Shown here: piece by piece, positions 1 to 64,000 of the stretch
Layout of the letters: each line of letters starts with the position of its first letter
Position numbering within the stretch: the stretch's first letter is position 1
From: Acholoe squamosa
Taxonomy: Eukaryota > Annelida > Polychaeta > Phyllodocida > Polynoidae
NCBI GenBank assembly: GCA_949317995.1
Contig: OX439040.1
Span: 55,028,089-55,092,088 of the forward strand
Direction of reading: 5' to 3'
DNA: 64,000 bases
Program-made: the position numbers and the translations under genes
The notes under the pieces: model-generated
Told to the model about the DNA's origin: nothing
The model's input: only the letters and a program-made list of their open reading frames with translations
Database searches by the model: none

Positions 1-1074
1 GCCCCTCATCTTATCACCCCAAGTACTTCTCTATTGTTTTAGGTATGAAGTCAGTTGATAACACTGATAGGGAGACAATGTCCTGATTGACTGAACTATG
101 GTATCAAGCAGAAATTTCAATGATCTTTTGCTTTTTTATTTCAAACATTTTATCTAATCAATGATTACATAGTTAAGGCTATGGATATAGGGAACCCATA
201 GATATAATTTATAGGAAATTAAGTAATTAATTGGCAGGTAGTCAAATTAGACTATGTAAAGAGGCCAAAGGTGGATCTAGCCCCCGACTATATGAGCCAC
301 CTTGATGATCTTCCTATCACTAGCCATGTGCTAGTCCCGTATATAATGTTGTTGTTCTTTTTACCCCTTTTTATCTTGGTTGCTACTGTTTTCCCAAGAA
401 CTAGCTCGCCACTAAATAATACAACCTCTATCGTTGCCAGTTTGGAATAACTTAGATGAGCTAGACAGATATCAATAATTTACCTTCAAAGGCATGTCTA
501 TAGATGCATTTATCAGTGGGAGACGCTGCGCATTGATGAAGTCTACAAATGGCTGATATATCTGGAGGGAAGTACAGCCTACTTACCATGTATGATTGAT
601 AATTAGTACTAACTGACTGCTTTTGTACATATAGGGAGTCAATACATCCCCGACTCCATTTCGCATTGAGAGGGTTGATGGGCCAGTATATTTTATATAT
701 TCAATGGAAACCCCTATTCTGAACATTAAATTTCTGTATATCCAATGTGGGTTGTTCATGACGTCCTGCTATATTGATCTATCGACCTGAAATGATAGGG
801 AAAAGGGTAAAGTGTGTACACACAAGGTACATGCAAATACTATGTCTACATTTCTTAAATAACCGTTGTACACATTGAATAGAGCGCATAAGACGCTCGT
901 GAGCTAAAAGACCTGATACCCAGTTCCCAATTGCTCCCCACCAACCCAGAGTTATATATGAGAAGGGAATATGAGGTACTTGGTTGTTAACTATAAATGC
1001 CCCCTTGGCTCAGGCAGTTTACTATATAGGTAGAACTGCGCAACGTGACTTTATCCATAATGTTCTGATTACAG
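1..1074. other. upstream region of the TRIM-NHL gene
   Basis: AT-rich non-coding DNA with no convincing open frame, RNA gene or clear repeat pair. It presumably holds the promoter and any 5' untranslated exon of the TRIM-NHL gene, but I see no motif that fixes a transcription start. Confidence 0.4.
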
Positions 1075-1163
1075 ATTCCAAGGGACATGCGAGAGTCATC
1101 TACAGTTAACTACCTTCACCTACTAATCTCGACACTATAACCCTGTAGATATCCCAGCCAAAG
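1075..1163 (+). promoter_or_regulatory. probable 5' UTR part of TRIM-NHL exon 1
   Basis: A T-rich tract ending in an AG at 1073-1074 resembles a splice acceptor about 90 bp before the start codon. This suggests the coding exon is preceded by one or more untranslated exons. Inference only; the transcript could equally begin here. Confidence 0.3.
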
Positions 1164-1589
1164 ATGGCGGCTTCTTTCACTCCGTCTGACCTATACGAGG
1201 ACCTCCTCTGCTGTGCCATTTGCTACGAGCCTTTTGACAATGACCGTATACCTAAGGCACTGCCCTGTCTGCATACCTTCTGTGCAGAGTGCCTCCAGAA
1301 CACCATCCATTCACATAAGAGGTGCCACTACAGACAAAGTGGTCAGTCCACCAGTCACTTCCCCTGTCCTATCTGTAAGGACGTCGTCCGCATTCCACAC
1401 AACGGACTGGAGGGTTTCCGAAATGACTTCCGCATCCGCCGGATGTCTGAGGTCCTCAACCAGACTCGGACTTTGCTGAAAATAGAGGCATCTGATGAAG
1501 GTGCAGCTCAAATGGGTGAAGATGAAGGAGAGTCGCCTGAGAGGGAGGCCGATTTGCCAGAGTTGTCTCTGTATATAACAACGTGTGAG
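1164..1589 (+). CDS. TRIM-NHL coding exon 1: start, RING, acidic linker
   Basis: Encodes residues 1-142. The ATG at 1164 has A at -3 and G at +4, and an in-frame TAG lies just upstream at 1146-1148, so this start is well supported. The loop between RING Cys43 and Cys68 is long and rich in His, Ser and Gln. The open frame runs on to 1610, but the exon should end at 1589 (GAG before GTTAGC). Joining there places C141 and C144 in the CxxC needed by B-box 1, which the unspliced frame lacks. Confidence 0.92.
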
Positions 1590-4500
1590 GTTAGCATATC
1601 TTTCTTCTAGATATACGTAAATATCTGGAGATAAATCCAAGCCCATACATATTGCCTATGAACTTTTGAGAATAATCTTATTTACGTTTGTGCAAAAATG
1701 CACGCTACTACAGATCAAGGGAGAGCTGGAAGGATTTGAAGAAGGTTAGAAAAAGCAATTACACATGATTCAGCAACCAATACTGGTACCCATCGTTGAA
1801 TCATGGTTTCGTCCTTAGACTGATAAGCACATAATTCAAGTCAATCTAATTGTGAACTGTTGAAATAATAACATGTATTTCATGTTGAGAACGACAGTTC
1901 GTATAATAAAACGTAAGTATCCAGATTATCGTCGACCTCTGTCTATAAATATTTACAATGAACTGTGATCTTTTCATCAGGTTTGCAGATTCTTCAATAA
2001 GAAGTCGGAGGCCCCTGTGTACTGCCTGGAGTGCAATAAGAGACTGTGTAGAAGCTGCTCAGACAAACACCTTAATACACCAATAGCCCGTGACCACAAG
2101 ATTGTTAATGCCACGGAGGCCTTACCGAGCAACACCACCTGTAAGCTGCACGCTACGGAGCAGCTCAAGTACTTCTGTAGGACCTGCTCACAGACGGTAG
2201 GATTACTGAATTAGGAACGACTCAGTTGTACATGGGTGGGTATACAACCACTCTCTGTGCAAAGAACAACTATCTGTAGTACTACAGTTAGAGGCTGACC
2301 ATCCAACCGCTATCTGTGTAAAAGTAATGCTATCTGTATCAAATTCAGTGTGCCAAATAACTGTTATTGATAGCAAAGACACATTAGATTTCCCCTTACA
2401 TAAAGTATATAAATATTGCTTGTGTGCCTTAACATATTGTTGGAAAAGTTTCTACAGATAGCAATAATTTACACAGATAGTGGTTGGATGGTTGATACAG
2501 ATAATGTTCATTTTTATACAGATAGTGGTTGGATGGTCAACCTCTATGTGTAGTACCTCAGATAGCGGTCGGTTACACAGATAGTGGTTGTACATTGGGC
2601 GAAATGGAGAAAGATATGCTTGCTCACATCAAATATTAAGCATCTTGAGGATTTTCGAAACCTGCTCAACTCTAATGTAACCGGATGGGGAGTCTTTCTT
2701 GGGTAGAAAATATGCATGTGACATGTCTATCAAGAATGTAATGTCATGAGGGCGTTCCATAAAGAATTGTTTGAAATAACAAATAAGAATGAAATAAGAA
2801 GTAGAATATCGATTTCTCATAAAAACGGGCTCACTTCTACCAATTTGGTTGGGCATCATAGATTATTCCATGATTGACATAACTTACGTTGGGAGCGCCT
2901 CCAAATGCAGGAATGAGGCCTTACTTCATCTATTTCACGCTATTTCAAATTGAAATAACGGTTCATGGAACAATAAAATGATTAAATAAATTTATTTCAA
3001 AATGAAGTAAAGTTTATGGGACCCTAGCCTGATTGTACAGTTTACCATTTTATTTAGCAGGCCTAGATAGGAAGGGAGTAATGTTGTGACATATTTTGCT
3101 TTAGATCTGTATGACGTGCACGTTAACAGAGGACCACGTAGGACATGACGTCACCATGCTGTCAGAGCAAAGTGAACATGTCAAGAAGAACCTCGAGGTC
3201 CTCGTGAAAAGCTGTCTGGATAAGATACCACAGGTATATACCCCATCCTTATTATGCTGGGCCTAATAATTGTAGATTAGCCTAGAACTAACCAATGCGG
3301 CCAGGGGCATAGGAAGGGGGGGCAGGGGGCCTGCTCCCCCCCTCCAATCACAAAGGAGGGGGGGTGAATATGTCTGGGCCCCCCAAAATTTGCCAAAACC
3401 ACCAGATACCCAAGAATCCAAAAATTTATCATTCAAATTAGATCAATGTTGTGATGAGAAGTGGAAAATTGGACACTGGGCTCCCCCAATGAAGACTTGC
3501 TTCCTACGCCTCTGAATGCGTTCAATGCAATTAACTGCCAAGAGCATCAATAGTCAATGGATACTCTTAACTGTATTGTAGTGTTTCCCCACTGTTTCAG
3601 AGTGATATCTATATTTCCCAATAGTCAATGAGGGGGGACACCAAGACCCCCCCCCCACTCCTCCTCCTCCTCGTTCTCAAATCCTTAGATCTGTCACTGC
3701 TAACTCACTAAATGATGTATTTCTGATCTTTTTCCATAAAAGAAGTGTTCCATACTTCTACTTACTGAGTTCGCATTTTGTACATACTTTGATGTTGACA
3801 GAAGCAGAAGGAATTCCTTATTCAAGTTATTTATTTGTTCGTAGATCCCCCTACAAGTAGCATTGTTTTCAACTTCAAATTGTCTCTATAGGTTAAGACA
3901 AAAAAACACCCCTATTTGATAAATTCATAACTTTTTCTGGACAGCTCGAGTCACGGAAGGCTGGTTTTGAGGAAGTTGAGAAGCGCTTGGCAGTGAAGGA
4001 GCAGCTCGCCCAAAGGGCCGTCATCTCCCGGACACTTGAGGAAATCACCAGGGCAAAGACTAATCAGACAAGGATGGAATCAGAGCTCAGGTCTATATGT
4101 AACAAGAAGTATAAGGTGAGTACTTTTAATGTAAATCATTGGCTAACTTTGAGGACCATGCAAGTTTGTTGGTGAACCAAAGAGATTCACATTATAACCC
4201 TATAACTTTCATTGATAGCTCTGAATACCCTATACCTTTCATTGATAGGCCTTCAATCGAGGCAGTGCGACTTTTGAAATACATGTAGAAGAAGAACCTG
4301 TAAATAAAATGTACATATGTCCCTGCCCACCCACTCCGAGATGGACGTGTCATTTACGTTTTTCTGAACCTGCTGTTTTTATGTGTCTGTAACAGGAGCT
4401 GCAGGCACGCAGGGAGACCATGGATGACAGCATACGGGACATGCAGGAGTTATGTGACTTCACCAGGACGGTTATACAACGAGGACAGGACTTACAGGTA

Positions 4501-6162
4501 GCGTGCCACTTAAAATTTTTGAAACTGGCTCAGCCTGAAGCATTTGGTGCATTGAACTTAAACCGACAGCCTTAGGGAGTGGTCATTATTTATCAACAGG
4601 GGGGTGGTGGGTTTGAGGGGGGGGTGTAAAAATTTCAGACCCCTCTCAGGGTGGCTAAAAAAATTTGACCCCTCTTGAGGGGAGCCTAAAAGAATGTACC
4701 CTCTTTTTAGCCAAAAAGCCCGCGCACTACTATAGATCAAAGAGGGGCACGAAAATTCTCCACGCCTCCGACGCAGTGGGTGCAAAAAAATTTTGCCTAC
4801 CATCACATCCACGCTAAAACCCACCACCCCCCGTTCATAAATAATGACCACTCCCTTAGCAGAGGCATATATATGTTCTCAAAAGGTTCTCAAAAAGTGC
4901 CAGTCTTGAATAAACGCTGGGGGTAAGGGGTATTTAAATGAAACTTAAACACCAAAAACAGTATTCAAATAAGGGTAGGGGATAGGGGGTTTCCTGAAAT
5001 CTCTAGGGGCCGGGATACTTAGGCTGAACAGCCCATCATAATCACTTTCAATTTGATTTTCTCGCTATGAGCCTTATCAACATTGCCAATGTATCAGTCT
5101 GTTTTGTGACAGGTGGTAGGTGCTCATTCCGAAGTGTCTGAAAAGTTGACTAAAATGATGACCGCCTCTGTCCCATCTCCGCCAGACGTCGCCACCTTCA
5201 CTCACCTCTCAAAGTATGATGCTCTCGCTGAGGCAGCTTCGATGTCAGAAGAAGAAGACGAAGAGTCGGCCATTACACAGTCCGCCATCTTGGCTGAAAT
5301 AAAGAGTGTTGTTGTTCAGATGCGACTCTTTTCTCAAGGACGACTTGACATCAAAGTAGAGCCTGTCAAGGTCATTGGTAAAAAGGGTAGTTCTGATGGG
5401 GAGTTTAACTTTCCATCGGCTGTAGCCGTGTTACCTAATGGGGACCTGGCTGTGGCTGATATGCACAACAATAGAGTTCAGATCTTTGACATCAATGGAA
5501 ACTTCAAGAGGAAGTTTGGACATGAAGGTTTCAAGCCTTGTGGTATAGCTGTCACAAAGGATGGCAATATTGCTGTCACCGACTGTAAATCACATGTCAA
5601 CTGCATCAAAATATTCACACCCGAGGGAGACAGAAAAAAGCAACTTGGTTTGGGTGAGTTTGACTACCCCTTTTCTCTGGCAGTTGACAGTAAAGGCCAT
5701 TTTGTGGTGTCAGACCCTGCTGTCAGCCAGATTACCATACTTAATACTAATGGTACGGTCAAATCAAAGTTTCCTACCAAATCTAAGTTCACCTTCTACC
5801 TAGCAGTAAACAGTAAGGATGAGATCCTTGTGTCTGATTGGTATCATCATCATGTGAAGGTATTTCACCAAACTGGCAGGTTACTCCGAACAATCGGAAC
5901 CAAAGGCAGCGACGATGGACAGCTCTTGATCCCACTGGGTATTGCTTGTGACCAGAAGGACAATGTAATTATACTGGACTGTAAATGTGAAAGGGTTAGC
6001 ATGTTCAATAGTGAGGGTAATTTTCTTCGTCATCTTATCGGGAAGAACGAGGGCATCGGGCACTCGCGAGCTATGGCATTATCTCATGATGGTCATTTAG
6101 TCATCACCCATGGTGACAACAAAAGGGATATACCAAATGAAGTAAGGGTCTACCAGATGTGA
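1164..6162 (+). CDS. TRIM-NHL E3 ubiquitin ligase, six coding exons, 697 aa
   Basis: Joined model: 1164-1589, 1981-2196, 3105-3233, 3945-4115, 4396-4497, 5113-6162. Every intron is GT-AG and phase 0. Seen in the protein: a C3HC4 RING (C17, C20, C35, H37, C40, C43, C68, C71); B-box 1 (C141, C144, C157, C160, C165, C168, H172, H181); B-box 2 (C196, H199, C208, C211, C216, C219, H225, H228); a charged coiled-coil-like stretch at about 234-365; an acidic linker; and six NHL repeats at about 434-697 that should close a beta-propeller. Family knowledge: TRIM-NHL proteins are cytoplasmic RING ubiquitin ligases that dimerise through the coiled coil and use the NHL propeller to bind RNA or protein. 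No filamin domain separates coiled coil from NHL, so it resembles the TRIM32/TRIM56-like or invertebrate-expanded class more than TRIM2/3/71. Ligase activity and substrate are inferred only. Confidence 0.93.
1981..2196 (+). CDS. TRIM-NHL coding exon 2: B-box 1 and first half of B-box 2
   Basis: Encodes residues 143-214. The acceptor AG is at 1979-1980 after a T-rich tract; the donor GTAGGA starts at 2197. The CLEC, CRSC and following His complete B-box 1. The C-x2-H-x8-C-x2-C pattern opens B-box 2, which the next exon finishes. Confidence 0.92.
2225..2600. repeat. foldback element in TRIM-NHL intron 2
   Basis: The two ends are inverted copies of each other over roughly 90 bp. The left arm contains GACCATCCAACCGCTATCTG and the right arm carries its near-complement; the hexamer CTATCT and its complement recur throughout. 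This is a non-autonomous inverted-repeat element, inserted with no visible effect on the flanking splice sites. The rest of intron 2 (to 3104) is featureless and AT-rich. Confidence 0.65.
3105..3233 (+). CDS. TRIM-NHL coding exon 3: end of B-box 2, start of coiled coil
   Basis: Encodes residues 215-257, too short to stand out as an open frame by itself. The acceptor AG is at 3103-3104 and the donor GTATAT starts at 3234. The exon begins ICMTC and continues with two His that complete the B-box 2 zinc ligands, then enters a charged helix. Its phase and domain fit confirm it. Confidence 0.9.
3302..3514. mobile_element. CAGGGGC-ended MITE, copy 1 (TRIM-NHL intron 3)
   Basis: It begins CAGGGGCATAGGAA and ends TTCCTACGCCTCTG, an imperfect terminal inverted repeat. 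Related copies are at 11162-11511 and 53734-54042. AATGCG occurs on both sides but offset by two bases on the left, so the target duplication is less clean here than in the other copies. Inside are long G and C runs, a conserved AATCA-AAGGAGG block and a TGCTTCCTACGCC end. The remainder of intron 3 has a C-rich tract near 3645 and no other feature. Confidence 0.75.
3945..4115 (+). CDS. TRIM-NHL coding exon 4: coiled coil
   Basis: Encodes residues 258-314. The acceptor AG is at 3943-3944 and the donor GTGAGT starts at 4116. The peptide is rich in Glu, Lys, Arg, Leu and Ile, as expected for the TRIM coiled coil that drives antiparallel dimerisation. Confidence 0.9.
4396..4497 (+). CDS. TRIM-NHL coding exon 5: coiled coil
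   Basis: Encodes residues 315-348 (34 codons, with no in-frame start of its own, so easy to miss). The acceptor AG is at 4394-4395 and the donor GTAGCG starts at 4498. It opens ELQARRETMDDSIRDMQE, clearly helical and heptad-like, and joins in phase to exons 4 and 6. Confidence 0.88.
4575..4855. mobile_element. PIF/Harbinger-like MITE, copy 1 (TRIM-NHL intron 5)
   Basis: Terminal inverted repeats start GGGAGTGGTCATTATTTATC on both strands. TTA flanks both ends (4572-4574 and 4856-4858), the 3-bp TWA duplication typical of PIF/Harbinger. The interior is G-rich, with repeated GAGGGG-CTAAAAA units and no coding capacity. Intact or nearly intact relatives are at 16649, 25268 and 41653. Confidence 0.82.
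5113..6162 (+). CDS. TRIM-NHL coding exon 6: linker and six-blade NHL propeller, stop
   Basis: Encodes residues 349-697, ending in TGA at 6160-6162. The acceptor AG is at 5111-5112; the first codon is GTG (Val), not a start. After the last helix and an acidic Ser/Glu stretch, six NHL units follow, each with a Gly-rich turn, a hydrophobic AVAV/IAVT-like strand, a D-G or N-G turn and an ADxxNNRVQIFD-like strand. The first unit matches the family best; units 3, 4 and 6 are more divergent. The repeat count equals that of six-bladed NHL propellers. Confidence 0.95.
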   Translation: MVGAHSEVSEKLTKMMTASVPSPPDVATFTHLSKYDALAEAASMSEEEDEESAITQSAILAEIKSVVVQMRLFSQGRLDIKVEPVKVIGKKGSSDGEFNFPSAVAVLPNGDLAVADMHNNRVQIFDINGNFKRKFGHEGFKPCGIAVTKDGNIAVTDCKSHVNCIKIFTPEGDRKKQLGLGEFDYPFSLAVDSKGHFVVSDPAVSQITILNTNGTVKSKFPTKSKFTFYLAVNSKDEILVSDWYHHHVKVFHQTGRLLRTIGTKGSDDGQLLIPLGIACDQKDNVIILDCKCERVSMFNSEGNFLRHLIGKNEGIGHSRAMALSHDGHLVITHGDNKRDIPNEVRVYQM

Positions 6163-6815
6163 TCCAATATGTTCCATGATAATATCGGACTAAGACAATG
6201 GGTCCATCTCTCCGCCATATATGTATATTTTACAAGCACCTTTATAAGAATATCATACTACCATGCAGTTAAGGGCCGTCCATCTATTTTCCGGTTTTGT
6301 AGTTGGTTTAATTGAGCTACATGGCTGTGTATGACACCCCTCCATGGGTTATGATTATACTACATGGCACTAACACTGAGAAATAGATTATAAATCAAAG
6401 ACTGTAAAGTGTCAATGTGAAAGCAGCATTTTCCTTTCCTTCTAGTCAAGCAATTTGTATAACGGTTTAAATAAGTGAAAATCAGCAGCACGGTTAGAGC
6501 AGATAATTCATTCCATTGACTTTAACAAATTGAAAGGTTTTATTAATTTCTTATTAATAAGACCATGTGTGTTTTAGGCAATAGAGAGATGTGATACCAT
6601 GCATCGACAAAACCATGTTAAACTACAGTGATGCTTTGCTTTCGAGTGTCTTCTCCTTCTTCATAAAGAGTGAACATCTGTGATATATGGCAAAGTCCTG
6701 TTGTTCTAAAATGAAACCAGTTTGTCATGTTACACATTTTCTTTGTGTGTAAGCATTGACAGCTTGTCTATTCATATTGACATCCCCTTAAATAAAATAC
6801 TGTGAATTATATCCC
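6163..6815 (+). other. TRIM-NHL 3' UTR with polyadenylation signal
   Basis: A canonical AATAAA lies at 6791-6796, about 630 bp after the stop codon, in AT-rich DNA with no intervening repeat. This is the first convincing polyadenylation hexamer and the likely 3' end. Confidence 0.5.
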
Positions 6816-7017
6816 GTTCTTAGTGGCATTCCTCTTTTCTCTTCAAGACATACCTTGGTACATTGTATTGTGCTTCAGATAAAAATTGGCAGGTTCCTGA
6901 AAAGACTGATGCTCTGAATCAGAATACCATTGAAACACTGTGGTCATTATCAAATTAGTTCAGAGAGTTATGTGGCCGAAGAGTGAGTCAACCGACATAT
7001 CGAGACTTAACTACTAC

Positions 7018-7282
7018 AGGAGGCCATTTCTCAATGTACTACGACTGCACACAGCCACTACAATTTAAAAATGCCAAGAATAAGCCAGGCTATCGTAGGA
7101 ACTGCCCTATGACTGCTCACTACGATTAGCAGCTATGCAGTAATTATATAAGGTTTAGTAGGGCAGTCGTACTGGTGCAGACATTAAGGACTACTAGTTC
7201 ATGGTGCTGTTAAGGCCAAATTATTAGGTTCTCACTACAATTTAAGGGACAGCAGTCGTAGTGTGTTAAGAAATAGCCTCCA
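7018..7282. repeat. GGAGGCC foldback element, copy 1
   Basis: The left end reads GGAGGCCATTTCTCAATGTA followed by CTACGACTGC. The right end is the inverse, with GCAGTCGTAG and then AAGAAATAGCCTCC. Two more TACGACTGC-type blocks lie inside in inverted order. The same family occurs at 11089-11701 and 14959-15206, with a partial copy near 48123. No coding capacity. Confidence 0.72.
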
Positions 7283-7373
7283 GACACATGGGGCTAATAT
7301 TTGTCTTTGTGGGTTGGGGTGCATCCGAGGTGGAAATGTGATATTGGTCCATGTCTGACTTAAACCCAGTCTG

Positions 7374-7467
7374 AATACCTATAGTCCACTGGGCCTCTTC
7401 AGCCAATTTTGGCCATACATTTCCTACACCAAAGTCGGCCGAAGAGACCCAGTGGACTATAGGTATT
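7374..7467. repeat. 94-bp hairpin
   Basis: AATACCTATAGTCCACTGGG at the left is mirrored by CCCAGTGGACTATAGGTATT at the right, and the arms continue as CCTCTTC / GAAGAGA. It can form a stem of nearly 40 bp and is probably a very short foldback element. Confidence 0.6.
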
Positions 7468-7947
7468 ATGAAGTTATTGGCATTCTAGTTATTGGATGAT
7501 CCATGATGCATTTGTTTGCAAAGAATATGTCGAGCTATATTCAAACGATATGCAAACATATCACGATTTATTTCATGAGCTCAGCCCTGGACATTTCAGT
7601 TAACATTAAGGCAAATGATCTACACTGCTATATTATCACATGGGACAAGAAGGCATAACAACATTCCTTATGCCATTGCATGCGGCATGCTTGTTATCAG
7701 ATTCTACGACATCTTGATTTTCAACAATGAAACCCCTCTCACCCTCAAAATATCAGACAACAATGAGGAAACAATGAGAAGCAATATATGGAAAGCAAGA
7801 TAAATCATGTGTGTACTTTGAATAATGCACCAAACGAACTACGTTTATCCTAGCTTATTACACGATTTCTGTGACTCACAGTGCTTTTCCTGGATATCCC
7901 AGTTCTGATATTCCTGCATATTGTGCGACCCCTTATGAGCAGATCCC

Positions 7948-8010
7948 AGGTGGATATCAGCACTCTCTGAGGTGGATATCAGCACTCTCTGAGGTGGATA
8001 TCAGCACTCC
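7948..8010. repeat. 22-bp tandem repeat, about 3 copies
   Basis: The unit AGGTGGATATCAGCACTCTC plus TG starts at 7948, 7970 and 7992, with the last copy shortened. A short stretch of CATGTCACATG repeats follows to about 8042. Confidence 0.75.
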
Positions 8011-8061
8011 TTCTCCATGTCACATGTCATATGTCACATGTTAAAACCCACGAAATTTTCC

Positions 8062-8134
8062 AGGCCAGGGTAGGGATCGAACCTGCAGTCTCACATCCCA
8101 AATCCAACTCCCTATGCACTGCGCCACAGGGACT
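8062..8134 (-). repeat. tRNA-like sequence (probable SINE head or tRNA pseudogene)
   Basis: On the minus strand there is a Pol III box A (TGGCGCAGTGC, plus positions 8116-8126) and a near-consensus box B (GGTTCGATCCC, plus positions 8073-8083) at tRNA spacing. The flanks give only weak acceptor pairing and no convincing anticodon stem, so a tRNA-derived SINE head or dead tRNA copy is more likely than a working gene. Confidence 0.5.
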
Positions 8135-8261
8135 GACGAGAGGTGGTTGGCTAGAACTAAACCAAACAAAGGAATCCTAGCCGGGCGCCGAGGCGTTCGT
8201 GTATACATAACCAAAGGACGCATTCAAATCAATCCAAGCCGAGACGCCCGCTGAAGGAGGA

Positions 8262-8336
8262 GACGCGGTGGTCTAGCGGTTAGCACGTCGCGCTCAGCCG
8301 TCAGAGGTACATGGATCGCGTCCCGGTCTGGGTGCA
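8262..8336 (+). repeat. second tRNA-like sequence, opposite orientation
   Basis: A box A-like TGGTCTAGCGG (8269-8279) and a degenerate box B (GGATCGCGTCC, 8313-8323) sit at tRNA spacing inside a GC-rich segment. The box B has lost the TTCGA core, which argues for a decayed or SINE-derived copy. It leads directly into the GC-rich tandem repeat that follows. Confidence 0.4.
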
Positions 8337-8339
8337 TCT

Positions 8340-8560
8340 TTTTTCGCCGTGTGCGCTGTAGCTGTCCGCTGGCGGGCGATGAGGTGTATTATACACAAAC
8401 ATAGCCGCGAGAAGCTTTTTTCGCCGTGTGCGCTGTCGCTGTCCGCTGCCGGGCGAGGAGGTGTATTTTATACACAAACATAGCCGCGAGACACGTCTTT
8501 TTTCGCCGTGTGCCCTGCCGCTGTCCGCTGCCAGGCGAGGAGGTGTATGTACACTATGGT
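8340..8560. repeat. GC-rich tandem repeat, about 80 bp x 3
   Basis: Three units begin TCGCCGTGTGCGCTG at 8344, 8421 and 8503, each followed by GCTGTCCGCTG and a GGCGAGGAGGTGTAT-like block. Base composition is far more GC-rich than the surroundings. It follows the second tRNA-like sequence and may be the tail of the same composite element. Confidence 0.7.
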
Positions 8561-8654
8561 GGCTGGCTTCGCGTCCCGGGGAAGGATTTTTGTTTTCAAC
8601 TTGTTTTTATTGATATTTTATTGATTATTTATTGATTTTTTATTGATTAATCGT

Positions 8655-8802
8655 GTAATAAACTTAGTAAGGTATGGGCTAACAGGCACCTCATGGCATG
8701 TATCGTAGGATATCAAACTCGTGGCCTACGGCCACTCGTTCGATATCCTACGATACATGCCATTCGGTGCCTGTTAGCCCATACATTACTTAGTTAATGT
8801 GA
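8655..8802. repeat. long near-perfect palindrome
   Basis: The arms run from 8655 to the centre near 8728 and back to 8802. GTATGGGCTAACAGGCACC at the left is mirrored by GGTGCCTGTTAGCCCATAC at the right, and the inner part (GTATCGTAGGATATC) is also mirrored. A stem of over 60 bp with few mismatches implies a recently inserted foldback element. Confidence 0.75.
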
Positions 8803-8830
8803 AACTATATATGTCACTAATATGAATATA

Positions 8831-9315
8831 TTAAAGCTGGTATAAAATCTGGTATAGCCTTTTCTTATATGTATTTCACAGAATTGTATACCCCTCCCTA
8901 TGTAATAGGGTGCAATTTATTCTGGTAATAGCTGGCCCATTATATGCACAATACAGGACATCAGTTTGGCCTTTTGGTGGGGAGGGAAACCTCTTGGTTA
9001 ATTGGTAATAGTCTCAGCCTCCAGGTGGCAGCACTTACTTGCCGGCTCCCCTGCCACACATCTAAATCAAAGTAACCACCAATAGGTATTACAACTTGGC
9101 TGTATGGCTTCAGATGACGCCACGGTGCAGGTGCAATCAAGACTGGATAAAATGATGGAAACATTTTATTTCCACACAGATATAAGCTTAGATTTAGCAT
9201 GGTTAGAACTTATGAAATAGATTGAGATTTCACCAGAACACTGTAACAAGTACTGTGATGATAGACATGTAGAAAGTGGAAGATCCATATATTTGAGATC
9301 TTGCTGCAGCTTTAA
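8831..9315. mobile_element. 485-bp TTAA-ended element, copy 1
   Basis: It starts TTAAAGCTGGTATAAAATC and ends GCTGCAGCTTTAA. The ends are a short inverted repeat bounded by TTAA, which could be a TTAA target duplication. The same element lies inverted at 17985-18452, with high similarity throughout, and there is a partial copy near 35340-35490. An open frame on the minus strand (8961-9200) has a stop codon in the second copy, so it is not evidence of a protein. Confidence 0.72.
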
Positions 9316-9688
9316 GTGCAATATCGGAATATGTGCAGTTTCGGAACTTTTCTATATCAATTGAAATTATTATGAACCATGCCAATAGACTGACTTAAAA
9401 TTGTCTCAAAATGTTAAAGTGAGATTTACCCACACATTACTACATGTTATGGGTATGCCCTGACATGTCAGAGGTGCAATGGCATTAATGGGAGGCCCCA
9501 AAATATCACACCTAGGCATAGGTGTGAACAAAGCTGAAGGATCGAAGGATTCATGGGGATTTATATGCTGAAAATGGCAAATATAATTTTTTATTTATCA
9601 TAAGTGAACCTTTCATGGAACTATACCTACTAGTAGTCAGGAAAGTATGGTTCATCTGAAAGTAATTTTCATATATTCATACCTTATT

Positions 9689-9939
9689 TTAACCCTGTAA
9701 AGGCCGCTGATTCACAAGTGTATCATGCTCATTGATTTTCATATTGCACCAATGAAGTGCTGGCAAGCAGACTTGCTGCATTGGTGCATCATGCCGACCA
9801 TCTGGAACTGTATCAACCCCACTGGGTTGTCATGATGCATGAATACAGCCCTGGTAAGTTACTTGCCAGGGCTGCATTATTGAATCATGACAACCAGTGG
9901 GCATGATACATTAATGCATCAGCTGCCCTTAAGGGTTAA
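9689..9939. repeat. TTAACCCT foldback element with inner hairpin
   Basis: The outer ends TTAACCCTGTAAAGG and its inverse AAGGGTTAA match imperfectly. Inside, CCCACTGGGTTGTCATGATG is mirrored near 9890-9901, and the inner CAGCCCTGG / CCAGGGCTG arms make a strong hairpin at about 9818-9901. No coding capacity. Confidence 0.6.
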
Positions 9940-10013
9940 GGGTTTGAGGCTATATTTTAGTTTACTGATTTGAAATAACACCAAGATACCTCATCAAAAA
10001 TGTACATTGCTAT

Positions 10014-10343
10014 AGAGTCTCCACCTGTTGCAAATCACGGGCCTTATCTCGTGCTTTCACGGAGCTCTCAGTCAGGTTCCATACATTTTTCTCTCTCTGT
10101 GATGTCTACCGCTATGGCCTCTAACAAATAACCCATGCATTTCTCATTTCATGTCTGCATACATTTGGGTGTAGAATGACTTTTTCTAGTACATATATAT
10201 CAGATGATTCTTAGATATGTGTGTTAATTGAGCTATGGGAGTGAAAAGTAGACATCACAAAGAGGGACAAATCCATGGAACCTGACTGAGGACTGCGTGA
10301 ATCCACAAGATAAGGTACAGGATTTGCAACCGGTGGAGACTCT
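10014..10343. repeat. 330-bp foldback element
   Basis: AGAGTCTCCACCTGTTGCAA at the left end is inverted at the right end, where it differs by one base. The arms stay similar for about 95 bp, through the CAGTCAGGTTCCAT and GTGATGTCTAC blocks. The centre is unique AT-rich sequence. No target duplication is obvious. Confidence 0.7.
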
Positions 10344-11088
10344 TTAAGAGAAATTGTGGCAGAATGGCTAAAAATACCATCCCCAAATCACGGACTGAGA
10401 GTTTTAGCTGCTGACCAGTAGATTTCTGAGGCTGTTGGCCTGGTTGGCCAGTGTCAACCCCTGTATGGGAATGGGAGGTAGCCTCTATAAATTAGTCTGT
10501 TATGTACCTGACTGATACCCCTAATATCCAGATGATATCCAGCTATCTTCCCTTCATAATCTTAAGTTTGACGTTCGATTTTATGCCGCCCCAAATGAAA
10601 CAAAAAGAATTTGGGCAGGGCGAAAACTTTATGATTTTTTCCCCCAAAAAAAATTGTCATTGTCTATGAATTCTGCCCATATAAAGGTAGAGTGGAGGAT
10701 TGTTTTTCTTTCCAATCAATGGATTATCAAGGTGCTGTCATACATTGATTGTTAGACATAGATAATATGTCGACATAATATGGATATGCAGAATTCTATC
10801 TTTCCAGTGGGGTCTGCTATTTGTGTGTATATAATAGCTCACCACATTCAAAAATACTAAATATTTCCATTTTCAAAAATATGATGCTGTAAGTGCATAG
10901 ACCAACTATTTTATTTGATCTAGCTTCATTCCCTGCCCTCGTCATTCAGGGCCGCACGCATTAAAACAATTGATGTCTGTGTGTTTGTCCAGATTCCCTC
11001 AGTACCCATATCCCACAATGCCTCCCACGTCCACTGTCGATGATGTAACATCCTGCTCCTTCCCCAAATAGCCATTTTCGCACCTGTG

Positions 11089-11701
11089 CTGGAGGCCATT
11101 TCTTAAGGTACTACGACTACATATCACCACTAAGATTTGAGACTCCTAGGAATAAGACAGGCAGGGGCGTAGGAAAAGGTGGGGCCAGGGGGGCCCGGGC
11201 CCCCCCCCAATCATGAAGGAGGTGGGGCCTGAGTATGTCTGGGCCCCCCCAATATTTTCCAAGAACTCATAAACACAATGGAAAAGATGCTAAAACTTTA
11301 CATCTCAAATTAGATTATTATGGTAATGTCATAGGGAAAATGGGGTTCTGAGCCTAAAGTCAGATCCAAAATTTACCAAAAGTTACTTTTCTATATGAAT
11401 TCTATATACGCATTATATAGACGCCATCACGCATCAGCCGACAATTCAAGGTGGTCGCGCCGGTGCCCTCGCCAGGCCCCCCCCAATGAAGATTTGCTTC
11501 CTATGCCTCTGACAGGTGGTCGTAGGTACTGCCCTACGACTGCTCTGTACCTATGCAGTAATTACACAGGGCTTGGTAGAGCAGTCGTACTGGTGCAGGA
11601 ATTAGCACCCAGCAAACACAACACTGTAAAGGCCTTATTTTAAGGCCTATCCCTGCGATTTGAAGTACAGCAGTCGTAGTTTGTTAAGAAATGGCCTCCA
11701 G
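11089..11701. repeat. GGAGGCC foldback element, copy 2, interrupted
   Basis: The ends CTGGAGGCCATTTCTTAA and its inverse TTAAGAAATGGCCTCCAG are intact. At 11162-11511 the element is split by a CAGGGGC-ended MITE. Copy 1 at 7018 shows the uninterrupted sequence, so the order of insertion can be read directly. Confidence 0.78.
11162..11511. mobile_element. CAGGGGC-ended MITE, copy 2, nested
   Basis: It begins CAGGGGCGTAGGAA and ends TTCCTATGCCTCTG. ACAGG is duplicated exactly at both borders (11157-11161 and 11512-11516). It sits inside the GGAGGCC foldback element. A 5-bp duplication with CAG...CTG ends fits some hAT-type or Transib-like elements; I do not assign a superfamily. Confidence 0.8.
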
Positions 11702-12139
11702 ACTGGCCTCGTAGATGGCTATACGTTAGTTTTAGCTTTACTAATTATGTGTACAGCTGCGGATAATTTAGAGTCTAGTGTGTTGATCACAACTATATTT
11801 GCTAATAGATAGCTACTAGTAGTAATATTAACGTGGCACTGCCTCTTTAACAGGTTGATAGTTACGAGTTAGGGCATATAAAAAAGAATAATGAGCACAA
11901 TTCATGAGTTCAGGTAGTTTCAATTTTTGGCCACAGGTGGCGATGGCATAGGTGGTGAAATGTACCAATTTTATTGTTTTGTAAATACCTATTTTATCTT
12001 AATATAGAAGGAGTACCTCGCAGAAAAGTGCTTGATCAGAGACTTTATATGTACATGTATATCTATGCCTATAGGTCAACTAGATGTGCATAATCACAGG
12101 AGCATGTTAAACAATTAATAATTTAACAAACTGTGCATT

Positions 12140-12356
12140 TTGAAAACGTACAAACATCTTTATTCATCTTGGCCATACAAATAATGTTTAAAATTGACAA
12201 CGCTGAGTACAAGTAATGTAAGGAGATGTATCAACAGATGAGTGAGCTGGGTTGAACCCATTTACCCCAGGAGGCATGTGGCTCCACCTGGTTCCTGACT
12301 CTAGGTGAATGATGAAGGTGAAAATATGAGGTATCCATGACAACCGAAATCCCTTT
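12140..12356 (-). other. calmodulin-like 3' UTR with polyadenylation signal
   Basis: AATAAA on the minus strand (plus positions 12159-12164) lies about 190 nt after the stop codon. The gene therefore ends about 5.3 kb from the likely TRIM-NHL 3' end, tail to tail. Confidence 0.55.
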
Positions 12357-12385
12357 TTACTTTGCTGTCATCATGGTCACGAATT
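12357..12385 (-). CDS. calmodulin-like terminal exon
   Basis: A 29-nt coding tail encoding (E)FVTMMTAK and TAA. The acceptor AG is at 12387-12386, in phase 1 with exon C. It is far too short to appear as an open frame, but the exact calmodulin C-terminus and matching phase make it convincing. Together with exon C it yields [16 protein letters not shown]. Confidence 0.9.
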
Positions 12386-15300
12386 CTGGAATGCAGAATA
12401 AGGAGAGATCGTTATTTGGCACGAGTAGTCTCTCTGTATTAGCTCACCATGTATATTTGGTTGATTCCATAAAATAGTATGTTAGTACTGGGTTATTGTA
12501 CGTAACAGCTGCTCATGCCTGAGAATCTGAATGTTGCTAACACAACCTTAATGTTTTGGAGCAGTAAAATGCAGATGGTGGAAGGCCCTTAGGGGAGTAT
12601 AGCCCGTTAAGGGTGTTGTGGTAAGAACATGCTTGTATTAACCCATAAAAGAGGGATGTGTTTATTTAAGAAAGTAATTAAGCAACAAGCACCAAGTTAG
12701 CATTTAGGAAGAATGGTATTAACATTATTAACCGAAGATACTCTCTAACTGATCAATGAATGCTATGAACGGTTATTGTTTCTCAAAACTGTAAAGGGTT
12801 CTTAAGCAATTCTATCGTTCCTTATAAATTGTCCATACTATATCCCTCAAATACTCTCTCCTATTATCCTATTTGTGGCTGTACCTCTTTCAAATAACAT
12901 CGAAATCACCTACTAAGTATTGCTCTCGGTGTTTTCAACCCTACAAATACCATCGCAGTAATGTCTAATGGACAAAATAGTACAACAGCCATTGACAATT
13001 ATTAATGGAAATTCAACTATTTATCAAACGAGAGGTACTCTGTTTAACCAAACAATGGAAATCTCACATTTTTGTTCTTCGGTAATTCTATGTGCTTCCA
13101 ATCCCCTCATGACCAATTTCCCCAAACCACCATATGTCCATTAGAAAGGTATAATCTAACGGCAGCACATCGTTCAATACTTAATATGAATAACCGAGTG
13201 TTCCATATTCCTTAAGCAATAGTGTATTCATGGTAGCTGAGGGATGTATCGGTAACCTATTCATGACCGATTTACTGTCAGCGCAATAGGATAAAAGATG
13301 GTTAATGCTATAGTAGGGAAATAACATCGTGCACCATAGAATCTGATCTACACAGTAATTTGGCCAGACATCGGCTGTGGCAAGGAAGGAAAATGTTCAA
13401 TGGTAATGATTATGTAGGCTGTATTTGCCAAACAATGTTTTATCAGTAGATTTAGCACCGCACATCAGTTAAATATACCATTGTGATTATTATTTGAAAT
13501 GTACCAATAGACCTACACCTGATATGATTAGGAAGGGATGCGAGGAACAGGTGGAATAGAACTATCAAGCGATACACTTGTTGTATACAATTTTGCACCT
13601 GTTGGAGTAAGTCTTGACATTACATGATATTTATATGCATAAATATATAGATAATATATACAATGGCAAGAGTAAGTAAAATGTGCAACTATTCTCCAAT
13701 TTGTGAAAATAGCTCCCGTACCATCTTCGTGATCAGCAATAAATCACCAATAGATAATTGAGTCTACGGAAGTCAACTGAGTATGTTTTCACAATCATTT
13801 AGATATACATCGTAATGCATTATTACAACACAATCCTTTGAGAGAAAGACATATATCATAGCTGTAAAATGATGTGTACACCTATATGCAGTTAATACTG
13901 TAGATTGTCCAAGTCACGGCATGGGACGATACTTGCATATAATGCAAATATAAAGGGCATTCCATGTTCTAACTAATATATGCATGATACGTTGTGGACC
14001 ACTAAGTCTTGATGGACCAGTGGCAATACGATAATCTGTAATTTCAAAGGCACAGAGAGGACAAAAAGGCTTGTCTCACTGAAACTGACTCAGAAGATGT
14101 GATTCGATAAAAGTTCAAACTGTTTCAACGTTTCTTAGTAGTGTACCAATGCAATATAGCTATATTTCCCATTTGTTGGAACCATCCATAATCCGTGAAT
14201 GGGTCGAGGGGTACAGGTTATTTTGGGGGATTTGCTTGATAACAAATGCAGAAAAATTATGCCAAGAATCTATGGATGATCCCTTCCAAGTACATGTATG
14301 TAAAGGCTCAACTTTTCTTAAAGGTTGACAGAGAAATTTGCCAATTATCACGTTAGGCAGTCTGTAAGACATATCCCATACACCGGTTGATACAATATAT
14401 ATGACAAGTTGTCACAGCCGTAATACATCGTGAGCAGTGTAGGGATCGACAACAGTCAGACCCAATACCTGGACAATCAGATAAATATATATGCATATAT
14501 GCTCCCGATAAGCCATAGTTCTATAGACTCAATTAAATTCTTTGAAGTAATTCCCACATTCAATATTACCAATATCGTATTGAAGAGAAAAGAGATCAAA
14601 TGGGACAATCTTCGAATATATGCAGACTTGCTAATTGCATAATATTTAGGATAGATATATATGTATCACTCTCACAGTTTCACGGAAAGGTTTTTGATAA
14701 CCACAGAGTTTTACCATAAACATTGATTAAACAACACGGTTTATTTTGAGTCTAGGAAGGTAAAGGTTCTCTGTATTTCATAGCTCCAGTAACTTTCATA
14801 GCTCGGTGCTACATGTACTAACCCTGCCGATATTAGACCCACTTCTGGCCCTGATCTGACCCACTATGAAATTATGCCCCACTCATTTCGCCAGACATGC
14901 ATGCAATTTAGATAATTTATACGTAATATCGCACGTTGGACCGTCGTCCTATATTGCAGGAGGCCATTTCTTAAGGTACTATGACTGCGTATAGCCACTG
15001 CGATTTGAAAACCTAAATGTTAGTACCAGTGATTGTAGTTAATGCCTTACGACTGCTCAGTGCGACCAGCACATAGTCTTTGGTAGGGCAGTCGTAGAGC
15101 TCCAGGTACTATATTACTAATACTATTGGGTTGTATTGTCACCCAAGTAAGGGTCCCCACTGTGATTTGAAAGTAAGCAGGCAGAGCCTGTTAAGAAATC
15201 GTTACCGGACAATTTAGGAATTAAGCCGCGTCTTCGCAGATCAAAACCCTCTCTCGAAATGAATCTGGCCAAAATGAAATTAATATAGTTAGACACATGT

Positions 15301-18300
15301 TAGAGTCTGGAAATCATCACGAGGGGGTCAAGATCATTGTAATGCCAGATCATTCTTATGTTTTTGTTTACATCCTCTATAGTGATTTCCTCATATTTGG
15401 CTCCCGAACTGCTTTAAGTATAACATAATATGTAACTCACGGCGGTGACTCACTAACATAAACGGCCTAAAATGTGTAATTCTTAGATAATTGAAGGATT
15501 GCTAGGGTTGGCCATGTAGAGCTTAAAATAAACTTTCTTTGTCGTACAAACGTACATGCATATCAAAGGTGTATACCTATCTGAGAAATGAGAGTCATTA
15601 GAACACCCAATAGATTATTCCTACAGTTGCCATTACAACATCTCAATTGAAACAACCAGTGCATAAGAGTAAAAATACCATACATGAAACCAGAAAAAAA
15701 ATATTACAGCAAACACAATATCATAGAGTAATGATGCGTCAAACCATGCATCATATAATTATAAAAGGTTGAATTTAGCCACAACTTAATAAGGGTTCAC
15801 TCCATTAAGGCCTCAAGGCCTCTAGTCCCATTTCTCATTTAATAGGCCTATACAACTTGTGTTCTTTTCGATATATAGAGAAGGTATGGAATCAGAAACG
15901 ATAATTTCGGTTTGACTGTTTCAGAAATATAGCAGTTTAAACATGTGTTCTTGATTAGTCAAAGTATGCTTTGTCACACGTTGTATTGACCTTCCAGTCA
16001 CCTTCAGGCATGGAGAACCTGTTCTGTTGGCATGACAACCTGGAGTAGCTCCTGAAGACGGCCGCACGCTGTCAGGTCGTCTGATTAGCTGTACCCTTGG
16101 CAAGCAAAGTCAGGCCTAAATTGCTTCGGCCTCGTCCTCAGTGATATCAGCATTTCAAGTTGCAAGTACTCGTTGGGAGACTGCTTTGAATGACTGAGAA
16201 TTTTTGTTGTTTGCCCCCATCGGTGGGAACCAGACAAGAGAGAGTCCGCTGACATTGTCTGTCGGACATTCAGTCGTCAACTGCCACGGAAGTACGGCTA
16301 CCCTTGACTTTGGCCAGTTTGCGAACGAAGATGGGCCGAGCATATGTTGTAAAATCTGCAAATGAAAGAGGGGTGATGCGGGGAAAGCTTTGTTAGATCA
16401 TGCACACAGGAATGTTATTTTCAACAAATTACCCGGGGGTGTTTTTGAATCTGATGCAATAATATGAGTGTCTATAGCAATATCACATGCACTGTAAAAA
16501 AAAAATTGTCGAAATTATGACGGAATCCTCGTCCCAAAGTTGCCAGAGATCCATCGTTATTTTCATATGGATTCCGTGTACATTTGTTTACAGCCATACT
16601 GCCACCTGGATATTATTGTAAAAATTAATCTAGTTTACAGCAAGCTTAGGGAGTGGTCATTATTTATCAACAGGGGGGGGGCGGTGGTGGGTTTGAGGGG
16701 GGGCGTAAAATTTTCAGACCCCTCCCGAGGGGGGGCTAAAAAGATTTTGACCCCTCTTGAGGGGGGGGCTAAAAAAATTCACCCTCTTTTTAGCAAAAAT
16801 AGCCCGCGCGCTACTATAGATCAAAGAGGGGCGCGAAAACTCTCCGCCCCTCCGGCGCGGGGGGGGCGCAAAACAATTTGACTGCTGTCGAGGGGGGGTG
16901 TAAAAAATTTTCGCGCGTCCGCACGAAAACCCACCAACCCACCCCCTGTTGATAAATAATGACAACTCCCTTACAGTGGTTCACTGTTTTGCAAGGATCA
17001 TTGGTAGATTCCACATTTATTTTTTACAGTGTGACGAGAGATAAAGCGCAGTCAGGTCAGAGTAGTATTAAAGAAACTATAAAACGCAATGAAACAAAAA
17101 AAAAATAAAAAAAAAACAGCACAGTGGTCACGTGCACCAAAAAAACACTGTCTGCATCCCACCCACTCCCCTCCCGCCTGAGGAGTCTGAAATCTGCCCC
17201 CCCCCCCACACTTCTGAAGTATTGCGGCAAATATGCCTGATAAATGGCGGCAACAGAGAGGTATATCGCTGAGGTAATAACAGTTACCTCAGCGTGCCTT
17301 GTTGATTGCCAGCTGGCTATACTTTGAAATAAAAAAAAATCAATATTATCTTTCATTAATGCATTTTATAGCATATAAAACTATCATGATATTATGAACT
17401 CTTGTACAATCATGATTAACTCCCAATAGGCGTTATCATCTATACCACCTCCCCTTATTGTCAACTACGTCCATGCATGTAGCCTGTTTGTATTCACTTA
17501 TTTTTATACAGCCTACCGTCGACAATAATTATAGTTGGTCATATATGTACAACATTTTGCCCATTTAAGATAATACTCAACCACTTACCATTACGTTTGA
17601 CAATTCCCATTATAGTAATTACCATAGATATTGAGCCACTATAATCATAGCTGACTTTCTTTATGGCTGGCTATACCCACCATTATAATTGACCATGCCG
17701 TCACCATCCAAATCGGCTTCCCTGATCATTTCGTCCACCTCCTCGTCTGTTAATTTTTCACCCAGGTTTGTCATGACGTGACGTAGTTCTGCCGCAGATA
17801 TGGCGCCGTTTCCGTCCTTGTCAAACACCCGGAAGGCTTCCCGTAACTCGTCCTCACTGTCTGTGTCCTTTATCTTCTTGGCCATCATGTGAAGGAACTC
17901 CTCAAAGTCAATGGTGCCATTTCCTGGAACCAATAACAGAGATAAGGTAAGTGCCAACATTATCACGGCATCTTTTACCTTCGCTTAAAGCTGCAACAAG
18001 ATCTCAAATATATGGATCTTCCACTTTCTCCATGTTTTTATCACAGTACTTGTTACAGTGTTCTGGTGAAAGCTCAATCTATTTCATAAGTTCAAGCATA
18101 TATCTGTGTGAAAATAAAATGTTTCCAGCATTTTATCCAGTCTTGATTGCACCTGCACCGTGGCGTCATCTGAAGCCATACAGCCAAGTTGCATTACCTA
18201 TTGGTGGTTACTTTGATTTGGATGTGTGACAGGGGAACCGGCCAATAAGTGCTGCCACCTGGAGGCTGAGACTATTACCAATTAACCAAGACGTTTCCCT

Positions 18301-21300
18301 CCCCACCAAAAGGCCAAACTGATGTCCTGTATTTTGCATATAATGGGCCAGCTTTTACCAGAATAAATTGCACCCTATTACATAGGGAGGGGTATACAAT
18401 TCTGTGAAATACATATCAGAAAAGGCTATACCAGATTTTATACCAGCTTTAAAACTACAACTTCTTTCCGTCATCCTTTACCGTTGACCATCAGTGGGCT
18501 ATGGGAAAGAAAATACAATCAGGAGGGTCTTGTCAAAAAAGGTAATGTAAAAATATCTAGACAGGTTCTTTCTCATCTTTTCGTAAGACCCTACAGAAGA
18601 ACGTGAAAATAACTATCTGAATTGGTTCAATTCTATTGAATCTTGGTATGACAGCAAGTTCATCAATACATCTTATTGACAGTGTACCTTGGAATAGCCA
18701 TCGCACCATTCCAACAACGATATTAATTTTGTTCATCTTAGTGATGTCAGTAGTAATATACTACAGTTCAAATCTTACATTAGTAGATATGTCATCATCA
18801 ACGCCAAGCTTTAATAGTGTCATCAACAAAACTTGAAATGTCGTAAATCATATGAACAGGTATATACCAGTCGATGGAGAGGTACAAGAGACTTGATTCT
18901 TGCATCCTGTTGTTACATTGTTCAACAGTCTTGTCTGAATTACATCTCCCCACCACTTAAACAATTATTATAAGCTGAAACTCAACTGCGATTCCTTGGA
19001 CTGAATCCGCCGCAGATTGTTAAAATACAAAGGCAGATGTTTAAAACACCAAGGGTGTCGACCAGGCATTTCACTGATGCTGATTCGATCACAGGGTTTT
19101 CAATACAAAACTCCACAGAAGCCAGTCCCAGAAGTTGAATATAATGGAGTTTGAGCAGTATGAATGAAATGCCGTAAACATTTCTGCTTACACCCTGCCT
19201 GAAGTTCATCTCACCCACAGCACACCCAACCCCAACAATCTGTATCTTCACCAGGAGGACATTTCAATACAGCCTACCATCTCACTCAGTCACTAACAGC
19301 AGAATGATTGCCTAGCACTGCATGCTGCGATATTGAATTGGTTGTCTTATATCATAATACCCTCGAGCTCGCCTGTATGGTGTACCCTGACTTCAGGCAG
19401 ATAAGTCGCACCTTGTACACGAGGTACTATGATACACAAGTTTGATCTGCAATTAGTGAAACCCCTATGATTAGAGCATTCGATTTTACCACATTCATTG
19501 AATGTAGGTAGCATAGGTATTGTTTTAGGTTGATAATATTACCAGAAAGCGATTGCGCTAACATTGATCCTTCTAAATATCAAAACTGATCCAGGCGCAA
19601 CACAGGCCGCTTTGAAATAACCTCCTGGGCACCTCCTCACCTGGCACCCTAACCCATGTTAGCAGCTCACCTCATATAACTGTAGTACCTGACTCTTCAC
19701 CCCATTCCATCACGAGGCCCTACTATCCATCATATATAGTGTACAACAGCTCCTCAAATGCTCAGTGTTACTAAGATGGCCGATTTTGTTTCATAGATTA
19801 GGCTAAACGTTGCTAGCTTTCACTCATTTGCAAGCTATGCAATAACACCAAAATCAAAATAGATAATCGGTATAATTCAGACCACCATCAAGTTAGGATT
19901 TTTTTATTCCACTGGAATCTCTGTGAAAAGTCATCTCTACATTCCCTCTATATCTGTATACATATTCTCCTCGTATCCATATTATATCATTTGCACATTT
20001 CAAACTTTATGTATACAGTCAGTATAGTGACACCTAAAAATGGCTGAACCTTTGCTGTCGATAGGGTTCTTTATACCTCTGTAACCAACAGAATTATGTA
20101 TTGTTGTTCATCCATTTGCCTTTTCCCAAATTGCGTGTGTCTCTTGCACCTGGACACCCTGCCCTTCCTCCATCCTAGACACCTGTTTACAGCCGTCTCC
20201 TCATCCATCTAACTATTGGATAAGGGAGGACTAGACTTCCCAAGTAAGTGGCTGAGATGAGCTATAGACCTTTGTGCAGATCAAACATGACTTGGACAAA
20301 TGCATCTTTTCACTTTATCTATGTCTAACTGATGTGAATGTACTATGATGTACTTAAAAATTATTCATCTTTAAAACCTCATCAATATACCCTTGCATAG
20401 GCAGTTTCTGTGCCGTCTGAAGCACTGGTTAGATAGGAACTACTAACTGCTGAAAGTTACCCAAGCTTGCAGCTAGGGTCTATAGTGAGGGAGTAGCTCA
20501 GGTATTCAGGTAGAGCTCAGTGACCTCTGACCTGCTCACTGCAGGGTGGATGAGCCGCTGGAGACTATACCGACTCAAATGACCCTCTCCCATGCAGGAC
20601 GACTAATCTATAGTTGTGTAGAATGGTACTTTACTAGTTTACATGTGCAGAAAAAAACAACAGAATTCAGTTATTATCTACAGAAATACTGTTACTAGAT
20701 CTTGTATCCATAATATTGGGTGACTAGATCCTTGGCCGTACTGAAACATTTAGCATGCATCTTTGATATAATTGTAATGTAACATGGTAAGTAAGCAAGC
20801 TGATAGCTCTGTTATGCCAAACACCTGTCACATGCCAAAGGGTCTGCAGATCACATTTCATGTATTCACAAATGTGAACAGTGAAGCCGTTAGCTCCAAA
20901 TATCCATACTTTATGTATCACAGAGAAGAGCAGAGAAGAATGAAGTATTGGAGAAAACTCCACAGATTATCATCTGATCTCCTCGTTGTATAAACATTGA
21001 ATATTTTCAATAAAACCTTGAACTTTACTTGACCTTGTCTGGTTTTGTGTCCTATATATCTTTCCAGTAAAACTAGAGAGAGAGAGAGCACAGAGGGTTC
21101 GTGGGTGAGGGCTTGGGTTGAGAACAGCTTAGAAGTGGGAAAAGGGGTGCCTAGGAAGGGAAGTTGGAGGAGTTGAGGTCAGGTTATATGAGGTCAACAT
21201 AGCAAAATGGCATATATGTTTGGCTGGAAAGGATACCCACAAATCCTCTTAGCAAGAGTCTTGATTGATACTGCATGGTATCATAAGGATTATCCCAAGA

Positions 21301-24300
21301 ATGAAATGATTATAACAGGAATGGGCGAGCTTTGATTGAAATCACCCAACATATTAGATCTAAATAAATAACGTATGCCTCTACCTGTGACAAGGGGTCT
21401 GCAGTTGACAGCCCGGGACTGAGAGAGGTCTAGGAAGTATTCTGTGGAAGGTGACGCCAATGATACATCCCAGGTACATCCCAGCTTGTTGACCTTGTGT
21501 ACAAATTTAGGTATAATAACCATCATGTGTCTACCAACCTACTCCATACTCGGCCTTATACCCTACCTGCACTGCTCAGCTCATACCTGCAGTCCACCCA
21601 ACACCCGCTCAGGAGTCACTTGAGGGTCCACAAGCCTGACAAGGTGAGAAGAGAAGCCAGGACTTGATTCCTTATTAGAACCATCAAGGATCTGGAGGGT
21701 GTTGCGAAATTGTTGAAACTCAGTTCTGTCGGAGCAGCTATTCCCAAAAGGGAACTGACTTCCTCATGGTAAACAATTCCCTATTGTGTTGCCTAAAGAT
21801 AGGTGCTAACTGGAGTGGTTCCAGTGGTCCAGAATCAGTGAGTACTTCCCAAGTAAGAACCCGTTCCCTTGTAGTTCCTTCATCTAATTCCGTGTCCTAA
21901 ACAGGTTCCCATTACAAGTACTCCCTTTAATTATAGTATGGGGTTTGGATTGCATACTCAGGGTGGAGTAGAGCTGGGAAGTGCAGAACAACTGACTTCC
22001 ATGAGAAATAAATTCCCAATCTTTTCGCAACAGCCTCCTGGCAATATAGACAAGAATGCCAATACATCCATGAGTCATGTAGGATTGCCTTTTCGTTGGG
22101 GGAAATAGAACCAGGGCCGCTGGCAGTGTTCCCCTAGTCAATTGATTTTAATATTAATCCTACGTGTGCGTAAGAATGTTGATTGGCCCTTTATTACCAT
22201 GGCATACTGTCTTTTGAATACTCTTGCTGCTTATTGGCTGTCTAGCTTTATAGCATGCTCCTGAAAACTCTTACACACAACTCTGATGGCCCGACATTTG
22301 AAAGACAAAATCCTTGACTTGTGATGATGTTATTCAACTGTTACAACCATTTAATGTGGGAGAATCTAAGGTCCTTCTGGCAAACATTAATTTTCATACA
22401 GCCAAGGGACACTCTGAGACAACCAGAGCGTGATCCCCAGGCAACGCTGATCACGCTAATCACATGCACCGGCCTAATTGATGGGTACTCTAGCCAATGA
22501 TGTGATCTATTATCTTAAGGGATGGTGAAGAGAAGGGTGTGCTGAGCTGGGGTGGATCATTACACCTCAACATGTGAAATGAGAAAGACATGCCTTCACT
22601 CTCAACCGTGCACCCATGCAAATACTCCTGTTGGAAAACCGAGAACTCACAGAGTGTACTCTTCTAAGGGAAGACACCAGATATCCCCAGGCCCTGCACC
22701 ATTGTCCCCACCTATTTTAGGGTGTGTGTGGAGGGTGGGTGCTCATCGACTGCAAAATTGTATTAGGATGTAACTGACGAGAGAATGGAAATGGTAGCAG
22801 TCATAATGCAGTGGCTAAACCACTGGATCACACACCAAGTGTCTCCCTTTTATATTCAGTCCTCAACCCTGCACCTGGAAAGAGAAGAAGCCACATGAAA
22901 GGAAGAAAACAAAAAGGAGGAATGAGGTTCCAGCAAGAGGAAATAGAGGGGACCCCTAAGCTGGCTAAAAGGTGCAAGATGGAGTCTTACAAGATAACCT
23001 GATGCCCCTGAATAATTTACCTCCAGGTCCTCCCACACCACAGTTCGCATCCCCTGAGGGTTTCAGCTGAAGGACAAGGGTCAATCCAATGGGGGCCAAG
23101 AGAGTTCAACCAACCATCTATTGCCTAGAGGTAGGCAACTAGATGGGGAGAACCATGGCAGTCAGGGTACCACGGGAGGACGTAAATAATGCTATCCACA
23201 GACTATAAGACCATGGCAGAATGCTCTCCAGGGCAGACTCAGTGGCTTCTTCAGACTATACCATCATCTACAGGGCACCTACACCACACCAACAGGCCAG
23301 AGCCAGCAGCCACTTCCACGAAAGGTACCCGGCGGGCAGCTTCAGCTGCATCAGTAGCCTTAGCCTTGAGGTCAGCAAGCACTGCATCTAGCTCTGCAGG
23401 GTCACTGCCCCCCTCTCTTGCCTGCTAGGCCTACACCAATGCCTATATCTACTAGGCCCACGCCTGTTCAACCTACATCAACCTCCACACCTAACCCCCA
23501 GCTCCAGGTGGAGCTGGGGGTTAAGCACAGCCCCCCCCCCCTGGTCCTACCGTAGAGAGTACAACTGGATACCAAGGGCCAGAAGTGTTAATTGTGAATG
23601 TCTAGAAGCTGCTTGATGCTATCCTCTAAAATCCATAACCAAGGACTTTAGGAGGCATCTCAATCATATGATCATAGACCATCCCTAGGACCTCTAAATT
23701 AGATGAACTACATGAGATATAGGCCTATGAAATACACGAAATATGAGAAATAGTGTCCATGGCAGATAGAGAGGAACTGAATTGAGGTCGAATCTCAAAT
23801 GGCGATTTAGGGCTCCAATATGTCTGCATCTTGTCTTTTGCATTATAGGGGCATTGCACCTGTCACATTGTCTATTGACAGGCATGACAGGTATGCCCAC
23901 AGTGGCTCACAGCAGACAGGCGTCTAAGAGTGCCGTACCCTTATATATTATTAGAGTAACACCAGGCCCTTGGCATGTCAACTCAGTCTTTGACATGCCA
24001 AGGGAATCTCAAGACATGTGTGGATTCCACCCGGCAATGGTCACCATAGTGTCTAACTGTTTCTGTCCCAAACACAGGGGTCACCGATCGATTCTAATTG
24101 TACAAAGGGCTTTCTTTCCCCATAGACAAATTGGTGCATCTAATTCCAATTCTAATGCATATTTATTGTATAACTAAGGAATACAGATCATAGATATCCC
24201 ACTGAACAAGATCTCGAGAATAACTTAGAAGTTTCTCGAGTCCCGACTTGTGAATACAACAAGAACAGAGAACTTGATTTTCCCTGGAAATTTGGACACG

Positions 24301-27300
24301 CCAGAACATCTTATACTCAAGAAAGTTCTCTAGTCGCATCATCGAGAAAGGTGATTGTTAATAGACGTCAGGTCTATTCCTTTTATAAAAGTGTCTTCCA
24401 TATAGAAGCTTCACCCTTTCGACTGACTGAATGGTCTTCACATAGATATTGCTAGCTTTTGATGGGATCCAAATAAAAGCTAACATATACATTAGGTAAC
24501 TCAAATGATTATATTATGTTTGTCTGCAGTGTCCTAGCATTGGCTCAGGTAAGCTTTCAGGTGCAAATAGAAGATAGTAGAATAGAGATGAATCAATTTC
24601 TACTTTTACTCTTGATTGCTAGTGACACCTAAGTATAGTGATGACAGTATCATTCAAGGAATATATTGGCTTGCCATTGTCAATACCGACTTGGCGGGTT
24701 GGAGGTGGCGGCGTTGTGTCTAGCTGCAGAGCTGGTTATCAGCATGTACCTTACACTGGTTGTAGGGGTCAGTATTGTAATACCCTGAGATACTGGTGGG
24801 AATACACTCTCTCCCAACTTACTCACAACAGTGCTATTAGGACTTAATGAAGTATCTCATGGTGGCTTAAGAATATATAATTCCACCTTCAATGGTATGT
24901 TGAGCAAAGGCTATGAAAACTCACTCCTCCAGGTGTGAAGTATTCACACCTAGACTGTAGAGGTGCGGAGTCTCACCCATGTATTGAGTGTCTTCCCGAC
25001 CCCTGAGATCTGTTTCATATGCATTCTTTATTTAAGATCGATCTTTCCACACTATGAGTGACCACTTAAGATCAGTCATTTGGGAATGACTACTAGTGTT
25101 TCAGAACAAGCTGTCAATCATATTGGAACTTAAGACTGGTCCTTTAGAAACAGCAGTTAATTGGACATAGGGGCAGTAATCAAGATCCATCTTTAGGTCA
25201 CTTGTAGACCAATCATTCAGCTAGTAAGATCAGTCACCCAGGTGTAGAATATGCGTCTACTTTGTTAGGGAGTGATCATTTTTTAACAACAGGGGGGGGG
25301 GGGGCTGGTGGGTTTGAGGGGGGGTCAGAATTTTTTCAACCCCTTGACCGGGGTGGCAGAATTTTTTCAAAGGGCACGTTCGCGCGTGATTTTCGGCAAA
25401 CCCACCAGCCCCCCCCCCTGTTGTTAAAAAATGATCACTTCCTTATTTCACAATAGAAAAGGGTATTATAAAAGGGTATTTCATTTTGATATATTCCTGA
25501 CATCATGGATTAAAATGATAATATGTGGAATTCCACTAATTGATATGATTTTTCCCATTTATGTGTACCCTCAACCTTCCACATAAATCAGCTACTTTAT
25601 GTTGGTCATATGTCACTCTTGTAAACAATGACTCTTTACTCATAAGCTTCACTCCCCATTTCCTTTTGAAACACCTCCTACTAAGAGTGAGCTATGAAGA
25701 TATGACAAATGAACCCAATGATCGATCTTAACACCACCTTACTAGCATCCTGCTCATAAGTCTATGTCACTCATATATGGCCCTTGTGAAACAGGTCTCT
25801 GAAGCTGCAAATCTCACGAGAACGCATGTTAATTAGCCTGAGCTGGTAACTGTAGTGCATACACACCTGTATGGACTGCCTGTATGGTACTAGCTCTCAC
25901 AGGACAACATGCAACGTTGGTATAGGGAACAGAGCCATTCCTGTATGGAGGTGGCCATCTTGAAATCAGTTATGTAACTGACCCCCGATGGCCATCTTGG
26001 ATCTGGCAGAGGATTGTGGGTAATCTCTTATCTTCCCCTCCACCCACATAAAACGATGGGAATTGATATGACTGATAAGCTGCAGCTGCCTCTATCTTAG
26101 GGAGCGATCACTATTTATGGCAGGGGGGGGGGGTGAGAATTTCGTTGGGCAAATACCTGAAAATGAAGCATCCCCCCAATGTGAATATCCCGAAATTAAC
26201 TGCCTCCCCCACAGAAATACCCCAAAATAAATTGCCCCCCTCTATTTGAATACCCCAAAATGGAGTGCCCCCCTCCCATGAGAATACCCAGTACCCCAAT
26301 ATAAAGCGCTGCCCACAGCTGGTGTAGTCTGTGATGTCTCGAGTTTGAGCAAATTGAGATGTATTATTGATATTGAATGGTACACATCTTTTTTTACGTT
26401 TGTCATGTGACATCTCATTGATGAGAACATATGATGTGTGCGACCTGTAATGCAAATGCCGAGTGAGGTAAGAGGGGCCACTGAAACTAAGTGGTCAAAA
26501 TTCCCATGTGTATTGAAAAAAAAGTGTATTACAATGTACAATCATATAGGATGTCGTTAGAGCTGTGCTGGAGTGTGCTATTCCCGATGGAACCATGACA
26601 GTTCAATAGTACCTGCAAAATGATAATGTAGGCCAAAAGGGAAGGCAGTTTAGCTTTTGTCTAAAAATGAAGAGGGGATGTAGAATTGCTAGCTACTCAT
26701 TGTTCACTTCTGATCTCTAGGTTGACATAAGAATCAGCTGAATGTTGAATCTATGGTGAACAGTGTTCAATAATCGGTTTCTAAAATTGATTCATCATTG
26801 AACAGGTTTGTATGGCCATAAGGCTATCGAATAAGCTTGTGACTGAAAATGCTAACATAGTGCAGCTGCCGAACTTGACATTATATCTGAAGGTTTGCAA
26901 GTGAAGGAACTTTGAAATACAACACTAACCAATACAGGTAAAACCTGGTAGCACCTTGGTGACAGAGCGGAACCAACGGACACGTCTGCATCCTATAGGG
27001 AACAGAGCCATTGCTATTACCAAGCAAATTAGCTAGGTGGCTCATGAAGTCGGGGGGCTAGATCAGCATTTGGCCTCTTTGTACAGTTTACTTTGGTTTG
27101 CCCTTCCTAATAGTATCCCTATCCCCTCCAATCACACCTAAAACAATGGACAGGTACTCAAGGTGATTAAGGGAGCGTTCATTATTTATGGCAGGGGGGG
27201 TGAGTATTTCGAGGGGGGGCAGCTCATTTTGGGACATTTGCAAGGGGGAGGCATTTTATTTTACGGTATTTCTGTGGGGGAGGCACTTCATTTTTGGATA

Positions 27301-30300
27301 TTCATGTAGGGGGGCGCTTTATTTTTGGACATTTCTGCTAGGGGATATTTCATTTTACTTTTTAGGGCACTGGTATTTGTCATTAGCCAGATTTTATTCC
27401 TATTTTCGAGCAAAATTAGCTTCTAAATTATTTTCTCCCAAACTCTCCCCTGGCTTATGACCAGGTTTTATTGCTATAAATTATAGAGCATCCTCTTGAA
27501 ATTTCAACCCAAAATCAGCTCATAACATTTTCCCAAACTCTAACCCTGGCTTATGACTGAGGCATATGGACAGGGTTTTCCAGTAATTCCTAGTCTAAAA
27601 GGGGGTGTGCACTTATTAGAGTATGTGCGTAAATTACATCAAAAACGTTATATATTCTAATATACCTGTAGGATCAATTAAAGGCAAACACAAAGACTTG
27701 TGTACTGGTACTGTAAACGTAGATATTTTCGCGTGTATAAATTTTCGCCGAAAAGGTAAATACTTAAATTCACAGATTTTTAATTAAAAAGTCTGTATTG
27801 TCAGGATACAGAGGGCTAAGGGAATCAATTTTAAGAATTTTTTCGACCCCTTGACCAGGGGTTCAAAAAAATTTCACCTGTTATCAGCGAAAAAGCCTGG
27901 GCTTTATGCATTCGCACACGATTTTTGGCCCTTCGGGGGGTTGCCAAAAAAGATTTTAACCCTTGAGGGGGGAGGGCAAATTTTTTTAGCGCGTCTGCGT
28001 GCAACCCCACCAGTCCCCCTGTTAAAAAATTACTCTGTGAGTATGAAATAAAATATAGGGCCACTTATAATGACATCCATTGGGGAAACAATCTGTTTGT
28101 AAGTGAGTTGTACCACCATTGGTGGTGTTTGTGTCTACAGGAGTTTTCTATGTTTATTTCTTGTCTCTTTGCTTTAGACAAAAACATGTGCTACTGGCAT
28201 CACTACAAAGATATGTTTACTCTATAATTCTATGGATGCTTTAAACCATGGACGTTGCTCTCCTTACTTGCTATATTAGGCCGCTTTTCATATCTAGTAC
28301 CGGTACCTTGTGAGCTGAGCTTACAACATCCAAACATTCATTTCTATCACAGGTCAAACATTCTAGATATAATTTGGTCTAGTCTCAGAAAGACCTCCAT
28401 ATCCCACCTGAGAGACAGACAGAGACAGAAAAAAAAAGAAGGAAAAGGGAGTACTAAGTCTTTGCTTTGTATACCTAAACTAATCGGGAGGATAGTAGGA
28501 AGAGACTCAAGGAAAGTACCTTCAGGCATAGAACTTGTACGGCCTCTTTAAGCCACGTGCAATCAGGGTATGCATGTCTCATCCAATGTTAGTATGATAT
28601 TGTTATGCTAGTATGTTGGCTCTAAACTGACTAGAGGAGCCTCTCTCTGTGAGACATACTACGAATACAACTGTGATGAAGTATATTTCATTATGGCATA
28701 AATTATTATAGGTAACCTCTTCCCAAACTGACAGGCTAGGTTAGTATCTGGGCTGGAGGGTGTTGCTCCTATGGTAAATGGAGTTGTCAGTATGTTCCGT
28801 CTTTTCAAAATAAGTCACGCTGTGCTTCACCATTCAACTTGCCCTCACCACATTAGTCTTAAAAGTCACCTGCCTTGTTTAAAATAGAAATAGCTGCACT
28901 ATCAGGTACCTACTCATGTTACACACTCTACACTATACTTACTGACTTCTCCCAACTAGGTACCTATTCAAATCACCCTTTTCTAGCACAGTACTAGCAT
29001 GACCACTTGTAAGCAGCACAAGTGAAAAGTTATCACTACATGGAAAGCCAGTTCTGCAGAAGAGGCACTTCTTAGCCAGTACTACTTTTTCCCATAGGAG
29101 CAACACCCTCCTGACCTTTGGAGGCCTTCCTTGCAAGACAGCATGTAACCAGCTTGACCTACCGTCCGCATCCACTTCATTGACCATGTCCTGTAGTTCC
29201 GGTTCCGTTGGGTTTTGACCTAGTGATCTCATTACTGTACCCAATTCACTGGCGCTGATGTTACCATCAGAGTTTTTGTCGAATAAGGAGAAGGCTTCCT
29301 TAAATTCTGAAAGATAAAAGACAGAAACATGTGATGATTGGTAAATATTCTACTTGGTATTATCTCAAGAATACTTTGTACAGGCATCGAATTGTGTCCA
29401 GGATGCATGAGATTCAGGTCTGCAAAAAATCGACGGGTCAAGGTTTAAACCAAAGCTGGTTTTTTTTCTTCTTTTTTTTTCTTTCTCTTACTTTTTTCTC
29501 ATGAACCTGCAATTTCGATATTTGCATTATTTCCATAAAACCATACCATGAGATTAGTGCAGTTATCACTCGCATGTAAATATTCCTTCAAGTTATGATA
29601 AATGCATGCAGCTTCACTGTGTTTAGTGCTCTATCCCAGTGGGTACTAATATCAATTCAATATCGAAACATTACTAAGAAACAGTTGATCGACCAGTTGA
29701 AATTATTAATTTGTGACCCATCAAGGGAGAACACCCCTCAGCAGGGGATTTTTGATTCCCCATTTGGCCACCAGGGGGCATTGGAGAGGTAAAATTACTC
29801 TAAAATCATTATAAAAATACATTAAGCTGATTTTTTATGCAGAATTCAATGGTCTCATTTAAAATGCACCATTTTCAGTAGAAATGGCCCATATTTGGAT
29901 GGTAAAATGAACATTTTTCATGAGAAATCAACCTATATGCCTGCTCTTGGTTGCATGGCAACCATCCCAATAATCAAAATTTGCAGATTTGTATGCCAAT
30001 TTTCGGGGATACTCACCAAAAACCCAAAACTGAATACAGAAATGGAAAATTCCTTCTAGATCAAAATCTATGATAAAAATCACCATTATTGTTATGTATT
30101 TTTTTTAAATGAGCAGTACTCGTTTATTGACTGTAGAGTAGTACATAACTAAATGAAGTATCAAGCCGCTATGTTTGTTTCTGACACGAAGTATACTAGA
30201 CAATTCAAGCACATGTAGTTTAACATATCATCAGTTTTTTTTTGTTCTTGGTTAACATAAAAGACATTAGACAGCACAGACACATATAGGACATAACAAG

Positions 30301-33300
30301 AACGCCACAGGACAGCACAGGCACAGTTCTTAGATATCAGATTCTGACCAAACTGCATCAATTTCTCCAAGATGTTCACCCAGATTACAATTTTTTTCAT
30401 ATTGTTTTCTTGCTTACAGATATCTTTTTCGGTCAAGCTTTTAGGGTTAAATTCCCTAGGCCAGTCTAGCACGTCCAGATGTTTACCGTGGAACAATCTT
30501 TGTCTGTACAAGTAGAATCTAATGGTGATCAAAATAAAGTTCTTAATTGTGGCTGTGGGTGTTTTGTCTGGATTGTTGAGAATCAAATCTTTCTCATTTA
30601 TATCATCTATCGATAGGTTTAATACATTTTTTGTCCATTTTCTGACTGTACACCAAAAGAATGCTATAATATCTGGACAGTGTAACAGAAAGTGAGCAAT
30701 GTTATCCTCTTGCCCACAATATATAAGCATTCTGTGGAGTCTATACCCTTATGTTTGAACAAATATAGCCTGCAGGGTAATATGTGGTGGTGAATCTTAA
30801 ATTGCAGAGATTGAAGTTTAGGTTCCCTAGTTGCCCTAAAAGCACTTGTATATCGTCTTTTCCATAAGTCGGATTCATACACGGATAGTTCTCTTCCCAT
30901 TTGAATTGGGCAGGAGGGATGCTATGGTGCACCTCCCTTACCAGATCATATATCTTCTTACTAGACATTTCAAATAGATTCACAGTAGCACAGTAGTTAA
31001 TGGACGGCGGTTGATTTCCTTACAAGTCATTCTACCTGACCATGGAATGGCACTTTTGATTTGCAACATTTGCAGGAAATTACACTTTATACCATACACA
31101 GCTTCTACTTCCATATGAGTCATGAATCTACAATTTGATAACAAATCTCCTTTCTGCACAATATCTGCCTCTCTCCACGCTTTCCATTGAATAGGTTTCT
31201 TGTTACACTTAATCAGGTCATTATTCCAAATACTGTCATTCTAGTATTCTGCTTCTTCTAATAGATCATGGTGGTATAGCTTTGCCCATGTTTCCAACAT
31301 GTCCTTATAAAATGGGCTTAATGTTTTTGATCATTTTTTTATTCTTTTCTAGAAAGGTGTAATAGAGGGAGGTTTGCACATTAAGAACATGTCTTGGATA
31401 CAGTGTCCATCTCTGATGATCAGATGTACATAATCTCTTAATCCAGTTAAATCAGTTTGCTTTGACCATAGACTCAAAGTCTAACAGCTTAAGCCCTCCA
31501 TCTTGTATTGGTAGAGACATTGTGTGGTGAGCAACTCTGTTTGAATTACTATCCCACAAAAAAGATTCACTCTGTCAGGCACATAAGTTACACTTACTGG
31601 ATATATCATGACTGGGGTAATTAAACTGTTTATTATTGTTATGTATTTTTATGAAAAAAGCTGATTTATTGTGTTTTAGACATCATTATCGTTTATAACG
31701 TATTTAGAGCTTAATCATTGCTTTCAGATATGAATAACAACCCATGTTCATGGAGGGGTTCTGACATACCTATTAGGAATATCTAAGCTAATAATGTCTC
31801 ATTTTATAGATCTTGAGATGAACTTTGATAATGAATTTTCCTGCAGAGGGGTGTTTTTGCTTGCCTGGTCACATTTGATACTTCAAGGTCCTGTGCTGAC
31901 TGAGATATTGAACAGTCAGTTATGTTGCCAATGCCTATCCTTCCGTCCTGTACAGTCTAGATCTAAATCCATACACTGTTAGACTGGGACATGAGGTTTA
32001 AAGTAGATTGCTTCTATTTTTGGAAAACAGTAGTAGTTGCTATCAGTACAAATCCAATGCCTCAATGTGGATTGCCCTGTACCCAGTACAGTGGTCTTTA
32101 TAGCCCATTTACAATTATGGCATGTGTACTTCCAATATACACAATCATGAGTGCTGTCAGTACGCATCATATAAGTTCCTCCTCTCATTAAGCTGGTCTC
32201 ATTAGGGAGTTTTAAACTAGCTGATATACAAACATATGACTACAGCTTGGTTGAGCTGGCTTTAATTGACTACAGGTGTCTAACAGGGAAGAGCTCATGT
32301 AAGCCATGAAGCAGCTCTTTCAAAACAATTGACGTAGCTAGAAATAGCATTTTACTTATATCTGAAGCAGCCTATTTTGATTCAAAAGAGTTCATTTGCA
32401 TCACGCGTGAATGTAGTTCTGGCAAGTAGATCATGCATCATGGGGTTGAAACACATTAAAAATAACTATTTTGTTTGATTTCTATGCAACATAGGTACAA
32501 AAGTTACCATCAGAAAAATTCAATTCTCACATGAATACAATTATCCCATCTTCTAATCATCTGTGTGCTATTGCTTGGAGTTTAAATTCATCCTGTTATT
32601 TATCTGTTATTTATAGTGCTTTCTATTCAACTTTCTCAAGATAAACATGTGGCTATTTCTGTTAGAATTGTCGTGCATAACAGGAAGAATGTCCTTTTTC
32701 TGTCCTTTATTTCCCAGCATTTTTAGCTTCGTTCTCTTTTGCATCTCAGGTGAAAGAGTCCTAGAAAGAGTACACAGATTTATTCTGTCACTTTAAATGA
32801 TTGAGTTGGCTGGCGGGTTTAGATCAAGGTTGGGGAAAATTTCACCAGGTATTTACAAAGGGTACCATATGATGTGCAGTTGTCAAAGGTACAAAGAAAG
32901 TATGGGGCTCAGACCTGTTTGTGAGATAATCAACATTCAGATTTGGCTATCAAACCTGTGGTCTGATTATAGAGCAGTCTGACACATGTTTAATCTGATC
33001 GAATTCCTTTGAAAACTCATTAGAGTTTGATATAACTTCACCACAGCATTCTCTCTGGTAGTGCCTATACTAAAATTTAATAGTATAGGCACTACCAGTA
33101 TAGTGTTTTGGATGAATGAAACAGAAATCATAATGATTTCTTCTAGGTGACCAACTGCAACAGCCTTTATGACACGTGTGTATTCTTTCTGCCTTATAGT
33201 CAAAGGGTCCAGAGTCTGAGTCTCTTCAATACCAATCTATGTAGGCTAGTAGTTAACATACCGGTATTTTGTTTCCCCGATGCCAATACAATACAAGGCA

Positions 33301-36300
33301 CCTGGTGTCCACACGTGACCTATTGTTACTAAGGCTAGCCATTCACTATTGTTACCAAGGCTAGCCACTCCCTATCACTACTAAGGCTATCCACTTCCCA
33401 TTGGTACCAAGGCTAGCCACTCCTTATCATTGCCAAGTCTAGTCGCTCCCTATTTTTATCAAAGCTAGCCACTTCCTATTGTTACTAAGGTTAGCCCCTC
33501 CCCATTGTTACTTAGGCTAGCCACTTCCCATTGGTACCAAGACTAGCCACTCCATATTGTCACCAAGCCTAGTCACACCCCATAGTTACTAGGACTAGCC
33601 ACTCCCTATTGTTACCAAGGCCAGCCACTCCTCATCGCTACTAAGGCTGGCCACTGCCTATTGCTACTACGGCCAGCCACTCCCCGTTGTTATCAAGGCT
33701 AGCCACTTCCTACTGTTACTAAGGCTAGCCACTCCCCATTCTTACCAAGGCTAGCCACTCCCAAGTGTTACCAAGGCTAGCCACTCCCTATTGTCACTTA
33801 GATTAGTTTTACGAGACGGCCCTCATATCTAGAGCAGATATCTCAGAAGACTAGTTATTGAAACGTGCGGGCTTCCCTAGCCCACTTAAAAGGGTCTACT
33901 TCTCATCTTTCCTATCCCCTCAGGATGTGTGTGGTGCACATATGCGCGGGCACTGACACATTCCTCTCTGAAATTGTGTGATGTAGTTCTCGCCATGAAT
34001 ATGACCTTAGCTGTCGAAATGGCGATAAACATCTATTACTCACTCACTCACTTATTGAAACGTGTCCAAACAAAGCCTCATCGAGTACGGAGGCTCGTGA
34101 GTGCTGTGGTCTTTCTAAGAACGAGCCCCGGTGGAGTTACGTAACAATTATTACCTTTACTTAAATAATGTGAAACTCGATGTTATTGAGGTTTATCACA
34201 CCTCGGAGTAGAAATTGGTCGACAGGGAAAATAGTTTTTATCAGTAAGGTGTGGAAACAACAACTTGTTTATTGCAAATAAAACGGATGTATTGACTCAT
34301 TGTCGTATCCTTGAGCATTCCAATGTTAGATGATAATATCTGTCATGTATGGCCATGGTCCCTCAGTTTTGTGTGTGGAATATTAAACACCAAAACCATA
34401 AGATCAAAGATCAATCTATCCATGACGTATCATCTCAGTCATAAGCCTATGCTAGCTCATTCATGTATCCTAATACCTTGTTCCATCAACAGTTTCTTTT
34501 TTCCATGCGAGGTCAGAACCCCCTCAATCAGTAAAGCCATGAAGCACACAAAAATTGTAGAGATATAATCTGTTCCCATGCTTCATCCACTTAACAGGCA
34601 CCTTCCTGTACACATAAAGGTTCCCATAATGAGTGAGTAGCGAGCCCACCAATGGTGTAGACCGTAAACCAAGCCAGACGCTCAACCTCAAACATGTACT
34701 CCTTGCAAGTTCCTTAACATACAAAACCCATATAAATTCTATCTAATATATTGCATCTCTTACTGAACACTTTGGTCTGGGGAAGTCTACATAGATCAGG
34801 GTACGTAGGAGAATAACTGATTAACTATACAGCACCATGATGATAGAAGCGTCAGCAAGGACAGTCATGGTCGTCACCATATCGTTACCATGATCGCTGG
34901 TAGAATATGCTCCAGGTCCAATTGCTTCCTTGATGTCCGCATTTGAACAAAAACGAAGGTTATTGGACGACAAAATGGCTGCCTACATGATATGTCCATA
35001 TACATGTAAAATGCACCACTTAGATGTAAAGCAGGCGTCCATAGCATAGACCTGTCAGTTGTTATTACATAAAGGTCTTACCTGTGAACTACAAGGTGCA
35101 AGTATATGAGAGTGCGGATAGTTCTTCCAGGTGTAAGGATACTAGGAAACACCTGGATGTAAGAACGCCTATGTAAGAGTGACCATGGAACAGTCATGTT
35201 ATAAAAGCCTTTTTTCATATGGTATTGTGCCATTCTATAAGAGCAACATTCTGATTTTACCTCGAGCCTGATCAATTAACACAAAATTGCCTTTTTTTTA
35301 CCACAATGTATGAGCCACTGTGCTGGTAAAACCAAGACTCCTTGTTAACATGAATAAAATGATGGAAGCATTTTATTTTTACCCATATGTATGCTTGGAT
35401 TTAGCATGGTTAGAATGCACTGGATAGATTTTGAGATTTTTCCAGGACAGGATAGACATGCAGAAAGTGGAAAATATATATCTCAGCTCTTACCCCATCT
35501 TAAACCCACACTCAGCCCGCATTGTAAATCGGCTACAAATAGCCCTGTAATCAGGCAGTCGAACCACTTGACTCTCCAGTACTTTGTACATCTGGTATGG
35601 GTAATACTGTAAGGCACAATAAAAAGCGTTGCACTGTTTATTCACGTGGGCGGGCTGACAGTGCATCTGAAGACAGGTAAGATTACGGTGTCGAAAAAAA
35701 AAATTTTTTTCCTTGCTTTTTTCTTTTACTTTTTTTTTACAATTTTTCTAGATGAAAAGGCAGCTGTAACTGAGCGGGTGGACAGGTGGGAAGAAATAGG
35801 AGATCAGAACCCAGGAACCGTTTTGTAGTCTATAAAGCAGAGCAAACAGACAGGTGTACCCATGGAGTAGGCAGCAACAGCAGCGTGCGGAAAGGTTAAC
35901 GGCCATTGTAGGTGTGTGCTTGGGGCAGGGGAGGACATGGAGGTACAGCCGCAGGAGGAAATGGGCAAACTGCAGCCAACCTAGCAGACATTGGGTGCAG
36001 AATAAAAACATCTAAGGTGTATGTATAGAATTCGGATGAAATAAAGGGTACCAAAAAATAAGATTATGTTGTTTATTGCAGGGGGCAATTACCATAGAAG
36101 AAACTGTATCCTTAAAAGGTGTTTTGGTCCATACATTATTTAGCGCTAGGTCCTTATCCATGAGCAACAAAACCTTAGAAATAATCAAACCATAATCTAG
36201 TTCTGTAAAGGGGTAGAGAACCTACTCGATAATTGATGGTGGGAGGGGGTAAAGGTGTCACAGTGGATAACATTTGTGAATAAATGTGTAGAGGTAAGGA

Positions 36301-39300
36301 GAAAGGGTGCTCCGTGCTAAAAGTCAACTTTAAAATTCAGATCACTACCTTTCCAGTGATATATTGCAAGAGAAGATACTCCTGTTAGTTTCAGGGGAAT
36401 GGTTTGCTAAATATGGGTAGGTATGACCATTTCTGAATGGCAATAAGCTCTACGCCTAAATGGTCTTGAGATATATCTATAATTAGCCTAATTTATGCTA
36501 ATTAGCTAAATTAGCATAATTTTCTTATTCTTTTGCCTATAACTTTTGATCTAGAAATGGTATTTTCGTTCTGTTTTCACCATAGTAAACCTGGTGATAA
36601 ATTCTTTCAAATGGGATCATTGATTTTCCTATTTAGAATGGAAATCATGTTTCCATGGTAACAGAAGTCAACAAAAATACCTATTTAGGCCCAAAAACGT
36701 TCTTTTTACAAGCCTAATTTGGAACCTTTTCACCCAAAATATAACATTCTATCAAAAATCATTGAATTCTCCATAGAAAAGTACCCTATAATTGTTTTAG
36801 GCATATCTTTCCTATTCTAGCCAATAGTGGTGCCCCTTGGTGGATAAAACAGGTACTAAATCCCGCAGGAACCCCCATTTCTGCTTGCTGGCTCACAAAT
36901 GCTGTTGTTGTAGTCTGTCCATACAACCACCCCTCAACCACCACCATACGTCATCCCAAGTAGTGTTTCTGATCTCCCTGACACTTTGGTAGCTCAGCCA
37001 AGAACGATTATTATCTATTGCCACGAGATCATCCCAAAGCGACCTTTTTCCACCCGCCGTTAGACGAGGATACAATAATGCTGATGATACACAGCTGAAA
37101 ATGATTTTCTTGAAATCTTAAATAAACTTACCTGATGGACAAAACTACCAGTTTTAAGATTTTTTATTTTCTTAAAACTGGTAGTTTTGTCCACAACGTA
37201 AGATAATTTTTCTAATTTTCTTAAATCAAGAAAAATATTTTTAGCTGTGTATGTATCGCAGCGGCGATATGTATATATGAACAGTAAGCTACAAACTGCA
37301 TATATTGTGTTTTTATCACTCACGGTCCAAAATTATAACAATAACAAATGTGTGTATTGTACAATATAATAAGTATGACAATTTTAAAGGGAAAAGAAAT
37401 GTAGCAAACATATTGCACAGTTACTAAGTTACAGTTTTATAACTATAGTTTGGGCAATTAGCTAATATGTATCCAGTATTTTCATATGTATTAGGCTACT
37501 GATAATCAAATATGGTTCCATCCAAGAGTGTCATTTAAAGGTTGAATTCTATGGAATCTGATAATAAGCAGCCAGAAATCACAATGATGGTCTATTTTCC
37601 AAGAAGTAGGCATCGTGCCGACACATTATTTTCTCTTTCTTTTCTAATCACCCCCTCCCCATCAGAAACTGTCCAGCCCTCTAAACAGATACTTGCCGCC
37701 AAGACTGCCTCTGTTAGTCTCATCTCCATATATGGGCAAATGAGGTTACTATGGCAGCCGCTGACACCTGGCTACTATCATGGAACATAATACAAGTGGG
37801 GGAAATTGTAACCAAGATACCATACTCCTAGCTCTAACCCAACTATAAGAAACCCTTTTTTTCATTTTATTTATTTTCCTTGGTTGACATCAAATAGAGG
37901 CTATGCCATTTTTGGTTAAGCGGTTCATAGCTGCTGACTACGTCATTTTATCTTGCGTGTTCCTCCTACTACTGTGTATTCTGATGGGTCAAGTAGATGG
38001 CGTTATACGAATAAAAATTACTTAAGATACTAACCATTTTCTGAAAGTATCTAGAAACCACATCCAATATTGCATAGGTTAATCTAGGTAGGTTAATTAA
38101 AACCAGTTAACTCCGTGTTTTAATCACCATTATAATCAATTGCAAACTGGTGATGGAGCTTTGACACAGTTGTGTCATTTTGACCGTTTTTTTCTCAATG
38201 CACGTAAGATCCTCAAATGGCCAGTCTGTCCACAATAATTGGTAGAATTACAACTGGTCCATGTCTACCACAGCTAATAGGTATTGGTACACCCCATGGA
38301 CTGTATGTCCACAGGAGCGTGTTGCTCCTATGGTAAAAAGAGCTGTCTGTAGGTGCCATCTTTTCAAAAGAAGTCATGCTCTGCTTCACCATTCAACTTG
38401 CACTCACCACATTAGTCTGAAAAGTCACCTGCCTTGTTTAAAACAGAGAGAGCTGCACTATCAGGTACCTTCTCATGTGACACACTCTATAGTATATTAT
38501 ACTGACTGACTTCTCCAACTAGGTACCTACTCAAATCCCCCTTTTTAAGCACCATACTTGAATGTCCACTTGTGAGCAACAGAAGGGACAAGTTATTGGT
38601 ACATGAAAAGAAAGGTCTGGAAACGAGGGCATTTTTAGCCAGCTCTTCCTTTTACTATAGGAGAATCACCCTCCTGCATTACTAGGTTAGGGGCTTTAGG
38701 TGGACGGTATGTTCCACACGTCCCTAATAGAGATAGTGCATTTTTTTAAACATAGGGGACCCTAAAGAAACTGAAATTCCACCACAACACAGAGAGTGGA
38801 ATGGCAATTGGCAGTACACGCTATCTAACTGCTTCCTTGTTTTACTGGTATACATAGGTATATATCATATTATGCTGAACACTTTGAGGATATTTTTACC
38901 CCTACCCTCACCCCCCTTTTGAAATAAAGAAAATGGTAGTAATAAAAGAACGTAGAGCCGTGTAGCTGACCAAACCTTCCTAGTCCATGTCGAAAGATTT
39001 AAACCATCTGTTGAAAACCTATCATAAGGTTAGCTTACAAAACATATTTGACCTTTCAGAAGATAGATCGGGTTGTAGACCTAGGACGTCAGGGAACGAT
39101 GGTAGCAAGGTATAATACGGATTCTGTTTCCTCGTAGACATTTGGCATTTTATGTATAAGGTCAAATTCCCTATTACAGGAATATAATAAAGAATCTCGG
39201 ACAGGAGGCCGCGTTGCAAAAAGATTGGGACTGCTTCTGTTGAAGGTGCTATTCCCAAAAAGGAACTGACTGACCTCAGGGAATCAATTCTCTGCTGTGT

Positions 39301-42300
39301 AGCCAAAATGTGAATGCTTCCAAATTGAGAACCAATTTCAGATTATCTATCTAAAATCCCATACATATGTCACTTCGCCCACGAAACCGGTCTTCCATCA
39401 CCCATATTAAAAATAACCAAACTTGATACCACAATTGTGTTGCTGAGTAATTTGAGTTATATGGGTCTCAACTTTCAATGGTTATGTCACACTGCTCTAG
39501 TAAATTTCTCTGGTGATTAACACTGGATTTAAAGTTATATGTGTATAGGGGACACTGAGATCTTAATGTGCTTTTTTTAATTTACAGATTTGGAAAATAG
39601 ACTTTTGGCAATGTCACACTCCCTTTTTTTATGTATGATCAAGTCCAATTCAATGCACACTCAAGTTCAGAGTCCAGCATCTACCTTAATTATTCTCATT
39701 GGGCTGGCAGATGCATCATTCAAAATATATTGGACAGGGCTGAAGGCATTATTTGTGATTTTTGAGGATTATTATGCATATATCTGAATTTATGGCAATG
39801 TAGGATCCAGCAACATGGCCATATTTTCTTTGGAATTAGTGCAATGTGCTTACAATTTTACTAGTAATTTGTTCCTTATGAATACTCTGTCCATACCTAA
39901 ATATCAAATGTCTCCCCCTGTTACTTTGCACTATATATAAGATTATGTGCCTAGAATTATGGTGTGGACAATGCACTTGCCGGATCTTACAACCAAAAGG
40001 CCTTCAGAAAAGGCTGTAGAAGGACATTATTGAGTAACATATATAGGTATTATAATATATTATACATTATACTGAAGTCCTAAAATATCAGTATGCAAAA
40101 TCGGTTCATCTAGCTAAGAAATTCTAGACAGGTGGTGAGTTGGAAAATTTATTGTTTTAACACTATTTTGTTGTAGCATCTTTGCTCGAAAGTTGAGACC
40201 CCGAAAAAAAGCTGTCCTGCTGCAGAAGTGTAGCCGTAGTTCAGGCCTGGATAGTGTGCTTTGAGATTAATTTCAGCTTGGCCTGGCAGGCATGGAATTG
40301 GCTTTAATATCGTTATCTCTGACAGATAACTTGAGCTGTCCGGGACATCAGAGACAGCAGTTGAGTTGAGTTTTAACAAGTTTATTGGCAGAAATCATAC
40401 AGCTCAAGTTATCTGTCTATTAAAACGAGTGCACTACAATCATCCATGTGAGTCTACAAATAAAATCTGGTATCCTTTACCCCAAGATTGGATCCCATGA
40501 TTACCACGTGATTTCTTTAATGTCTAATGGTACCCAAAGGAACTAATATAGTTTGTCTGAATAATTCATCTTTACGTAGACCTAAATTTTGTTGTTTTTT
40601 CCCCTTCTGTTACCATTGTAGAATTGAATGATTAGAATAACGCTTTTTTCACACACTGTCGGATATAGGGGTGCTAATGAAAGACTAAGCCGACTATTTT
40701 GCTATACAATCTAGTAAAGGTATTAAAATATGATATTGACAGAGGAATTAATAAACTCCTCTAGATTAGGATAGCTGCAGGTCGATATATAGGTATCGTT
40801 GATAACCGTTATGAATTATCGTTATAATCCCCTTACACTGATGGGGCCAAAAGTAATTTCCGGTGATATAACCTAAGATGAATGGCGATATAACTTGAGA
40901 ATAGCCATACATTAAGCTGGCACGTGCCTGGCCCCCGATGGCTAGATCTGAGTACATGTACTGCAGGGGTATGGGACAACATCCTCATTCCGGAAATAGT
41001 CTAAGTTCATATCATGAACACAGCTATACCCATTGCCCCCCGCCTATATCTCTATTCCCACATGGCGATCTAGGGTTCCAAAATCTCTGCGATTTTAGTC
41101 GGTTGTGTTCTATGGTCCTTCTGAGCTCACAAATCACAAGGAGTAATCAACTTCCCCCAAATCCCACAGTCAATTTAGACCCACTTTGAATTAATTCTTG
41201 CGTTCTATGCCGCTTGGAAGTAGTCTACATAAAACACAATAGACAAAATCGCAGAGATATTGGAGTCCTAAATCGTCATATGGGATTCGACCTTATATCC
41301 TCCAGGAGTGGGGAAGAATGCTTTCTCAACGATGATTTGAAGTCAATATTTCTGTTTAACATACTAACCAATTGGACTTAATGTGTTGCTGAAAGCATAA
41401 TCATTACAAGGCATTAATCTAGAATGAATGGATATTCATTAGCATACTGCTTACATGCTAAATATGAACAAGAATCTCTGCACCACCACCATTAGTATAG
41501 CAGGGACCCTGGATGACATGGGGGGAGGCTATACCGCTGTCTGGTTGCCACCCTTGTTGACACGTGGATCCCACTCAGGTTTCCTATCTGGTAAATTGGC
41601 AGCGGGTGTAGGTGACTTAGAGGCTGCAGGGGTTGGAGTAGGTCCAACCTTAGGGAGTGGTCATTATTTATCAACAGGAGGGGGTGGTGGGTTTGAGGGG
41701 GGCGTAAAAATTTCAGACCCCTCCCGAGGGGGGCTAAAAAATGTTGACCCCTCTTGAGGGGGGGCTAAACAAATTTACCCTCTTTTGAGCAAAAAAGCCA
41801 GCGCGCTACTATAGCTCAAAGAGGGGCCTGAAAATTCTCTGCGCCTCTGGTTTGGGGGTGGGCGCAAAAAATGTTGACTGCCGCCACCCGCCCCCTGTTG
41901 ATAAATAATGACCACTCCCTTAGAGCACACTTTAGGTGAGACACTCCCACTGCACAGGAGGGTGTTGGTCCTATAGTAAAAGGCTAAAAATACCCTCGTT
42001 TCCAGTCCTTTCTTTGCATGTAGCTATAACTTGTCCCTCTTGTTGCTCACAAGTGGTCATTCAAGTATGGTGCTAAATAAGGGGGATTTGAGTAGGTACC
42101 TAGTTGGGAGAAGTCAGTCAGTATAATATACTATAGAGCATGTGACATGAGTAGGTACCTGATAGTGCAGCTCTCTGTTTTAAACAAGGCAGGTGACTTT
42201 TCAGACTAATGTGGTGAGTGCAAGTTGAATGGTGAAGCAGAGCATGACTTCTTTTGAAAAGATGTCACCTACTGACAGCTCTTTTTACCATAGGAGCAAC

Positions 42301-43206
42301 ACGCTCCTGGTCAACAAATGAACTTCTCTATTTCTCTGCTTACTATATTCTTATGCGTCTATTCCCAGGGATTCCTCTAGAGCGTTCTAGCTATCCCCCT
42401 TAAAACTATACAGGTCAGCATTAATTGTAAACCATATTTTGTCAAAAGCATACACTACATCATTGGGATTCTGAAGCGGCAATAAATTGGCTGATGTCAA
42501 AAGGGCCCTCTTCATTGTCACTCCGACACTTCCTTTTCAATCAATTGAAATGTTCTCTTTTCTTGAGAAAGATTGAGGCGATTTCCTATAATTTGATGTA
42601 CAGGAGTGGAGACTATATTTCTTTTTACCTACACCACATTACCATACAGTTACAATGCAAGGTCCATGTATATATAGGGTTTAGTATGGACGTCCTGTGT
42701 GTCCACCATTTTGAATTTTGCTCGTTGAGGTAAACCCAACTGATAAGACCTATCATGATGGGTACCTTGTCCCTGGGTAACACCCCTTCCAGGGACATAC
42801 TGGTTCCATCCTATCAGTTCTTATCAGTGCATGTCGCCAAGAACCAGCCCCAGTCCCGCTCACAGTCTATACATAGCCTAGTTGCACCTCACAAAGCTGT
42901 AGCACTCAGGTATAGACGTGTTCGCACAATAGTAGAACAATCTGTGCATTGTTATTTTCAAGATGTTATCCCTGTATTCGTTCAGTTCTTCCTCTCGACC
43001 ATCTAACCTAAATGCATACGGTTCATGGGAAAAAAACACATCTAAAACATACATTATTCATAGAAGCTATTGTTAAAGTGTCATTTTAATCTCGATTATG
43101 TAGTCTTTGCTTATAATGTCAGCTGCCTGTTCTTACCGCTCACTTCCCACGGGGTATGCGGATATCTCCTTCTCACTCACTCTCGTTCTCTTTCTCGTTC
43201 TCTCCC

Positions 43207-43267
<61 letters not shown>

Positions 43268-46200
43268 CTATCTCTCTATCTATCTATCTTCTTCTACCTT
43301 TCTTCTAACACTCTTCTAATATGTTTACAGGTATAAGACATGTCACGATAAGACGAAACTGCGTGTAACGATTTCTTTCTTAACTTCTTCAAACGTTCAA
43401 TAACGTTTTTAAGAACTTTTTGGATTTAGGGGATTTTATGTCTCTATCAAACATAGATTTCAATCTAAAATATTTAGGGGATTTTATGTCTCTATCAAAC
43501 ATAGATTTCAATCTAAATAGGCCTACTTTAAACATTCTTAATTAAACGTTACATATTGGACTGTGTCAGAAAAAAATTCTCCAATTTTCATTACTTTTTT
43601 GGAAAAGAGTGGATAAGTACATGATAGTCACAAACATACATCGATCGGTATGTTCAACCATGGACGGTTCAACACAACTAAGAATGCTCACCAGGCCTAT
43701 GTAGTGTTATTTACATGTTTGATACAGATTATATATTCAGTGAGCGCTCAGTAAAGGTTAGGTTCCTCCATAGTCACATGGTTGGGATCCAGTGGTGTTA
43801 GGTCTATCATTAGGAAAACAGGTGAGCAGCTTTGGTGATGTAACGGGTCATCCTCCCTTGTCGGCCATTTTGTCCCCTGAGCGGGAAACCTGTTTCTTGC
43901 AGGGAAATGTACTGTTTGCCTCGAGCAGAATATTCAGTCTGTGGCAACTAGTTTTTAGTTCCCTTTTCCATCCCTCTTTTCTCGCCGTGATGCTGGATTT
44001 GAATTATTTGGACAGTGATGTCAGAGATATTCAAGTAATATTGTGTATGTTCAATGGAGCTCGGTAGAGTATATAGATCCCATTAGCATACTATAATATT
44101 ATTCCTCTTATGTGTTGTTCCGTAACCACGCTCCTTGGTGTCCTAAATATTGAATGATGTTTATAAATCGTGCAGGTGTATTAACTTTTTTTATTGTCAT
44201 TACCCTTTTAGGGTTCTGGTGGACGGATCGTTTCATGGAGAGTTGATACTTTGCATGTATTTTTGCGTGCATAGGGAAGGGGATGATTGGGGCTCAGGGA
44301 TTTCAGAGAGGGGTTTATAGGGTTCTCCATGGCTGACCAACCCCACCCCCTCCCTACCTGTTACACCAGTGTTCTAATACTAGATGACCACCTGACCAGG
44401 CATCACTCCCCTCATACCTACACAGGTTCACGCAACCACTGGCCACATCCACCATATCCAGGTAAGCACATTCAATCATTCCCATGAAGAACATTGCGTC
44501 TCGCGATGTGTATCTCTGGAAATGACTTTGCGTAGGACGGGGGAAAGCAATCCTTTCTTTCCATGGACCTTTTGGTGTATACAGAGTCGGGCAAAAGGAA
44601 TTTCGATTATGAAAATGGCATCATTATGTTAGAGGAATTTACGTGATATCACTTATCCTGACAGACTGTGCTCTAAAACCTATAGAAAGACATCTTCTTG
44701 ATGCTTTCCCGTTTCACCTAACCCCCTTGCGCATAACATGGATAGAGAGTGCATAGCCTACCACAGGACCCAGACAGTGGTGGTGATATGCAACACATGC
44801 CAAAAAGGGTTTGTCACTGCAGATGGGGAAACTTCATTGCATGCCTCTTGTGTTAATGTGGGTCTGTAGTGGGACAAGATAGATAGGTGTGAAGTAGGGC
44901 TCCCTGACGTGAGGTGTGAATGTTACCCATCCAGGAGGGTCTTTCCAAAAACAAAACGAGATTGCCTCCTTTATAGCATAAAACGTGTTCATACAAATGT
45001 GCATGATGGTATGCACATTCTGATTGTCTTTCCAAAAGATGTACAATGTGTTTCTATGGAGACATGCACAAGTCTGCTGATTATTATGTGCATGTTTTAT
45101 GAAATGGGAAGACGAGAATACCTTTTATCAAAAAAATTCTCTGCACGATTTTGTATTCTGAGCTCGTTTGCTTTTTGGCAAGACCCTCCTGGGAAGCTGC
45201 GGGATGTGCAACTCTTGCATTTTGTCCACAGCAGTGTACCTAGCTTGGGCCAACTTTGGCTTTTGCTCATGAGGTGAAAAAAAGTCGCCACTCCCCTAGA
45301 TCTACCTCAAGGTACATGTGTAGGCCATGCTCCCGGAAGGGGATGTTACCCTGGTAGTGTGCCAACACATTATGTAGACAGTATGGACCTGGGTATAAAC
45401 GCAGAAGACACTACATTTTACCTTTGTAGCATTGAACATTGTGCATTCTATCCCCGGGGGGGCCACTCCATATATATTCTATAGAAACCATGTGTGTACA
45501 TCACTGTTGACTTGGTACCCCTTATAGCGGGGCAATTTTCGAGAAATATATACCCCTTTTGGCGGGATACACCAGTGAAATCTCCCTTATTTTCTATAGT
45601 TTTTAAAATTGCCCCCCTTTGATGGGAAACCCTTTAAAAAAGTGGCAAAAAAGTATACCCCCAATTTACACCTCACTCTAAAATTGTGAAAAATTGGGAC
45701 CCTTTTGAAGGGAAAACTTTCCACAAAACCAACCCCTTTTACTGCAACTTTTAAGAATTTTCCAAGAGAATTCCTCCTTGAAATTGATACCCCTTTTAGC
45801 CCAAAATGTCCAAAAATAGGCCCCTTATAGAGGATCCTGCAGGATCCGTTCATAGGTCAAAAAAGCACCCCCTTTCCCTCTAGTTTTTTTACGCACATAG
45901 TTGCCATAATTCCAGGAGTGCCCCCCCCCCCGGGATTCTATCCTCCGGCCTAGTTCCATTTGCATACCCTCAGTGAGTGACATAGACCCGTGAGGTATGT
46001 CTGCTGTACTTCTATTGAGTCCAAGTATTAATCAGGAGGGCATTTCTCAATAGTGATGATTAAAATAGTTGAAAAATGCCCTCCAGACATTTGCTTATTT
46101 GCCCAGAATGCCGAGAAAGGCGCATTACGATGGCAGGTGCAGAATATCTTATGAAAATGCAGTTCTGCATGCTACAGGAACTATAGAACCTTTGTCTAAC

Positions 46201-49200
46201 ACAAAAATGTACAGTGCTCACACAACAAACATGGTTATCTAGAACAAATAAGCAGTCCTCCTTCATCACCCTTTACACTAAATGGCGTTGTTATGCTGCA
46301 CAGAGTTGCACAATAACAACATGTTGTAGATCTACCAGTTATCATTTCATATCAGTCACAGGAGAGATTCCCACCAGAGGGAGACACCTAGAGCGATGTG
46401 TTCGCTGTAGATCTAACTAAGAACACTTGACTCAATGTGACTTAGACAATGCTAGTCTATAGACTAGGCCTTGTTTGTACAGCATACATAGATGTGTATC
46501 ATCAACAGACTCTCAATATTGGAGAGACGAAGCTAGATACCCTTGGCAAACTGTCCTCTACGTAGAAACCTGTGCAGACGAATCTAGCTGCCAAACGCAT
46601 AATGGCATATGGGAATGATCATTTTCTAACAAGGGGGTGCCGGTTTTGAGGGGAAGCTAGGTATACATGTATTTTTTCGGTCGTGGGTAAAAAGGAATGT
46701 ACTGGCTCCAGCATGAAACCCCTGTACATTATTATTTCCTAAAATGTTGAGTTCAGATGTGATCTTCGGCTTCTTTGGGGGAGGGGGCAATATTTGTTTG
46801 ACCCTTGAGAGAGGCTAGAAATATATTTCGTAAATCTGTATCAAAATCCACCAGCTCCTGTTGTTAAAGGATAATCACTCCCTTTTGGAGTTTTGCCTGA
46901 CTTTGCTCAACAAGTATGTAATTTTCAAGGGTCCATCTAGGTAGTGTGATCTAGATAATGAATATTAGGTAGGCCTAATCCAATTAAGATGATTGCAGTA
47001 AAATCTAGGACTAATGATGAATGATGAGGGACAAGTGCTTTTAGTAGGCCGATTGTAAAGTCCTGGACTAACGAGACATTTTGTTTTGCAAGGACAGACT
47101 CAACCCGTCATGTAAATAGATACAGTTTTTTTTTGTTGGTGGGCTTTTTTTGTTGTTTTTTTAGTTTGTTTGTTGCTGTTTTTCTCCCCACGTGTGGGCT
47201 TCTCTTCTCATTTCTTGGGATTGCCAGCGCCCCCCCCCCCTCCCTCAGATGGGGCTTACATTCATAGGGGTAAGTTATATTGTAACTAATGATTTGCCCT
47301 GACTCATTTTGACAGCGGGATATTTTGTACATTTTGGATAGTGTAAAGTTTAAGAATTCTGAATTGGCAGAGTGCCTTGTCAAAGAATTTGTAGACATGA
47401 AATCAATCCAGGGGTTGTCCATATTTTTGATTTAACGGGATTTCTAGCCGTATAAATGGGATCATCATTAGTAATGACAATAGTATTTGTTCTAAATATC
47501 AGGTTTTTTCTGATTCATTTGCCGATTTGTTGGCAATGTACAAGATTCTGTGATTCACAAAGGAATACCCACAACTTTGTAACTAAATAAGCACTATTAA
47601 ATTTATAGACCTCAAAACGGCCGTTGACGGCCGATTTTTGTCCGGTTTCATCGATTTTTGATGGCATGACAGTAGTAGATATCAATGGTGATATATTCAC
47701 AAGATCTTTTGTTCTTCTTTGATACCATTCAGTGGAACGTAAAAATTAAAATCTTGTCATTATATGACCCATAGGAAATATGTTACAAAGGTTTAAAGTG
47801 AGATCAAGGTTGTGAAAATGGCCGATTTTTGGCCAAAATCGGTCAAACTATGAAGAAATAAAGCATTATTTTCTGTCATTCTCTAAGGTCTAAAGGGTTA
47901 ACTATAGAGAAAAACTGGTTAGCACACACAGGAAACTCTAATGTCATCAAATTCTCAAACCTCCTTAGTAAGTCAATATCCGGTTGAAAGAGGAGATACA
48001 AAGTTCCAAGTCAATATTTGCAATTTCAATTTTCTGATCCTTTTTAAACAAATTGCGTGTCAGTATTTCTCTGCACACACCTGTAAGGTAACACTGGTTT
48101 TAGTCAGGGCAGAGAGTCTGGTGGGTATTTCTTAAGGTGTCACGACTGTACACAGCCACTATCATTTGAAGCCCTCCAAATCATACTGGGATTCGTAGGT
48201 AATGATCCATGACTATTCTGTAGTGTACGATTGGCACTTACACATTTGATGTGGTAGAAGTACCGGTCTGATTCCAAATGATCATAGGCTCATCTGGGGC
48301 TAGATTTTAGGTAATTTTATAGTATTGTTCTATAGTATGATTCCCTCGCCTTTGAGTTGCAATTCCCGGGGTGCAACACCAATTTCTTTGCTGAAGGTGA
48401 AAATAAAATTAGATATAGTCCATGGGTATAAGCCACACCTGTAATATGCAGGATATTAGAATTACATAGAATTACACACATAGTGTTACATAATGTGATA
48501 GCTGCCCAGGTACCAAGAAACGTTGAGTGAACGTTGATTAACGTTTACTGAGGGTTAGTTGGACTAACATTTGTAAAAAAAAACAACATTGTTTTAATGT
48601 TGATTTGGGGTTTTCAAGAAAACGTTTTTCAAAGATGTTGGTTCAATGTTTAAAGAATGTTCAGCATATAACGTTTTTCCAGATAACCTTTGATCAATTT
48701 TGATCAACGTTCAGAATGTGGACTCAAAACAACGTTGATTTAACTGGTTTAAAAAACATTGATTAAACGTTATTCTATGATTCCAAAATGTTATGATAGG
48801 ACTAGGCTGGATGCTGCAGATAGGTATCTGTCTAATCTATATCATAATGATGTTAATGTGATAGATTCAACAACCTTGTCATCAAGATCCCATGTTTAGA
48901 TATATCTAGGTGTAAAAATATCTATAAATGGATGAAAATATTCCCTGCATTATGGTCCATGGTTTGGTGGACACCCTTATTGAAACATTTAGAATTTGTA
49001 TAACCCACTCAAGCCCTGTAATCCCTTATGGAATCAATAGGCTGCTCCTCTAACACATGAGGTACATGGTTCCATTGCAAAATGGGACTTGTGTAGCATT
49101 GCAGCATCAAGAGATGAGAAAAAATTAAACCTAATCTATGAAATATACCAGAAAAATAAAACAAAGTAAATATTCTATGTTAATGCACAGGCATAGTAGG

Positions 49201-52200
49201 GATCGACATGAGGTTCATTCAAGGTTAATCCAAAGTCATTTTGATGCATGTTTTCATGAGAATTCTTGTGTTAAATCAACATTGTTTCAACATTTATTCG
49301 ATGTTGATTTGAGTTCACAAAGTTAAGCTGAACCATCTTTGAACGTTTTTTCCACTCAGAAATGACGTTAATTTAACGTTAAAATAACCTCATTTTGTTA
49401 CCTGGGAGGCTTCACATCCTCTCAGCACAAGCATGCAAACACAGGGATAATGCTAAGGCACTCGCCAAATCGCCAATGGCGAATCTATATCCAATTTGGC
49501 TGATGAAAACTCATGGAAATTCGCCAAGTTGGCGAATTCTGATTGGGGGTTGAGGATATATACACTTGGTGGACTTCAATCAACATAACCAATCCTGGCA
49601 AACAAGATAGACATGTACCATAAACTCTCTCATATAAGCCTCACCTTGAGTTATAAGGAGATATAAGCCACACCTAAGACCTGAAATATAGGTGGGGAGG
49701 GGACTCCTAGAAATGTATATGTACATGATGATTACGTACACATGAATTTCCACATTTTCATGAAGGAAATAAGGGCTCTCAAAGGGAAGAATAACTGAGT
49801 GGGGTGGGGTGGGGGGCTGGAAAAAATATACAGGCAGAGAAAATCCACCAAGCTGATACACGATTATTTATGCTTCTACGGGGGTAGTATTTATTCTTGA
49901 TGGGAAATGTGTGCACATGATTCAAGAAGAGTGGGGAAGCAGAGGACTCACTTTGGCAATCGGGGGGGGGGGGATCACCCGAATGCATAGGCATACGTAA
50001 TAAAACAATTGGGGTGAGGGGTGAAAAAAAATGCATTCATATATAGGTCTACTTTATGAAAGCCCCCACCCCCTGTTCTAAACATGCACTAATTTTGTAT
50101 GCAAGAACATATTTGACTCATGAATTATGAATTTGGCTAATCAAAATATGAACAAATTCGCCAAACTGGCTAATAGGATGTAAGCCGTAGCATTATCCCA
50201 GAAACAGCCATTTCAGACCAAATAATGAGGTCTTGGAAAACAGGGCGTGTAAGGAGAACTCCACTACATGTGTGTGACATCGGAGAGGGAGTGTCATTTG
50301 GTGTCAAATATCGCCTCATCTCCTGGGTCTGCACCGTCACGCCCCTACATGTTTCTTGCAATCTTAAGGAAGTCTTGCCAGATGACAGTAGCTAGTTTCT
50401 TAGAAGCCTCCACGATACCATCCTCTATTTTCTAAGGAAATAAAATTATGTAGAAGCGAATGACTGCAAAAACGGGACCATGAGTACCTTCTCTCTTCTC
50501 CTTTTATCACTGAAAACCTGCTGCTATTGGAAAGTCATCATATATGACGAGTTTAGGGTCGTCAGAGGGTTGTCAGACCTTTATGACTACCCTGAGTCGT
50601 CATACTAACCACCTTGGTTTTACTACTAGTCTGTGTGTATGCCATAAGAGGTCCCCACTATACATTCCTGCTATACATACACCACATCCTTGGGGATGTG
50701 TAGGCTTGTATCAATGCATTGTATTTGTTGTATTATCTGCTATGAAAAGAGAGATACAATTACCTACAAATATACCTGTTAGAACAATGTGAATGTTTGA
50801 GTACAAATGTAGAAAAGAAGGCAGATTGTTCTCATCTACACCTCTTTTATGGATAGTGCCCGATTATAAGTCCTTAGTCATTGGGTGTCTCTAACATTAC
50901 ATACATGTAGGTGAGTGTACTCATGCAATACCACATACTTTACACTTGAGCTATGACAGTGGGTGGGGATCTGCATCAACTGATCGATGGATGAGGGGAT
51001 GAGATATAATCTAAAAAAGAATTCAATAATATCTGGATGGCAATGCTAGGATGTTTGTAATGTGTGCACAGGATGATATGGCTTTCAGGGGCAGCCTAAG
51101 TGACGAGTTTCGGTCGTCAGTGACGACCTAAAGGCGTCATCTATATCTACCCCATGATGACCTAATGCTGTAGATTTAGGTATCGTCAACCTGAGGACCT
51201 AAATTCGTCACTGCTGACGAGTTTCTGACCTTGAGAGGTTTTCAGTGTATAGAAGTAGTTACATTAGGTACTGCTTTGATTGAGCATCTGCCTGAGCATG
51301 ATCTGCAGGACTGTGATTCCTATCTGTCATATATATATATTGTTCATTGGTCATCTTGAATAGATATATGAGCCCTTCTCTATCCCTTCTCTATAAACCT
51401 TTGTTTTTATGCCTCCTGATCTGTCCCATCCTCTATTTTCTAAGGAAATATATAGAAGCGAATGACTGCAAAAGCGGGAAAATGGTGCTCAGTGAGTTTT
51501 ACATCTGGTTACCCCTTCCCTGTACCCCGGTACCATACCCTATTAGTCTAGATATAACGGGTCTTGATGTCCATTTGGTTGTGGATGATTTCGTTGAATT
51601 TGAGCTACGGATGACGGAAACATGTGTTGCTATGGTAACAAACTATTAGAATGACTGTTGCTTTTCAACCATGTACCCTGCAACAAATAAACTACCACAT
51701 GAGAAGCCTTGGGGTCCTTTTAGCTAGGGTAAGTATCCCAGAAATACAGCAGGGACAACTAAAGCATGTGTTGTTAGGGAAATTAACCACAGAAATGGCT
51801 GTTTCTAGGCAACCATATGCATTAGCAGCAAGTGAACAACGGCACCAGAAACGTTGATGTCCACGTATTAGGGTAGATTTTACTGAAATTACTGAGACAA
51901 CTAACATGTATGTTGCTATGGAAATTATGGATTGGCAGTTGCTAGGCAACCATGCATCTTGGCAACAAGTGAACAATAGCATTAGAAGCCTTGGTGTTCC
52001 TGTAGTGGGGGTATAGGTATCACTGAAATTGAGCTACAGCCCAGACCAAGGTGTGTTTGAGGGGGGGGGCATAACATTTTCAGACCCCCTCCCGAGGGGG
52101 GGCTAAAAAAATTTTGACCCCTCTTGAGGGGGGGCTAAACAAATTTCACCCTCTTTTTAGCAAAAAAGCCAGCGTGCTACTATAGATCAAAGAGGGGCGT

Positions 52201-55200
52201 GAAAACTCTCCGCGCTTTCGCCGCGGGGGGGGGGCGCAAAAGATTTTGACTGCCGTCGAGGGGGGGCGTAAAAAATTTCCGTGCTTCCGCATGTAAATCC
52301 ACCACCCCCCACCCCCATTGATAAATAATGACCACTCCCTAAGCAAAAAAAGAATTAGAACCACCGTTGCTAGGTAACTGATCCTCCTAGCAACAATGCA
52401 AGTTTACCATTATTTTCCCGAGAGTGACTTCAGGGGTAAGCCTACACATGCTGACATTCTTTTCTAAATGTCAATTTTTTATGCTTAGCATTTAGTATAT
52501 TTGTAGTTTTATAGGGTTACTAGGCGAAATGGTTTCCATGGCAATTTGTTGATAAAAAAAAATACAGGCCAATTCTAAGGGTTAGTCACTATAGGGCTCA
52601 TCATACCAACTCTCATTCTTGTATCATGATTTGCACGATTATCTTGGTGATCTGCCTCACTTATGAGTAGGTAAGGTGAAGTAATCTTTTTAAATTTTAT
52701 CATAAGGTCTTATCATTTTCATTGCTTTTTTCTTTTGTTGTTTTTTGTCCCCTGTTAAATAATGGTCTTTTGGACAAATCATGACATTGGAATTCGTTCA
52801 AATATAGAGGTGGTTTCTTACAACCACTGATTCGTTTAAATTGAGGGGAAAAGATAACTCAATCTGATTTTGCCAACATGAGAAATACGCCCCCCCCCCA
52901 CCATCACCACCACCACCACCACACACACAGACACATCCATCTTGTAATAAATGACTCCTCCCTAAGACAGCTCGATCACACAAGCACATGCAAGCAGACC
53001 AAATGGGGAGGTTTTGTAAAACAATACACGCACTGGTCGATTATCTCTCCAAATTGGTGTTCAATTCCAATGGCAGTCGATAGTGTATGGAGATAATAAA
53101 GTGAAATGTCTACTACAATTAGACTAAGCTTGAAAATGATCTTCTTTATAACAGAACTAGTGCCTTCGGCACTAGTGTGGGGGGGGGGCATGACCCTAGA
53201 TTTCTTTTCACGGCAAAATGTGGTTATTTCTCATTTGTACGGACGGTAACTACGTACGTATGTAGTAAGTCGCCAAGGTAACATTTCACGTGCGTACGGC
53301 CCACACCATTTTCCCCAGGGGACAGATTAGTGTGCTTCAGTATGGCATGCGTCATTTAAAGGTCTAAATTCTCCAAATTTAGACCACTTATGGCATTTTC
53401 ATCTACAGGGAAAGATGTAATGATTAAAAAATATGACACTGTAGGCATCAATATTAGTTTTTGGGGTCCTCTCAGAAGGTTGAGGTTTAGTCAATTTCTC
53501 TGGAACTACCCCATCACATCTTAACATATAACATATCAAATGAAAGGTCTCAGTGAGTGGAATCTAAATTTAGAATCGGTGATCAGTTTCCTTCATAAAT
53601 AAAATCGGGCCAGGTGCTGATTTCTTTGAACTGAGATCCAAGATGGCCGAAAATGCAGAGAACAAAGCTCTTGTCATTTTGAGGCTAGAGGCTATTGTTT
53701 AAAAATACTCTCTACTTTTATATACCGTTGAATCAGGGGCATAGAAAAAGGGGGGCCAGGGGGGCCGAGCCCCCCCCCCCCAATCATGAAGGAGGTGGGG
53801 CCTGAGTATGTCTGGGCTCGAATATTTAAACTTTACATCTCAAATTAGATATTATGGTGATGTCATAGGGAAAATGGGGGTCTGGGCCTAAGTCAGATCC
53901 AAAATTTACCAAAAATTACTTTTCTATATGAATTCAATATACGCATATACATACGCCATCACGCATCAGCCGACAATTCAAGGTGGTCGCAATGGTGCCC
54001 TCGCCGGGCCCCCCAAATGGAGATTTGCTTCCTACGCCTCTGTGAATCTATCATTCACTTGATAGAAGGAGACTTTTATCATATATGGGCCTCTAATAAT
54101 ATTATTAGCAGTGAAAATCTGAAGAAAAATCGAGTTAGTTTTGAAAAAAAGTACATACTTTTATCTAGCCTCTTTTGGTTTACGGTATCTGTTCCTGGCA
54201 AGCACTCAAGCTTAATCTAATGGGGTGGGAACCAGCGACGAAGTAATGCCTTTTTATATATAGGGTAATCATAACTTTTGATTCATTATGCTCTGTTTCA
54301 ACCCTGGAGCTTATTCCATCGGCAGCATAGGCCACATATCGTGAAGAAATCAACTATAATCCTTCTCATACAGAAAGACGTACATTAGTGTTATACTGCT
54401 ACGACTATACAGAAAGACGTACATTAGTGTTAATACTGCTACGACTGTGTTAACAAATCCTCCTATGTGCATGATACATAGGTGGCAATCTTAGGGAGGG
54501 ATATCTGATGACAGCATGGCCCTCTAATAAGAATCGTCAGTGAATTTTCAGATCGTCAGTTACACTGAAATAAGCCCCTGGATAGGTCGGTTGTCCTTCA
54601 CTGGATCAAATTTAGGTTTTGCTCATGTTGGGCTGAGAGTGCGCGACAACCTTGGGGTTATAACAGTAGGTTAGGGTACTGGAGGTGCATAATCAGCAAG
54701 GAGGCTCTAAAAGTCAGAGGTGTTGGCAATGGCTTGGGCTGAGCAGGGTGAGATGGGGTGTGCACAAGATGCTCGTGTGGAGGAGGAGGGGGCGGGGGGT
54801 TGGGGGCGGGTTAACAACCGACTATGAATCGTAGAGGGTCAATCATGGAGCATTCACACACGTGGTACCAATACCCTTCATAGAATAGAGCCTGAACAGA
54901 ATTGAGTAAAAGAGTACTATTTTGCTATAAGCCGCCAGTACATATGTGTGTAGGTCATGGCTGTATGTCATTTTAATGAAATACCTGCAAATGATTATAA
55001 AACAGTTCCCAATAGAAAAACCATCAAGTCAGCAAATTTATGGACAGGCTCTGAACAGCGTCATCTGCTTCCCTCCGGGTGCCAGTCAAACGGCCCCCCC
55101 CCCCCAACCATTTAGCCCCTGGACATAAGGCACCAGGTCATTTGGCTGTGATGACATTTGGCCACATGGTCAAATGGCCCCCAAGTAACAAGGACACAAT

Positions 55201-57646
55201 TGGTTACAATGTTGACTGGAGGCACTGATGACATACTGGAGGCACTGGTGATGTACTGGGGGCACTGCAGCTTCTGACCCCCCAGGGGGTATTGGAATAT
55301 ACCGCCTGGGCCACCTATTGAGTTTTAGTCTCTGTTGTAACTGCTAATTACCCTACTCTTTCAATGGAGTTATGTCTTTGCTCTTTCCCCATACAAAATC
55401 ACTGGTTCCAGTTGGTTAACTGCTCAATGATCCCACATGTCAGTACCAGATGAAGTATTCTGAATATTCAATACCACCTGACCAAAAGGGTCTCTAATAT
55501 CAGAATAGGCACCCTAGATTGCCCATTTTAACTGGGTCACTACTCACAAGAAAAAGTCGGTCCAGGCCCGTAAATGGAGCCAGGTATGAGCAGAAGTAGG
55601 GCCTGGATAATCGAGGCTGGGGGCACTGGTGACGTACTAGGGGCACTGATGACATACTAGGGGCACTGATGACATACTGGGGGCACTGATAATGTACTGG
55701 GGCCACTAATGATGTACTGGAGGCCCTGATGATGTACTGGAGGCACTGATGACAGACTAATGATCTATGGTGACGTATGATGATGTACTGGAGACACTGG
55801 TGACATACTGGAGACCCTCAATGACCAATGGAGACACTGTTGACGTACTAATGACTTATGGTGACATATGATGATGTGCTGGAGGCACTGATGACATACT
55901 GAGACACTGATGATGTACTGGAGGCACGGATGACGTACTGGAAACACTGATGATGTACTAGAGACACTGATGATAGACTGATGATGTATGATGACGTATA
56001 GTGATGTACTGATGATGTGTGGTGATGTATGATGATGTATGGTGATGTACTGATGATTTATGGTGATGTGCTGATGACGTATGGTGATGTATGATGACAT
56101 ACTGATGATGTATGATGACATACAATGACGTACGGTGACATACTGATGACATATGGTGATGTATGATGTATGGACTACAGTATTTTGGCCAAAAGACATG
56201 GGGGCCAAATTGTTGTGTGGGTAAATGCATTGTGGCCGAATGACAGGGGGCCAAGTAACATGTGGCCATATGACTGAGGGGCTAACAGACATGTAACCGC
56301 TTCACTCCTCATATAAAACAACAAATGTTGTTTCAACCATGTGTGGAACGCAGGGACCGAAGGGCTATTTCATGTTTGTTTAGAAACAAATGTAGGATGT
56401 TTAAAACACTCCCTACCTTTGCACATGATAGATTAACACATTAAGTACATTAGTATCACCAAACAGATAAGGTCGAATCCCACATGGCGAAAAATGGCCC
56501 CCCACAAGGGCCATAAAACGCAAGGATTGACCAACTCATTCCGAATCCCACAGTGGTTTAGGGACAAGTTTGCAGTAGTCCTTGCGTTTTATGGCCTCAA
56601 CAAGGGCCATACTACGCAAGGGACAAAATCGCAGAGATATTTCAGCCATTTTTCGCCATGTGGGATTCGACCTATTAATGAATTCCTAGTCTAGGTGTAA
56701 CATGTAGATATAAAAGAATAACAGAATGGGAGGAAGAGGAAGCTTTTAAATAATATCTAAAAAGCTGTGTTTCTGATTACCAAATCACAACTTGATTTTC
56801 TGCCCATGTTGTAACGTTATGGCCGTGTCAATCTAGATAATACTAATTTTTCTGCTTTATTTTTATAATGCCCTCCTGATCAACAATATTATTTGAATAT
56901 CTCTTGTGTTAAACACGTATACGCCACGGGCCCACTGCGATACAACTAAAAGGGGTAAATACCTTGGGGGTAAATCCCACGCAGGGTTTATGGTAGTGCT
57001 TTAAACGTGCTAAAATCCCGTTTTATATACTGTGCAGATAAGATGTAGTAAAGTCCAGCTTAAGGTTCACCTAGGTCTAGGTACCGGGTATGCTGTAACC
57101 ACTATTCTACACGACGTATTTGAGCTCCTTTCGATCTAAACTGCACTATATACGGAGCTTAGTTCCAGGGGCCTATCAGAATTAATACTCGACCTTGAAA
57201 AATTAAATCAGTCGTCACAGTTGTGTGATTAACACCTCTTTCCACATCAAATAATAATCAGAAGCAAACAGAAACAGTTGCTGTTCAGTGCAACTTTTCT
57301 TTTAAACTTAACACTCATCAACTGCCTGCTTCATGGCCATGCTATGATATACGAGGGTCCTTATAAGGCTCATATTATGATTTTTGGAAGGCACCTGCTG
57401 GTAGAGACATTCTGACAAGGGGATGGGACTAGTTTTCCAGTTATATGCTATGGCACTAACCATACGTTATACTATTTATAGGTGAACTATACAATATTTT
57501 GCTCAAATTTTGACACTGATCTGGATTATTCATTTTATCATATGTGAGACTGCTTGATTTCATTCAATATAAATATTCTCTCCGTTTGATTTGACATTCA
57601 TGGCAATATATTGAGAAGGGTAGAGGATCAGGAGGGCATTTCAGAA

Positions 57647-57712
<66 letters not shown>

Positions 57713-60700
57713 ATATATGAACATGATCACCTCCATTATAATACCTATATTCTGGCCCGGTCTTATGGATCTTATAGATCAAGTAACCCAAGATTATACA
57801 TGATTTTATCTCATAAACCTATAAACAACTAGACTAAGTATTATGTGCGCTGAATGTGGCAGGTAGGCGCTGTGTGAGACAGAGGGACACAATGCTGATC
57901 ATACCTGTACAGGTGCACACTCTCAGTCTCCATAGCTATTCCCATTTCCTATTTGCTTATACAGAACCTATTACTTGATTTCTAAATGTAATAGCTTATT
58001 CTACAGACAACGTGTACGATAACCTGAATACATATGTACAGTAATGCTTAAAGAAATGTTACACTGCATGCAACATACACAGGTTATAAGTGATGAAATA
58101 TTAAACTCTAAAATATATTACCTGCACAGTATGCTCTGCATAGTAGAGCTATATAGTGGGAAATGTATTGTCTTTAAGATGGTGACATTTATATTCCAAT
58201 TATTGATGAGATAATTTCAATATCTCAGTGAAGGACCTAAGGATAACTGCAAAGAGAACTATTCTCTAGACAAAGGCTTCAATGTATTACCTGCTAAAGT
58301 CAATTAACTGATACCCATTTCAAACACAAAGCCGGTGCAATGTGAACCAGCACCAGAGTGCTAATGCATTCAATGATTTTGCCCATAAACTGTTGATTCC
58401 TGGTCGAAATATCGTTAAATCTGAACGTTTAAAAAACATTCGTCATGATTCAGCTTCTACATATCAGTATTGATTCAGCACTGTGCATGGCAATATTGAT
58501 GAAGTAGTAGTAGGATTATGAGAATATTGGGAAAATAAGCATGAACAAAAGACGCAGATTCTATATGAAAAAGAAGGTAGAAATCTAGCTGAGCTTTAAC
58601 ATGTGCAAAGGGTATGAAAAAATGGGCTGTTCCAGGGCTGCCATCGGAGGTTTATAAACACGGACTAGGAAGCCACTCCTGCCAGCCAGAAACAGTATGT
58701 GGCGGCATACACTGACCAGTCTATGGGTGTTCCGTCCCTCCACAATATTGTGGAGGGACGGAACAACCATAGACTGTTCAGTGTAGTGGCGGCATTGCCC
58801 ACCCACATCACTGTTCCCCTTGTTTCCTAACACTTATGGAGAAGCCATTATTCAACAATTGGTAATACATTGGTAATTACATGCTAGCCTTTCTCTCCCT
58901 ATCCCCACCAAAGGGACATACATTCTACGGACCACGTTATCATAAAATATATTTCACGTAGATGAGCAAATTTCATGTAGGTAAACAAAGCACAAGGTAC
59001 AGGTTCTTGTTTAAATAGTCTTCCTGTAAAATACTGTTATGTCAATTAGGAAACATTTCTTTAGAGAAGGGGCACCAAATGGTTGACAGAGGGCAGTCAG
59101 GTTAACAGACAGCCATTAAATTTTAGAACTGCTTTTGAGGATCATCTCAACTTTTGGTGTCAATGACAGCCAGCGTTATGCCTACAAATACAATTGCATC
59201 GGCATATTAGGCATACAATTGCATCGGCATATTGAAAAAGAACTGTGCGTATAAGGCCAAATCCCACAATGTGAAAATGGTGGGGAAATTGTTGTGAAAT
59301 AGGATATGTGGGTGCTTAGCCGATATTGGGGTGGTAATATCGTCTAGGGAAGATCTATAAAGGCTAAGAATCCCTGTCAAAGTGCTGGTATTTAGGGAGT
59401 ATAGTACGTCAAAAGTTTTTGATATTTTCTTCACAAAGGGCTTGAAATCTCTGTGATAGACTCAAAATCCCTCTGATTTAGAGGAAAACAACAGTTTCTA
59501 GGAAATCAGAAGAGGTGTGTCTTTGATAAATCAAGAGCCAAGTTCCACATACTACAGTCATAATGGGAGTCTGCTTGTGATTTATGCAAGCTACATTTGT
59601 TTATGCTATGCAGGAGACCATTGCAAACCACAGAAAATAGTCAGAGACAATTGTGATTTTAATATCAAATACTCTGTGAATCATTCTAGTAACTCATCTG
59701 TGCAGTAATGAAAATCACAGAGATTCCCCTGCTACTATCAGCTATAGTCGGATTTGGAGTGGTAAGAAGTGCAGGGAGTACCCTTGTGATTAAGAAATTG
59801 GCAAGAGTCCAATGTTGCCGATATCCAGAATCACAGACATTTCATACACATTTTTCACATGGTGGGATTTGGCCTATAGTTAGTTCCTTAGCGGCAATAA
59901 CTACCATTGATAAGTCATTGCTAAGTATTGGTTACACAGCACATATATAGCACGAGGTACAACTATATATATATAGCTTATTATTATGTCCTTTTTAATA
60001 GGTATCTGCCCTCCACGGCGTCTAAGTATAAACTAATTGATCGCAAGTAAGAGAGTGTCAACAGTTCTTTTATCATGTGTAATATGAATAATTCAACTGA
60101 TAAGTTAAGCAGCCTAGGGAGACACCATCGGTATCATCATCACCCAGAACACGCTTTGTTGGTGTTGATGATATAGTGTTGGTCAGCTGACCAATGAGAT
60201 TTTTTTGGTAGATGAAATGATTAGTTTGTACCTTTGGATGTAGCCCATTGAATAATAAAATGAATTTGGCAGACATTACAAGATTCAACAATTTGAAAAC
60301 TCTTGCAGATTGGGAGCCGTGCCTCTGCTGCAAATTGCAAGGGCTTATGCCATTGCAATTCCAAATCCCACTGATGCAGTAAAAATTACCTCTCAGCCTT
60401 GCGATATAGACCATATGAGATAAGTAAGCCGAGTGAAGATTACTATGGCATTCTTTTTTATATTGAAATTGCAGGCTGATTTGGATAATTCCAGTGTACA
60501 ATTAAATAAAGATTGAACTCTCTGTGTATATAGTTTATGTAGACAGAATTGCAGCATAGAATGAAGGATTAGATTGTAAATAGGAACTTGGGTTGCAAGT
60601 CGAAGGGGACAAGCATACCTTCATGTCCAAGATTTTACCCAAGTTTCTGGAATTTACAACATATTCTGGCAAATTGCAGAAACTTTAAGCAAGAGCAAAT

Positions 60701-62457
60701 ATCTAAAAATCTAGATCTTTATTTGACTACCACTCTGAAAGCACTGAAAACCTGAAAGATCCGAAACTAGTCAGCGGTGATGACTTTAGGTCCTCCAGTT
60801 GACGATACCTAAAACTACAGCTTTAGGTAGTCAAAATGATGACATTAGGTCGTCATCCTGATGACCTAAGTCGTCAGTATGACAATACTGACAGTACAGA
60901 GTTGTCATACTGATGACTTAGGTCATCAGGATGATGACCTAAAGTCATCATTTTGACTACCTAAAGTTGTAGTTTTAGGTATCGTCAACTTGAGGACCTA
61001 AAGTGGTCACCACTGACTAGTTTCGGATCTTGCAGGTTTTCAGTGAGAGTTTCCTTGATATTACAGCTCCCTGTGAATATTATATCTCTTGCATTATGTA
61101 AAAAGATGCAAGGTGGGATTCGACCTTGATCAACTTCATTCTTAGAAACGTATTTTTAAATGTTTCCTAATTTTTATGTGGGGACGGATGCCTTTTTGGA
61201 CTTTGAGGCAGTTATCTGAGAGAGTTGAAAGTGTCATGACGGCAATACCTGTGCATTGGCACGCTGTGCAACATGTCCGTTTTGAACTGGTTAGGGTGCT
61301 CTAGGAACCCCTCTAACCAGGGATTAATTATTGCAAATCAGATTCTCAAATGATTATTAAAAGTGACCAATGCTCACCACGATGTCTGTTGCACAACACT
61401 AAATCATCAAATGCATGGAAATGTGCCTCGGACTATCCATACCGGGGTTTTGTGGTGCAAATATAAATTCAGGCCATCAAATCGTTAAGAACATTTACCA
61501 CAATGCGCCAATACATAAGACCCCCATTAGACCTGCTATGACTGCGCTACCAAATCCTATGTATACCACACTACATGCGGACCAATTTTAGATAGCGATG
61601 TCCTCGGCTTATTCTAATGCAATATCCCTGACGGCCTGATATAGCTACTATATTGTCACTGTCCGGGATACAGAAATAGTACACAGACAACAGTATGGCT
61701 CTGCAATGATATAGCCAAAATCATCAGTGAATTTTCAGATCGTCAACTACATTGCAATAAGCTCCTAACCTGTCGCAAAATGTCATAAAAAATCCAATTA
61801 TACACATAATTAATGTCATAGTTTGTGAGAGTAGTCTTAGTACTGTTAACTCTAATGTAGGTCAATATAAGCGGCTTATTGTGGCATTATTGGTGAGTGG
61901 GGGCACGTGATTCTTCAAAAGCCACGTGAGTCTTAAAAAGTTAGTGGCACAGGAGCGTGTTGCTCCTATGGTAAAAAGAGCTGTCAGTAGGTACACTCTT
62001 TTCAAAAGAAGTCACGCTCTGCTTCACCATTCAACTTGCACTCACCACATTAGTCTGAAAGAGCTGCACTATCAGGTACCTACTCATGTCACACACTCTA
62101 TAGTATATTATACTGACTGAATTCTCCCAACTAGGTACCTACTCAAATCCCCTTTTTGAGCACCGTACTTGAATGTCCACTTGTGAGCAACAAAAGGGAC
62201 AAGTTATAGCTACATGAAAAGAAAGGACTGGAAACAAGGGCATTTTTAGCCAGCTCTTCCTTTTACCTTAGGAGCAACACCCTCCTGAGCCAAGTGTATA
62301 ATAACTCTTATCCGGTAGGCCTATTTTGGCTTATGCCCCACATGTCTAAGAAAGTGGATATATCCTTTTAATGTGTTTGGAAATGTAAAAATGATGATCA
62401 TGATTATTTTAACATACCTCCTATTTGTTCCTCCGTCAGAATCCTACGCACGTCGTC
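12357..62457 (-). CDS. calmodulin-like EF-hand protein, four exons seen, initiator exon not found
   Basis: Minus-strand join: 62457-62418, 29306-29163, 17923-17681, 12385-12357. This gives 151 codons ending in TAA, open at the N-terminus. Seen: four complete 12-residue EF loops ([48 protein letters not shown]), with all 1, 3, 5 and 12 positions acidic, Asn or Ser as needed for calcium. Family knowledge: calmodulin is a cytosolic calcium sensor that wraps around target helices. Compared with typical animal calmodulin, I count about 20 substitutions plus a changed N-terminus (DDVRRI, three residues longer). Exon lengths 40/144/243/29 and phases follow the classic calmodulin gene, where the first intron falls directly after ATG; a Met-only first exon is therefore likely. 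The changes suggest a paralogue rather than the main calmodulin. Confidence 0.9.
14959..15206. repeat. GGAGGCC foldback element, copy 3, degraded
   Basis: The left end GGAGGCCATTTCTTAAGGTA is well preserved. The right end (GTTAAGAAATCGTTACC) is diverged. The internal ACGACTGC and GGGCAGTCGTA blocks match copies 1 and 2. Confidence 0.65.
16649..16970. mobile_element. PIF/Harbinger-like MITE, copy 2
   Basis: It has the same terminal repeat as copy 1 (GGGAGTGGTCATTATTTATC), with TTA on both sides (16646-16648 and 16971-16973). It is the longest intact copy, because the internal GAGGGG-CTAAAAA segments and G runs are expanded. Overlapping open frames on both strands here come only from this repeat. 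Confidence 0.83.
17681..17923 (-). CDS. calmodulin-like exon C (EF-hands 2, 3 and 4)
   Basis: A 243-nt exon equal to the sum of two separate vertebrate calmodulin exons (107 + 136), so the intron between FDK and DGNG is absent here, as in several invertebrates. The acceptor AG is at 17925-17924 and the donor GTGGGT starts at 17680. The central linker is [19 protein letters not shown]; the Met normally in the KMKDTD segment is Ile. The C-lobe helix [19 protein letters not shown] is unchanged, including the lysine that is often trimethylated. Confidence 0.95.
17985..18452. mobile_element. TTAA-ended element, copy 2 (inverted relative to copy 1)
   Basis: It starts TTAAAGCTGCAACAAG and ends CCAGCTTTAA, the reverse complement of 8831-9315 with moderate divergence. 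It ends only 62 bp from the acceptor side of calmodulin-like exon C, so it lies directly upstream of that exon in the transcript. Confidence 0.72.
23488..23523. repeat. short perfect hairpin
   Basis: TTAACCCCCAGCTCCA-type arms meet around AGGT in the sequence CTAACCCCCAGCTCC / GGAGCTGGGGGTTA. About 16 bp of stem; function unknown. Confidence 0.5.
25268..25442. mobile_element. PIF/Harbinger-like MITE, short subfamily
   Basis: The terminal repeats GGGAGTGATCATTTTTTAAC and their inverse are almost perfect. TTA flanks both ends (25265-25267 and 25443-25445). At 175 bp it keeps the GGTGGGTTTGAGGG and CCCACCAGCCC blocks of the longer family but has lost most of the middle. Confidence 0.82.
26100..26330. 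mobile_element. Harbinger-like MITE variant, left end only
   Basis: It begins GGGAGCGATCACTATTTATG after TTA, then a G run and a series of CCCC-separated AAATTGCCCCC-like units. The matching right end was not found, so the right boundary is approximate and the copy may be truncated. Confidence 0.5.
27171..27365. mobile_element. Harbinger-like MITE variant, left end only
   Basis: It begins GGGAGCGTTCATTATTTATG after TTAA, followed by repeated GGGGGAGGCA-TTTCATTTT units whose sense is complementary to the units at 26100. The right end is not identifiable; the boundary is approximate. Confidence 0.5.
27839..28032. mobile_element. degraded Harbinger-like MITE relative
   Basis: The right side ends CCAGTCCCCCTGTTAAAAAA, resembling the right terminal repeat of the 25268 copy. 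The interior has AAAAATTT-GACCCCTTGA blocks of the same family. The left terminus is missing. Confidence 0.45.
28753..29113. mobile_element. CAGGAG-ended element, copy 1, next to calmodulin-like exon B
   Basis: The ends are CTGGAGGGTGTTGCTCCTAT and its inverse ATAGGAGCAACACCCTCCTG. The family recurs at 38312, 41955 and 61950 with conserved interior (CTTCACCATTCAACTTGC, GGTACCTACTCA). This copy ends 48 bp from the splice donor of exon B, inside the transcribed intron. Confidence 0.75.
29163..29306 (-). CDS. calmodulin-like exon B (EF-hand 1 and start of EF-hand 2)
   Basis: A 144-nt exon, the same length as in vertebrate calmodulin genes. The acceptor AG is at 29308-29307 and the donor GTAGGT starts at 29162. 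It encodes [15 protein letters not shown], then the [13 protein letters not shown] helix, ending in DADG. The first calcium loop carries N and S where calmodulin has D and G (DKNSDG instead of DKDGDG), and ISASE replaces ITTKE. Confidence 0.93.
30104..31631 (-). pseudogene. 5'-truncated LINE fragment (L1/Tx1-like C-terminal region)
   Basis: On the minus strand, broken frames read a [17 protein letters not shown] segment followed by FNWIKRL, then a [15 protein letters not shown] cysteine-histidine motif near 30690. Family knowledge: GGLxxxD...WIKRL after the reverse transcriptase and a late C..H..C motif are typical of L1/Tx1-type second ORFs. Several stops and frameshifts make it dead. The catalytic reverse transcriptase part is absent. 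A 19-bp direct repeat (ATTATTGTTATGTATTTTT) flanks it at 30085-30103 and 31632-31650, as expected for target-primed insertion with 5' truncation. The clade assignment is from memory of motifs. Confidence 0.72.
33057..33096. repeat. 40-bp hairpin
   Basis: GGTAGTGCCTATACTA is mirrored by TAGTATAGGCACTACC around a short AT loop. A perfect 16-bp stem; possibly a tiny foldback remnant. Confidence 0.6.
33316..33800. repeat. 26-bp minisatellite, about 18 copies
   Basis: Units close to TATTGTTACTAAGGCTAGCC followed by ACTCCC are joined head to tail without spacers. Copies differ at several positions (GGTACC, TCACTA, TTATC variants), so the array is not freshly expanded. No open frame runs through it. 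Confidence 0.85.
33930..34060 (+). repeat. possible SINE/LINE 3' tail
   Basis: A segment ending CTGTCGAAATGGCGATAAAC followed by an ACTC microsatellite resembles the 3' tail of invertebrate SINE or RTE-like elements. Only the tail is recognisable and no target duplication was found. Confidence 0.25.
37088..37252. repeat. 165-bp foldback element
   Basis: ATACACAGCT at the left is mirrored by AGCTGTGTAT at the right. The inner arms GGACAAAACTACCAGTTTTA are perfect inverted copies around an AT-rich loop. The arms differ by small gaps. Confidence 0.7.
38312..38676. mobile_element. CAGGAG-ended element, copy 2
   Basis: Left end CAGGAGCGTGTTGCTCCTAT, right end ATAGGAGAATCACCCTCCTG, an inverted repeat of about 27 bp. 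The interior matches the other copies closely. No clear target duplication. Confidence 0.78.
40319..40417. repeat. hairpin-forming inverted repeat
   Basis: GACAGATAACTTGAGCTGT at the left is exactly mirrored by ACAGCTCAAGTTATCTGTC at the right, with a 60-bp loop. Confidence 0.65.
41050..41293. repeat. GGTCGAATCCC-type element, diverged copy
   Basis: TTCCCACATGGCGATCTAGG at the left is mirrored by a CTAAATCGTCATATGGGATT-type right end followed by CGACC. Inner AAATCTCTGCGATTTTAGTC and its inverse also match. The left GGTCGAA end is lost. A half copy stands near 23785. Confidence 0.6.
41653..41919. mobile_element. PIF/Harbinger-like MITE, copy 3
   Basis: Terminal repeats GGGAGTGGTCATTATTTATC in both orientations, with TTA at 41650-41652 and 41920-41922. 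The interior is as in copies 1 and 2. Confidence 0.83.
41955..42309. mobile_element. CAGGAG-ended element, copy 3 (inverted)
   Basis: Ends CAGGAGGGTGTTGGTCCTAT and ATAGGAGCAACACGCTCCTG. Its interior is the reverse complement of the 38312 and 61950 copies. It starts only 36 bp after Harbinger-like copy 3. Confidence 0.78.
43181..43292. repeat. pyrimidine-rich microsatellite
   Basis: CTCGTTCT, then TCTG repeats, then a CT run, then TATC repeats. The overlapping open frames made of Leu, Ser, Cys and Val come only from this tract. Confidence 0.9.
43424..43519. repeat. 48-bp tandem duplication
   Basis: Two adjacent copies of a unit starting ATTTAGGGGATTTTATGTCT at 43424 and 43472 are nearly identical, so the duplication is recent. 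Confidence 0.85.
45453..45934. mobile_element. 482-bp MITE with 8-bp target duplication (hAT-like)
   Basis: The ends are CCCGGGGGGGCCACTCC and its inverse GGAGTGCCCCCCCCCCCGGG. ATTCTATC is duplicated exactly on both sides (45445-45452 and 45935-45942). An 8-bp duplication is the hAT hallmark. The interior consists of repeated ACCCCTTTT-type segments separated by AAAA-rich linkers and has no real gene. Confidence 0.8.
46611..46882. mobile_element. diverged Harbinger-like MITE
   Basis: The left end GGGAATGATCATTTTCTAAC and the right end GTTAAAGGATAATCACTCCC are imperfect inverted copies resembling the 25268 subfamily. No TTA duplication is retained. Confidence 0.6.
48505..49406. mobile_element. 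902-bp AACGTT-rich element with CCCAGGTA ends
   Basis: It starts CCCAGGTACCAAGAAACGTT and ends AATAACCTCATTTTGTTACC plus TGGG. The outer CCCAGGTA(C/A)CAA is an inverted repeat. Inside are many AACGTT and TTGATT motifs on both flanks with a unique centre. Non-coding; superfamily not assigned. Confidence 0.65.
50508..51247. mobile_element. CACTGAAAACCTG-ended element, longer copy
   Basis: The left end CACTGAAAACCTG and the right end AGGTTTTCAGTG match the family at 60742. Both sides carry GACGAGTTT and CGTCAGTGACGACC-like blocks. A unique 400-bp centre separates the arms, so this may be one element or two partial copies. Confidence 0.5.
52049..52339. mobile_element. PIF/Harbinger-like MITE, copy 4, left end lost
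   Basis: The interior and right end (TTGATAAATAATGACCACTC) match copies 1 to 3. The left terminal repeat is missing; the element begins abruptly at the TTTGAGGGG block. This suggests truncation after insertion. Confidence 0.75.
52895..52935. repeat. CAC/CA microsatellite
   Basis: A C run passes into CAC triplets and then CA dinucleotides. Open frames over it on both strands are artefacts. Confidence 0.85.
53734..54042. mobile_element. CAGGGGC-ended MITE, copy 3
   Basis: It begins CAGGGGCATAG and ends TTCCTACGCCTCTG. TGAAT is duplicated exactly at 53729-53733 and 54043-54047. The interior is highly similar to copy 2 at 11162, including the CCATCACGCATCAGCCGAC block. Confidence 0.82.
54370..54448. 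repeat. 39-40 bp tandem duplication
   Basis: Two copies of a unit starting ACAGAAAGACGTACATTAGT lie at 54370 and 54409, with one single-base insertion. Confidence 0.8.
55070..56300. repeat. GATG-type minisatellite inside GGCCA-rich flanks
   Basis: The core (about 55196-56175) is built from degenerate units such as GGAGGCACTGATGACATACT and shorter TGATGTATGGTGA units. Both flanks contain GGCCA(C/T)ATG and CAAATGGCC-like motifs in roughly inverted order. The long His/Ser/Ile-rich minus frames here are the repeat read in translation. Confidence 0.75.
56470..56673. repeat. 204-bp GGTCGAATCCC foldback element
   Basis: AGGTCGAATCCCACATGGCG and its exact inverse CGCCATGTGGGATTCGACCT form the ends. 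The inner arms (CAAGGGCCATAAAACGCAAG and the inverse) also pair. Related pieces occur at 41050, 59254 and near 61113. Confidence 0.75.
57649..57718. repeat. AT dinucleotide microsatellite
   Basis: About 70 bp of nearly pure AT, with two G interruptions near 57705-57709. It gives rise to a spurious Tyr-Ile frame on the minus strand. Confidence 0.95.
58710..58785. repeat. hairpin of about 36-bp arms
   Basis: CTGACCAGTCTATGG and TGTTCCGTCCCTCCACAAT are mirrored immediately to the right around an AATATT centre. Short direct GTGGCGGCAT motifs lie on each side. Confidence 0.65.
59254..59875. mobile_element. 622-bp AGGCCAAATCCC-ended element
   Basis: AGGCCAAATCCCACAATGTG at the left and CACATGGTGGGATTTGGCCT at the right are near-perfect inverses. 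ATA flanks both ends (59251-59253 and 59876-59878), which would also allow a TA duplication as in Tc1/mariner MITEs. The ends resemble the GGTCGAATCCC family. Confidence 0.7.
60742..61045. repeat. 304-bp near-perfect palindromic element
   Basis: CACTGAAAACCTG opens and its inverse closes the element. The arms, about 145 bp each, mirror each other almost completely, including the GATACCTAAAACTACA and GTCATCCTGATGACCTAAGT blocks. The centre lies near 60893. Confidence 0.82.
61950..62287. mobile_element. CAGGAG-ended element, copy 4
   Basis: Left end CAGGAGCGTGTTGCTCCTAT, right end TTAGGAGCAACACCCTCCTG. The interior matches the other copies with one deletion. It ends 130 bp from calmodulin-like exon A. 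Confidence 0.78.
62418..62457 (-). CDS. calmodulin-like exon A (N-terminal)
   Basis: A 40-nt exon encoding [13 protein letters not shown] plus one base. The acceptor AG is at 62459-62458 and the donor GTATGT starts at 62417. The TEEQI motif and phase-1 end match the second exon of calmodulin genes. There is no ATG and an in-frame TGA lies about 24 bp upstream in the intron, so another exon must supply the start. Confidence 0.82.
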
Positions 62458-64000
62458 CTGCAACAATGGTTTTATCAATCAGTCATGCACTTATCTATTC
62501 ATTTTGATTTCGTAGTTATATACATTACTATAGAGGGGAGGTATCTAAACAAATTCTGCCTGGGGTTTAGGGGAAAAAAATCATGAGGTTTTTATTTTCT
62601 CGTATTATCTTGCCAAAATTATGGTGCATGCAAGATAGAGGTCTATTTTGGTGGATGGGTCTCCTTATGCCATTATTCTACTCCATTTCCCTATCCCTTT
62701 CCTACACTGACTATATGGTCTAGCCATTTTATTCCGAAACTGATATACTGGGTGAGGTCATCAGAAAGTGTAAGATTTTGCCTTTGGAGGGCCTGAAAAA
62801 TTATTTTTCTAGGTACTTTATATAACCTTAACAAATTTGTGAAGGGACATACCCTTAGCTCAGAAAACCAAAAAATATCGACTTAGGACCTCCGGTTCCA
62901 TTTTTATTGCTTATTTTGTGTCATGTAACGTCCGGTACCAAAATGATGAAATGTGGAGGTATTTGAAGTTGTACTCAGAATGTAGGAATGTCCCATTATG
63001 CATAACAAACACATGAAATAACAAGGTTAATATGTCTATTATTGACTTCAATTACAAAATGGAACAAAATTTGAGGTATGCATGCACAGTAGACTGCCTC
63101 CTACATGATGATAAAAGTACCGGACGTTACGTAACGTCCGGTACTTTTATCAGAATTATTTCACATAAGCTGCTCTCAAACGGAAACAAATGGAGATAGA
63201 CACACAATTTTTTCACCAAAGTAGGGGATAATAGGGCCCTTCAAATGGGTAATAACTACGGATTGAAGCTTCCTTTTTTCCATGTTTTATAACTGATTTG
63301 GATTTAGGTACCGGACGTTACAAATTACAGATTTCCATTTTCAAAGACACATGATGAAACATTCTCACTCAGTAACATATCCAAACCTCATGGAAATGAT
63401 ACATATGATCATATACAATACAAAAAATAACTTTGGGATGCTCCAGATGTTCTTTATTCAATACAGGACACTTTTAAAAAATACAAAAAGTTAAAAAAGA
63501 ACAAATTTGGCCAGTTTTTTTTCACTTCGGTAGGCTACAAGTCTAAGAGCTTTTGATGCATGACCACAAATTAACATTTTTCTGATAGCCCTAAGTGTCC
63601 TCTATCAAATGAGTCTATGTAAGATAAGATTGGTTCACAACTTCTTTCTCCAGAGCCATAAGAGTCCAAAATGACCCCAAAAACACAAAATCTATACTGC
63701 TTTCTGGCGACCTGACCCATCTCTCTACCCTTTACCTGTGATAACTGTAATAAGGGGCAGGTAGGTCAAGATAGATTTACACTGCTTTTTGGTTAGGATA
63801 AAGTGCGCTGGTAGCCTAGCTTTGGTTTGGTGCGAAAGAGATAAGCTCTTTCTTATCATCCTCTTATCCACTTCTTGAAATTTTACTACAACTTCACCAT
63901 AATGTATCGATTTTTCCCCAAAAAGACATGAATAAAACTGATATCGCCTAACGACCTAAGTCACTATTCGCCTATTTCGATTAGACTGAAACAATATACC
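62458..64000 (-). other. calmodulin-like upstream intron, start of gene not found
   Basis: AT-rich DNA upstream of exon A in the transcript. A Met-only first exon followed by GT cannot be told from chance; an ATG before GTGAAG on the minus strand at 63900-63898 is one weak candidate. A palindromic GTAACGTCCGG cluster is listed separately. Confidence 0.4.
62926..63319. repeat. CCGGACGTTAC inverted cluster with 44-bp perfect palindrome
   Basis: TAACGTCCGGTACC near 62926 and GGTACCGGACGTTA near 63306 face each other. Midway, 63109-63152 is a perfect 44-bp palindrome centred on TTAC/GTAA and containing the same CCGGACGTTAC motif twice. This could be a foldback element or two elements joined head to head. 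Confidence 0.65.

Follow-up and report, generated by a model that had tools for sequence, protein, structure and literature searches.

Gene structure

A calmodulin-like gene with four visible exons lies on the minus strand of the Acholoe squamosa window (the whole stretch of 64,000 nucleotides that was analyzed) and spans about 50 kb of it. The spliced coding sequence comprises 456 nt or 151 codons, and its frame is open down to a TAA stop codon at position 12357. Judged from its sequence, the gene is very probably an intact, extra calmodulin copy. The best explanation, to which we assign a probability of about 0.8, is an invertebrate calmodulin-like paralogue that arose by duplication at the DNA level, diverged under constraint and most likely works as a calmodulin. 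We infer paralogue status from the divergence of the sequence, and the gene is presumably transcribed. As the introns have been kept, the duplication would have occurred at the DNA level, and a processed retrocopy was rejected. Diverged calmodulin copies are already known in animals, as described for the abalone calmodulins A-D (PMC6171432) and human CALML3 (PMC3630146). Such copies are natural experiments on the mutable positions of a highly conserved protein. In the present case the loop positions 1, 5 and 12 and most methionines were kept, whereas other positions of loop 1 and the N-terminus have moved.

The first visible exon is the second coding exon and is located at 62418..62457 (40 nt, bounded by ttgttgcag/GAC and GGAG/gtatgt). 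It encodes 13 residues, including the peptide LTEEQI, and the first base of the next codon. The third coding exon (29163..29306, 144 nt; tblastn E 6.7e-24) covers EF hand 1 and the start of the EF hand 2 loop. The remainder of EF hand 2, the linker, EF hand 3 and most of EF hand 4 are encoded by the undivided fourth exon of 243 nt (17681..17923; E 1.7e-44), and the last exon (12357..12385, 29 nt) contributes EFVTMMTAK and the stop codon. In the tblastn search with calmodulin the 29-nt exon scored only E 1.7 and the 40-nt exon was unlisted; both were assigned by position, phase and encoded peptide (17 protein letters). All seven visible splice sites (three donors and four acceptors) are GT or AG, the exon phases fit, and stops, frameshifts or broken splice sites are absent across the 151 codons. 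The 40-nt exon has a weak acceptor, with pyrimidines at 10 of 20 positions compared to 15-17 of 20 for the three other acceptors.

In classical calmodulin genes the exon harboring LTEEQI has a length of 31 nt, and the intron phases match those seen here, while in vertebrate calmodulin genes the 243-nt block is divided by an intron. The original prediction that exon lengths and phases are kept exactly therefore holds for the phases but not for the lengths, since the LTEEQI exon is 9 nt longer than its classical counterpart. Among the matches listed, the closest precedent recognized is the paper on the abalone Haliotis discus hannai (PMC6171432), and no paper on this particular gene was recognized among the best-ranked literature matches. 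An annotation of this gene may well exist. According to the abalone paper, the calmodulin genes of this species consist of five exons, of which exon 1 holds the start codon only and exon 4 is undivided, a layout said by its authors to equal that of the sea squirt (PMC6171432). The visible exons and phases of the Acholoe gene agree with this invertebrate layout as described there, as does the lack of an in-frame start in or just 5' of the 40-nt exon.

Reading in frame 5' of the 40-nt exon reaches a stop codon with no ATG before it. This indicates that the start codon sits in another exon. No initiator exon was identified in the 1543 nt upstream within the window, where one ATG/gtgaag candidate at position 63900 is unsupported; an exon holding ATG alone cannot be recognized by sequence alone. 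Due to the position of the start codon in an exon of its own, as reported for abalone (PMC6171432), automatic annotation can miss calmodulin genes. Downstream of the coding sequence, a candidate polyadenylation signal AATAAA was located at 12158..12163 on the minus strand, 193 nt past the stop codon. This motif match is weak evidence, because 13 AATAAA/ATTAAA motifs, this one included, occur within 6500 nt downstream of the stop codon.

Comparison with calmodulins

The protein aligns with human calmodulin over residues 4-148 colinearly and without gaps, and 126 of 145 residues (87%) are identical. Its four EF hands are in register with those of animal calmodulin (human CALM1-3). Eight of the nine human methionines are kept, and residues 4-148 carry a net charge of -23 in either protein. 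It differs from animal calmodulin in the absence of an intron from the 243-nt block, in an N-terminus that is three residues longer (DDVRRI in place of ADQ) and in 19 substitutions, namely A10G, D22N, G23S, T26N, T28S, T29A, K30S, A46P, I52V, P66E, T70H, R74K, M76I, E83D, I85L, F99A, I130L, Q135M and E139N. The number had earlier been put at about 20. With 19 differences over 145 residues, the near-invariance that is typical of bona fide animal calmodulin is not seen. Eight of the 19 replacements have a positive BLOSUM62 score. In searches of the PDB the matches were calmodulins or calmodulin fusions by name, both in the best 60 of 622 and in the best 60 of 405; 2lv6 and 10nk were among the best matches, and two alignments run over query residues 7-151. 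The fold of the spliced protein is not in doubt.

The substitutions had been proposed to be concentrated in EF loop 1, the N-terminus, the linker and loop 4. Loop 1 indeed contains six substitutions in 12 residues, compared to 13 in 133 elsewhere (Fisher p 0.0013). No such concentration was found for the linker (residues 74-83, 3/10, p 0.13) or for loop 4 (3/12, p 0.19). Likewise, significant clustering was absent from the N-lobe as a whole (residues 4-76, 13/73 vs 6/72, p 0.14) and from loops 2 and 3 (1/12 each, p 1.0). These p values are uncorrected for the six regions tested, and the N-terminus lies outside the counted residues 4-148.

Human CALML3 shares about 85% of its residues with calmodulin, and Karabinos and Bhattacharya (2000) reportedly described CaM-like genes of amphioxus, an invertebrate, that are diverged paralogues of calmodulin. 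By description, CALML3 is a diverged calmodulin paralogue like the Acholoe protein, and it differs in being intronless and human (PMC3630146). Myosin-10 is the only bona fide CALML3 target named in the available part of that paper (PMC3630146). The abalone calmodulins A-D are reported to be 94-98% similar to the human protein, copy A differing from copies B, C and D by three, one and seven residues, respectively, and their expression varies by tissue (PMC6171432). The Acholoe gene resembles these diverged invertebrate copies in the undivided 243-nt exon and the long introns (PMC6171432). In contrast to their 94-98% similarity by the paper's own count, the Acholoe protein is 87% identical to human calmodulin, although the two measures differ (PMC6171432).

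Codons were compared with two of the abalone primers printed in the abalone paper (PMC6171432). Relative to the exon-2 primer of abalone CaM C, five of five codons differ and all of these changes are synonymous; relative to the common abalone primer, two synonymous changes and one replacement occur in six codons (PMC6171432). The 19 replacements were furthermore compared with 5000 random sets of the same size. As these sets assume that codons are chosen uniformly, that half of the changes are transitions and that none is a nonsense change, the comparison is a rough guide. All four EF motifs were kept in 153 of these sets, the observed BLOSUM62 sum was reached in 138, and a hydrophobic loss as small as that observed occurred in 1330. 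Only seven of the 5000 sets combined all three properties. Thus, the substitutions look filtered by selection.

Calcium binding and alternative explanations

Each of the four loops matches the EF-hand pattern PS00018. The Pfam model EF-hand_1 assigned 36.5, 39.6, 39.9 and 40.6 bits to hands 1 to 4, which in each case is above the cut-off of 25.4, whereas the hands of human calmodulin reached 41.6, 38.7, 42.5 and 43.1 bits. Against the reading as a calcium sensor, three of the four hands score lower than in the human protein; for hand 1 the difference amounts to 5.1 bits. The ligands of an EF loop are provided by positions 1, 3, 5, 7, 9 and 12, as described in PMC3997525. In none of the four loops do positions 1, 5 or 12 differ from human calmodulin, and loop 1 retains D, D and E there. 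Changes at ligand positions occur in loop 1 at position 3 (D to N), position 7 (T to N) and position 9 (T to S), and elsewhere at position 7 of loop 3 (F to A) and of loop 4 (Q to M). Position 7 coordinates through the main chain. Because the four loops fit the pattern, the hands pass the Pfam cut-off and positions 1, 5 and 12 are unchanged, there is no support for a loss of calcium binding.

These data also bear on the original prediction of an altered calcium binding by the N-lobe. A specialized paralogue with clearly altered N-lobe affinity would be a sub-case of the explanation preferred here, with which its odds overlap, and it appears possible but unlikely. The accumulation of six of the 19 substitutions in loop 1, among them those at ligand positions 3, 7 and 9, and the lower score of hand 1 point in this direction; they are opposed by the intact D/D/E framework of this loop, which carries an N at position 3, still fits the pattern and stays above the Pfam cut-off. 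The original prediction is upheld in part: a diverged, intact paralogue is the preferred reading, whereas the residues give no support to an altered calcium binding by the N-lobe; a modest change in affinity is possible. The product still looks like a calcium sensor, perhaps a calmodulin-like protein with changed target choice or expression. More speculative, and somewhat less probable than a clear change in affinity, is the idea of a lineage-specific calmodulin, in which the extended N-terminus and the re-surfaced loop 1 would give private targets and the transcription time of the very long gene would delay or restrict expression.

It is improbable that the gene represents the only or main calmodulin of an organism whose lineage has a diverged calmodulin. 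In favor of this reading, what is visible of the layout corresponds to a bona fide invertebrate calmodulin gene, and all four EF hands pass the Pfam cut-off; yet calmodulin is described as highly conserved across all organisms (PMC2873350), and the identity of 87% stands against the 94-98% similarity to human calmodulin reported for the abalone copies (PMC6171432). If the copy were untranscribed, or a pseudogene of recent origin and unprocessed type, this might account for the weak acceptor of the 40-nt exon and for the failure to find an initiator exon in the 1543 nt 5' of it. This possibility is quite improbable given 151 codons free of stops, frameshifts and broken splice sites, and substitutions that are milder than random ones. 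Under the preferred reading of an intact paralogue with calmodulin function, we infer that the four EF hands would bind calcium as in calmodulin, upon which the two lobes would expose grooves lined with methionines and close around target peptides. The altered N-terminus and the loop-1 surface could then adjust the affinity or the choice of targets, and a regulation of its own could give the gene a narrower, specialized role in particular tissues.

Introns and repeats

The coding exons are separated by introns of 33111 nt (29307..62417), 11239 nt (17924..29162) and 5295 nt (12386..17680), all on the minus strand. The span of 50 kb had been regarded as unusual. The gene is indeed long, but this is not a novel kind of feature, as abalone calmodulin genes are also reported to have long introns (PMC6171432). 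For abalone CaM B, a fragment of about 10 kb from exon 1 to exon 2 is described, and for CaM D a stretch of more than 13 kb comprising exon 1 and intron 1 (PMC6171432).

Repeats, both dispersed and tandem, were defined as copies within the window only (blastn, at least 60 nt, E 1e-6). They cover 15%, 11% and 8% of the 33111-, 11239- and 5295-nt introns, respectively, none of the 456 exon bases and 24% of the downstream stretch 1-12356; drawn from the window itself and not from a repeat library, these percentages are lower bounds. Dispersed as well as tandem repeats are present in the largest intron. The introns are no richer in window-detected repeats than their surroundings. As the repeat cover of the introns is low and below the 24% found downstream, repeats account for only part of the intron length, and inserted elements would have supplied that part.

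A dispersed repeat of about 360 bp occurs in four copies (28755-29113, 38312-38676, 41955-42309 and 61950-62290) that are 78-92% alike in pairwise comparison. Two of these copies lie within introns close to a donor site, one at a distance of about 50 nt (donor at 29163) and one of about 130 nt (donor at 62418). An inverted repeat pair (8831-9316 and 17984-18452) is 93% alike over 486 aligned positions; the copy at 17984-18452 comes to within about 60 nt of the acceptor at 17923. The 33-kb intron additionally harbors a foldback element (60742-61045) with arms of 149 nt, 93% complementary, and a loop of 6 nt, as well as two minisatellites, one at 33319-33794 with 18 copies of a 26-bp unit and one at 55215-56168 with units of mostly 20 to 21 bp.

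Other features of the window

Neither a tRNA nor an Rfam family at gathering score was found in the window. A scan of viral contigs revealed no relative, and in contigs of prokaryote genomes a single locus was found (L001, 346-839), the best segment of which is 62% identical. The record is labelled as a Verrucomicrobiaceae MAG, and its calmodulin relative possibly represents eukaryotic contamination. Both scans are of no help in placing an animal gene.

The window contains 141 stop-to-stop open reading frames of at least 70 amino acids, of which 22 were given to Pfam. Twenty of these, including 19 within the calmodulin-like gene, gave no match at E 0.01. Among the 22 of 141 frames scanned, the idea of other genes inside the introns was rejected, since the only matches, a RING-finger frame (1149-1607, plus strand) and an NHL-repeat frame (5110-6159, plus strand), both lie outside the gene. 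Together with the layout of the calmodulin-like gene, these two neighbors indicate that the DNA is of animal origin. The two frames are perhaps parts of one TRIM-type gene that is convergent with the calmodulin-like gene.
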